Shown here: piece by piece, positions 1-64,000 of the stretch | Numbering within the stretch: position 1 is the first letter of the stretch | Layout: every line of letters begins with the position of its first letter | From: Membranipora membranacea | Taxonomy: Eukaryota; Bryozoa; Gymnolaemata; Cheilostomatida; Membraniporidae | Assembly (NCBI GenBank): GCA_914767715.1 | Contig: OU612068.1 | Coordinates: forward strand, 23,188,001 to 23,252,000 | Length of the DNA stretch: 64,000 bases | Direction of reading: 5' to 3' | Translations under genes and position numbers: made by a program | Notes under the pieces: model-generated | The model's input: the letters and a program-made list of their open reading frames with translations, nothing else | What the model was told of the DNA's origin: nothing | Databases searched by the model: none

Positions 1-392
1 CATTTAAGTTTGTTAACACTCTTTTTGTCATAAAAACTAGGCCAAGTATGCAAGATCTGGTGAGCCACAACTTGCCAACAGTTTTACTGATAATAGAATA
101 TTAAAAACTTCATGGCCAAGATCAAAGTTTCACTGCTAATGGCTGGTTAGTTTCTAAATACTGTCATTGGTTCCATCTTTGGTTCCTGGCAGTTTGCTGC
201 ACTCCCTAGGCGGTCAAATGATGATTTTATACTTCTAGGATACATTCTATTTTCTAGGATGTATCACATTCTAAGTGTGAAGATTTAGGGCACCTTGTGA
301 CCCGATTTCTGTTATAATCTATAAAACATTACCACAAAATACACATGAGTTCTTAGACTAAAAATGACCAAAACATCACTATAGATACGTAC

Positions 393-3300
393 ATAAGAGA
401 TTTCCCACAGAGCCGACAGCATATGTGACGTTGTTGAGTATTTTAATTCCTTCAGCCATTGCTTTACTGGCTGACAAATGTTTGAAATGGTCCGGATTTG
501 GTACAGAACTGTGAGACCATGGGAATAGAATCATCTGTCCGAAGCTGAAACAAAACAGTAAAGTTTGATTACTATTTGAATATCCTACAAATTTCATCTG
601 CTAGCGGCTTGGTTCTTTTTATTGTAATATGATAATATCTAGAATTCTGAGTGAGAGTAACTGCTTAGATAGCTAGGATATTACAGTTGCAATTGTAGCC
701 AGGTCCGTAGTTTAGACAAAATGTAGGGGAAGCAAGAATCCGAGGCGGGTCCACAGCAAGGAGAGGTGCTGTAAGGTTGCCCAAAGAAATATGAGGTTTA
801 AAAATAGAAAATGGAAATCTAAAAGGATCTGATTCTCCTAGAACTATTGTCCTGGTGCCAATATGACGCAAACATTATGTTTTCATTATTCCCTTTTGAG
901 CATAGTACAGTGTAGTACAAATCTACACATAATATTATTCCGCATCCTTAGGAGTAAACTTGAGTACTATATGATTTAATGTTGATGAATTTACCTGTGG
1001 AATGAGAAGTATGAATGCCAGCTGCCGCTGTATCTCTTAATGTAATCTGAGGCAGCTTTTGTTTCCTCCTCAGAAAACTCATCTACACCATGATATATAT
1101 CAGAGCATTTATACGGACTCGCACCCATACCTGCAACATGACAAAGGTGATCCATTAAAAATTTAAAAAATGAGTATGATGACGACAAAAAACCTCCATT
1201 CCTGAATATTATCAGATTTGACTACAATAATTTGAGTTCTGTTGCCAAAAATGTTGAGGGCAAACAGATGTCATAAACAAGAAAAATACAAGAGTAGTTA
1301 TTCAATGTAGATCATACCAAACTGTCTTAAAATTCAGATGTTAGCCAATCAAAATCTTCAAAAAACTGCTCACTTGGCATAATGTTTTGCCAAGAATGAG
1401 GCCTATGAATTTTAGAGCACTTATAAGATGAGATGTTCGAATATTTGTGAATGAAGCAGGCTAAACATTCGAGCCCCATAACCGATGCATTTGAAGAGAG
1501 CTATTGCTTTTGGATTTTTGAACACTGTTTTCTATGTGATACCTACAAATATGTTTTAAACAGGTACTGCCACAGCTAATTTCTGTTTAACCCTTACCTC
1601 CTTTTATGCAAATTAATGCAATTGATAATTGTTTTTAAAACAATAATGATTTGCTAAAGCAGGATGCATACCCCAAATATATCCTATTGTTGGGCTGGAC
1701 TTGTGGTTTGGTCCATGTTTGATGGGCCCCATATATTTTGTTTTGTGAACAAATAATATACTTAATAACTGCCATACCTCGCCAGGTACCAAGAATTTAA
1801 CACAGAAACAAAAAACAATTGCTTTGTGACAGGTGACCCTTGATGCCCAGGTTACTCAGAACACCTTTTGAGATAGTGGCATAATTGCACACCTACCTAT
1901 TGCATGTGGTTCACATCAGACCACGTCATAGAATATGTTCTGCGGTATGACCCAATAGTATTTTTCCATTGTTAACAAAAATTTAAACTAAATTAGAATA
2001 GATTTATTTGAGCATACATACCTGACCAATGGAACCCCCAGTTACGATTTAAGTCCACTCCCCAACAAGCTCCATCTTGTTCCGACTGTTTTCTGTTTTT
2101 CCTCCAGAACCGGGCCTGAAAAGGGGAGAGATCAAAGAGTTAAATTTATGCAGAAACAGATATCAAATTGTAAGCACAACGATTGGAAATGTGATATGTG
2201 GTGGGTGGGAAAGACTTGAACCCTTGACATGAAGGGCGTTTTGATGACGATAACCCATGCCAAGATGAGCATGATACCTGCATTGTCAGATAGCTATCAA
2301 GCTAATTTTTTAAAGTAGCCAATCTAATTTATAGTTAATCGTCAAGGAAATTGAAAATTAATTTGGCAGAGACACGCATTGTGTTGTGTAGATCGGAATT
2401 TAATTTAAAATTGTGACATGCTTTCTACTCTACATCATAGGTATGTAGTGTGGAAAAAACGAGAATTGATCGAGAGAAGAAGATTGGTACCTACCCCGCT
2501 GACATTGTATGTGTACTCGTAGCCATCAGGATTAAGTATCGGCACAATATTAAACTCGTATTTATCCAGTACTGATACAATCCATTCATTGTTTTCAGCA
2601 TAACCAGTAACCAACTACAATAGACATAAAAACATGAGACATTGGATCGTCTTTTTTTGTTACTGAAACCAATGAACTCCCTCATTGCTGAAACATTAAT
2701 AAAATGCAATGCAGTGTGTGCAATGAATGCATGTATGAATGTTTGTTGGTCATCTTAGCAGAGGAATGACAACTCCTATATGGCTCATATCCAATAGCTG
2801 CGTTTGGATTTGACTGGATAGAAACCTGTTAAATATAACAGTGAAACAAAAGTGTTTGAAAAGAGTTCAGTGTTGAGATTTTAAATATGTGGGGGAAGGG
2901 TTGGGTACCCTGTCTGAAATCAAGTGAGATCTAAACATATTCTTATTTTCACAGTATTTTCTGTGTAGGATAAATTTTGGTTAATGATAGATTTGATTTT
3001 TTTGGGATCATGAATCCACATAGAAGAATGTGTTGGTATTATCATCATGGGTATGGCAGAGTTTAGTAAGTAATTGATTCCTCTGGTGGGTGGGTAGGTT
3101 GGAGAGATACAGAGAGATACAAAGAGAATCAGAAACAGCCTAGACACAGCTGGCTACTAATTATAACAGATGGCAGTTTCAGCGCAGTCACCAAAATTAT
3201 ACGCCATCCAATTACGAAGGGACAATTCAGGTAGTTTTGAGTGCATTTGAGACCAAGCTATCGGAACAGGGATTATGATTGGTAATGGTGTAACTTGATG

Positions 3301-6300
3301 CGTTGAACTGTCCAAGCTCCCGTTATTGGAAAGGTGAACAATTTTAAGTCACTGTGTTTGTCTAATACTTTATCCTATTGAGGTAAATATTGATCATGTA
3401 ATTTATGTTTCCGTCGTTGACTCATAAAAGTATATAAAACAATAGATCAGTTGATCATTGGCATCAACACTACATTTCACAAAATGAAAAGGATAATAAT
3501 GTTCAGTTCACTGTCCAGTCAAATGCTGTAAAAGATGAGTCAGTGAGTTCTACCGCAAATCTTTAAACCACAGTTGCTGTGCTCTTGCATCTTACTTGCT
3601 TCAAGCTAGCAATGAACAATGTTAATAAATGTTACTTTCATACATTTTTTAAACTCAAACAAGCTGCAGGTTTTGTATTGTTTTTTTTTTGCAGGGTATA
3701 TGATGAAATGGTAGCAGAGTATCCCAAGTCCCTAGCTTGACTTGGCAGGCTAGGCTACCTGATAACCATGATAACATACCTTATTAATCATGTACACTAG
3801 CACCGCTGGAGAAATCCATTCTCTTGCATGTTGAGCACCATCTATAAATACCCGTACTTTCGCTGAGCTGTTATTGTTAGCACCATGTATCTAAAACAAA
3901 ACAGCGTAACAATTATGAGTTATGGCACTCAAAGTATGTTAAATGGCAAGATTATCCGTACTTGCCAGCACGAGGTAGTTTAGAGGGTGGGGGGGGGCTA
4001 TTTTATTAAGATAGTGAGTGGTCAACAGGCAGTTCTTGCCATTGTTTCTCTTTGCTAATAAGCATTTAAACTTCAAAAGCTTTCTGATGAAAAAACTATT
4101 CTCAGTTCAAAAAGGAAGCACAAGGTGAAATGTTACCAACTATTGACTAACCCACCCCCAGGCAGTCCAAGAGTTAGGCCTATTGTCTCAATACAGCCTG
4201 GAAATTTAAACGGTAACCACCCAAAAAGAGCTGGGAGCATAAATGGGTAGTGCTAACAGAGACTGGCAGTAACAAGCTATAGATATACTTGTGACTAAGC
4301 ACTTGTTCCTCGGTATCGATGGGGTTAAACAGGCTGAAGCACCATGTTATACCCAGAGGGCAGGACATGAGGTATCATTACTAAGAGCACTAGTGATCGT
4401 TGCCTAGGTAGCTTAGGTGTGTTCTTGTAATGAGTTATAAGCGTATAGCCTCGAGGAAACATGATTTCTTTTAGAGAACCAGCATGACGTGTCTGTCTAA
4501 CAGTAGTCTGCTCTGCTGTATCGGAGGGCCTGTATCCGCAGATCATGGTAAGGTATGACGATGATTCATGGGCTAGGCATTCAGTCTGAGGCTCATTATA
4601 TGACCACCTGCTAAGAGTCGCATCTCCAGTAATTGGGAATTATGGGAGTGATGAGCGGTGTGGGAAACTGGTGGCTTAGGATTGAGTGAGTGGTTGGAAA
4701 GGAAATAGGTATGAATGAAGTGGGACATGGGTTTCCTTATACTTTTTATTGGCAACCTATATCAGTTGCTATAGGTTGCCTCAGGTTGCTATAAGTTGCT
4801 ATAGGGTGCATTAGGACTAGAAGGCAGTGTTTCTTTTAAGCCACGCTGATCACTTACCCTGACAACTCTGATCTCACGATCCTCACACGTCGTTCCTATT
4901 ACTTCTGTTTCGCAAATTTGAGGATATCTCCTAGCTAATTCGAGTAAAAATTCATATATCTGCAAAAAAAAAGGAAAGTTGCGATTCAACAAAAGTGCGC
5001 ACAAGGATATTATGGAATGGAAATTGGAAAAGTAATAAATGTGATAGGTGACCACAGGTTTGACACTTAGGCTACATTACTTGGCTGAAGGTGAGCACAA
5101 AGTCAAAGCATTTTTCTGTGGGAGGAAGTAATTGAGTCTATCAGAAACTTTTAGAGTTATTTATGCTTTTCCAATGAGACGTGACAGAAAACTGAGAAAA
5201 GGCATCGTGTAACTCTGATATATCATTTGCGTTCGGCTCTAAATTCGAACAGTTTCGATAATAGTGATCAAATGGTACATGTTAACTAGAATACAGATTG
5301 CCCTTAGTGTTTGAGGCAGCTATGCTCATCTGACATGTAAGTAGTCCAACGTGAACGATTTATCTACCATATAAACCACTGCATTAGGTGCGCTGTATAC
5401 ACTTACACTTGGATAAGTGTTATAGCTCTCCAAGTCAAAAGCTTTAAGATCTCTTTTGTGTCTCCGAGTCTTCCATCCATTTTTGATTTTAATATCTGGC
5501 ACTCTGTAAGATAAAGGAAACACATTCTCATATAAGATAATTTGTTGTGAGTAAAAGTCAAACACCATGTTATGGCTTCGCTAATGCAAGAGCTGTCGGC
5601 GGGGGGGGGGGGGGGTGGGGGGAGGGTAGGGCAAGAGCCTGGGGGGCTCAGACTAGACCTGTCCCTATATTGTCAGCAATACAGCATTAATCTAATAAAT
5701 TCTAGGATTTCCAATGAGTACTGCAAGGAACGAGTAAAGCAAAGTTAAAAATTTACATAAATGGAACATAAGGTTGGTACAAGAACATTAGCATTAACAA
5801 TTAGCGTTTTTCCTTTTTAATTTCCCAAACTTGCATTTTTTAGCATGGATAAGTTAGGTGCAATGATTTAATCAAGGAATTCAAATAGACCTCTAATAGG
5901 GCTAATAATAATAATACTGGAATTATTCTTGCGTGGCTTAAACAATCACTGCTTTCATTAAATTGCTCAATAAAAGGTGATTATGAATTAATAATTAATC
6001 CACATATCAATAATATTAGGGCATAGGTAATAAATAGACTTGACATTTGGCTGTGTTTACGATCCATGACGCCCAGTTGGCTTTCAATGGGCTTCATACC
6101 AATATCAATATTATTGGATTTGGTTTGAATAAATGTCACGGCTGTTTCCCATACTTGCACTCGGTCACAGAGTCAAATGTGAAGCAAAAAAAGTTGTCAA
6201 AAGATGAAAATATAACGCAGCCATTTCTTTTCTTTTCAAAGTTTAGCGCTTAGGCAGCGTCTCTGGTTTTTAGAGTATGAGAAATTAGCCCCTTGGTCAG

Positions 6301-8247
6301 AATGTGGAATGCTTAGGAATCTAATTCATGAATGGAATTTTGTTCTGCATCGCAGGCGGCCAAGACAGTATCCATACAGGAAATGATAATTATGGTACAC
6401 TGATGCTGATTGGTGCTGATTAAATACCTCTTCCATTGATGGATTGGATTAGACTACCTGGTACAATTTATAATCTTTGTCATAGCTCTCAAAGTGATCA
6501 AGATTAGCCTTAGGGGAAAAATGTGTGTCCTCAATTCTAAGGGTGTAAAGCTGTAACTAATCCACACTGAGGACACAAAAGTAGGGCTTAGCTAGTACAT
6601 GGTTTCATCAAAAGATTACATGTACCGTATCAAGGAATTTGATAAAAAAATATTTAATTTAAATTTAACAGCTACCAGTACTCACTTACAAGTTTACTTC
6701 AATACTTTGCTTCAGAAACAATCTATATTAGTTGCTCAATGCCAATTTTATGCCTAGAGTGGAAGAGACCCTCATAAACGTAGCCACTAAATTTACAATT
6801 TGCCATTACAAGCTTTGTGACTGTCACAAACTGTTTAAAAACATTGATGGTTAACATGAAGTTTCATATGTAATGAGAGTTCATCTTACCCAATTCCCCT
6901 CAACCTCTTAATCTCAATACTTACTTTTCAATGTTTAGCACTTTGGCGTTTGATATATCGCTGGTAATATGATGGAGTATTTGGTCTTTTGAATCTTGGT
7001 CGATATGAAAAGCTATCAAGCCCTCTTTAGTGGCATGAAAGATTCGTAACTACAAAATAGATTATATCGTATTTAGTGATTAACATTAAACAGTAAGGGC
7101 AGAGAAGTAGAACAATCATTATTAACACAACTTTAAACAAATATGTTTATGTTATGAGTAACAGTATTACTATTAATTAGAATAAACATTATGATATGGT
7201 ACGATTCCTTGATCAGTGATGCTCAAAAAGAATCCTAATATTCTAGCAGAACACCAGCCAAACTTAATCTTGTGACTCAGCGTAATTAATTGACAAATGA
7301 CATAATAATATATGTTGCAATTATATCTTTGCCTAGGATAATCCTACAGAATCAGGAACTTTGAAGACAAATTTGTCAGTTATTAAATTATTAGTATTAT
7401 CATTATCAATATAGCCTTCTGACAGACAAAAACTGTGTGGGGAAAAATTGAAATGCATTATCACCTTGCTGTCGAATTTTTCTTTCAGTGTTGTTATATC
7501 ATCATGGATGCTGTCCAAGTTTGTTAGCTGGGCGGCGATGGCGTATGTGGAATCAGAATCAAGGTCACTACAGAAAAATTTAAAAAATGAGGTGTTAGTT
7601 ATTTACTAGATATTATAATTATATTGATGTTGACATCATTGAAATGTGCTAACATGTGAATTTGATTCTCACTTGTTTGCATTAAGATGCCTCACAATAG
7701 AAGTTTTGATAATAAGCCTTTCAAACTCAATTATTTTAAAGAAATTGACTAAATCTAAACACAGCGGTTGAGACATGTCATTGCTCCTTGAATCAAATGA
7801 TCTTTGTGTGAGAAATTCGAATTTGTTCACAGCCATTCCAGCAATTTAGAGTGTTACTATAGACATTGATCGAATTACAGTTAAAGATGAGCGCTTGAAA
7901 GAACCTAAAGGAGTGCACAGAGCAGAGCTGGACACATGCTGAGGCACTCAGCAGCCTTAAAAATGTCAGTGAGTACGTAGAAAAAAGCTGATGAGCAGCT
8001 GTGAGGATTCTAAAAAGTGTGTTAAGAGTGAACAGCGTGTTACGGCAGCATATGTGTGCTGCCGTATAATGCTCATAAAGCCCTTAAAAGCTTTGTGTCT
8101 AATTAAGGCAGCGAAGTTGTTCTAAAGTACAGGTAGGAAACAATATTCATAATGCAATTCTGAAACTCACCTCTTGGGTAGGATTGAAGATACAGTCAAA
8201 GCTGGCAGCATCAAAATGATGACTGCATTCAATAATCCCATGATCAT
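393..8247 (-). CDS. Secreted M14A metallocarboxypeptidase (pancreatic carboxypeptidase A/B type), 3' end off window
   Basis: This is a zinc exopeptidase precursor that removes C-terminal residues. The ten visible exons, in coding order, are 8171-8247, 7465-7567, 6925-7049, 5407-5503, 4858-4959, 3780-3890, 2495-2614, 2022-2115, 995-1130 and 393-544. They join in frame through GT-AG introns into 372 codons. The start [14 protein letters not shown] gives a signal peptide. Residues of about 23-119 form the inhibitory propeptide, ending in the basic activation site RRHKR before the mature start [13 protein letters not shown]. Zinc ligands are H189 and E192 (in HAREW) and H321 (in FSFHS). The substrate-carboxylate residues lie in GVDLNRNW, and an FWRKNR segment holds the conserved arginine. 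Cys262 and Cys285 have the spacing of the conserved family disulfide. The last roughly 70 residues, with the catalytic glutamate and the specificity-pocket residue, lie beyond position 1, so A-type versus B-type preference cannot be decided. Introns, including the 1.4-kb intron 5504-6924, show nothing else coding. Confidence 0.93.
5601..5626. repeat. Poly-G tract in a carboxypeptidase intron
   Basis: A run of 15 G is followed by shorter G runs. It lies in the intron between the third and fourth carboxypeptidase exons and on the coding strand is a C-rich tract. Similar shorter G runs occur near 26227 and 38300. It could form a quadruplex, but it is most simply a slippage-prone homopolymer. Confidence 0.8.
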
Positions 8248-10678
8248 CAATCCTTGTATTACATAAGCAACAGAGGACGAATAATGGATCCTCAGAGAAT
8301 TAACAACTTTCTATCTGTCAACCATTCTTACTGATCAGCGTGCCAGAAATTTCTCAACAGTTCAAAATAAAACAGGACTGGATGTACTGCTAGAGTCTGT
8401 CTGTTATTTTCCACTGTTGCGCCACAGCAAGTACTAATAAATCAGTCTGTTAGCTCCACAATATATACCCCCTTCCTGCGACTAACTGATTATGTAAGTT
8501 AGTGATATTTGCCGTATCCTGCACTGCACCGACCCTCCCAGCTGGTCTACCGCTATGATGATTGATGATATTGTCACTCCCTTTATTTATGAGTAATATT
8601 TATAAACATAAAAATGATAAGGTGAAGCAGATTTATTTATTGTAACCTAAAGTACAAACAGAACTGGACCTATAACCCGATAGGATCTGGATCTATAGGG
8701 AGATAAATGAACACCAGGCCAGGTTACTCATGCTTTGAGTATAGCCTCGCTTACACCTGATAGGTCAGATGTTGGACAATAGGCTCCGCCTCCAATAAAA
8801 TGCATGATTGACCCTAACTTCTTAATTGACCCCTGGGTAATAAATTAGACAGCACACTTTTTCCATTGATAAGCAGGATAATGCAATTTGTAATGAATTG
8901 ATTTGGTCAGTGAAACTGCTAATCACTGTTAAAATGTTGTTTCACGCTGCTAATGCTGACATACTTTTATAGTGTACTCGAAGAATCAATAACGGAAAGC
9001 ATCTAAAATCTAGTTGTTCAAATATTGGGTAGACGAAACTCAAACAAGCCGCACTCAAGCTGGGTAAATTAAACACCATGGTGATAAGGTTTCTTAGGTG
9101 TTCAACACCTGAAGCCGTTACGTAACGGTGGCAAAACTAAGATTAAATTATAGGCTTACCCACCTACCCGCCTATTTTAGACCATTAGATATCATCCGTT
9201 AGGTTTTTTTTAAACTGAAAGGGAGTCGCCAGATATGTGGGACATGAATTGTCATCACCCCTCCACAGAAAATAAATCGATTATCTCTGCCAAAAGCATG
9301 AGTAGGCATGAAAACTTTTAAAACTTCAATGGGCAAGGGTATATTCGTTGCCAATTTCTGAGATTGGATCACCTTTACCAGGGTATACAACCGATGTCCG
9401 CCCACCCTCTGAAAGCCCCAGTTACATCAAAACCAGAAATGAATAGAATAATCGGATCATTCTCTCAACTAGTACGTCAAGACAACCTCTACATAATTTG
9501 TGTAGAAATTCATTCGGAAAGTCCCCACCCGAATCAGAGATCATAGGTGTGATGGTTAAATAAATATATAACCTGTCGGTCAGGCCACGGAAGAATAAAC
9601 CAGCAAGACACACACCAATAGCCAAGTGAGCAGTTAAGCTGATGTGATATTTTGAATGGACACTGGATATAGAAATGAAATAAATTCATTTAAATAATTG
9701 CAACGTATTGTTTATTCCATGTACATATTGTATATAGCCAAGCAAAAATAATTTAATATGCTAAACATAAAAGTAATACATACTTTTAAAAAAACAGGAA
9801 ACTGTGGTCGGATTAACAATAAAATAAATGCAGTCCAGTCTGCATTTTTCACAAAATGTTATTATATTCCTGACAGTAAATGGAGTTTGTAGAATTAGCT
9901 TTGTATATCATAGTTCACCGACATATATATAGTGGACAAGGAATAGATTAAGCGGTTAGACCCGATAGATACCCTATATTACAAGTTGGAAATGGCAATG
10001 AAAGTTAACACGATAATTGAACCTGACACTAGTCATTATTAAGCTAGAGTTCATTAAATAAATTACTTACCCTACAATAAACCAGTAGGGGTTTCCATGT
10101 TTCAATAGATAATTACCAGAATCAAATTTATATTGGGCAAGGGAAAGTTTCAGGCAAGACATATAATTCCAATAGATAATATCTGTAGGGACCGTTACTT
10201 CAAACTAATGGAAACATCGCAGTCATGATCAGCAATCTCCCCCTAACATGTTTAACACTAAAATCAAAGTTCCGATGAGTTAGTGAAAGGGCCTTGAGCA
10301 ACTAACTCCAACACAAAATAAGTTAATTATCCACTGTATATAAACAAGATCTGATGACAAAGTCGAAGACAAGATTGCAAAAATAGATATCTCGTATATA
10401 AGGCTTGGCCTGAAAACGACTAGATGTCCATAAAAATATGAGTAACTATGAGGATGAAGAAATGGATATTATATAATAGAGAGACAGGATGGAAGGATTA
10501 AAATATCTTAGCATTGCTAAATCCCATTTTCATAGCTTCCTGTACAGATAGAAATAAAAAAAAAGTTTTTGATCAGACCTGGTTCAGTTCAGACATGGTG
10601 ACCTATTAGTTTGTCTGACTCTATGAGGCCAAGCACATACTGGAAATACCGACAATGCTTGTCAGGTGCTCTTTAACA
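8248..10678. other. Intergenic region between carboxypeptidase start and nostrin-like stop
   Basis: About 2.4 kb with no exon that I can support. It holds the 5' flank of the carboxypeptidase gene and the 3' flank of the nostrin-like gene. A minus-strand AATAAA at 9711-9716 could serve as poly(A) signal for the latter, although it is nearly 1 kb past the stop. A 14-base perfect palindrome, CCGTTACGTAACGG, lies near 9114. Short ORFs here have no recognisable motif. Confidence 0.6.
8461..8467 (-). promoter_or_regulatory. Possible TATA box of the carboxypeptidase gene
   Basis: On the minus strand the sequence reads TATATAT about 215 bases upstream of the start codon. It would place transcription start near 8430 and leave a 5' leader of about 180 bases. 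This is only a motif match in AT-rich DNA and the leader is rather long, so it is weakly supported. Confidence 0.25.
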
Positions 10679-13600
10679 TCATCGGATCTCTTCGACATAA
10701 GACGCAGGTATCACTCCTGTATTCCCTCGGATCTCAGCCTTCCACCATCCGTCCTCATGTTGCTCTGTGATATTCACCTCATCGCCTGAAATAACAACAA
10801 TCAGCACATGTCAACTAACAAGTCTGGGGCTGTAAGAACAAGATTATCCAAGATTACCCAATTAAGTTAATCTCGGGCTTGGTAAGAAGATGGGTTTTCG
10901 ACATTATTAGGTCAACCCTTGCTGGATTAAAGTCTGAAATAGCCAGTTAACCCCAATATTCCCATGGTAATCCTTAATGTCCAACCAGAGACACAAAAGG
11001 GGCAATTTGGATGTAGGATTGCTACATATTGCACCATCTGGACAGCGGCTCACTTGAGGCATGAAGACCAAGGTACTCTGTAATACCCCCCTTACCATCA
11101 TAACCACATGATATAATCCATTCTAATGTAATTTACGTTAACAAGGACATATATTACCTGACAAGGTGATATAACGTTAAGTCGTTAACACATGTTCAAA
11201 GTCTTAAAGGCGCTGCTACATGGGTATCGCCCTATGTGCACCAAACTAATAAGAGGCCTGATGCACCATTCCAAAAGATCCTTGAATATAATTCAAAGCT
11301 CAAGATGACTATGGTTTATCTCATGGATACGGTTATTGTGCTCCACTGTCTTCTCTAAAGACAGCAATTAAGCTAGAAAGGTCTGAAGATGAACTACATT
11401 TATTTGACCTGCAGTTCACATACTGTTATCATCAGTACAAGAGTTGGGCACCACCCACAGTGACAATGAATAAATAAGTTCCCGTTATTGATGAGAGCCA
11501 TGACTATGCAAATTTTAACATTATACTGTAATATTCTTTGTAACTATACATAAGCAGTGACTCAACTACATAATTACAATTCTGATCACACCAAGCACCT
11601 GTAGAGTTCTCCCTCCCTTCATCACTACTCAAAGAGAACACAACTCCCTAAATAAAACCCCTCGCTAGATAAAACCAGTTTGGGAAAAAATGCCCTGATA
11701 AAACAGGGACATCACACAGCTTAAACAAAGTCAATTCAATATATTACACAGCGTTTGTGAATAAGAGTTGAGACCCTTACCCTCTTTGACAGTGAGCTCA
11801 GTACTCATGCTACTGTTGAAGTCATATAGAACTCGGCACTTGCAGATGATAGCAGCAGAAGAGCCTTGCTGGTCTATTGAAATATTTGAGGGATATTCAT
11901 AATTATCCTCAAACTCCTCATCATTGTCCACATCGGAGTAATCATCATCATGGCTAATGGCCTCATAAGGAGCTGAAAAATGACAAAAATAAAAACATGA
12001 AAATCTGCTAACACATTCATTGTATTCAAGAGTACGGGAAAGCACTAGGAGTCACCAACATATTGAACTGCTTGAACCGTCCAATATCCGCTATTATCAA
12101 GTGTAATCTTGTTAGGATCGGTCAGAGTGGTGGTATCGCATGTCAGCTGAGCCTGTGTTAGCTTAATACCATAGAAGGCTGGTTTGACAGCTAATGTTGA
12201 AGCATTCTATCTGTTGCCAATATATTGGAATTGCGACCAATCGATCAATCAATCCGGAGATATGGGGTCAAGTGAGTTTGAGTTTCAATAGTCCTGCTGA
12301 TAAAGATTTGACCCATACTCCCAAGCTCCTCATAGTGGCCGGCAAGGTCGGGTCAATAAAATTTTCCTTCACCAGAACAGAAACTAATCCCTGCTGGATA
12401 GACCCAGGGAGCTACAGCGTGACTTTGCTTGTACTAATAGGAGTTAAAGATAGGATCAGGTAGCTCTCAATCCTGTCATTTAATAAATAACTTACTGCCA
12501 TCAGTAGCCGAGTCATGACTGCCGTCAGCGCGACCCCGTGCCGTAAAGTCAGCATCATTGAAGCCTTCACATATCAGGTGGTTGGGTACTCGTAAATAAG
12601 TGCACGGTAGCCCCTGTAAAAAATTTAATATTGACATTATAAATCTCATAGGAGCAACTATTTTTATGCGCAAGTTAATGCCATAGGGAAAAAAGAGTGA
12701 AACATAGTTTGTCACTGAATTTGACTTGGCTTAGTTTTGCTATCAAATGTACGACTTGAGCAAAAGTGATCATAACTACCACAATTCAGAACCAAAACAT
12801 CTTCTAGACCAAATATCACATTGCACTAAACTGTAGTAGAGGCAATTAAGAGGGCGGAGAAGACATATCAATCAATTTGACTACTTTAAAACTTATCCAT
12901 ATGAAATCTGATATAATTTCTTGTAAACATATTAAGTTCAAATACAATCAAAATGACATGATTGTTGGTTGCAAAGGTATGCATGGCGACAACAAAGCCA
13001 TCGAAATCGTTAAGCCATGGAGTCACTCCAACAATCAGCAGCACAGAGGGCAAAACCATTGTTACACATAGCGGCGTGACAGGGGTTTCATGTTGCTATT
13101 TTTGTTTCTACTTCGGAAAATCATATTGAATCGAAGTTCATTTTCATTATTATTCCACGAGTAACTTGACGGTTGTGCACCTAGTATGCCAGAGGTCGCA
13201 CCATCCCTGTTACCTTGGAGGGCTCAGCAATCGGTGGAATGCCTCATTACTAGCAGTGCAACCAGGGAGTTATATTATTGTTATCATTAAATTCAAAATA
13301 AGTATTTAGCATGCCTGAGGTTGAAGATTGAGTCATTGCATATTAACTTACAGATTTATCCTGAGAATCTTCTAGATATTGAGCAAACTTATAATTCGAT
13401 TCTTCACCCTGTCCGTTGAGATTATTGAGAGCTTTGGAAAGTTTGAAATGACTAGCATCAAGGAAGTTCAACATCGCATGCACCTGAAAAAAAGAAAGAA
13501 TCCATAGTAATCTTGAGTAGCTTGGTAGCTAGTTCCTCCATCTGTGTCATCTGTGTCGCTGGTAGTTTTATTTCATTATTAGTCAAACTCATCATTTACT

Positions 13601-16600
13601 GAGGCTAGTAGATTTCAAGCCAACTGATTCAACTGATATTTGGGACAACCATGATTTCGGCACCATCACAGAGGCCTCAGAATACAGGTGCAAGCAACGA
13701 TTAGATTCTTTACACACTCTAACCACTCTAAGTCATTAACTGAAATTACAAATGCAGCATCAGGACCATTCAAAATTTCAGTAGCATTGCAAATTATTTA
13801 GTGAGAGCTGACACCAACCTGACGAGCCTGTAGTTTTGTCTCCTCTATTGCCTCATAGTCAGCATAATCAGGCTGACTTTTATATATATCCACTAGTTTC
13901 TGTACACCAGCGACAGTCTTCTTCTCTGTCTCTATATCCTGAGCTAAGTAGTACATGAAGAGGGTGAGTGCTTGACGCCTCCTTTCTCTATCCATGTCCT
14001 GTTTGAGGTCCTCAGCCTGTAGGTATATCAAAAGCAAATATGATTGAGTTCGAAAATATAAAAACAAGTGTTATTGATGATTTGGAACCAAAAATCCTGC
14101 AAATCGTAACCAAGAGTAGTCCTCTCACATCCTACAATTTCAGACCAAAGAGACAACTCCCAATTACTAACCCTGTAGGACAACTTACATAAGTTTCAAA
14201 TAGAGTTTGTTCTGGTTGTGCCACAGCTCTCTGTCTGCTTTCAACTATCTTTCTAAGATCTTTCTCAAAATCTATACATTGAGATGCCTCTCCTATCCTC
14301 TGACAAGTCTGCAATATCAAAAGTACGGAGAATTCAAGAATACTATACAGATTCCGTTATTATACTGTCTCTTCGGCGTTGCTAGGAGGTTCTATATTAT
14401 AAAAGTACTGGTAACTGCTGGATATTATTTATCGACCTCAATTTGAGGCATAAACAGACATTTGTAATAAGGTATTTAATTCAGTTTGATGTCAATCCAA
14501 ATCCTCTTTGCAGTGCTCTTTATGACATATCCAAAACTCCCTGTTTTCTCCAACCCTCCCTTGATCAAGTTTAATCCAATTGCCTGCATTTCAGTTGCTC
14601 CCATCCGGTGTGACCAGTGGATCGGGAGCAACTTCGAATGCAGGCAAACAGGACCAACAAACTTGGTCTAAACCCTCCCTGCTCAAACCTAAAGCAGACA
14701 TGTGCATTTCGGAGTTACCTGACACTGATAACACCCGAAAATAATGCAGTCAGTCACAATCACTCAGCTAACAACTTTGATTCAAGCACTACCAATGTTT
14801 GGTTATATCCTGTAATAACTCACAGTTGTCATTTGTGGAGGAACAGCTTCCAGTGCGTTTTTATACAAGGTGAGATATTTATGCAGCTCTTTGAGTCTTT
14901 CTTCTTCTAATTGCTGTAGTTGAACCATGCTCTAAAATGAAGGATGACACAGAATGTTATGGTCATATTCAACCTACTAGGAGTTGCTGTATACCAACAA
15001 GTTGAACTCCTTGATACCAATGCCCTTTTTGCATAACTGCTTTCAAAATCCGGATATTAAATTTATCCAATTTATCCATTTTCCAAGATATGAACTGATT
15101 GCGCTGGTGTGCTAACAGTGATTCATTCTCAGGGCTGTGGACATTACATCCGCAAGCAAACTCAATAATTAATTCTAAAAAAGTAATCAGCCATTATTTT
15201 GCTCCAAGAAAATTTCAAGGTTGACTGCTTGTTGCACTGAATGTAATTAAAAATGAATCATTAAGCTGGTCAACTGAGCTGGTTCCTGATAGATCTCAAA
15301 CACCTCCCTCAGAAAATTGTGACAGGTGAAAAGTGCAGGCTGTCAAGCTTAAATTTTAATGATCCTTGTTACGGCATTAAAATTTCAAGCTGCCAGTGTA
15401 CACTATTCAGAAATTTACATCACAAGGACTACGCCCTGTATATAACCTTATGAAACACGCTAAGCAAGAAGAAGCCTGAAAAAGTTACAATTGAGTTAAC
15501 ATACTTTCTGCACTTTCAAAACTTGTGAGCTTTCTTTAAAGAATGTGAAATGCTTGGAAATTAGTAGTGAGAACGTCGGCCTTGCAATCAACCTGGAGTG
15601 ATTATGAATTATGCAGATATGATAAAATTGTTAAAATGCAGCTGACACTGTTTTGCGGCAGCGTACACTAGTTAACCTGTCAGCATTACCTTGATAGAAG
15701 TACATTCCCATTCCTGTCGGCTTCTCTCAGTGAGTAGAGTAGATGAATAGTATTTTCTACCGGACTTTCGTATTGATTCTTTCAAAAGGGTTAATTTTTT
15801 CTCCATCTGAAAACAGAACCCAAGCCAACATTAAACAGTTTAACCTGAATGTAATGAGTCAAATCAGCCTCATGGGGATATAACATTTCATTTAGGTAAA
15901 CACAATGCCTAATTCTAATAACTGGCTCTGTGTACTTGATCTCTAAGTAGGGAAACAATAAGGAATACTGTTACTACAAGCTGATTAGCTTATAAGCTGG
16001 CCAGTTATGTTCTGTAACAGAATTAGCTCTGTGCTTTTGGACTATGAGATGAAATCGGAGCACAAACAAAGGCGTTGACCCCCTAGGAAGTGTAAGAATG
16101 CTGAAGATGTCTGACGTACAATAGACCTGCTGGTACCGAAAATCTATTGTACATAGTATACCCTTTGCATGCATAGTTGGTACAATAACAAAAATAAACA
16201 ATTGTTCATGGGCTTTGATATACCAATAGCGGGTATTGTAGGCAGTGCAACAGATGCAGAAATGACAAAGTAGCTGTGTTGTATAAGGACATAGCAATTG
16301 TACCTTTGGTGGTACATGATAGTTTATATTGCGGTGCCACTTCCACCCCATTCGGTATAGCTTCAGAACTCAAACCAACCCTGGATTTTAGCTAGCGTTC
16401 CTACCTTGACGACCTCTTTGTCAGAGTTTTTCTTGTTCAGTTTTCTCTTATCAATGATATCTGCATGTAATTTCTCAGCTTCTGCTGTTGAGTGGAATGA
16501 TTTCTGTTTGTACTAAAGAAAAAAATAAATATAGGAGAACATGAACCAGACTTATTTTTTCATTTGATGATCAAAATGTGAAAATATACACAATCACAGA

Positions 16601-19600
16601 CAGAAGTAGCACATATTTGTAACATATACTTGCGGGGTGGATGATTGAATAAAAGTGACAATAGACCAGACAATGCTAGAAAACTCTCACAACGCAAAAG
16701 GAAAATCTGGGATAGTTATAAATTATATAAATCAGTTATTATATTTTGGCACTGATCAGATTTCCAAACAAAGTTATGAAGTATGACCAGAGACTATAGA
16801 TATAGTCTATATCTATAGTCTCTGGTATGACCTTATTATGACAGTTACTTGGCATCTGTCAAAAGACTCTGACGTTTTTTGTGCAGTGAAAATGTATGAC
16901 AGAATATAAAATAAATTTATTTATATAACACAAAAACAGGATACAATGAAACATCGAGGCACCTGCGAACCTACAGATCTCTGACTGAATGTGCTCTTAT
17001 GGCCAGCTATGACTCAAGAAGTATACATTATACACAACTTTCCACAGCATTAAAGCCGAGATCTTTAAAATTCCACTTCCTTTGGTAGGAAATGGGATGC
17101 CAATAGATAGTACACACCTTATTCTCCTCGATTTTCCTGTCGGTTACTGTTCGAGTAGCCTTTTCCACAGCCAGTTCTATCTGTAAACAACAAATTAATT
17201 TCAATGAACGTCTAGCATCAACATGTTGACAGCGGTATGGTAGTTAAAAAGAATACAAATTCACTATTCACCCAGCTTCAGTGCCTCAGCTGTTTTGATG
17301 AGGGAGGTTGGGCGGTTGATAGATGGCACTTTTACCTGTCCCCCCCCCCTCTCACCAAAACAGGTAGGGCACAGAAGCTACATGACAGCAATATCTGGTT
17401 GTGCATGCGATTGATATCCTGAACAGAGGCCCAAGTAAGATAGCTTGGTTCTTTCTTCTGTCTCATTTCCAACTGTTTACACAAAGACCAGCAAAACCAT
17501 GACAACAACATGGTAGCAAATGGTGCAGGTGCCATGAAGTTGGGATTTTCTATCAATTGGCCATCAAAGCATAATAACAGTCAGACGCTATATAATAGAG
17601 TCACAGATAAATCTCAAACTAGGGTAGTCCGGAAGATTGATGGGAGGATTCTGTTTAGGTAAAAGGGAGTTCAACGAAATGGGCCACAGAGACTGAATTT
17701 GATGGTAGAGGATTTACTTACTGGTTTCTTGACTTTGATATGATTATCACACATATTTCTGAGTGGCTTACAGATATCATCCATCAAAGACTCTCCAATC
17801 TTTCTATAAAACGAGAAAATACAACCACATAACATAAGGAGTTATACGAAATCCGGCTTTACAATTCAGGCCTATAAATATATTACCCATACATCATCAG
17901 AGAAATGAGTGTTGAATATTGTTGGGTTCAGCAGAAGACATTCATGGGTGTACTTGAATACATTATTGCCAGAAATTTGTGTGCGGATAGGAGCTGTGGC
18001 TCAGTCTAGTCTAGTCATGATGGCAGGACAGAGAAGCAGGAAGAGACTGCTACCTGCTTCATCATCTTATCAGACTACCAGATACTGTCCTTATCAATAT
18101 TCATTATGATAAGTAGCCTGGTTTGGGCCTGAGTGGGTCATTGTAATAATTACTAAAAGTGCATCAGTCATATCTATACCTGATAAGGATGGGCACACAA
18201 ATTATACTGGAGTTGTGACCAACGAGACAGTAAGCTACATCGCATGTTATGATATTATGAACATTGCATCGATGATTCAGCGTGGGAGTAGAAATGAGAT
18301 CCTATCTCTCATATCCTTCTCTTACAATTTGAGTGGCACATATGACTGTAGATGTCTGTGCATATGGGATCGAAGTGACAAATGAATATGGATGCGGGAA
18401 TGGGAATGAGAAGAGTATGCTGCACCGAAACAAAATCAGAAGCATTCGGTGTACATCCAGGACTTACGATGTGTATGAAAAGAGGGCTTGTGGACTACCC
18501 CAAAGGGAGTGATGGATTGATTATTATCACTGCCAATATATGCCGCTGGAATGCAGCAGGTAATGTTAAATGGGCAGAATGCCAAAAGGTAGGATTTACA
18601 GTGGCAATCATTGGCCGAGATCTATTTTAATATCTCAGTGTAAGGATATATATCTGGGATACTAAGACGTAATCTTGGCCAATTTGTATCTCAATCTTTG
18701 AGCGATAACTGCTGAGCAGATGTAGCAGAAGTCTTAATTCCTCCATTATTGTTTGTGATGTCGGAAACTTTCTAGACAGTTTTGACGTAAGCTGGAAGAG
18801 AAATAATGAGGCTTCCTAATTATGAGGGCTACTATTACATGGCAACATGTACATTACATAATCCAGATATATACAACACACTACAGGATGCAAATAAATT
18901 AGCTCCTGAGCGATGGGTCAGTGATGTCTAGGATCTTATTAAGTATATGTATAGGTGTGCAAATCACTGAGATTATTATACACGAGGGAGTCACAGTGTA
19001 TCATGGCATGGTGTGCCTCACAGATACAGTATACAGTGAGAGTTAGAGTAGGTTTATTTACATAACACTGTAATGATAGGTAATCTCAGAATCAGGTTTA
19101 TTATTATGATATGAGATGTGTCTATGTGTGTATATGATGTTACGCAGTGAGAGGATGTGCCTTGTCAGATGCTCCTGAATATTGATACGCTGGGTATTTC
19201 TGACACTTGGTTATGAAGGCAGGCACAAGCCTGATAATAAATATGAGAGATAGAGCAGGGTTGAGAGTGTGAGAATGACTGAAATGAAATTAGAGCCCGA
19301 TCTCCGCCGATGCAAAGTAGGTCATCTAAGGAGCTTGAAGGAGTTCATAGACAGATTACCCAGTTTGGTTGATATTGTATATATGAAGACCTCTTCACCC
19401 TACTTCTTGTACTTGTCAAAACTGACCATGAAGGCTTTTGGGTTTGGGCTCAGTAGAGTCCTAGGTTCACACAAAACATAGAAATGACATCACACTTACT
19501 GATGGCTCTCTGCCTCCACATTCATCTCTTCTGCCACAGTCTCCCAGGCGGCAGTGGTTGTTCTGTAAAAATGAGGAAAAGGACAAACTATTAAATAAGA

Positions 19601-22600
19601 CTAGATAGACATCACTGTGATCAATAAACTCCCTCTCATTGGTGTGATAGAGGACAGTTTGATGATAGGTATGGAACCACTAACTAGGATTTGAACCAAA
19701 CGTAAATAGCCATGCTCCTATTAAAAACAACTGACATTGTCTGTTTGTACTGCAAATCAAATCCTTGTGGGGCTTTACAGAGCAATATGGCTTCCACAAA
19801 CTCTGAGCTTTCAAATGGTGTTCAGTTTTCTTCAATTAATAGCTTCTGTCCAACCAGCTCATAATAATATGATTTCTCATTATTCAGTCCACTGAACAGT
19901 GACTGTCAATATACAGATAGAAAACTTGTTAAAAGTATCATATGAGTGGCTAAACATCGCCATGTGATGTTGGAATGTAGGGCTACCAGTAGGTATTGAG
20001 CAAATACACATAAATTTCAAGCATAGCTGTAGAAACATACCTAAAATTTAAGTGGGCGAATTTGAAAATGAATACCTTGCGTCAACAAGAGTTAACACCA
20101 GTTTATCGAGTAGTTTTGATGTCTGCCTGAGTGAGAAGCATTTAGCAAACACTTACGTGACCCTAGAAGCGCATATCTTTGCTAATCGAGCACCGAGTTT
20201 CTGTAGTTGTTTGGCATAGTGCAGTTCCAGAGCAGCTCTGTAAACCAAGGAAGATAAGTTTAAGTGATTTATGGTGAATTAAAATACCAATTAAAGTTGA
20301 GACATCAATCTTCCCAGAGTGCTTACATGATAACATCTTAGACTTCCAATTTCACTCCTCAATCTCCTAACCACTTCAAGCAGGGTGTTGAAGGGTCAAC
20401 ACAGTCAATCAGCGTGTTTGAACAGTTCATTAGCAGCAGATGGCTACTTAAATTATACTGGTATGCTCGCTAGCCCTAGCCTACCTTTATCAGTGCTAGA
20501 CCTACCTTTATCAGCAAAACACGATTTATTTGATTAAAATGTGCCTCATTTGGGGGTACAAATAACCGCATATGATCTTGTTTACGAACCACAATCTCAA
20601 GGAGGTAGTGCTTAATGGGGGTGGTAGCAATTCTGTCCTGTCTCTGTGATGAGTCTGGTCTAATAGGGTGTTTCCTTCACCAGGAATTTATTGGTGTTAT
20701 GATAATGACTAAAACATTGAGGACTTATAGGAGCTGCCTACCGCCCAGTCTCCTAGATCCCCTCTCAGGTTTGCCCAGGATGTGTCCCTAAGGAATCAAT
20801 GTACCATAAGATTTGAAGCCCAACTATCCAAGGAGTCATAGTGCACCGGGGATCATGAGTAGGCTATGGTTGTGAGTTATAACTCTACCTGTCAGCGATG
20901 ATAGTCGCCAACTCTCTGCTGCCGTCACATCCTGTCTTTACTATCTGTCGTAACTCATCAAATCCCTCAATACCCTGTCAAGAAAAGAACATAGAAACTA
21001 TTAACTGGTTGAGTGAGGGACCAGACAATGTGAAGCGAGGTCAGGCCGGTGATTGCCTGGTGTTCTGCATTCAAGAAATCCATCAAGTAGCACTTTGCCA
21101 TATTGTTGCAGCGATGCAGGGCCAGGGTGATTGCATGCGATGAATGATATTTAAAAGGAACTGCCTTGCATGAGATCATCAGAGAAAGCTTAAGATATTC
21201 TCATTACAAGATTACATCATGAAAATATAAGACTTGCGTTTCGTTGCCACACACACACCTGCCGATTCTGCAAGGCAACACCTCTGACCAAACCTATATT
21301 AACCAAAGACCATGATGAGCCATGGCAACGAGAGAAAGAATCAACCGCTACCACTTGCAATGACTACCAGTCTGCCACAGTTGGACAAATGATCATTATA
21401 ATGCCACCATGAACTCCAGCTGATCCCATGCCAACCAGAGAGATGTAGGCCTAATGGGCTGCTTGGCAAAGTCTGCAGGCATCCATCGCAATATGGTCAT
21501 CATAATTCAATTAGGGTTTCTATTAGAACATCGCTTTCAGAGAAAGCCAAGCATGACTTCCTAGCATAACATCACAGAGATACTCTGTGATAACATATTC
21601 ATTGAGTTAGAAAAGACCTGCTAATTTTGCATGTGATAAAAGCCAATGATAAGGCAAATCTTTGTAGCTTTTGTCTTGGCTTCAAAAGGCCATTATTCTA
21701 ATCTAGGGTGTTATGAAGTTCAGAAGGCAGTGATTTGAGTCAGTATGCCCAATACAAAACAAGAAACAATGAGAATGTTGTGGGACTGGATGCAAAGCTG
21801 GGCTGATCTTTATCTAACCCAGCTGTCTCTGCAGTCAATGCGCCGCAACAGACTTGGATTGTGACAGCTGATCTAAAATCCGCAGCTCATCAGCTATGGT
21901 TGTTTTGCCCTACTGACTGCTGTAAACCAGAGCAAGGAGGTTGCATCTATGGGATATCAACAGGCTGAAATGTTGATAGTGAGAAATCCTTATCACAAAA
22001 CAAACAATAGCTGCTGGGATAAGTGTTAATCCTTTATAATGATAGAGTAAACAAGAGCTCAAGTTGACAGTCAGGTAGCTATTGACCCGCCACACTAACT
22101 AAGTAATACCCTGCTAATCACTGGAACTAATTCTGTTCGTTAGTGGGTGTATGGACACTATTACTGACTGTACAACGCAGGTGCGTGAGCGAGTACCTGA
22201 CTTGTCTGATAGGGTCAGCTTGTGAAGTCTGAGAAGCACTTTTTCTAATATAAGATTGAGACTGTCACAATAATATTACCTTTTAATTAGATTAAACTAT
22301 GTCAGGCGAAGTGAGTGACACTTTATACACAAAAGATCCAATAATGTTTAACCTGTGCTGACATCAGATGCAAGAAAACCTTTTAGCTGTTTTAATTGCA
22401 ATACCTGAGTTTCTGGGAAAAGATCAATATGTACTATATACATTTACAACCTGATCCAGGCCGAACTTATAACTCTGGTACACTAAACTTAAATGCTCTT
22501 TTCCAAGAGCTTTGCACATCTTATCAATCTTCCATAGGTAGATTCAATAGGAAATTTGCTTGTGAGATGGGAGGTTTTATCCAACTCTCACTGCGAGATT

Positions 22601-24079
22601 AAATTTTCAGTACACACATATAACATAGACGCATATAATAATTCAACGGACCAACATATTTCAAGGATACTCTGAGTACAATCCGACAATTACAACTTAG
22701 CGGCAAGTAATCATGAATTCATAAATCAATCTATGCATGGTATTATTTTAGCTTTTGATGATTCATACAGCTGGAGGAGGACTGAACAAGCTAGCAAATT
22801 AGAAATAGGTTGCTCTCTGTAAATAGCGAAGTAGCCATGAATCACTCAAATCGGCTAAGCGCCATCCTACCAAACAATCGGAAAGACTGAACACTAATAA
22901 GGTAAATGAAAGGTTGTAGCAACTCCATTATGGAGTTGCTACAACTACATTCAAAAGTTAACATGACATACCACTTTATAATAGGCAACTCTCTCGAAAG
23001 ACTTCATACCGGGCGAAGTGAAATAAGATTGCCACTCAATAGTACGAAGCCAAGAAGCTTTACAATCATACTATACACGTTTACACCTTACAAACGGCAG
23101 ACCTGTTATTTACAGAGGTGAGGTCCCTGGGTAATCACCATCATTAATCAAGCTTTTCCGATAAGCTGTCAGAGTAATGATTCTCACCTTCGCATTTCTT
23201 AGTCCCTGAGACTAAACAACAACTCAGTCCTATGAGATAAGAGAGTGAAATTCTGTGTAAAAACCTCACCTGTGTGTTAATCTGACTACGTCTCTTAGTT
23301 CTTAGGCTCAGAAACATGTTGCAAATATCCATAAGTTAAAAGTAGTTCATTACCAGAACGCCAACAGCCAGCAAGCGAGTGGCACGATAAACAGCAGCAA
23401 ACTGAGAGCCAGAGTGACTTGTTTCACAATATTGTCCGTCTAAACATTTCAATCCTTCAGTCAGCACCTTCAGCCAGCCGCACTACCTGAACTTTACTGG
23501 TTAACCAGGTCGAGGTTAAGAAAGCAAAACTATCAACTTGGCAATAGACCGACCAAAGCAGGTACTCTCAAAACAATTATCGTGTCTATCTCTAACAATA
23601 ATGAGCGGAACACACATAACTCTACTCAATTCTATAATAACCCATCATTAACACAACCATTTTACGCAAACATGAAACAAAACCAGTACGTGCTAACCAT
23701 TAATAACCCACACCGCCAGTTACGTGACCTGATAATGGTCGAGTAAGAAATTATCACACCCTGTTACCCGCTAACTGCTGTCTCTATGGTAGACCACAGC
23801 CAACACGTACCGAATAACAATGAAAAAAACAACACATTTATAATGTTATGGCGGCAATGAGCAGTAACCTACTTCTATAACTTGAGATTTACGTTGGTAG
23901 TAGGTCTCTTCTTCTGTGTTTGACCTAACAGAGCCAGTCGATGTACGGCCGTTAGCATTTACAGTGTAGGATCTTCTCCTGTTTCTACTTCTACTTCGGT
24001 CTCTAAACGATCCGATCGCTGACACATAACGCCTTATCCTTAGAGACATAACCTCAGTATCTATCCCACCATTGACCAT
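10679..24079 (-). CDS. NOSTRIN: Nostrin-like F-BAR/SH3 adaptor protein
   Basis: Nostrin-type proteins bend membranes through an F-BAR dimer and recruit dynamin or N-WASP through SH3; in vertebrates nostrin traffics endothelial nitric-oxide synthase. Fifteen exons join in frame: 23873-24079, 20889-20974, 20157-20237, 19500-19562, 17722-17803, 17118-17180, 16405-16512, 15690-15806, 14824-14931, 14189-14308, 13819-14016, 13352-13483, 12496-12613, 11781-11972 and 10679-10785. They give 593 residues against about 506 in human nostrin. Residues 1-69 are an Arg/Ser-rich extension. F-BAR runs from about 70 (GFDELRQIV, LELHYAKQLQKLG) to about 345. Residues 346-455 are HR1-like coiled coil with MDRERRRQALTL and FLDASHFKLSKAL. 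An acidic stretch (about 503-517) precedes SH3 at 539-592 (VLYDF, DGWWKAE, IPASYVEEI). The domain order and the coiled-coil motif before SH3 favour nostrin over PACSIN or CIP4. The first exon is the least certain, because its only support is an open frame and a GTAGGT donor. Confidence 0.88.
14561..14671. repeat. Inverted-repeat element, GCCTGCATT family, copy 1 (nostrin intron)
   Basis: The arms TTGCCTGCATT (14580-14590) and AATGCAGGCAA (14637-14647) enclose a GTTGCTCCC/GGGAGCAAC stem and a GTGACCAGTGGAT centre. Weaker outer arms, around GATCAAGTTT and AAACTTGGTC, extend the element to about 110 bases. Two related copies lie near 51512 and 55812, which makes this a dispersed non-autonomous DNA element rather than a chance hairpin. 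Confidence 0.75.
16781..16831. mobile_element. Micro-palindrome family 1, copy 1, with 7-base direct repeats
   Basis: A perfect 37-base palindrome (16788-16824) starts CAGAGACTATAG and ends CTATAGTCTCTG. It is flanked on both sides by GTATGAC (16781-16787 and 16825-16831). The exact 7-base repeat directly abutting both ends is the mark of insertion with target-site duplication. It lies in an intron of the nostrin-like gene. Two relatives sit at 38564 and 42722. Confidence 0.8.
21566..21596. mobile_element. Micro-palindrome family 2, copy 1, with 7-base direct repeats
   Basis: The 17-base palindrome CACAGAGATACTCTGTG (21573-21589) is flanked by exact 7-base direct repeats ATAACAT (21566-21572 and 21590-21596). 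It shares its seven terminal bases on each side with the longer copies at 39762 and 44340. It lies in the first intron of the nostrin-like gene. Confidence 0.75.
22913..22945. repeat. 33-base palindrome without flanking duplication
   Basis: Arms of 16 bases (GTTGTAGCAACTCCAT and its complement) are separated by a single T. It resembles the micro-palindromes elsewhere in size and perfection, but no 7-base direct repeat flanks it and its ends do not match the CA...TG pattern. It lies in the first intron of the nostrin-like gene. Confidence 0.7.
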
Positions 24080-27000
24080 ACTCAAAATGGTCGCTTAATT
24101 CCTGTCACGGAAATATTCTAATCCCTTGCGACTATGATAAGGCGATTTGGTAGTTATCAGTTGCAGTAACTAATATTGACATAGCTTATCAGAGGCTGTG
24201 AACAAGTATGTCTGAGGAAAAATACAGCATGCTACATATAAGAAAACGCACGATACAATGCTGTTTCACAGTGTAATAATAGTATTGGTAATTTAATCAA
24301 GCGAGCCATGCATGGGTTGTTATAAATCCCATCCACATTCACTGGCCAATCAATTGCATTTTCAGAATCCAATTTACATGCAGCCAATCAAATCACATGA
24401 CATTATTATATAGACTGACAGATGAAATTGTTTGCCCATGTCTAATATATAAAAATTCATAATTTCTGTTTCCTGCATTATTTTATCAATATATTATTGT
24501 TGGTTTGTTAATCATGTGCATAAATTAACCCTCCTCAGCTTGTGATGTGTCATCAAACACCTTGATCAAGCTGATGATGAAATCGCAACCAGTTCATTTG
24601 AGATCATAGCGCGTTCAGCAAATTGAACCAAAAAGATAACAGAGATCAGCAGTGTCTTCGATCACATGGATTATAATCAAAGCATCAATAATTACTTGTC
24701 ATATAATACAACAACAACTTCATAGCACAATCTCTATGATATTGGTATTGCAATGGAAAGTTTTCAATGACCTGTCAAATTGAGACCCATTCTTCACAAC
24801 CAACGCAGTTTCGAGAAGTCACAAAACATTCTGATGGGAGAATCGTAGAAACCCGTAATTCAGAAGACAGGAAAATCAAAGGAAATGCAATGAAAGCTTT
24901 GTTTTAGGAATAATGCTCCCATGCAGAAAGGGCAGACAACTCCATACAACAACTGATCACAATAATAATATATTGGCCACAGATACTCTTCCTATGCACA
25001 TACCAGACCATTAATTAGTGTCTGTGACATTTTGAAACTCCACAAGTCACAGAGCTCAGGTTTATGATAGACATAATAGTCTCTCTTACCATATGACATC
25101 CTTGCTGGTTTGTCTTATTGCCATCCCAAACACTATTTTTGTTGACAACCTGGTTGAAATGATTTGATTCTGATAATTGACATTGCTGTACATGCAACAC
25201 ATAATAGCTTATTGACGATTGAGGAGTTGATGGTGAATAAGCCACCAAGTCACACACTTACTCTTCAGTCGCGACAAGATATGAATCCAGTGCTTAGCCA
25301 CAAAGCTGAACCACTCACACTGCTGGTGCTGCCACTGTTAACATTGCCGCTGTCAAACATCTACTTTAACTTTGATATGGGTAGAGATAACCTGATGTCA
25401 TAGTTCTCTGAGAACTCCAATTCTAGAAGCCCTGATGAACTGCGTTACGATTATGAGAAGAAATCCGACTTTTTCACATACATATAATGTTAAACATGTT
25501 TGGTTAATAATAATTGGATGCAAAAAAGGTAAACAAATCTTAGGTTGATAGTTTTATGTTATCATGCTATTGCAGAATAAAAGATAATGCTAAAACAAAT
25601 TAGGCAGGTAAGGCTCACCCTTTCATTATTCTCAGACATTCCCGACAGCAGAAGCTTAACACACAAAATCAGCAAAGTGTTTCAACATCTTAAGCCAAAC
25701 TAACCACACAGCGTTTGACTTCAAGTAAAACCAACAATGTATGACACTGTGTAATGATGTGTGTCAAAGTGCACCCTACCATACATACAGTGGTGTCAAG
25801 TAACGATTGTTGAGATCACCAATATTAGTTGTGCGCAAACGTAATGTAGCGTGCAGATAACTTCCAACATTGATAATACTACCTCGGTATGGTGATGGTG
25901 GTGGTGCACAGCAGGGAGGTGTGCAGCGAGATGTGTAATATAGTCCTTGGTGTGCTGAAATGGAAACTGAGGCATCATTCACTGATCTCTCACTTGAGGA
26001 ACAGATGGTGAGCGCATGTAGTCAAACAACCTAACTTGCTTGTTATCGAAGACAATTGATAGTTGAGTGGGTAGTTTTTGACACTGATGGAAACCTAACA
26101 ACTCCACAGCAACAGATGGCTCAACCCTGGTAGTGATGATGTTGTATATTGCAGTTCATCAAAATAATTAATGCTATCACCCAATGAACTGGGAACATAA
26201 ATTACTCCTTTGATGGGAAACCTTATGTAGGTAGGGGGGGGGGAATTGTCATCAAACCTTGACACTCTCATTTATTTCAACCAGAAAACCACAGAGCACA
26301 TCAAAACTAAAACAGAAGACTTACAACTCAGGGGCAGATAACCCTTGATGATAAATACAGTCAGCAAGCCTGATAACCTGTTGCAATAACTAACTAGCAG
26401 CCACTTCATGGTTGTGGTTAACAAATTTTGGCAGCTCCAGTTACAACGCATCCAAATCAAAACAAGCATGCTGATCACATCATAAACCACACTGTGTGTC
26501 ATTATCGCGCAAAGGAGAAGGTTTGGTGAAGTGGGTATGATACTTTAAAAATACAGTACCAGGTACATGAATACGCTACTGTAACTCAAGGTGTAAGACC
26601 ACGCTGCTGAATGAGTCACACTGTTTAACATCCAATCAGAATAAAGTGTCGCTTCAGAAAAACTTTAGCTGAGTAATAATAACTTGAAATGTGTAATGTA
26701 GTGTGATGTGTATATAGGTAAATGTGTAACTAAAAACAAGGAAATATTGCAACAGCAATGAATACACAATACATTCATTACGCATTGGTTTAAATATAAT
26801 CCAAGCCAGATAGTATGTATTGTACCACCAAGTGACAGTTTATAATTGCTTATGTACATAATATAACCTACGTCAACAGTACTAACCCAACTTCCTAGAC
26901 TGAATTTAGGCTGGATATAACAAATGGTTCAACGCCCTATTCTGTGTCATTCTCTAATTACAGAATGATACTAGAGAGTCCACAGTCACCATTGTCAGTG

Positions 27001-29542
27001 TCTAATGTTATTATCTTCAATTATAGGTAATAAATCTACATCACTAATGTTGACAGTCCCCAAATACCATTAACGAGTGGGGTACGGGTTAGTACTTCCA
27101 TTGACAGCTCATCACGGCAACCTGAAAACACTGACAACCAAGTCTAGGGCTTATTTTGTTGGTTATCTACCAACACCAGGTTTCCATGCGGATTTTCTTC
27201 ACTGCCTCTTATGATTGAGTCTGTTTGTAGAACATACATTGGGAATTGCCTCCCATGACTGCAGAGTAGCACAATCAGAAGTGCATAATAGCCAGTACCT
27301 GACCCTTCAGCCTCCCAGTACTGGTCAGAGGCTGAAAAACCAGAGGAGGGGAGCAGCTCCACATAAATGCAAAAATTCATCCAAGCTTATCTTATCATGT
27401 TTACGAACGCAAGAAGCCATCATATCGAGTGTCAATCATTGCTATCACATAACGGAGGGAAGAGATAGATAGGATAGTATTGTAAGACTGCTGTGAAAGA
27501 TTCCAAGGACAGTACATGACACAATGTTCACTCTGAAAGCAAAGTTACTAGTTATTGCGAGAAGTGAACTTTTATAAAGAGCAAACCAGGCCAGCAACTG
27601 AGATGTAGACAAAAAACATTATAAATATTGATTTACGCTATTTCTTACAATTCAGCAAAACCATTTTGTTTGACACAGGTACACTTTGCTGTCAAGGACT
27701 ACCTCATGGCAAGTAGTCATGTATTACAAGTAAGAATGGACATACTCTGTTATGCCTCATTCCAAAACAAAAACATGTCAAAGAGTCAAAACCCATGACC
27801 AACTCAACTCCCATACCAAAGCAACAACATCCGTAAAACCCATGTCCAACATGATAATCAACAAAAAAATGCACTCAGAACTGATTAAATATGAATGTGA
27901 TGATACATCTCAACATCAGATCAGCTGACTTGGGATAGTGGTTACAGATACATGAACTAGATAGGACATATAAAACATTCCGCGTGTTATTCACAGGAAA
28001 TTGTTACAACCTCCAGTGAGCCGAGCGGGCTTGTCACCAATCTAGCCTCTGTGTGACACACTAAACAAGCAAACTGACCAAGATGCTCCGAGCTGTTGAG
28101 TATCTTACAAGATACAAGGAGATAAAGAATGGAACATAGACGCAAACTTAGCTGAGGAGAGTTGGTGCTTATGCCAACTCCCTCCCCTAAGACCCTTGAT
28201 AAGTGGATGATATAACAATTATCTATATAATAATCTGATCGTATGAATAAAAAAGGGCAAATTACCAAGTGCAGTGTAGTATAAAATAAGCCTGTAGGCG
28301 TATGACACAACAGCCCACCCTGTCACTGAACATGGACATAAGCTGCCATATCTGGCCGAATCCAACGTTATCATCTATTTTCTCATAACACAGCACAACT
28401 GTTCCTGAGCTTGTTTGGGATCATTGTGTATACAATACCACAGGCAGCGCATCACAGAAAAAAAGACCGGAGGTTCACCTCTCCCGCTGCACAATAACAG
28501 TCATGTTCAATATACTATGCTGTGACAAATTAAAATTGTGGTGGAAAGAAGGGTTCAACAAAGTTCGCACAAAGTTATGATAGCATGTCTCTGGCCGATA
28601 AAGATCTCAACCAAACCAGAAGCTAAAACTGGTAGTCTCTATAGTTAAAACTAACGCGTAGCACAAGGTAGAGTGCTCTATTTACACTTAACCACTCAAA
28701 CAAACTTGTATCTATAGGCTAACATACAAATTAGGTAATGAGCTTATTTACTCCTGAATAGTAGACATGCTCACAACCTGCTCTCAAGATAGAAAAAATA
28801 GCGTCTAAAAGAATCTTATCTAAAAATGAGGTAGTTCCCACCAATGATTACATTGTCCCCACTATAAAGGAGTTCTATTGGTGAAACTAAATTATTGTTG
28901 ACATGAAAATTTCCTGGTAACACCATTTACAGAGTGACAAAGTTCCAGCGATTAGCCTTTACAACCAGATAAGCCTTTCAAGTAGCTTATGTCTGATAAA
29001 AAATGGTGATTAAATGTAACTTCCTGGCTGGTGGGGGTCTAGGGAAAATTGTTGTACCATGTTAAGAGGAAGAAGCTGAAAGGTTGAAGCAAATCATTGA
29101 GGGAGGGGTGACAGCACACCCATCTCATCTCAACCCACCCTGTTACTCATCAGTCTATGACTCTATGCAACTGGTGCTAAAGTTTAGAAACATTCACTCC
29201 AATCCTGTGGAATAGAAGGAGGCTTGATGGATTGACATGACAATGCCTGTTGCATCAAGTAGTACAATACTTGGATGGCATGTCAAAGCACAATCATCGA
29301 AGAACTAAGAGCAGCGCTCTGCAGAGATCTTTGTGTAATTATGGAACAAGTGAGAAGGTCTTGAATACATCTGTTACATGAGCAATCAGCAGAACAAAAC
29401 CACAGAACACTTGTTCATCCTGCCAATCACAAATCATACTTCAAACCAGGGTTCTGTTGAAAACCTGCAGACCAGCGCAATAAACTCTACTGCAACAGCA
29501 ATTCCCTGTACACCATCAAGGTCGCCGCCAATTGAATAATGT

Positions 29543-29587
29543 GTTGTAACCATAAACATCTAAATATTTATATGTTTATGGTTGTAA
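29543..29587. mobile_element. Micro-palindrome family 3, copy 1, with 7-base direct repeats
   Basis: A 31-base near-palindrome (29550-29580) starts CCATAAACAT and ends ATGTTTATG. Exact 7-base repeats GTTGTAA flank it (29543-29549 and 29581-29587). A second copy with a 6-of-7 flanking repeat is at 56098, and a third without a clear repeat is at 39067. Confidence 0.7.
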
Positions 29588-31181
29588 GGACTCAAACTGT
29601 CATAGATATTTACATCAAAATTCAAATAAGTTTAGGACTGCCAGACAGCGAAGGCTGATCATAGTGACTGCCAATTTTAAGTATGAAGGGTTGCAGTAAA
29701 TTTGAAGGGTAAACATATAGCATCTCAAGGCTGAGGGACAGACTGAAACCCACACACTATCAAATAATCCACATGTCGCCAGCATAGATACAAGCTTATA
29801 TCTAACCAAATGGGTTTATCTGATAATGAAGCAGAGATTATATGGTATCGGGTATGATAACTTACGTAAAAGTGTGTGACAAATAATGCCGGTGGATCCA
29901 TGATAATATCCTCAAGTCTGTACTGCTAAACTGTATATCCACTAGTGAGTACCTCACAGCCTGTCAGGGTTTATTTGGGACTAGGAGATGTCCTAATTCT
30001 GCGTCATTTGCAGTGCAGTGATGATGATAGCACTTCAATAAAAGAGCCAAATAAGCACTATAAAACCGACAGATCGAACTAAATCAGTCGACAAGCATAC
30101 CAAACAATTTTCACAGCTGAATGCTTCTCTATTGAATAGAAATAGGTAATTTCAAATTAATAATTCCGCACACTACAGTCTCAAGCCGAGAAGCAAAGAA
30201 GCGTGGGTTCATCTAATCAATTATTGGTAAACCATACACAATTTTAAACTTACTACAAGGCCTGAAGAGTGCTACTACTGAGGGTAAATTATCAGTGGGC
30301 TCGCCATCACTGAAGTAGCCCTAAACAATGGAGAGTTATGTAATTAAAGTGTTATTGACGTTGACGATGTTGAATCAGGTTGGATTATTTATGATTGACA
30401 TGCACAGCATTATAATCATGAGTTGTTACCAAGTTTTTGAGAGTTGCCATGACCTGGTGTAAAACTCAGAGGATGGTTTCAAATGACGTAAGATTTTGTG
30501 AAGACTCAATTGCCAGTTTTTGAAGATGTGGGCAGAAGACGATTATTATAGTCTTGAGACCTGAGATTTCCGAGGATGAAGTTAACAGGTCTATAATTAG
30601 CAGGGCATGGTATTTAGGCCGATACGAAACACCTGAAACACCCTCAAAATCTCGAGCATGACATAATATTTTGGGCAAAACATAGAAAATTGTAGTAAAC
30701 CATACATTTTGCCAACAATTTTGTCACTATTCAACCTCAATCAAGTTGGGTATAGTCATAGCTATCACAGTGAGGAGGCGGGATGTTTATCGCCCACACT
30801 ACTATTAGTCATACCACTTTACCAGTTACCATTAAATTTTAAAACCAACATAATTGTACATACCAGTTTAAATTGTTGTCTAGAAGAGGTCCTTAATCCT
30901 CTGTCACAATGAAGGCAGACAGGCTCACAAGGTTTCTAATAATGCAGACTCGAGAGGGCCGCTTGCCTGAAAAAAGCAACAGGACTTTATTCGGATCAAA
31001 TTTGAACTCTGTGACCGGATAAAGCAAATAAGAGCATTCAAAACATTAAATTGGCCGTGAAAATTACAATTGTTACCCTGTGATCAATAATTGAAGACAG
31101 TGACAAAGGTCTGTAATTTTAACAAACACGTGAAACAAAACAAGAAATGATGGAATGTACAAATGGGTCATGTCAAAGATA

Positions 31182-31226
31182 GTTATATCAAGGAGCAACA
31201 GCGTTGCCGTTACTCCTTGGTTATAT
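31182..31226. mobile_element. Micro-palindrome family 4, copy 1, with 7-base direct repeats
   Basis: A 31-base imperfect palindrome (31189-31219) has ends CAAGGAG and CTCCTTG around an AAC/GTT inner stem. It is flanked by exact 7-base repeats GTTATAT (31182-31188 and 31220-31226). Relatives are at 33100 and 52115. Confidence 0.78.
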
Positions 31227-31724
31227 AGTCAGCCAATGGCTATGTGGCTTTAATATACTAAAAAAGACCCCAATTCTAAAGATATGGATGATGTAAGTTT
31301 GTTCATATACTATAAAACATGTGCAGCTTAACTCAGTTTAGACAGGAAGAAAATTAAACATGGATTTTAGGGCATGCACTAATTTGAAAAATTAGTTCAT
31401 CATTAGGTCAGGGCACTATGTTAGTTTTTTGAGCATGAATATGGGGCCCTATAAATAATATGTATAGGCTTCTGAGCTCTGGGAAACCTCGTTGCCCATT
31501 AAACCAATCACCGGGCAATTGCGCATATTTCCTTCGAAAAAACAAAAAGTAGGACATACATGCAGACTCGTTCCAGGTCCTGTAATTAGCCATAATTAGC
31601 CATAAACATAATATGCTAATTGCAGGCTTGCAAGCCCCAGGAGACCATGGTATAGGCCCAGGTATGGACAATGTCAAAGTTTCAGGTTCGGGGTCTACTA
31701 ATTCAAAAGTAGGATATTATGGAG

Positions 31725-31793
31725 ATTGGCCCCTGGGATTAGCATGCATGTATATTGCGCATCTCCCGTATCAACCACCCACTGGACGTGGGC
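31725..31793. repeat. Diverged copy of the repeat at 32037
   Basis: It shares TTGGCCCCTGGGA, then an ACATGCC-like stretch, then ATCAACCACCC in the same order and spacing as 32037-32092. The two copies lie about 310 bases apart in the same orientation. Confidence 0.55.
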
Positions 31794-32048
31794 ATAACCG
31801 GAGGAGTCCATGGATATATCATCTGGTTGCAAAACTCTTGATCCTATCTTGTCAACAAAAAAGCATGTAACTCATAACTGGAAGTACCCATGATTATGAT
31901 ACCAGTGATTGACAATGAACCACTGCCAGCCCATTGATCCTTTGCAAACCCATATAGGATTTAGTTAAATCAAGGCGTTACGGTTGCTGTTATTTTAACT
32001 GTCAACTAATTGAAAGAAGAAATACACACCGGGCTCATTGGCCCCTGG

Positions 32049-32185
32049 GACTTACATGCCTTTACTATGCAAAAGTCCAGCATCAACCACCCCAAAAACA
32101 CACTGGGGTGGTTGATACTGGACATTAAAATTATTGGCAACGTTGAAAGTTAGTAAAGGGCAGGCAATGGCATGTAAGTAAGTCT
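32049..32185. repeat. Inverted-repeat element, CATCAACCACC family
   Basis: Outer arms GACTTACATGCC and GGCATGTAAGTAAGTC bracket a tight inner hairpin (32075-32094 pairing with 32104-32123, 19 of 20 positions). The inner stem contains CATCAACCACCCC. The related core occurs near 31770, 44701 and 45893. This looks like a small non-autonomous transposon with nested palindromes. Confidence 0.65.
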
Positions 32186-33099
32186 CAAGCAAATCCTCAC
32201 CTCTTAGAGCTCTTTTAAGTCCTCTGGAATCCCTTAGTGTTAGAATAAGTTTGCTTCAGTCTGATCCAGTATTTAACATTCACTTACTAAGAGCTATGAG
32301 TAGTTAACAGTAGTAGCAGCATGACAACAACTTTAGCAAACAGTGATGGCAATACCACACATTTGTCACACTCTATATTTGGCAGAGTAAACGTCACAAA
32401 CAATCAACAAATGATAGCATCATTTTGAAATTATCTAGGACTATATTGTTAGTAAAGATAGTTGTGTGCAGTCTTATGGTATAGACATAAACAGGGCCAT
32501 GATAAAAGAGAAGACAACTCTAACAACACTGTACCCGATCATGCAGTCAATGTAACTTAGAGTTATCCTCCCTTAATGTAATAAATTGAATCGCCCTACT
32601 AATGCGAACTAATGTTTTGTATTTTAGACTGTGGTCCATATAGTTTTCTATCATGGATATTCACAACCAACACATCTGAATTACCCAATAAGCACAGGCT
32701 ATGGAAGCAAGTTGTAATTTTACTCACAGTCAAGTTAAGCTCTGTGTTTGTGGGTCAGTGAGTGGTGTGAGTGTTTTGGACTGATATTCTCAACTTTGAA
32801 GTAAGTGGGATATTATAGAGGATATACTAGAAGCTGTGTTTCATGGTTTATTTCATTGCAGAGGACTCTCACATTAGTACAGGTCTCTGTATGTATACTT
32901 AAGCAAATGGTAAGACTAATTTGGGAATAGAAGATAGATGGGATAGGTAATGAAATGATGATATGATCTGTTTTATTTCACAAGTCAAATTGTCAATTCA
33001 TTCAATTATAGTTAGTAAGTAAGGAGCTGCTGTTAGATGAGGATAAAATAAAGCCTGTCTATGTAATAACCTCCTTAAGTTTGTACCCATGAGGACTCC

Positions 33100-33131
33100 T
33101 ACTAACCAAGGAGTTAACTCCTTGTACTAAC
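33100..33131. mobile_element. Micro-palindrome family 4, copy 2, with 7-base direct repeats
   Basis: The 18-base perfect palindrome CAAGGAGTTAACTCCTTG (33107-33124) is flanked by exact 7-base repeats TACTAAC (33100-33106 and 33125-33131). It is among the shortest and cleanest examples of the pattern. Confidence 0.8.
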
Positions 33132-33210
33132 TAGGCTACTGCTACTACTAGTACTTCTACTTAACTCTACTCTCTAGTCTAATGCATCAGGGAGAATAAT
33201 TTTTTATCAT

Positions 33211-33242
33211 TATAATATATATGTATATATATATATATATGT
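33211..33242. repeat. AT dinucleotide microsatellite
   Basis: An interrupted TA/AT run of about 30 bases lies about 900 bases upstream of the SBF start codon. It is a simple sequence tract. Confidence 0.85.
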
Positions 33243-34147
33243 AATACCAACGACCGATTCCCCCTAACTTATTTGGAACCCATTCCTCCTCGATGTGTTG
33301 GTCCGACTGTAATAGACCCTGCATTGGTGGTAGCCAATACTGGTGTTGACAGAGCTACCGAACCCTATATATGATTGTGGCCTCTGTCAGGGTGATTTTT
33401 TTAAGCGCTGTAAAGTAGTAGACCTGGTACATGGTCAATAGAAGCAATGAGAGGGAGTTCATTGGTTGTCACGTATCAGTTTGTATCCAGCTTTATTGTA
33501 CTATTTCGCTAAATCATATGTACATACTGAAGGCTGTAATTGCCGCAGGGCGTCTCTGTTAGTTCATAACTGTGTTTTACCAAGGTCTGACTGTGTAGCA
33601 TGCCCTGCAAACTTGCTGATAAGGGATTGGAAGTCGGTAGGGTAGTTTTCTTCAGCTTTAGTAGCTTAGTATATTACTCAATATTGCCCACACTTTTTTC
33701 TGACGCCCAAGGGGCATGTGTTAACATGTATTGTTGCTTTGATGATCAGTAATCTCTCTATCAGGTTGTTTAAAAGAGTGGCGTTCACAGTTTCTGTTTT
33801 ATTTTTGTAGGTAACTGATAATAGAACAATGCTGAAACAGACATCAACAGAAGTATAGCATATTAATTTGAAGCTGTAAATATTATCAACGCTTTTTGAG
33901 TACAAAAATAGTACCTTGCTCTCGGATGATTAGTTGATGAAGGAAATTAATTCTACCAATAAAGTGCTCAGTATTAGTGCACTGACCTAGAGAGAAGGAT
34001 CACGAGGATATACGTCTTATTTCCGATAGCTCTGGATTATACTTCACCATGAATGATCAATCATTTGTGGATTAAACCCTGCCGTGTCTCAAGGACTGCC
34101 CACGCTAATAGTAAATCAGGAGCTTGGTAGTTTATAGTGGTAATTTA

Positions 34148-37100
34148 ATGGCTCACTGGCGGAGACTAGCAGATTATTTCATCGTTGTTGGATACCAGCA
34201 GGATAAGGATGGTTAGTAATAACGAATTGTGATGATCTTAACATGGTGGGCCCTTTATCAGGTGGATTGACTTGTTTTCTGTAATAGATGCAGCTTAGAT
34301 ATACAACACTGGTCCAAGATGATTTATACCCTTTGAGCTGCAAACCAGTTTTGTACTTTTAATGATCCTGGGGGATTTTGTAGCTTTCTTTATTAATACA
34401 GCCCCAATATCAAAACATGTATGAGAGCATTGTGATCAGGTGTTGTATGGATATTTCAGGAGAGGCAGGAAGTGGTAAGGTAGTTCAGAGATTTCCTGAG
34501 AAGGACTGGCCTGATGTTCCGTTTACACCAGGCATCGAGCTGGTAAGATTATGATCGCCATCATGTAGAGTTTTTGACTCCACTTTTCCATCAGGTTATA
34601 ATTTCTTTGGACCATTGAACTCTGTTGCCGTAGTGGTTTTGTGCAGGATAAACATTATAGTGTGGTTTTGAGAGACTGGGGATGTGATAGGCATGATCTG
34701 TTGAAAGGGCTGTGATGTGAAAAGCTTAGGTAATTTTTTCCCATTGTTCCTGGATAATGACCCTTTTAACTTAAGTGTTGGCACTATAGGGGGTTACAAT
34801 GTCCTGTGCAGGACTTCATAATCACACCTGTGTAAATTTTCTGATTCTTTTTACACTCCCGACTTCTTCTTTCAAACATGGCTGCTGTAACCTCTGACAG
34901 TTAGTTTTTGACCTGCATACATATGACCACAACAGTAATGCTTTTTTGTCTCAAACTCAGTCTAGTGTTAAATTCTTCTCAACCAGCAGCCATATCTATT
35001 GAGACTGAGACTCAAAATGCTGCCAACTACGTGGTATTAAATTCCTACTGGGATATAACTTCCCACAGTACATTGAGGTGTTATCATTTCTGTCATTAGT
35101 TTTGTCAGCCTGGTGGCTGGGAGTTGACAGAAAGACGACAGGAGCCGACATTCTTTGTCAGCGTGCTGACGGACATAGATGGAGAGAGACATTATTGTGC
35201 ATGTCTAACTTTCCACGAGCCTTATGATGACCAGCGAGACTCGTCAGATAACCTCGAATCACTGGATAATGAGATGGTCCCACACTCAATGATGTTTGCC
35301 CCTAAGAGCATAGTGTTGATATCACAACTGGACTATTTTGACACGTTCAAGGTAAGGATTACTTCACTCTCCCGGGAGCTGGAAAATTTCACTCAGCCCA
35401 CTCAATAATGTCCTGCCCACGGATTAGGATCCAGGCATGCAGATGATATTTGTCTCTGCTTTATATAACTTTGCTGAGTTGTGGTAAGGAAGTAAATCAT
35501 GTTGTGTGACTTAAAAATTTAACTGGGTCACTAATTTATTTACTTATGGAGTCTAGACAGCAAATTTACTGCAACTCATGCAAATGTAAAAGATTGCATT
35601 GGCAATGAAAATGAAACTGGATGATTTTGTTTTAAAAATGCTGTTCCCCACTCAAAAGGTAGACCTAGTGTGACCTACATATTTCATAAACATCTATTAT
35701 TTCTTAATGTTGATGTTTTGTTGTCTTTCCAAACCCAATGAGCAGCATCATCATTAATCTACCAGCATACATAAGTCTATAACCCGCAGTATAACATTGC
35801 TGCAATACCAAACATACCGCAATGTTAATGGATGATCCGTTTGTGCTAGGTAGGCTAAATGTCAAAACACGCCATCATAATATCATCGATAGATATTTAT
35901 GGTCACATTTACGCTGACAATAGGCATCATCGCTCCCACCAAACTGCGTAAGATTGGGATTGATGATCGATTAAATGATATTGCATACCCAAACACTTTG
36001 CCCTATAGTACAGTGATAATATGTGAACAATAATAGACAGTATTTACTAAATAGTAAAGTATTTGAAGTCATTATTGGGTTGTGTTTTTTTTCTTGCACT
36101 CATTCCGGACTCTATTATATTTAGAATTTGTTGAACTGAAGCATTTATAATGTACTGCAATCGCCGCTGGAACTCAACACTGAGTATTCAGGTCATTGTA
36201 TTATGGTAGTCGATGGCAAAGGTAGTCCTCAGTCATCATACCTAGCCATGATCTTATGACTTATTGTAGACTGGTTACTGTGAAGAAACATTTCCTGATT
36301 AACCTTTGACTGTGTTGGTCAACTGTTTATAATTCTGAGAGTGTTCCTGTATTTATGTTAATTCTTGTAATGTGGTCTTACTTTTAGAACTGTCTGGGGA
36401 TTATTTACACAGTATATGTGGAGGGTAACTACTCCTGTCATATAGAGGAGCTGGTCGGTAGTATACTCGGCAACGTCATGATTCCCCCCGCAGGTAAACT
36501 AGAGTCAGTTGATGGTATGCCAAACATGAGCCACCAGTAATAAGATCAAGAAAAGTGCATTTTATGTACCACCAGAGTTTTTTCTCCCCTAATTCCAGCC
36601 TTAGTGATTTGACATCCTCTTTCAGAGAGTGTCCCTAAAAAAACATATAAAGGAAGCAATCAAATGGTAAGTGGTGACCCTTTCTCCTTTTGATGGGTGG
36701 CCTGAGAACTGAGACATTGCTGTCCCTGTGGTTATGCCCAAAAGTCTGTCCGATTCATCTCCTATCACCCAGTGGATGTGGCAGGTCAATCAGAGCCCAA
36801 TTAGGATAGTCAATATGATGTCTGACCAGTGGCCGCCCATGATGACGCAGTAGATAGTCTGACACAACTCTAATGTTATAGATTAGCCCCTAGCCGACCC
36901 CACTGTCAATATGGCACCCTATTAAGCTGCCCAACTCAAATAAGGCCAAAAATGTTGATGGGAATTCCGTGTTTTATTGATCATGTAAATGAGTCTGTAG
37001 CTGAGTTATTATATACTATATATAATAACTCTATGGTCTGTAGTTACAAGTCAATCAGGTTCATTGGATCAGCGCTAAGGCTTATGGGATAATGCTGAGT

Positions 37101-40100
37101 GGCACTGATAGCCATAGAGTGGGCATCGAACTGCCATAACTTTGACTAATTTTTGACCCCTCAGGATCGCTAGACAATGCAATAGCAGCATCACTTTTAC
37201 TTTTCGGTAACTTTGATTCCACATGGTTATCATACTGCAGTGATAGTGAATGCCTTTGCTATACCTTTGCTATCATATTTATTTTTGTGGTCATATGACT
37301 TGGAAATAATGCTGGCGGTATGCTCATTGTTTGGCATCTCAAGAACATTGCTAGTTCACTGAACGCCCAGCTCAACAATAGTGATGTCAGATGATTGGAA
37401 ATGCTGCCATATATCTCATCTATCTCAAAACAATCAAAAGTTGTGATATCAACAGTGAGAATGAGAAACCCTCTCCCTCCCTCCCTCCCCAAATAGCTGC
37501 TCCTATTGAAGCAAAAGCTGGTACCATTCTAGGGTAATGATCACTAACTTGTCCGAGTGATACAGGACTATGTCTGACACACCTAGTTATTAAATAATAG
37601 CTCTATAGTCTGACACCATGCCAACTCAGGCCTCGCTCATAGCCTCGTCATATCAGGTACCGCTGTGTGCGGTAATCTTCAAAGATCTCTGGCACCTAAA
37701 TTCACATTTTCTTCACGTTTTGACTCATTTCATGTAAACATTAAGAAGCTAGTTTCAAAATTAAACTGTGTGTTGCTGGACTGGCAAATGGCTCAAATGA
37801 TGGATCAATTTATTCTGTCAATTTTTCCTGAGAATGAATTGCCAGTCATGGTGTTTTAAGTATTTTTCCCACCGGTATTAGTTAATTTTTATTTTGGCAC
37901 ACAATACTAACAATCTAGCAGTTTTCAAGAATGTCCTTTCTTATAACAATGACTCATTCAGATTGTCCTCAATTCAGGACTCCCTAGATTTAACATACTT
38001 CACCTCAGGTTCCCAAGCACTAACACTTGGAAATTGTGCTGCTTTTTACACAGCACCACCTTGCTGGATGATGAACAACCTGTTGCATGTTAGCTATTGC
38101 TACCATTCATAATCTATGTTGGTTTTTCCAATTCCAGGAGGGCCGCAGGTTCGATTTACTATCGGTGCAGGTGATAAACAGGCCATACAACCGTCTATGA
38201 ATAACATGATACCCATAACACGCAGAACTGTGGCTATATTCTTCCAGGAGTTAGGTAAGTCTTAACTCTAGACTGCTGGTCTGTACCAGTCAGGGTATTG
38301 TGGGGGGGGGGGGGTCTTCCAATGAGAATATGCACAAATTGTAATTTCTGGTTTTCTAGTCTGGTCCAAGGCATGTGCTGTACCTGCTTTGTTCTATGCC
38401 AGTGGATTCTCAGAAAACCAATTCTGACAACTAACTACTCTTATAGAAAAAAGAAAAAAATGTCTTACAAATTGCAGTCGATAGGTTGCAACGCTATTTC
38501 ATTCTCATTGAAAGACCCCCTCCGTCCCCAGGAGAGTCACGTATCATCATTCCGCTCAATGCGCCTTAACCAGAGACTATATATATCTACAGTCTCTGCC
38601 TTAACTGCAAATTATGACTATCCAGGGTAAACTTTATTTAGTTAGAGTTATGGATGGGGGAGTTTCCTAATTCCAGAATTAAGTTGAATTGAACCCAATC
38701 GACCCTGATGATGTGGTTGGGTCATACCTCCGCAACTATATGACTCAATTATTCATCAAAAGAAGATCAATCACAATATTCAACTGACTGAATTCAGTTA
38801 CTAAGGCAGTGACTCAACATACTAAGGACAATCAGTGCCGTCCCTGTAACTTTAGAGCTCTCTGGGTGAGACCTATTCTGAGCCCCCAGACTGTTGGCCG
38901 ATCCCCCCCCCATCCTACAGCCCCCGACTGAGCTCTGTACGGACTAGACATGAGGATGGTTTCAATTATCCATCCCAACCCTGGATAAAACCTGGCCTGT
39001 TTTCAGTAGAGATTATCAAATAGCTACTGGTACTACAGTGATCATGGAGCCAAACTTATTTTTAACCCATAAAATAAACATGAGTATTTATATGATTATG
39101 GTTTATTCACACCTGCAATAGTTTATAAATTCAGCCAGGAGTTTCCAATTCATAGCATCTCCTGGAACCATTAAATTTTAGAGATATAATAGCAGCGGAA
39201 AACATAAGTTCCATATAGTAAGCAAAATACTCCCTAGGCCGTACCTAATGTCCAATAACCTGGCAATGATGATATCTTGGACCAAGTGTGCCATTTGATC
39301 AGATCATGACATAGTCCAGTACTCTGATCGACAGATAGTGTATATACTGCGGCCGATCTGCCCTCTGATCTGTAGATAGCGCAGAGATCGGAGTATGATG
39401 TCAGCGTCATCAGGTATCGAGAGTTTCTCTTATACTGGAATGTGTGTACTTGATAACCCAAACAAATCACTGATATCGGTGGACAATATACATGGTTTAT
39501 CTGGGTAACACGATATAATGTTTGTTTGCCAAGCAGCTTATGAGCTACTTACTACAAATCAGTGATGCCACACTTATGTGTCTTGTAATAAACGCTGCTG
39601 CCATATTTTACTTGATGCACTAGACAGCGTATCGACAGCATATGGTGATAGCGTGTAATACATTAGGGAGCATCATTCCTGCTGCCTGAGGCAAAAACAT
39701 ATTTTATAGATGATTGTAGTATTTAGAACCTAGAATTCTTCATAAGTATTTAACATGTCTTCACAGAGTAAGGATATATCCTTACTCTGTGATGTCTTGT
39801 CATTCAAAGATTCCTCTTTGCCTCTTGTCTAACTAGCACTTTTCTATCAAAAACCAAATAAAGTCCCATAGGTTTGAGGCCGTCCATGTCCTAGATACTT
39901 TGAAGCATGTGCCTTACTTACTAATTTGATTACAGAAATTAGACTGATGTGGGATTAGGCTCTTCTAGATAACATCCAAACGTTGTTAGGTACAGATTTG
40001 GACACCATTCTGGGTAATTAATTGGCTTGATATACACAAACTTATGCCTAATGAGGGCCTCTGATATACATAAACCATCACTAAACACTGCAGAAAACTT

Positions 40101-43100
40101 ACATTATCGGAGGAGCCGTTTAATTGATGGCGAAATATTAAATAAAATATCGATACAGTCCCATTGATCCCCTTACTTCTCAGACTGTAATCAGATAGAT
40201 ACTTAGCCTAAGGCTATAACTCTGTTGCAGCAGCAGCAACATAAATTCTCATCTCGTGCCTCTCAAAACCAACTGGCCAATATAGACGAGCTGAACATAT
40301 GCCTGTCAAATACACACACGGAATTTACATTCACATTTCTTCTCGATCAGCGGCACCGACTGCTATTGTTTAACGGCTACCTGGTATCCTACTTTTAAAG
40401 GTCAAACTGCCAGTGTTTGTGTGTTGGGTTTGCTACGATAACTTAGACTATAATGCACAGCCCAGATCTAAAGACCCGGTCTTGAAATATGAACCTAGTC
40501 AGTAAGCAGGACTCGTAGTTGGGCGTGAAAATGAATAACTTTTAGTCAGGTTAGCAAGGTTTCCAGCCATTGAGACACATAGCAGCATCTTGACGGCGAT
40601 TTTGTAACTAACCCGGATACCAGTGGTTGCTCAATTTTGAAGAATTGCTGTAATGAATCCCTAAATTGTTGGCTTTCTAAGTCTTAATGATTTATTCCCA
40701 GCCATCTAATTGATTTATCACCAAATTTGATACAAATCTAATTCAATTTTATTGAACCACACGAGTAAATGAACTCATCGGTGGCAAAACTTATATAAGG
40801 TGGGGTTGGGATTGACGTGATTGATTCAATCTGTGATACTCCCTGATCAAATTGATGACAGGCAATCCAACTACTCATACACACTCCTCCTGGTCATGAT
40901 TTATGTTAATTGTTTGTGAATCATAATATTTTGTCTTTTTATGTGATTAAAATTGGCAGCAGCTTGTCCTACCAATGGAGACAATTGATTAATAGGCTAT
41001 TGTCTATGGTGTTAGGTACCTGTGAACATTTCTGGGAACTTATAACAGATTACATGTTTGCTTACCAAAACATTGCATTTAACGGAGGAACACAAATTCG
41101 TAATGTTCATGAAGACTTGCAACACTGAGTCTTGTGGATTGGTTACATGAGGTCTTTCAATAGACTGCTGACAAGCTTTGCCCACCAGTCCTATCAGTTT
41201 TCATCAACTGCTGGTCTTGCAATGGTCATTTCCTATAATCTCCAACTATCCTATGCAAGGATGACTTCTAACTCAGCCTGTGTGTACAAAGGAAATAGAG
41301 GAAGCTTCATAAGTTCTCACAGTAACCTGTAACTTAGAGGCTAGTGATGTGAGTCACTGTACACAGTGAGGATGATGCTCTCTGTCCTGCTTTTTGTGAT
41401 ACTGAAATACAGAAACGATGTTTCACAACTCATCTTTCCGATTGTGATAAGAGAAGACAAAGCAGTATCTCAAGTTGATGTTTAACCTCATAAAACACTG
41501 ACTGAGCAACAAGCGTGTCAGGTGATCTTGCCAATCTACAAGACAATGCTTGGAGCTCTTACTTCAGTCCGCTGCACAATAGGTGAAAAATGATGTTAGA
41601 TAACAGTGCTGAGCTTTTGTCATTACCAGTAACTCCTATAGGAAAAAACAGTAAACAAACTAATGTGATTCATAAAGCATCCATGTTCATGTAGAAACTT
41701 TGGAGTTGAAAGGGAAGTCATTATGGCGAGTTCATTGGTTTTGAATAATAGACTCACCTCATCAGTATTCATTTTTTTTAAAACATAGTACACTACTTAA
41801 CATTTTTGCATATGTTTTCATGTGCTGCAACGCTGTCATTGCATATGGTATACTAGGTGTCATTGGCAGCGCATTAAGCGAGCAATCAACATGGTCCTAT
41901 CCAATATCATCAGCAATGAATCTATATATGTATGCTGGTACACTCATGTATATATCTATATTACACATGGGATTGAACATGAATTAAGTTAATTACGGGT
42001 TTGTGCCAGGAGCAGGGACTTATAGTTTAGGTATTAGCTGGGAATGTGTAATTATCCTATCTAACCCCCATGATAAACAGGAGTGCTTCTTACTACACTG
42101 TCCAGTTGTGTTTCATGTCTAATAATGTGGTCACATGATCATCTCAGACACGATTCATGTCTCAGGTGATGTTCCTGTCAAGTAAAAATGTGTATGGATG
42201 GTTATTATACATGTATTATGGGTGCTCTGAATGATTTAAGGTCATGATTTATTTACTGATAAGCCTTGTTATGAATATTTATCCTTCCACAATCTTAGAA
42301 TAACATGAAAACTAATGTCGCCTTGTCACTGATGAGTAATGAATCTGTCTAATAAGAATAATGAGTCAATGGGCAGACAACTCTGTAATGTAGAGCAATA
42401 GTATCCCATGATGCAATTTTTTAATGGCAGTTTCTGAGTGAGGCAAACCCAAAAAGAGAATACAATAAATGTTTTTATATTTTACAGGTATACACAATGC
42501 TATGGTGCTGGTATGTGCTGCCCTGACTGATCATAAGATACTGTTTACCTCTCAGAGTTATAACCGACTAGCAGATACAAGCAACGCTCTGTCTGCACTC
42601 CTCTATCCCCTCAAATACAGGTCAGTGAGGTCCACCTCCATTATGCGTGTCACATGACCATATTGATATCTAGATATTTTAAAGAAAGCACCGGAGATTT
42701 ATATCTTTAATTTGACATGAGGCTATACCAGAGACAATGGATATTATCTATAGTCTCTGGCTATACTGTAGTTTGCATTTACAATAATTTAGCTTTACTG
42801 TTCCTTTGGGTTAGCCGCATTTAAAATTGTGATTACGCCTCTAAATACCTGGCCGATCGCTTATGAAAAACATCGTGGACAACAACTATCAAAACAGGAC
42901 ACAATCATGGTTACCGATGGTGCACTCCTTCCCTCATTTATGATTGTTTGCTGGAATATTTTATGAGGTGATTCCAGTCTAGTATGCTTTCATCTCCATA
43001 GTTTAATGATGCCTAACCCGCATGGTCTTTGACTTTGCACTGGCATGCACTCCGTTGCAGAAATGCTAAGAATTCTACATTAGGCTAAATGGAACTAGAT

Positions 43101-46100
43101 GAATTCCACAGAGTGCTGATAATTTGCTATCTGATTAACTCTAGTTTATTTACTCCATACCGACCTGGCACTGAGGACCGCTCTCACTTTGAGATGATGG
43201 CATGCCCTTGTAAGCAGCTGCTGTGATTATTTGTTAGGTTTGGCACTAGCCTATGATTTCAAAAGCTATTTTCAGGCACAAGTGCTCTCAAACCGTGTTT
43301 GATGTTTTCCCATCCCTCCAGTTATCATAAGATGTTTTTTAAGTCAACATACTGCAGTTAACTAAATTAAGATATATAGAAGATAAATAGGCAATAATTG
43401 CACAACTTTGGCACGCTACCTTTTGTTCATTACATTTTTGATGGCACTGTTTCTCCGAGCTTCAAAGAACTTCAAAGAATTAGCTAACTAGCCAGTATCT
43501 ATTGGCATCAGTTTTATGATTATTTTAAATGTGCACTCCTCACTCGAAATTCAAGAAACTCAATACCTTGGTGTGAATATCCAGCTGTTGGTTTGCTAGC
43601 AAACATGGCATAATCTCAGTAAATATCCATCGCGGCGCTACATCCCTATTCGTGTCAGCCAAATGGTAGCTTATAAAAGGGCGCAAAAAATAGGTCAAAC
43701 TCGGCCGCTCATAACATTGATACATGTCTAACAGAATATATAAGTATATATATAATATAAATGTATATCATTGATGTTTTATATTACAGTTATGTGTACA
43801 TCCCTCTGCTGCCGGCTGCCTTAGTGGAGGTGTTGAGTACGCCCACACCATTTATAGCTGGTGTACACTCCTCAGTGAGGAATGAGGTACTGGACTTACT
43901 CGATGTGATTATAGTGGACTGTGACAGTGGTAGAGTAGTTATACCTGAATGTGTACACATACCTACCATGCCTGAGCCTATGAACACTCGTCTACTAGAG
44001 GGTCTTAGTTTGGTAAGTACTATGCATTATTGATAGGCAAGTTTTTTGGGCTGATGTTGGAAGATCTATTGCCATCATAATAAGAATGAATCATCTCCAA
44101 ATGTAATTTTGGTCAAGTCTTCCTTCGAGATGATGATTAGATCTTTGAAACATAATTTGTGCAGACCGTTCAGTGCGGACCATTCTCAGAATGATCTGCA
44201 CTGAACAGTCTGTACATTCCCAACCTATTTTTTTTCTTTTTTCGTCATGAACTGAACTGCGATACGTGTTTCTGCCTGAGCTTGATTCATTAGCTAGTGA
44301 GAGTCTGTCAGGACAGGCCACTATACCCAAACATAACAACACAGAGTAAGGATCCTTACTCTGTGATATCAAATAGCCACTTTAGCATAGGTTAATATAT
44401 AATATATAATGGAAACTCATGAAATATCGCTTGATTGTAGCTATTGGAACGCAGAAGCGATTATCGAGTTCAATCAAGCTTCGTCTGAGTTTCCTTGACC
44501 AATAAATGGCTCATTTCAGAGGTTAACACCCACACTATCCACAGGATATCATGATCTATTTCAGTTAGGCTTCATTAAACATGGTATCGGCAATCGTTAT
44601 GTCATCTAAGGATGTTGCCAAAAACTTAATACCTACGTTTCACATGGATTGTTAGGGCTGTAAGCTAGTCCATCCAGTAGCTGGTAAAGGCGTTCTGTCA
44701 TCAACCACCCCCATGGTGGTTAGTTGATGATGGAATGACACTACCAGCCAACTATATACTCAGACTAGTGAATATTTATTGAAAATTTAAATTAGGATTT
44801 TGAAAGTTACACATGTTTAGAAAAATTGCGCTAAGTGGAATTTGACATGCAACTGCTTTGTAGTTTAGTGAACAAGGTTGAAATTGGTATCTAGAGTAAG
44901 ATTTTCTGCTTTACAGGGTAATGATCATTGCATAAGGTTGCATTGGTCTTTACCACCCCTCTCATTAAAGAGAAAGTTTAGATCTAGCTCTAAAAGACCT
45001 AGAAACCCTGAACAGATAAAAACTAGTATTTATATGTTTATGGTTTCTAGGTTTCTAGGTTGCTAGTATTTATATGTTTTTGATCTAACCCGAACACTTT
45101 ATTCTTGCAGGTGCTGAACCCTGACCTGAGTCACGCTGACACAGCCTTCCCTAAGGATGTGAGTAAGACGGCGAACCTGGAGGAGCTGGATAAGGAGATC
45201 AGATCTGTGTTTATTAGATTCTTCGCTGAGCTGTTCAGTGGATACAGAGCCTGTCTACAGATAGTCAGGATACACTCACCACCTGTTATACAATTCCATA
45301 ATGTAAGATTGCCTCCGTTGTCAAAAAGTGTCACCATCTTTGTCATTGTCTCCCCTGTCATACAAGTCAATGGCGTCTGTAAGATAGTCGTCCTTGTCAT
45401 ACTATAGGCCTACAGTGACAATTTTTCTACCATATTTTGACATGGTGTTTTAATTCAAGCCTAATCCCCTGTTAAAATGAATATAAGCCTACTGTGGTAA
45501 AGTTTAGAATAATATGCTGCTAGTGTTGATCACGCAGTTTGGTAGCAACGTGGAACCGCCATGTGGAACAAACGTGGAGCCAGCCATGTAAAATACAATC
45601 ATCATCATGTCCAGAAATGCTCACATGATTGTATAAATGCTATCAGGGAGGCACACAAGTTTGGATGATTTATTTATTTCAGATTATATAAAATTGTAAT
45701 TTTTTATGATAGGATGATAGTTATGTACACTGATTTATTGCCCCTCTGTTCCCAGCTGAAGGGGTCTTGAGACTCGTTAGTCATTTAATCAGACCAAAGA
45801 GATAGAGAGAGCTTCTTGGTATAGACTCTCCACGCAGAGATTGTAGTAATTTAACTGGCTCCAACTTTATAGGGTTGCTGGTAGTGGCATTCCATCATCG
45901 ACCACCTTCTGTCCACAAGATCTGCAAATAGTAAATAATGGATTGCCACCGCCGGCACCCCAGGCAACGTTAGTGCAATTAATCTAGGGTTGTTTCCTAA
46001 ATATGGGAGGCTGGGTGTGAAATAATAACCATTGGTCATGCGCTCATCTGATAATTACTACTACTAATATTATTGTCTATTTGCAGGCCAAGTTTCTTGG

Positions 46101-49100
46101 TATGAGGAATCTTGTGGAGTGTGAGTTCTCTAAGAAAGTTTTGGAGAGCATGTGCTTTGCCTCATTCGTGCAATCCAGAGGTGCTCCTTTTAGAATCTGT
46201 GATATATTTGATGAGGTAGGTGGAAGTTTCATAATATACTCAGTAGTGTGTTAGAATCGCTGCTGTCAGCAAATAAACAATATTAAATACCTACAGTCCA
46301 TTACAATTAACTCATGTGGTTGTATTAGTGAACACAAAAACTGATAAGACATAAAAATGATTATGTAGGCCAGAATGCATTGGCAAAGCACCAAGAAGCG
46401 GTAATGACCACCAAATCAGTTACTGCATTATTATCCAGTCACATGTCAAGTTGTTTGAACTGGAGTTCAAAGCCTCATGGTGTTGACCCACTGTAGGGAC
46501 TATTGTGCTAAAACTGACCACCACATGCATTCTCTAATTCTGTTTCACCAGCGAGTTGTCATTGTCAGTCATGATGGGTCATAATTGTGTTTTCATGATT
46601 AATTATGATGATTTGCAGTCAAAAGCCTAAATTGCAAATTGACTTTGACATAAGTATGCTAGTTATTGGTGCAATGTCCCAAAGGCAAGAGAATGTACCC
46701 AAAATTGTTTACATTCCTCCACCACCACCGCAGTTCCGACATCATATGATAGTTTGGTATTTGGCTGGCTGCTGGATATCAGCCCATACTACCAGCAGAA
46801 TACCAAGTAGTCCTTGATGATCCTGCCTGCTCTAGTATGTTGTTAATTACTAGAGCATTGGAGGTAATAAGATGAGTTATTAGGAATCGCTCAACCTCAA
46901 CGGGTCAAACCTGTGAGAGGTGAGGTACGGCTAGCCATGGTTGTGGGGGTATGGATAGATGCAATCTTGAACAAACATTGGTCATACACTCTGCACCACT
47001 ACCATCATAAAAACCAGGATGCTCTTTGTAGATGAAAGACAACTCCTTACTCCAAAATTTTCGATCTAGACTAATAATGCTCAATAAATATGTTGTTATT
47101 GTTATTTTGACAGGTATTTGCATCACTCTCCGCGGCTTTTCACGAGGAACAGGTCGATCCTAGTCTGGTATATTCACATATAAAGAAAATAGCGAACACT
47201 CTCTATAAAAACGTAAGATTCTAACCTAGTCTTTGTCTAACTTATCTTATCATTCTCAAGCTCTCTTTTTTCCTTTTCTTCATTTTTTTATGCACTATTC
47301 AGAAAACATTCCGCTATCGGAATGAAATTGACTGCCAATAAAAGTGTTGAAAAATCGAAAAGAAAAAAAAACCAAACTCAAATCTAGGGATATACTGTTG
47401 GACTGCTGGAATACTAGTTAGCTAGTGTAATATAAGAGTTTAGATCCTAGATCTGAGAAACAAGAAGCTGTGTTTTTGCATTTCATATCCAAATTATTAT
47501 TATTATTATCAAGTGGAGTCGTGCATAATGTGTGGCTGTTAATGGTCAAGTAGTTTTTAGCATTGATTATATCCTGCAAATAATTCATTTTTCCCTTATG
47601 CGATAGGCTCATGTTCGATGCGTATAACTGAGAGCTGACTGACTGATATTTTTAATGTTATATTTTTCAGGAGAATCCTAGCAGTCAGCTGTTTACAGAT
47701 AAGATACCGAAGCCGACAGCTGGTGCCTTCTCTCGTATACATCTGCCTAAGTTCCCAATCATAGACTGGGTTCATGTGCAGGAGATTGTGGATAAGAGCC
47801 AGACCAAGAGAGATGGCTATGAAAAGTAATTTTTTGAGCCATCATGATTGTATTATTATACCCTTTCTATATTGGTGTATATAATAGACAGTTTTCTGAG
47901 CTCTGATATAGGCCTCAATTTGGAATTGTCCTCTCTCCAGTTTGGTACTTTTAACCCACGCCGCATAGGAAAAACGTGCTGAAAAGAGGGTTATCTTGAA
48001 AACCACTATAGGATAAAAATTGTTTTTGATTTAGAATCTGCAACATTGAAAACTCATAATGAGCAATGTTTGGTAAATAGTCAATTATAGCATTCTCTGC
48101 CAGTTTTGCGGACAATTTGGCAGAATCTTTCATGAGTTTCGTCACTAAAATTAAGACTTATCAACAGTCAAGCCTCCAATGATTTGGAAACCCTGTCTCC
48201 CAGGGTTTTCAATGGTGCAGACTCTGAATCAAAAATCATTTTTATCCTAGCATCAGCGGTTTTAAAGATAACCCTCTTTCAGCAGGTTTTTCCTATGCGG
48301 CGTGGGTTAAAAGTACCAAACTGGAGAGAGGACAACTCCGAATTGGGGCATAAATAAGAGCTCAGAAAACTGTCTATATTGGAACCAAGGCTGTCAGAAT
48401 CTTCAGAAAGTTCGAATTGAGATTTATTGACTGTGATTTTTTATTGTATTTAACTGGTAAGCAAGTGAAAAGAATCGAGGTATTGCACAATTTTTTGGGA
48501 TTTCCATGAGTTTCTTAGTTTTCATGACGAGTGTCTTTAATTGTATTTTTTATTATTTAGACACACACAACACCTCAAGATTCCATCACAGAGAATAGTA
48601 CCGATGGGTATGAGTCTGAACAAGCAGACTTCTTATCAGGCCAACCAGACTAGGAGGCTGGAGGTCTTACACAACTGTGTCAAGTTTATATTCGAAAACA
48701 AAATCTCAGACGCTAGGAAGGTACGTTGTGGTTTGTATTTTGGGTTTGTTTATTTTGCAATTTTTATGATAAAAATATCAAGGGAAAGGAAAAATGTTAT
48801 TGGACTGAGGTTTGGACTATATAAAAAAAATGACAGGATTACAAAAATATATTGACAGTGTTTGTAGAGTTGTTGCGACACTATTGACAGTGACGATTGA
48901 GGTAGGACAGTTTACATGACAGTATTGACAGTGTTTGTGACAATATAATGTGGAGGACTGTTTTAACAAAAAAATAGACTATAAACCATGTCTATTATCT
49001 AACTGGACCTCCTTCTGGAGCGTCGGGACCTCCTTCGTCGGCGGCGACCTCCTCTTCTCCTTGAGCTCCTCTTTCGGCCACGTCGAGACCTCCTTCGAGA

Positions 49101-52100
49101 TCTACGCCGCCGGCTGCTCCTCCTGCCTCTCCTGCTCCTCCTCCGCCTCCTTCGAGATCGGCTTCTGCTCAAGACAAAGACAATGCCAAATTATTTGTGG
49201 GAATTGTACAGCAATACTACAATATGTCATGTTTCAAAGCATGCAAATACATGGCTCTACAGCTTTCCATGGTTTAACACATTGTGGGAGTCATTAAATT
49301 TGGGTACTATATTCATATGTGTATTAATATCCCTACCTCCTTATCCTCCTATGGCCGGACCTTCGGCGTTTGCGGCGCCTCTTCCGGCCCATTTGCTGAT
49401 CGTCGTCATTCTCACCCTTGGCTACGGTGCGACGTCTTTTAGGGCCAGAGGCTACCTTACTAGCAGACCTTCCTCGTCTACATTTTATGGTACCCTCCAT
49501 ACTGGGGGACTCCAAGGTTCCCCTCATCAGGGCGCCTTCTGTAGAGGAATTAAGCAACCATTAGCCCAGAGTCAAAAATCAACCAAATAGTTATTGAAGT
49601 TCAAATTTGATAAAGTGAGCCAATTGATTTATGATGGGAAATTGTTTTTTTTAAATCAAATAATATTTTTATAGGTTAGGATAATTAATTGTAAAGTATT
49701 TTACCTTTTGCCTTTCCAACTCGGGATCTTGATCGTGATGAGCCCATGTTGACTCTGGATGATCATTCTCCTCTCTTCACCCTCCTTATATACTCCGCCC
49801 TGACCTCTTGTTGGCTGCCAGGAACAATGACTACCACTCTCTGATTGGTCAGGAAATTCTCTCATTGTCTGGGATTGGTTGCCTTGGTTTCATTGTTTTT
49901 TATTGGTGAAAACCCCTTTTTTGGCAAAAAAATGATTGGCCGCTTTTTTATTTTCTGAAATAGATATAATACAAAACCTGATGACATCATCTGTTTTGGG
50001 GTGATAATATTAGGTATAAAAGGGTTGTGCGCTCTTGTCATCCATTTAGAATGGCTTCAACAAAAATAAGTTTTGATATGACAAATTCTCAAGGGTTTCG
50101 AAAACACAATGTACTGATGGACTTCCTTGGCATTTTGTCCATTGAAGATTCATAAGGCTGTTAATGATGTTGCTATAATTAATATCTGATTTTGGAAGCG
50201 CTTAATAATCTGTTGTGCACATTCTATTTGTAGATTTACCCCGCAGTTGTACGAGCTCTCAAAAACAAGACAGCTCGACACGCTCTCACAGAAGATTTGA
50301 AATCTCACGCTGCTCAAAATAAGTGTATGCTGGATCACCAGCAGTTTCTCATGGTGGTCAAAATCTTCAATGCTCTTCTACAAAACGAATCACCTCTAGA
50401 TGAAAATGGAATCGCCGCTCAACTTCTACCTCTTGGAGACACATTTTATAGAGTAAGTCTAGGGATTTGGATAATACAGCTAATAACAATATTATAAAAC
50501 TATTCTACATAAAATAGCTTCATCAGTGCAACCGAATCGCAGTATTGGGGTGGGTCCAGCTCAGTATTGGGGTGGGTCCAGCTCAGAATTGATTAGAATT
50601 GCCTGGTATTAACATCGTTATATGTATGTACTTTATACAAATATGATTTTTGTCAGCTGAAGTACGGCAAACATTGTTTGCTGTGTTTCACATTAGCCAT
50701 CTGGTCTAGACTTCTGACATTCATCAGGAATGCAATGTGCAGATGAATGGGGCAACTGACCAACCCCTGTCATAAATATTCAGGCTAATTACCAATTTTT
50801 ACAATGTACTGTGTACCGTAGTGCATCTGTGCGTGCATGTGCATGTGAAGGAAATATGCAGGTGCACGGCTGTAGTACTGCTGCAAGACAGGCACACTAG
50901 GATATATGGGTATTATACCCATATATTCCAGTCAGACAGTTGGACAGTCAGAGTCAGACACTGTTGTGTAATAGAATGCTTGTCTGATTGATTAAAGATA
51001 TGCCGATAATGAGACTTATCCTCTAACTTATCACCATCTGTATATTGTGTGATGATCAGGCTGTCATCTGGTTAACGGCTTTGATGGTCGAGAAACAGAT
51101 TGCCAGATCTCTTTGGGTCAGGAGGGGACAATCTAAACATTTACATTACCAAATTACGCTCGGCTACAGCCTAAAAATGTATAACCCCACCATAAATTAA
51201 ATTTAAGTCTATCATTTGAGATGATTACTTTCCCAAGTTGAATTACCTACGACATTATGCAACTGTTGTTGTAGAAATTATCACCTGGGGTGATGCAGTT
51301 CGCATACACATGTATACAAGAACACGCTGTCTGGGGAAACCAACAGTTCTGGGAGTCAACATTCTTTGAGGAGATCCAGCGACAAATCAGAAATCTATAT
51401 CAGAGTATTTATAAGGAGAGAAATTCAAGACCACCATCTGCGCAGGTACGTTATCTGGCGCGAGTAGTTTTTTCCAGCATGCCCATAGGTAAAAGCTAGT
51501 TTATATGTTTATACTTGGCCCAATTTTGGTCCATTTGTCAGCATTCTGAGTTGCCCCCTTCCACTGGTCACACCGGAGCAACTAGTTTACAGGTTTACTG
51601 GATCAATCTTGTTCTAGTATATACCCTATGCAATGGGCAGATAGTTGTTCCCTTTAACTTCTACAGCACAATGTTTGTTATATCCGCTTAAAATATTTGT
51701 CCTAATAGACCATTTGAAAACCCTCCACAAGCCACCATAACACCAACATCAAAAACAATTAACTCTATCCTCCTGTCAAAAAGCATGCAATGCCACATTG
51801 AACGATATCACAAAAATATTTCTGACAGCTTTGTATATCCAAAACTTTTGAACTGAAACTTATTAACTTGTAATTTAAAAGGGAGCAGCACTAGCAACGA
51901 GTAGCTCTTCCTCTGAGCTCAGTGTAGGAGGAGACTCCGGCAGTAGACGACCCAGTAATACATCATCTAATCAGTCAGCTCACTCTATTATACAGCCATC
52001 ACCTAATCAGGGAGAATCGCTAGTCACAGAGGATGTCAGTGCTTTAGATATAGCTGCAGAAGAGGTGAGTGGAAAGGCAACTTCTCTGGCATCAGTTTGA

Positions 52101-55100
52101 TCAGAATACAATGCAAGTGATCAAGGAGTACTCCTTGGAGTGATCTTATTCACATTAACTTATGTGTGTGGTTTAGGAATTTCTCTCATCAATGCAGTGA
52201 TTTCTAGCATGGTGCAATCTTGTTTTGGTATCAAGTGAACTTTGGGCAATGCAATCATCAATGAATAAACAACAATCGTTTACTCATTATCATTTTTTTA
52301 TGGGGATGATTGCATACTTTCAGCCAAAGTACGTACTTTCTTAACTCAGAAATATCTGTCAGGATGGCCGAGCGGTCTAAGGCGCTGCGTTCAGGTCGCA
52401 GTCTACTCTTGTAGGCGTGGGTTCGAATCCCACTTCTGACACACAATTTTGCGTGTCTATGGTGATGAAGCTACCTAAACTTAGAAACATCAATGTGTAT
52501 TTGCCTGGATATGTTGCTTACAATTACTATGTGACAGTGTATATTTGATTTGAATGGGGTCTAACCTCTTGTTGCAAAACTTCTCTGCAAAGGCATTAGA
52601 TATATTGTATACACACAACCAACTTGTGGTTCAGAGCAGGTTCAGAGCTGGTTGTATTTTATAAAGTGTTGAGTTGTGTTTTCTACCACATAAAGCTGAC
52701 AACTCTGCTTCTCTTGAGCTACAATATTGTGATTGGCTACCTACATTATTTCTTTAAAGTGATAATAAGTATACAATGATGTAATTATTGAACTTTGGCC
52801 TCTAAAGAATTGCCAATAACCTATTGCATACATTGCGCCTCATGATTCCAACAGTCAGGATGGCCGAGCGGTCTAAGGCGCTGCGTTCAGGTCGCAGTCT
52901 ACTCTTGTAGGCGTGGGTTCGAATCCCACTTCTGACACATGTTTTATATCCTGATTGTAAGCCGGTGGTGATATAATGTGTATTCATTGGGCTCAAGTTT
53001 TAATATTGAAAATAAGCTGTTTTCTTCTGTCAAAAAAAACAACAGCTTCACTTTGAAGAATTATGATACTCAAGCTCATGTTCTTGGACCATTCTAAGCA
53101 CTAACACTGCATGTTGAGCTCCTATTGACATTTTGAGTTTTGCTTTATTCTAGTTGCGGAAGGCCAAATACACCAGAGACGAACAGTTGGAGTCACTGAA
53201 CACACAAGAGGAAGGGATCGTCTACTCGCAGGCGATTCACTTTTGCAACAGGATGGTCTATCTCAAGGTGCCGTTAGATACTAGCAGAGGAATGCCTTTT
53301 ATGCCACACGGTGAAGAGAGCGCCAGCAGTCGCTACACTCCCAGGTAATAACTGTAAGATTCTCCTTTGGTTTTTGACAACAAATCATCATTGGGTTGTT
53401 AGCACTTTTTGGGTCTCTTACACAGTGATAATTCTAATTTGACATTTAATTTGTTACAGCGTTGCGGACAGTAATAGTTTAGATGGAGAGTCAGGATTTG
53501 AGGAGGCTGAGGTGTCAGAAGTAGCTTCTGGTGTTACTAAAGTCATCACCAGATTTATCGAGAAGGTGAGTGCTGCCATTTATATGTTATTAGGCTATCT
53601 ATTATTTATTACTTATATGGCGATGAAGAATCTATCTATGAACTCATTGTCAGGACAGCTAATCGAACCGTCAAAAAAGGTTATACTAGCTAACATAACC
53701 ATTTTAATTTTAAAAGCTAGACTTGAAATAGGTTGTGACTGTGTACAAGGGTACGTCAGGTCAACATTTTGTTCGTTGCTCATTCTCCATTCCTATGGTA
53801 CTTTAGGTATGCCGAGAGAGTGGCGTTACAGATAATCACATGAAGTCATTATATCAGAATATACCAACTATAGTTTCTATGCATGTGGAGACGATAGAGC
53901 ATGTGTGCAGAGAGAGCAAAAGGCTACCTCCCATTCTCAAGGTAAATAAAAAATTTTAAATTGAGGAATTCCAAATTGAGTGTCTGAAAATTTGATGGTT
54001 GATTTAGACCATTTTCTTCTTTTCATGATTTGTTGATATACATGTTGTTGAGAATGTTTACAAAATATATAATGTAGTGACCGGAGTATGCATACTATAA
54101 GGTTTCTGACCGTGATGGTGTCTCGCCTCATTTCTTTAGCCTAAGATCACCGAGCCATGTTTGTTACCTGGTGAGGAGCTGATAGTGGATGGTTTGAGGG
54201 CGTATCTGCTCACTGACGGTAGGGATGAATATCAGCCATTGGAACCTGGACCACAATTTTTACCAACAGAAGGTGCTATATTTCTAACTACGTACAGAGT
54301 TATCTTCAAGGGTACACCTTGTGACCAATATGGTGAGTTGATGACTTTATCACAACCAAGGAGCCGAATCCCCGTTAACACTTTGCTAAAAATCCTTGCA
54401 ATTTTTGCGTTTCAATTGGGCAAATTTCCATCCAAATCGCTCACTCACTCACTCACTTTAGTTCCATGTGTGGTATTTGTCATGTTCCGCTCATCACAGC
54501 AAGAGGATGACTTATTTTACAGAAAGACCCCCTTGGTCGATTAACTGCCACTAATTCGATTGTTTCTGTTTGTAGCATGTGAGCTGAATGTGATTCGTTC
54601 AATGCCCATCTCCTCAGTAACAAAGGAAAAGAAGATGAGAAGTGAATATTTTCAACCTCTAGAGATGTATCTACAACATATAATACAAGTCAGATCTCAT
54701 ACCTTCCAGGTATAATAACCCATAATTATATATCTATGACTTAATAACCCCTAGACATGCAGGAATGGTATAATAGAAATAATTAAGTAGAACATATAAA
54801 CATTCTGACAGCGTGAAAATTTGATCAACATTTTTATTCATGTGTATTATTGGAATTTTCTCTTCTGATAAACAAAGTTGAAATGATAAACTGAGATTTT
54901 TTTGTTTTTTTGATTAAATTTGTACCTATAATAACAAATGATAAATTCCATCCTCTCCTTGTTCAGCTGATGAAGATCGGTTTTGATGAGGAGGTCGGTG
55001 AGGAGAATGTAGAACATTTCCGTAAATCTCTGCTCAAATATCGCTCGCCCACCAGTGTACTGGAGACGTTCGCATTCAGCGGTGCTGCTGTCATACCTGT

Positions 55101-58100
55101 AGCTATCGATCAAAAGAGAAAGGACTCCAAATACCACACTCTCAGGTAGGTCTTGTGTACAATTTTGAGGGTCCCATTGTTCCCCCTTCCATTATTTGCT
55201 TGAGAAGTTGAGAATTAAATTAGTGAGAGATTTCATGTTTGAAAATAGTTGCGAGGATTTTAATCTTCACACTAGTTTGAGTTTGTTAATGGTGTAATCA
55301 GCTGACAAAATAGATAACTGACGGAGTTCATTACTGGTTAAACAATATTACAAACATATGATCAGTTTTAAATGCACAACATATTTTGAGTTGTAAATTG
55401 TCTTTTTTTGTGTGAAATCTGTCACCAATCTTGCCCATCCAAAACCTAACATAAAGTCAAATGTTTTTCCTCACAGGGATTTCGGTAAGACATTGAAGAA
55501 ACAAGTGCGTAAGACAGCAGGTCTGAAACCACACAAGCCGTCAGATCGTAAGACTCGCTACATGCTGTCATCTCGAGGGAGTATGAGAGGAATACCGCCA
55601 GCTCTAGCTGAGGAGTTTGATGGTAGACCGGATAGTGTGTACGGGGACGAAGATAACTGGTCCAGTAAGTATATTAATGACAGGAATTGAGGAGCTTAGT
55701 CTACTTATGTTGGTATTGGTAGACTTGTGATATATTTTTGCATGTTTATCTCTGATCGATAGTGAGTGAATTAATTCACTTAGCTCGAGTACCATCATAT
55801 CATATCATATCAGACTAGAAAAAGTTTAATCTAATTGCCTGCATTCCTTCTTGCTCCCTTCCACTGGTCCTGCGGCGTGACCAGTGGATTGGTAGCGACT
55901 CGGAATGCAGGCAAATGGACCAAACTGGTCTATAGCAGACAATCCAATGCCGATTTCAATAACTTGGGACAGGCACATGTGAGGTTCTCATACCAAATGG
56001 ACTCTAATGATCAGAGATGTACATGCTAACAATGAAGTCTCGATGTCAGTGCGGTTGACCAATCAGTCACTGCTACCATCTGTCGGTTTACCCCATAGTA
56101 TACACCATAATCATATAAATACTTATTTATATGTTTATGGCATACACAATATTCAAGGTTTATCCTACATTGATGTGTAAAATCCATTGTACGCAAATAT
56201 GTCTATGAAAAAATTGATGATTTGTCTGTGAAGTGCCTGTGTGTTCGGTCTGTGAGTATTATTATGTCTGTGATTTAGGGCTTCATACTGCCGGCACTCT
56301 CCCCTCATCATGGAGAGCGTTCAGCTCCCAACTTTCAAGTAAGACTGATTGAAATGCCTGAATACTTTGAAGTAGCGTTCTCTGGGTGATCTATTCAGTT
56401 ACAGTGTCACGCTGATTTTCACTATCATCTCTATACTAATTTTTTATATTAATATATTTCGCTAAGTCATGACTTTACCTGTCCAAAACATCACCTACAA
56501 CACCTTACCGAGAATAACAGGTTTGTGGCGACCCGAATGCTTAGCCCTGCATTGAGACCCCAGAACCTTGTCCGTCTGAACATTTTCTTTGTCTAGGGAT
56601 TATAACTTTGAAAAAAACATGTATAAGAGAAAGGATTACTGACCTGTGCTTACATCTGTTCATTATTGTGCGGCCTTAAGTTGTAAAGTGGTGTAAAGTG
56701 GCAGCATTTAATTATCAATCAAATTCTGGGGATGTGGTTGATAATAAAATACTACTACCCTCAACCTGGGCAATGTTTGAGCACATTTTAAACTACATGG
56801 CCTTGAATTATTTTGAGAACATTCGGAATTGGAACTTATATTTTACACATAACAAATCTGATACATTTATAGGACGAGAGGGAAGGCGGCATTTGACTCT
56901 TCACAACCTTGATGGTGAATGTTTTAGTTTTTAGTGATCAGTGAAAATTGAGTGAAATTTAACATTTTAATCTTTAATCTAAACGCTAGTATCTAGTATT
57001 GTGTCATTTCCAGAGAATTCGCAGTTGATGTGTGAGTGCTCTAATATTTCATTCCCACCAGTAAAACTCTGCATTCACAATCTTAACAATAACTCTGCAT
57101 CTAGAATAGATTTTCATTCCCATTTCCTATTCGCCTGAGATCGAAAGGGGAGACCCTGTGGGGAGGGAGGGGGCAGGGGCTAATTTAGCATGAACATTGC
57201 CAATATTTTAGACTATAAGTAAAGTAATAAATATACATGTCAGAAAATGCATGTTCATCAGACAATACCTTACACCTTTGTTGGTTCAGGATGGAAGTCC
57301 AAATCTGTGTTGTGTAAAATCCCCGACCAGAACATACCAATCATACCCCGCCCCCTAGCATGGCAGTTTGTGAATTGGCTAAATATGCTTTTGATTTTAG
57401 GTCAAATCGAAGATGGTGCGTATCCGCACTTAATAATGCGGGTTTCATTTCTTCTAGTGTTTTGCTTTGAAACTGCTCTGAAGTTATGATTTCAACTCAC
57501 ATATGTTTTGTTGCGATTAATTGGATGTTGTAAATATATTTTTACACTTTTTCGTAGTTATTTTCCATAATTGTATGTGCTTTTAATTTATCTTTCACTT
57601 TCTCCCTTTTGTAAAACATTATGCAAAGTCAAATGACAATATCTGAACAAAGCTTTCAATTTTCTTATTTGGGTTCCATTGGACCTTAAAACGGAGGCTT
57701 CATGTCGTACAACCTATAAAACAGAAACTACATGTAGACTGGTACAATAGTTCTTGGTCAGTTGTTCAATTGTATACGGTATGTTTGTCATGTTGATATG
57801 TTGATGGTTACAGTGATATCACAAGAGGACCTGCACCTGTCCCCTCAGATCGACCCTAAGACCCAGGAGAGGCTGTCAGAGTTGCTCTGTTATCGAGACT
57901 TTGTAAGACTGGAACTGATCAGCTCACAGAGAGGAATAGGTCAGCGCAGCAGATCAGAACAATTCTTCATCAGCAATCTCAACTCTAGCTACAAAATGTG
58001 TCACAGGTAATACTTCTGTAATATTTGTTTCGATCTTAACTGGCTTTCACTCAAATGACAAAAATACACACCGCCAAGCCTTGCTTGCATAGTGGAGGCA

Positions 58101-61100
58101 ACACACAATGTATGCGATCCAATAGACTTTTCTCACCGATGCACTTCGTAATCAAAACTGGAATATACTTGAAACATGGCCAGGCCCTGCCTCTCTAGAC
58201 AAACGAATATGTTGAATTAATGATAGATTGGATTAACCCATGGAGGTTTTTGAGATTATTTGGAATAATCCTGCATCAAATGTCTTTCTTATCCATTTGT
58301 TCAGTTACCCAGGACTGCTGATCTTCCCAAATAACATCTCAGATGACAGCATAATGAGATTCGGTAGAAGTCACAGACAGAACAGATTCCCAGTGATCAC
58401 CTGGAGGCATCCAAGAACTAAAGCCTTACTGCTCAGAGCCAGTGCCTTCCATAGCAAATCTGTGATGGGCAAATTCAAAGCATCTCAAGGTAACAAGCAG
58501 ATTCAAGTTGTTTCCATGTCTGGGCTAGGCGGGACACATTCAAGAAAATGGTGAAGTCAGGGACACACACTTTTCTGATATGAATTAAATTATTATATAA
58601 CAATAACCACGATATCATATTGCAGCTAACAATGAGGGATGGGACTCAACATTCCATTCCATGTGGGATCACTGGACACAGCTGGGTAAAGCTATGCTTC
58701 TGTCAGTTACTTGTTACTGCTTTGCTCTTTGAAAATTTGTTACTGTTACTATTCCGTGCTAAGTTACTACCTCTTAGATCACAAATCATAATTTGGGCTT
58801 ACCAGCTCTAACTCTGACAAAGAACACTTCCCTTAATTCAGGTTTTCAGAACCATGATAATTTGTTCTTATAGACCAGAGTTGGATTGAAGGGACTCGTC
58901 AATACATGGAAATATTAGCAGAGGGAGCAGCATTCTTTTCTCTGAGTCACACTGGGTGTACCGGGTTGACAAATTGAGTTTTGTAGTTAACCGTTTTGTC
59001 AATCTAACAAGCTCTTTTGTCTAATTTCTAGGTTCAAACACAAGTCGAGACTCGACCGGCAGCCTGTCAACGTCATATGAAATGGAGAAGTATCTGAGCA
59101 CACTGTCATCTCTCACACCAGCCGGTAAATCAGGCAGCAATAAGCACGGCAGCTCAGCAGGCGGGGGCATGTCCAACACTCTGTCTACTACTCTGACACC
59201 CTCCTCCTCGTATGAGATTCAGAGGGTGTCCCCATCTCGTACAGGCACGTCTCGTATTCTAGGTGGTATATTCGATAGCAAGAGGGCGTCCAGGTTTATA
59301 GGTGGTGCTGCCGCTTCAGACAGCAGAGAAGGAATGTCACATTTTACAATGGCTCACACTGGCAGTGGCCTAACTTTCTCGGCAAAGAGTCCGCGAGGTA
59401 ACTCCATTCACCGGCACTAATCCATACTAGTGGCTGCTATGATTGATATATAACCCGCTCATTGCATGTAGCTCTAGACGTAGACCTAATGTGGTATACA
59501 GGACTGTTGATTTGCATCCTGAACGGCGATTGTATGTCAGTTGTTTTTTTCAAATTTGTCGCTAGCAGCTTTATCCTCACCATTGAAAACACCTTTGCAG
59601 TTAAAACGCTAATGCATGGCTTGAAAACGCATGGATTTAATACTCATAGGTAGTTTGAGGTTGAAGGTGATTTAGTTTCCTACATGTCTTAGTCTCATGT
59701 CGATCCTAATGTCAGCATCGACTTTTAGACCATTAACAACAGGGTAGTGGTATATAAGTTAGACTGACAGCGTGTCAGTTGTCTCGCTCATATCATGTAG
59801 TCCTCCTCCATCGTATGTTCGCTCCATCCCATTCCTGTCTACCTCTTAGTTGCTCCAGTTTAGCCTTGTCACGCGACTACTACTTTGTTAATTGGCTGCG
59901 TGACAAGGCTAGATCCAGCTGCTTAATCACATAATAAGGGTCATGAGTTTTCGTAGCATGAATAATACTGATATGAATAATACGCCCGCTATAGGTGGAA
60001 TTAATACAATCTGATGCAGATTTGTGCTCCCCTGACAGTCTGCTTTTAGGAAGATAACTCCTGCTAGCTAACGATGCCTCTCCTCTTAACGAGAAATAAA
60101 TGTGACATTCCTTTTGTTTGTAAGCGGAATTTTCAGGGATCCCTCTTTAGTTTTCTTCGGACGAGTTTGAGTTCGTTTAGTTTATTCTTTGTTGGGAAAA
60201 GTTCTGTGATTTACGTTGTTGATCAGTTTAATTTTGCTCTCGCTCTCTCACTATCTCATCGTTTATCCTGATTTGATTTGATTTGGCGGTGTTGGACATG
60301 CTCTCAGCTGCATGATACTGAAGTAGTGCTACACATTAGACTACACAGCATTACAAGATCAATTTGTGATGTTTGTTACATTTTGATTTTCCCCCATGTA
60401 CATTAACTAACCTTGTATTGGTAATGGGTGCTTTTTTATATCACACAATTTCGGCTGCTTTTTCGTATCACCTTTTTATGTATATGACCGAAATTTTTCA
60501 GCACTAAACTGAGACATTGAATTTTTTCTACAGGCGAAGGTCGCAAGGGTAGGGATTGGGGGAGCCCCAACCTTCCTAGGCCTAGACTGTCGACATTAGA
60601 AACTGAGGTTATGAAAGCCTCAGGTTCTCCACCTCCCAGGCCACCCAGGCCGTCACGTAGGTCTTAGTGTTGTAACAGGCTGCTATGCCTTCTGTTCCCG
60701 CTGACCTATATTCATATGTTGTCCCGAGTTGACCATTAGTTTACTGTTATATGTTTGCTAAGAGGCTGATAAGTCATGTTTTGTATGTTTGCATTAATAA
60801 TGCGACCCAACTTTAGGTGAAGAATGAGTTGCACAGATTGTGTACGCGCTGATTGCATCAAATGTTGTGTTGACACCCCCCCCCTCTATTTTACATCGAA
60901 TGGGAAAACCTCTACACAGCCTGCGTGGATGTTGTCCAGAACACAGATTTAGCCCACACCTGTATATATTGCATGATCCCAGGAATCTTATTAACGAGAC
61001 AAAAAAGGAAGATTATCTTCTCTGTTATCCAGAGTCTATGCAGCACAAATAGCAATTTCCTTTCATAGTTTATGTTGCCAAAATCAACGTCAGCGTTGCC

Positions 61101-62159
61101 AATTGCTTACAGAGAGACGTAATTCAGTGACAGCTTTCACTATAGGAGGAAATGGTAGGACAGAGTTTTCTCCCCCGTCTGTAGGAAGTTCTCGACAGAC
61201 TGCTACTTTAGACAGGAGATTTCAAGCTGAACAGGAGCTCAGTCAGGCTGCTCTATACATACTCTGTGAGAAGAATCAATCCAAGGTATGTTATTGAATT
61301 ACTTCAATCTATCTGTTGGTAAACCTGTTCTTCATGAATCGTGTATCTTGCAAAAAGTCACCTCACCAGCAGTCACAAGGGTGGCAAAGGAGTCCAGAAT
61401 TTTTTTTCAAAAGCATGAGAACAATCAAATTTTGGTTCTTGGAATTAGGGTGGTACTCTAGTTCCTTAAAGTTACATTGTGCTGATGTGGTACCCATGCT
61501 TAAAAATTTGAGATGGCAATATTCAATACTTTCGTATATAATGTTGATATTCATGTTTTAAAGGCTATGAAGACAGAGCATTTGAGTAAGTGTGAGTTTG
61601 TATCTGTTGATTTCCGTGATGTGGCCAGCGTGAAGCTGAGCTATAAGAAGTTAATGAGAGCCTGTGTACCGGGAGTTATGCTCTCCAACCAACCTGAACA
61701 GCCATCATTCAACAAACTCATCGATGAATCAAACTGGCTGACACAGGTACGCTTCTTATTATGGGATATAGCTCGTAGCCTTTATGTGGAGAGGTTGAAA
61801 CACACCATGATGATGATGATGCTGATATTCATTTTATTGGGCTATATGTAGGGTCAATAGTGGTTTTCACAAATCAACCGTGTACCGTATAGATATCAAA
61901 CTGCCTTCACGCCAAAACCACTAACACTGTATGATTTCACTCTACCATGACAGTTATTATTAACAAATTATTAAAATTCCTAATTCTCAACATGGCGATA
62001 TACCCATATGATAGAGAAAAAAAGTGAAAGAATTGTTTTGCTATGGTTATACAGATTCAGAGTATACTACAGTACGCAGGAGCATGTGTAGATTTACTAG
62101 ATGCACAGGGAGCTTCTGTTATCCTCGCCTTAGAAGATGGATGGGACATCACAGCACAA
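34148..62159 (+). CDS. SBF1: SBF / MTMR5-MTMR13: DENN-domain Rab GEF with dead myotubularin phosphatase, 3' end off window
   Basis: SBF proteins (MTMR5/MTMR13) activate Rab28 or Rab21 through DENN and scaffold active MTMR2-type lipid phosphatases. Exons: 34148-34211, 34460-34542, 35100-35351, 36388-36493, 38138-38254, 42488-42620, 43790-44012, 45111-45302, 46087-46215, 47114-47212, 47671-47825, 48561-48720, 50234-50452, 51275-51445, 51882-52064, 53154-53344, 53460-53565, 53807-53941, 54140-54332, 54576-54709, 54967-55145, 55477-55664, 57814-58006, 58305-58489, 59032-59397, 60534-60656, 61113-61285, 61564-61746 and 62055-62159, all in frame. Landmarks: [10 protein letters not shown] and [10 protein letters not shown] (upstream DENN), [40 protein letters not shown] and IPECVHIP (core DENN), [13 protein letters not shown] (downstream DENN), LDHQQF (SBF2 domain), [17 protein letters not shown] (GRAM) and SYPGLLIFP (phosphatase). 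The last exon reads [10 protein letters not shown] where active myotubularins have a CX5R loop, so both Cys and Arg are lost. The rest of the phosphatase fold, coiled coil and PH domain should follow beyond the window. Confidence 0.95.
38564..38605. mobile_element. Micro-palindrome family 1, copy 2, with 7-base direct repeats
   Basis: A 28-base near-palindrome (38571-38598) starts CAGAGACTATA and ends ACAGTCTCTG. It is flanked by exact 7-base repeats CCTTAAC (38564-38570 and 38599-38605). It lies in SBF intron 5. Confidence 0.8.
39067..39101. repeat. Micro-palindrome family 3 relative, no clear duplication
   Basis: The ends CCATAA and TTATGG enclose an AT-rich core containing AGTATTTATATG, as in the copies at 29550 and 56105. 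The flanking 7-mers do not match, so this may be a decayed copy or a chance similarity in AT-rich DNA. Confidence 0.4.
39755..39798. mobile_element. Micro-palindrome family 2, copy 2, with 7-base direct repeats
   Basis: A perfect 30-base palindrome (39762-39791) starts CACAGAGTAAGGAT and ends ATCCTTACTCTGTG. It is flanked by exact 7-base repeats ATGTCTT (39755-39761 and 39792-39798). It lies in SBF intron 5. Confidence 0.82.
42722..42766. mobile_element. Micro-palindrome family 1, copy 3, with 7-base direct repeats
   Basis: A 31-base near-palindrome (42729-42759) has ends CAGAGAC and GTCTCTG. It is flanked by exact 7-base repeats GCTATAC (42722-42728 and 42760-42766). It lies in SBF intron 6, about 100 bases past the exon. 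Confidence 0.8.
44162..44212. repeat. 51-base hairpin
   Basis: Arms CAGACCGTTCAGTGC and GCACTGAACAGTCTG pair with one mismatch, and inside them CATTCT pairs with AGAATG. It lies in SBF intron 7. It has CA...TG ends but no flanking 7-base repeat. It could be a decayed insertion or a small hairpin RNA; there is no evidence of transcription. Confidence 0.6.
44333..44372. mobile_element. Micro-palindrome family 2, copy 3, with imperfect 7-base direct repeats
   Basis: A perfect 26-base palindrome (44340-44365) has the same ends as the copy at 39762, without the central ATAT. The flanks are ATAACAA and ATATCAA, matching at 6 of 7 positions. It lies in SBF intron 7. Confidence 0.75.
44676..44752. 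repeat. Inverted-repeat element, CATCAACCACC family, second locus
   Basis: The arms AGCTGGTA and TACCAGCC flank a hairpin with CATCAACCACC facing GGTGGTTAGTTGATGATG. It lies in SBF intron 7. A matching half, GCTGGTAGTGGCATTCCATC, recurs at 45878-45897, which shows dispersal. Confidence 0.6.
45874..45905. repeat. Half copy of the CATCAACCACC element
   Basis: It matches the right arm of the element at 44676 on the opposite strand (GCTGGTAGTG, CATTCCATCATC, ACCACC) and has no paired second arm. It lies in SBF intron 8. Confidence 0.5.
47884..48377. mobile_element. 494-base foldback element in an SBF intron
   Basis: The two arms of about 175 bases each (47884-48057 and 48203-48377) are near-perfect inverted copies. 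They start ATAGACAGTTTTCTGAG and include GGTACTTTTAACCCACGC. They enclose a unique centre of about 145 bases. No coding capacity is seen, so this is a non-autonomous foldback or MITE-type element. No clear target duplication is visible beyond AT-rich flanks. The element fills most of SBF intron 11, and its transcript would form a long double-stranded RNA hairpin. Confidence 0.82.
48749..48754 (-). terminator. Candidate poly(A) signal of the nested protamine-like gene
   Basis: An AATAAA on the minus strand lies about 245 bases past the protamine-like stop codon. It is inside the same SBF intron, just before the antisense SBF exon 48561-48720. It would let the nested transcript end without running into the host exon. 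Confidence 0.45.
48999..49747 (-). CDS. Protamine-like arginine-rich sperm nuclear protein, nested in an SBF intron
   Basis: Protamines replace histones and pack sperm DNA. Three exons (49705-49747, 49337-49538, 48999-49164) join in frame through GT-AG introns into 136 residues ending in TAG. Exon 1 encodes [14 protein letters not shown]. Exon 2 ends in an acidic patch (ENDDD), then QQM, then the basic run [18 protein letters not shown]. Exon 3 encodes 54 residues of which 36 are Arg, 13 Ser, 4 Gly and 1 Lys, a composition typical of protamines. The whole gene sits antisense inside SBF intron 12 (48721-50233). It has its own TATA and CCAAT promoter and a candidate poly(A) signal. There is one cysteine. 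The alternative is a small SR-type splicing factor, but there is no RNA-recognition motif, and SR proteins carry regular RS dipeptides rather than blocks of Arg. Function is inferred from composition and gene structure; no homolog could be searched. Confidence 0.83.
49786..49792 (-). promoter_or_regulatory. TATA box of the protamine-like gene
   Basis: TATATAA on the minus strand lies 38 bases upstream of the ATG. It predicts transcription start near 49760 and a 5' leader of only about 10-20 bases, as in compact histone and protamine genes. Confidence 0.75.
49844..49939 (-). promoter_or_regulatory. Four CCAAT boxes upstream of the protamine-like gene
   Basis: CCAAT occurs on the minus strand at 49844-49848, 49874-49878, 49902-49906 and 49935-49939, spaced 30, 28 and 33 bases apart. 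The first lies about 52 bases upstream of the TATA box. All four share one orientation. CCAAT arrays with a TATA box are known from histone promoters, including testis histone genes, and bind NF-Y. Confidence 0.7.
50541..50584. repeat. Exact tandem duplication of 22 bases
   Basis: The unit beginning AGTATTGGGGTGGGTCCAGC occurs twice back to back in SBF intron 13. It is a recent simple duplication with no sign of function. Confidence 0.9.
51512..51618. repeat. Inverted-repeat element, GCCTGCATT family, copy 2 (SBF intron 14)
   Basis: It matches the complement of the copy at 55812: TTTGGTCCATTTG, a GCATTC and GAGT stretch, CCACTGGTCAC and GAGCAA in the same order. Its far end (ACTAGAACAAG on the other strand) matches the end of that copy. 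It is the most diverged of the three. Confidence 0.6.
52115..52144. mobile_element. Micro-palindrome family 4, copy 3, with imperfect 7-base direct repeats
   Basis: The 16-base perfect palindrome CAAGGAGTACTCCTTG (52122-52137) is flanked by AAGTGAT and GAGTGAT, matching at 6 of 7 positions. It lies in SBF intron 15, upstream of the tRNA genes. Confidence 0.68.
52358..52441 (+). tRNA. tRNA-Leu (CAG), copy 1
   Basis: An 84-base class II tRNA without intron. The acceptor arm GTCAGGA pairs with TTCTGAC (one G-T pair), with discriminator A. The A box is within TGGCCGAGCGG. The anticodon stem CTGCG/CGCAG encloses loop TTCAGGT with anticodon CAG (52392-52394). A variable arm and the B box GGTTCGAATCC follow, and a short T run comes just after the gene. 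It lies in SBF intron 15 on the host strand. Confidence 0.97.
52854..52937 (+). tRNA. tRNA-Leu (CAG), copy 2
   Basis: It is identical to the copy at 52358 over all 84 bases, and a TTTT terminator follows within a few bases. The flanking sequences of the two copies are unrelated, so similarity ends almost exactly at the mature tRNA ends. It lies in the same SBF intron and orientation, 496 bases downstream of the first. Confidence 0.97.
55812..55932. repeat. Inverted-repeat element, GCCTGCATT family, copy 3 (SBF intron 22)
   Basis: The arms AGTTTAATCTAATTGCCTGC and GAATGCAGGCAAATGGACC, with a CCACTGGTC/GACCAGTGG inner stem, match the copy at 14561. The outer ends AGACTAG and CTGGTCT form short terminal inverted repeats. 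Confidence 0.75.
56098..56146. mobile_element. Micro-palindrome family 3, copy 2, with imperfect 7-base direct repeats
   Basis: A near-palindrome (56105-56139) starts CCATAATCATATAAATA and ends TATTTATATGTTTATG. It is flanked by GTATACA and GCATACA, matching at 6 of 7 positions. It lies in the SBF intron after exon 22. Confidence 0.62.
56279..56338 (+). other. SBF1: Possible 60-base cassette exon of SBF
   Basis: A 60-base segment is bounded by an AG acceptor (GTGATTTAG) and a strong GTAAGACT donor. Its length is a multiple of three and it is open in the phase set by the neighbouring exons. Inclusion adds 20 residues beginning [19 protein letters not shown] between the GRAM region and the phosphatase domain; skipping it also keeps the frame. 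Vertebrate SBF proteins have a PPSW motif in the same linker, a weak hint of homology. Confidence 0.5.
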
Positions 62160-62892
62160 GTGAGTTTTATATTTACACATTGACTATATTTCCCACTCAA
62201 CTGAACTGAGTGAACTGTTGTCTTACCGAGCCATGAACAGCTATCAAAGGCTAATTTCAATATCAATTAAGTATAATGGTGATTTGAAATATAAGACTTT
62301 GTATTTGTAACAGCATGAACTGTTGTAAAACTGAAATATGTAATCTAAAAATAATTTGGATTTATTGAATACTTGAAGCAGCACAATGTTTTGCTGCACA
62401 AACAAAACAATTAGCTCAGCTCTATAGAAATATAATTAATACTCTCTAGTACGTTTACATAGTAAGACTATAAGGAACGGTGAAATAATATAATAGGGCT
62501 TGGCTGTCTGAAAGCACCAGTGAGAAAAAATTGTGATCGCCTTGCCAAGTCCTTTACAAGTTCAAGCAGCCATACACTATGGTACTTATCAGGAAGGTCA
62601 CTAAACTGTGGATAGTATTGGAAATCAATAATTCACATCTCAGCAGTATCATGATGTAGGAATTTTTCACACTAGGACTGATATCAGCTCAGTTAATATT
62701 GACCCAAGTATTGTACACAAATAGCAACAAAATAATTAGAAATTAAAGTTTGGCTTCAGAGAAAATAGAACAAACTCTTTGGACTGAGTTGGCGGCCCTG
62801 ATGAGGGCCTGTTAGTTAGCGTTTGGCACACACATATATGTGATTGTCTGTCTATTAAGCACCATGTAATGTTCAGATCTGATTGTTCCCTC
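62160..62892. other. SBF intron sequence between the last visible exon and the nested ORF
   Basis: No exon or RNA gene is seen. A minus-strand AATAAA at 62362-62367 could serve the nested ORF upstream of it on that strand, at about 530 bases from its stop. Confidence 0.5.
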
Positions 62893-63405
62893 TCACTCTA
62901 CGCTCCTGGCTAGCCCTGTGGTTACAGGGGATGCTATGCTCTGCACCTTAGCCCTGTCCAGCCTCACCTGGACGGCCAGTCGGCTGGCGTACTGATACTG
63001 AAAGTCTATAAGGGCTAGAACCCTCTTCCTCTTCTCCGCTCCAAGCTTCTCTAGTAAGCGTTTATATGTGACTTGAAGTCCGGAGACTGTAGATAAGCGA
63101 AGCTGAAGTATAAACCTCTGTCCATTCTGACCTCTGCTGATTGCTCTACGCTGACGTTGGAGTAGATCGCGTCGTGTTCTTTTCTCCAAGTTGATAACTT
63201 GAGCTGCCGCTAATTCTATTCTCTTATCCAGCCATTCTATGGCTAACTGCTGCTGCAGTTTCTCTTCCTCATAGAGCTTTTCATCCATAATATCAACTTC
63301 TGTATTCTTGTAAAAGTCTGTGTTAAAGTCTGATTTCTGCATGTTTGCTGAGTTTGGTTCATTACTGGTATGATTTATATCGGTGAGTGATGAACTTTTA
63401 TACAT
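62893..63405 (-). CDS. Unrecognised charged, helical protein; single-exon gene nested in an SBF intron
   Basis: An uninterrupted 170-codon frame lies antisense within the SBF intron that follows 62159. I do not recognise the family. The first 45 residues are polar. From about residue 46 the protein is rich in Glu, Lys, Arg, Leu and Gln with heptad-like spacing (EEEKLQQQLAIEWLDKRIEL, VINLEKRTRRDLLQRQRR), which suggests a coiled coil. There is no signal peptide or membrane segment. Two starts are possible: the first ATG at 63405, or codon 22 at 63342 in the good context AACATGC. A TATATAA box only 15 bases upstream of the first ATG would favour the second, giving 149 residues. The long intact frame in AT-rich DNA and the exon-like base composition argue that it is real. 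It could be a retrocopy. Confidence 0.6.
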   Translation of the reverse strand: MYKSSSLTDINHTSNEPNSANMQKSDFNTDFYKNTEVDIMDEKLYEEEKLQQQLAIEWLDKRIELAAAQVINLEKRTRRDLLQRQRRAISRGQNGQRFILQLRLSTVSGLQVTYKRLLEKLGAEKRKRVLALIDFQYQYASRLAVQVRLDRAKVQSIASPVTTGLARSVE

Positions 63406-63419
63406 TACTGCTGACTGGA

Positions 63420-63426
63420 TTATATA
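63420..63426 (-). promoter_or_regulatory. Possible TATA box of the nested single-exon gene
   Basis: TATATAA on the minus strand lies just upstream of the first ATG. With usual spacing, transcription would start near 63390, inside the long ORF and upstream of codon 22. Confidence 0.4.
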
Positions 63427-64000
63427 AAGCTGACGACGTTCAGTTTTTCCTTTACATCTTACAGTAAGTCCGACGAAACCACTAACCGTCTAATTGTAGC
63501 TGTATGTCTAGCTTGATGTAGAGGGGTTCTTTTGTCAGCTTTCTTTTTCCAACCCCCTTTCAGAAAAATAATCCAGTTTGTGCTGAAAGTTTACCATTCA
63601 GCACCAGCAACTTACTCAGCTATGCACATGTGAGTCTATACTTGCCCGAAGACCGACTGAGATTAATCAATGAAATACCCCTGTGCATTTAGTCGCTAAT
63701 GTCAACATAAATAGATTACCGTATAATGCCAACATGCTCATTATAATAAATCTATAATTGTGATGAATAAAAACATGGTGTTAATTACAGTTAGTATAAG
63801 CCAGTTATACAATACTTGTTCCCAAGTGAGAGCGGCTTGATGCTTGTTACCAGGGCCTCAGAGCATTGCATCCACACTTTGAATCAATAATATGATACCC
63901 TACTCAAATCTGTCTCAAGGAAATTCAATATGCTACTGTTCAGTGTTCAGTTTGAATTTTTCCTGGACACCATGTTTTCCTCCTCAAGTTTGTTTATTTT
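63427..64000. other. SBF intron sequence at the right edge
   Basis: I see no coding exon, tRNA or repeat in this stretch. The next SBF exon, expected to continue the phosphatase domain, must lie beyond the window. Confidence 0.5.

Follow-up and report, generated by a model that had tools for sequence, protein, structure and literature searches.

Excision footprints of P-superfamily transposons as the probable origin of short palindromes with target duplications in the genome of the bryozoan Membranipora membranacea

Introduction

Excision of the P element with 17-nt overhangs is known from experiments in Drosophila. The transposase is reported to leave 17-nt 3′ extensions upon excision (PMC7776569), and Drosophila P junctions with the form described here are tabulated in PMC2895639 (Table 1). 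The commonest single class in that table has lost nearly all of the terminal repeat and, consequently, not every P scar is palindromic. For Galileo, the reported consensus of the target site duplication (TSD) is GTAGTAC (PMC2775673).

Here, we analysed a window of 64,000 nucleotides on chromosome 4 of Membranipora membranacea (assembly GCA_914767715.1, contig OU612068.1, positions 23,188,001 to 23,252,000) together with the whole genome of this species. The window carries short palindromes flanked by direct repeats which are very probably footprints left by the excision of P-superfamily DNA transposons belonging to several families and not ultra-short mobile elements.

Results

The entire window was scanned for inserts of 12–60 bp with palindromic arms of at least 6 bp and an exact TSD of 5–10 bp. 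Exact abutting 7-bp repeats flank eight inserts of 17–37 bp, the TSDs of which start at the first positions of the corresponding rows of Table 1. All eight inserts begin with CA and end with TG, which was not a scan criterion. Twenty dinucleotide-preserving shuffles of the window yielded no TSD of 7 bp or more and 0.35 TSDs of 6 bp per shuffle. With one TSD mismatch allowed, the sites at 44333 and 52115 were gained, both with CA...TG ends, together with seven background-like rows lacking such ends. A looser scan added position 53174 (arms 6/7, TSD 6/7), where the interior is unlike that of its family, and an occurrence of the CATAAAC family near 45036 showed no clear duplication as judged by eye. 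The CAGAGAC insert at 16788–16824 consists of 17 nt of the terminal inverted repeat (TIR), GTC and 17 nt of the TIR reversed. Palindromes of this family are denser in the window than on average (3 versus 0.2 expected from the genome mean). A search within the window for a long element with P-like ends gave no convincing candidate.

Table 1. Palindromic inserts in the window; the coordinates of scars and probable scars include both target site duplications.
Feature	Coordinates	Strand	TSD	Insert
Scar, CAATGAAC family	2663..2694	.	CTGAAAC (7 bp)	18 bp, 2670-2687
Scar, CAGAGAC family	16781..16831	.	GTATGAC	37 bp, 16788-16824
Scar, CACAGAG family	21566..21596	.	ATAACAT	17 bp, 21573-21589
Probable scar, CATAAAC family	29543..29588	.	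GTTGTAAC/GTTGTAAG (8 bp, 7/8)	30 bp, 29551-29580
Scar, CAAGGAG family	31182..31226	.	GTTATAT	31 bp, 31189-31219
Scar, CAAGGAG family	33100..33131	.	TACTAAC	18 bp, 33107-33124
Palindrome, CAATGAAC family, reversed orientation	33445..33464	.	none	20 bp
Scar, CAGAGAC family	38564..38605	.	CCTTAAC	28 bp, 38571-38598
Scar, CACAGAG family	39755..39798	.	ATGTCTT	30 bp, 39762-39791 (two 17-nt arms, TATA common)
Scar, CAGAGAC family	42722..42766	.	GCTATAC	31 bp, 42729-42759
Scar, CACAGAG family	44333..44372	.	ATAACAA/ATATCAA (6/7)	26 bp, 44340-44365
Scar, CAAGGAG family	52115..52144	.	AAGTGAT/GAGTGAT (6/7)	16 bp, 52122-52137
Probable scar, CATAAAC family	56098..56147	.	GTATACAC/GCATACAC (8 bp, 7/8)	34 bp, 56106-56139

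Eight exact sites against none in the shuffles confirm that the insertions described in an earlier note on this DNA are real, and the common ends which it described, beginning with C (CA in three families) and ending with TG, were borne out as CA...TG at each of these sites. The note had placed eight exact sites between 16781 and 56146; seven lie there, while the eighth (2663) falls beyond this range and represents a fifth family, CAATGAAC, in addition to the four proposed. Three of these four, CAGAGAC, CACAGAG and CAAGGAG, were retained, and the ends given as 'CCATAAAC' are better read as CATAAAC...GTTTATG. The single duplication length assumed for all families holds as 7 bp for CAGAGAC, CACAGAG, CAAGGAG and CAATGAAC but is 8 bp for CATAAAC and for a further family, CATAGACC.

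In the 339 Mb of the genome, the pattern CAGAGACN{4,30}GTCTCTG was found at 1,092 places and the reversed arrangement at 110. A test set of 43 CAGAGAC sites was fetched from the 50 matches listed, blind to their flanks; three sites of the tandem cluster L004 were left out of the 43. The TSD is an exact 7-bp repeat in 33 of the 43 sites, matches at 6/7 or better in 37 and at 5/7 or less in six, in comparison to an exact match rate of 0.0001 for random flank pairs at the same spacing. None of the three CAGAGAC palindromes in the L004 array has an exact TSD. Of 20 TSDs in the CACAGAG family, 7 show an exact repeat and 11 agree at 6/7 or better; among the matches listed for this family, 37 of 100 neither continue like a native end nor turn back. 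The fetched sites L054 and L066 are copies of one repeat, and the CACAGAG sites L079 and L080 have TSD and length in common. A local search of the fetched sequence for empty copies of the 7-bp sites revealed none, the only pair being L054/L066 with both members filled, and none of the window sites showed an empty allele.

The TSDs follow the consensus RTNNNAY; among the 33 exact TSDs, 30 have T as the second base and 30 have A as the sixth. Comparison with GTANTAC gave matches at 120 of 198 positions (53 expected; maximum of 73 in 5,000 draws), and the TSD of site L001 is GTAGTAC exactly.

Elements with the same ends as the CAGAGAC palindromes reside in the genome. The 17-nt sequence CAGAGACTATAGATATA followed by a base other than T was found at 282 places (control 0), and 48 of 100 among the matches listed run on as the native repeat GAGACCTTCCACTTG, often as inverted pairs about 1.2 kb apart. 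Applying this 48% to the 282 places gives roughly 135 native ends or 68 elements, an estimate based on the matches listed, which are a non-random sample. The scar-to-copy ratio is therefore approximate and biased towards high values, as the palindrome count needs 7 exact nt per end and the native count 17. Five fetched CAGAGAC-ended pairs span 1,228–4,523 bp with the first 32–33 nt identical at both ends and TSDs that are exact over 7 bp in four cases and match at 6/7 in the fifth; deleted copies of 1.2–2.2 kb exist. The 4,523-bp element (L026; TSD GTTAGAC) matches THAP, PF21787 and PF21789, and PF12017 and PF21788 were not seen in it. P-transposase genes are present, with 134 PF21787 matches in the M. 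membranacea genome and none in the 14 control genomes. The recurring continuation of CACAGAG ends suggests that donors of this family exist as well; no full-length donor was found for the CAAGGAG, CATAAAC and CAATGAAC families. The CACAGAG end resembles the CACAGTG heptamer of an RSS. A reading as RSS or Transib-like was rejected because the TSDs measure 7 bp and the donors are THAP/P elements.

In a second group, the duplications measure 8 bp. A search for TSDs and TIRs in the first eight transposase stretches missed the ends, as the stretches were too short. The 4,934-bp CATAGACC element (L020) has an exact 8-bp TSD (GTTAGATC), internal inverted repeats of about 247 bp and five domains, namely THAP, PF12017, PF21787, PF21788 and PF21789, and matches the P transposase of PDB entry 6p5a with an E value of 6.7e-13. 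Its ends match those of a 48-bp palindrome (L015:1354) with the 8-bp TSD GCTAGCAC, and L015 also contains an insert-free paralogous stretch with one target copy. Judged from their sequences, the donor elements can be assigned to the P superfamily by a predicted THAP domain, a P-type HTH and an RNase H with GTP-binding insertion, along with TIRs and a 7–8-bp TSD. The earlier note had called its link to P-type transposons speculative and had proposed a search for an autonomous element with the same termini; THAP/P-transposase elements carrying the CAGAGAC ends of the palindromes bear out this link. Its suggestion of one type of enzyme for all families we count as right.

The palindrome arms stop well short of the end of the terminal repeat. 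Exact CAGAGAC arms (86 arms of the 43 sites) have a mode of 17 nt (26 arms) and a maximum of 18 nt (4 arms), and none reaches 19 nt; 82 of 86 are 17 nt or shorter, although the native terminal repeat measures 32–33 nt. With one mismatch allowed, 11 of 86 arms reach 19 nt. Among the matches listed, 52 non-native rows keep the first 17 nt intact, and 51 of these depart from the native sequence within 2 nt thereafter and one within 5 nt. The limit of 17 nt does not extend to the 8-bp group as far as L015:1354, its one scar compared with a donor, is concerned, where the arms measure 22 and 25 nt by eye.

Junctions of CAGAGAC palindromes without filler (exact arms, n = 20) have 4 or 6 nt in common in 15 of 20 cases, compared to 25 of 121 among all blunt joins of 7–17-nt arms. 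A palindrome of 30 bp corresponds to a pair of 17-nt tails annealed via TATA. At 21 of 43 junctions, 1–12 nt derive from neither exact arm, for which filler and later mutation are indistinguishable. The centres of these palindromes look like end-joining junctions. A flanking TSD pair, a residue of at most 17 nt and a donor with the same ends are found together in the CAGAGAC family, and a donor is likewise present for CATAGACC.

Discussion

The excision explanation starts with a full-length or internally deleted P-type element, the insertion of which would create a 7-bp duplication (8 bp in the second group). On excision, the transposase would cut one strand at the element end and the other strand 17 nt further in, leaving a 17-nt 3′ tail of terminal-repeat sequence on both donor flanks. 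These tails would be joined via a few annealed bases, trimming or filler and, because the element ends are inverted repeats, an almost palindromic stretch no longer than about 34 bp would always remain between the old target duplications. Such a product would consist of two TSDs enclosing at most 17 nt from each terminal repeat, with microhomology or filler in the middle. We infer the cut at nt 17 by the bryozoan transposases as well as the repair pathway and the germ-line timing of the scars.

Alternatively, the palindromes might be internally deleted elements, i.e. extreme MITEs, which arose by interrupted gap repair and were then static or spreading. Partial synthesis followed by end joining accounts for most wild-type repair products reported from the assay in PMC2895639, genuine deleted copies of 1.2–2.2 kb are present and the long arms of the L015 scar would fit. 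However, uniform internal deletion would leave both arms at 18 nt or less in 28% of cases, which amounts to about 1e-24 for 43 independent sites; breakpoints would not halt by nt 17–18 in 86 of 86 arms under this null, and we consider such an origin very unlikely.

The ultra-short mobile class put forward by the earlier note, namely palindromes of 16–37 bp, barely two transposase-binding sites long, which a P-type transposase would mobilise by cut and paste, is in our judgement extremely improbable. The families do recur, exact TSDs occur at many sites and the target motif is common with full-length elements. Yet exact TSDs accompany all lengths from 17 to 37 bp with centres differing at many sites, and the arms end at nt 17–18 of a 32–33-nt terminal repeat with centres resembling end joining. 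Given the stagger reported in PMC7776569, cutting 17 nt inside both ends of an insert of 34 bp or less would leave no movable duplex, and the end sequences reportedly needed for Drosophila P to move measure no less than 138 bp and 216 bp (PMC1562414). Chance, satellite DNA or an assembly artefact, to which the L004 tandem array, the repeat copies L054/L066 and the shared TSD and length of L079/L080 might point, can practically be dismissed, as the shuffles, the genome-wide counts and the exact TSDs already refute it for most sites.

If the palindromes are excision scars, the genome preserves an archive of earlier jumps and of break joining that can be read from its sequence. The mechanism is already known; what would be new is the occurrence of scars in the thousands and of a 17-nt cut in a bryozoan. 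We lean towards the view that this genome is a fossil record with thousands of scars from several P families, about an order of magnitude above the resident copies, and that the Drosophila-type 17-nt cut with end joining extends to relatives with 7-bp TSDs in Bryozoa; being common to both, it would probably be ancestral to the superfamily. If this holds, scar counts set against copy counts could be used like an odometer to gauge past jumps, and the junctions would amount to a catalogue of end joining in the germ line. As the same signature is legible in a standing genome of a distant phylum, the cut site and repair outcome of unstudied transposases would become measurable from sequence. Such palindromes also present a hazard for repeat annotation, where they would pass for tiny MITEs. 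We found no report of natural P scars at this scale in the open-access literature, which is not proof of absence.

Among the described systems, the P footprints of Drosophila melanogaster reported in PMC2895639 have flanking TSDs, at most 17 nt per terminal repeat, CA...TG ends and a few common bases or filler at mid-junction, as found here. They differ in having an 8-bp duplication, one family and an experimental origin in Rad51-deficient (spn-A) flies, whereas the bryozoan scars have 7-bp (and 8-bp) duplications, comprise at least four 7-bp families and stand in a reference genome. Galileo of the P superfamily shares the 7-bp duplication, a similar TSD consensus and a THAP/P-type transposase, but its terminal repeats are described as very long (PMC2775673), in contrast to 32–33 bp in the CAGAGAC elements. 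The P-MITEs of Anopheles gambiae (PMC1562414) are likewise small relatives of P that carry terminal repeats flanked by target duplications; these duplications measure 8 bp, and the elements have internal sequence and were read as mobile, whereas the bryozoan palindromes lack an interior. Zebrafish Pdre/THAP9 resembles the bryozoan elements as a P-type transposase outside flies with ends starting with CA (CATACCTG), but has an 8-bp duplication, and its excision is reported from cell assays and not from a genome record (PMC10983969).

Palindromic insertions in the window and the genome

A scan of the window, which spans 23188001-23252000 of contig C4, returned eight palindromic inserts, all with CA...TG ends and with exact abutting 7-bp duplications of the kind that the earlier note had described, versus no palindrome with a 7-bp duplication in 20 shuffled windows. 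Two more CA...TG sites match at 6/7 positions; the same relaxed scan also returned seven background rows without such ends. Only two exact 7-bp sites (L005:7430 and L011:3662) were found in 12 other 10-kb stretches (120 kb, a set that omits L016 because it lies inside the window); the window is therefore dense and was chosen for density. Its exons match uDENN, DENN and GRAM domains, which we take to represent an SBF/MTMR5-like gene, and also TOCA HR1 and M14 peptidase. The MITE-like inverted repeat of the window showed no clear P-type ends or target duplication.

Across the whole genome (339,339,785 bases), CAGAGACN{4,30}GTCTCTG occurs at 1,092 places versus 110 in reversed arrangement, CACAGAGTAAGGATATA followed by a non-T base at 145 versus 0, and CAAGGAGYAACNG at 1,228 versus 27, with a complete reverse arm in 12 of 31 CAAGGAGYAACNG rows with letters shown among the matches listed.

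Elements, probable scars and repeats in the window and in fetched stretches of the genome
Feature	Location	Length	Target duplication	Remarks
Scar-dense region	window 16781-44372			CAGAGAC palindromes, 3 per 64 kb vs 0.2 expected (genome mean)
Inverted repeat	window 47884-48377	494 bp		arms 101 nt, 93%; spacer 292 nt
tRNA-Leu(CAG)	window 52358-52442			first copy
tRNA-Leu(CAG)	window 52854-52938			second copy, identical over 86 nt, 496 bp apart
Tandem array	L004, G000:C1:949672-950192		none exact	3 CAGAGAC palindromes; flanks GTGGTAC-like
CAGAGAC donor	L026	4,523 bp	GTTAGAC
CAGAGAC donor	L027	1,248 bp	GTGAAAT/GTTAAAT
CAGAGAC donor	L028	1,228 bp	GTAGGAC
CAGAGAC donor	L029	2,220 bp	TTGGTAT
CAGAGAC donor	L031	1,282 bp	GTCAAAC
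8-bp-group element	L020:333 onward, L030 overlapping	4,934 bp	GTTAGATC	ends identical over 35 nt
Palindrome scar	L015:1354-1401	48 bp	exact, 8 bp	ends as in L020 element

Target duplications

Fifty of the 1,092 CAGAGAC sites were listed, all within the first 13.6 Mb of contig C1, and 43 were analysed (L001-L003 and 40 fetched stretches; the three in the L004 tandem array and the final four of the list were omitted). Two of the 43, L054 and L066, represent the same repeat and do not count as independent. Among these matches, 33/43 carry an exact 7-bp duplication (33/46 counting the array) and 37/43 match at 6/7 or better, with the consensus RTNNNAY (T2 and A6 each in 30 of the 33 exact cases). 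For CACAGAG, duplications are exact in 7/20 and match in at least 6/7 positions in 11/20 (20 fetched of 21 listed full-reverse-arm rows), the consensus ATNNNAT deriving from the seven exact ones only. In L042 and L069, CACAGAG-family palindromes lie about 100 bp or less from CAGAGAC scars, which suggests shared insertion hot spots. The single duplication length proposed earlier holds for the eight window sites, but CATAAAC (window) and CATAGACC (L015, L006) have 8-bp duplications, matching 8/8 in L015 and 7/8 elsewhere.

Donor elements

Querying with the first 17 nt followed by any base except T recovered full-length elements and gave, among the matches listed, continuation as GAGACCTTCCACTTG in 48/100 rows; the rows divide cleanly into native ones and those departing from native sequence within 2 nt (51/52) or 5 nt (1/52). 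Both ends of each of the five fetched donors are identical over the first 32-33 nt. The L026 element spans PF21787 matches (C2:17677790-17678187) and contains a THAP match, which bears out the formerly speculative P-type link. As its transposase is split across several frames, by introns or damage, we term it transposase-bearing rather than proven autonomous. CACAGAG donors were seen only as continuation CAGAGGGGACACTTCAAC, and 37/100 of the matches listed are neither native-like nor turned back; no full-length donor of CAAGGAG, CATAAAC or CAATGAAC was found in the genome sequence examined.

The L020 element encodes THAP, PF12017, PF21787, PF21788 and PF21789 domains and has 247-bp internal inverted repeats. 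Genome-wide, PF21787 has 134 matches, several in equal-score pairs, with open frames up to 762 aa; stretches such as L020/L021 (99.9% identity) and L018/L019 (99.3%) indicate that some copies are recent. For one family we estimate roughly 1,000 scars versus roughly 70 intact-ended copies, the two counts differing in stringency.

A paralogous stretch within L015 lacks the 48-bp palindrome and keeps a single target copy (blastn, 72% over 127 nt); for the 7-bp scars, no empty site was found in the fetched sequence. The L015 arms (22 and 25 nt) exceed the 17-nt cut; either the cut lay deeper here, or some repair synthesis may have preceded the join.

Origin of the palindromes

The 86 arms of the 43 CAGAGAC sites, aligned to the 32-nt native repeat, match exactly over 7-18 nt (17 in 26/86, 18 in 4/86, none longer); with one mismatch permitted, 11/86 reach 19 nt. 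At the junctions between exact arms, 18 share 2-6 nt, two are blunt and 23 contain 1-12 nt of other letters, old mutations being counted as filler. Filler-free junctions share 4 or 6 nt in 15/20 cases versus 25/121 of all blunt joins. The 30-bp form (8/43 by length, seven of them with the TATA-joined sequence) consists of two 17-nt tails united at TATA, and the insert at window 16788 reads 17 + GTC + 17.

The earlier idea that the palindromes are themselves mobile is judged very unlikely: their centres differ among sites, their arms end where P cuts, and duplications are exact at every length from 17 to 37 bp. A P-type 17-nt cut from both ends would leave no duplex in inserts of up to 34 bp, and the available part of PMC1562414 reports that P ends of 138 and 216 bp are required. 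We conclude that the palindromes are very probably excision scars of P-superfamily transposons.

Table 1 of PMC2895639, in the part available, lists Drosophila P junctions with shared AT or TA, a blunt join or short insertions, and one class with nearly the whole repeat lost; the short shared bases, blunt joins and short insertions observed here are of the same types. The arm stop at nucleotide 17 equals the 17-nt 3' extension of Drosophila P transposase given in the accessible text of PMC7776569.
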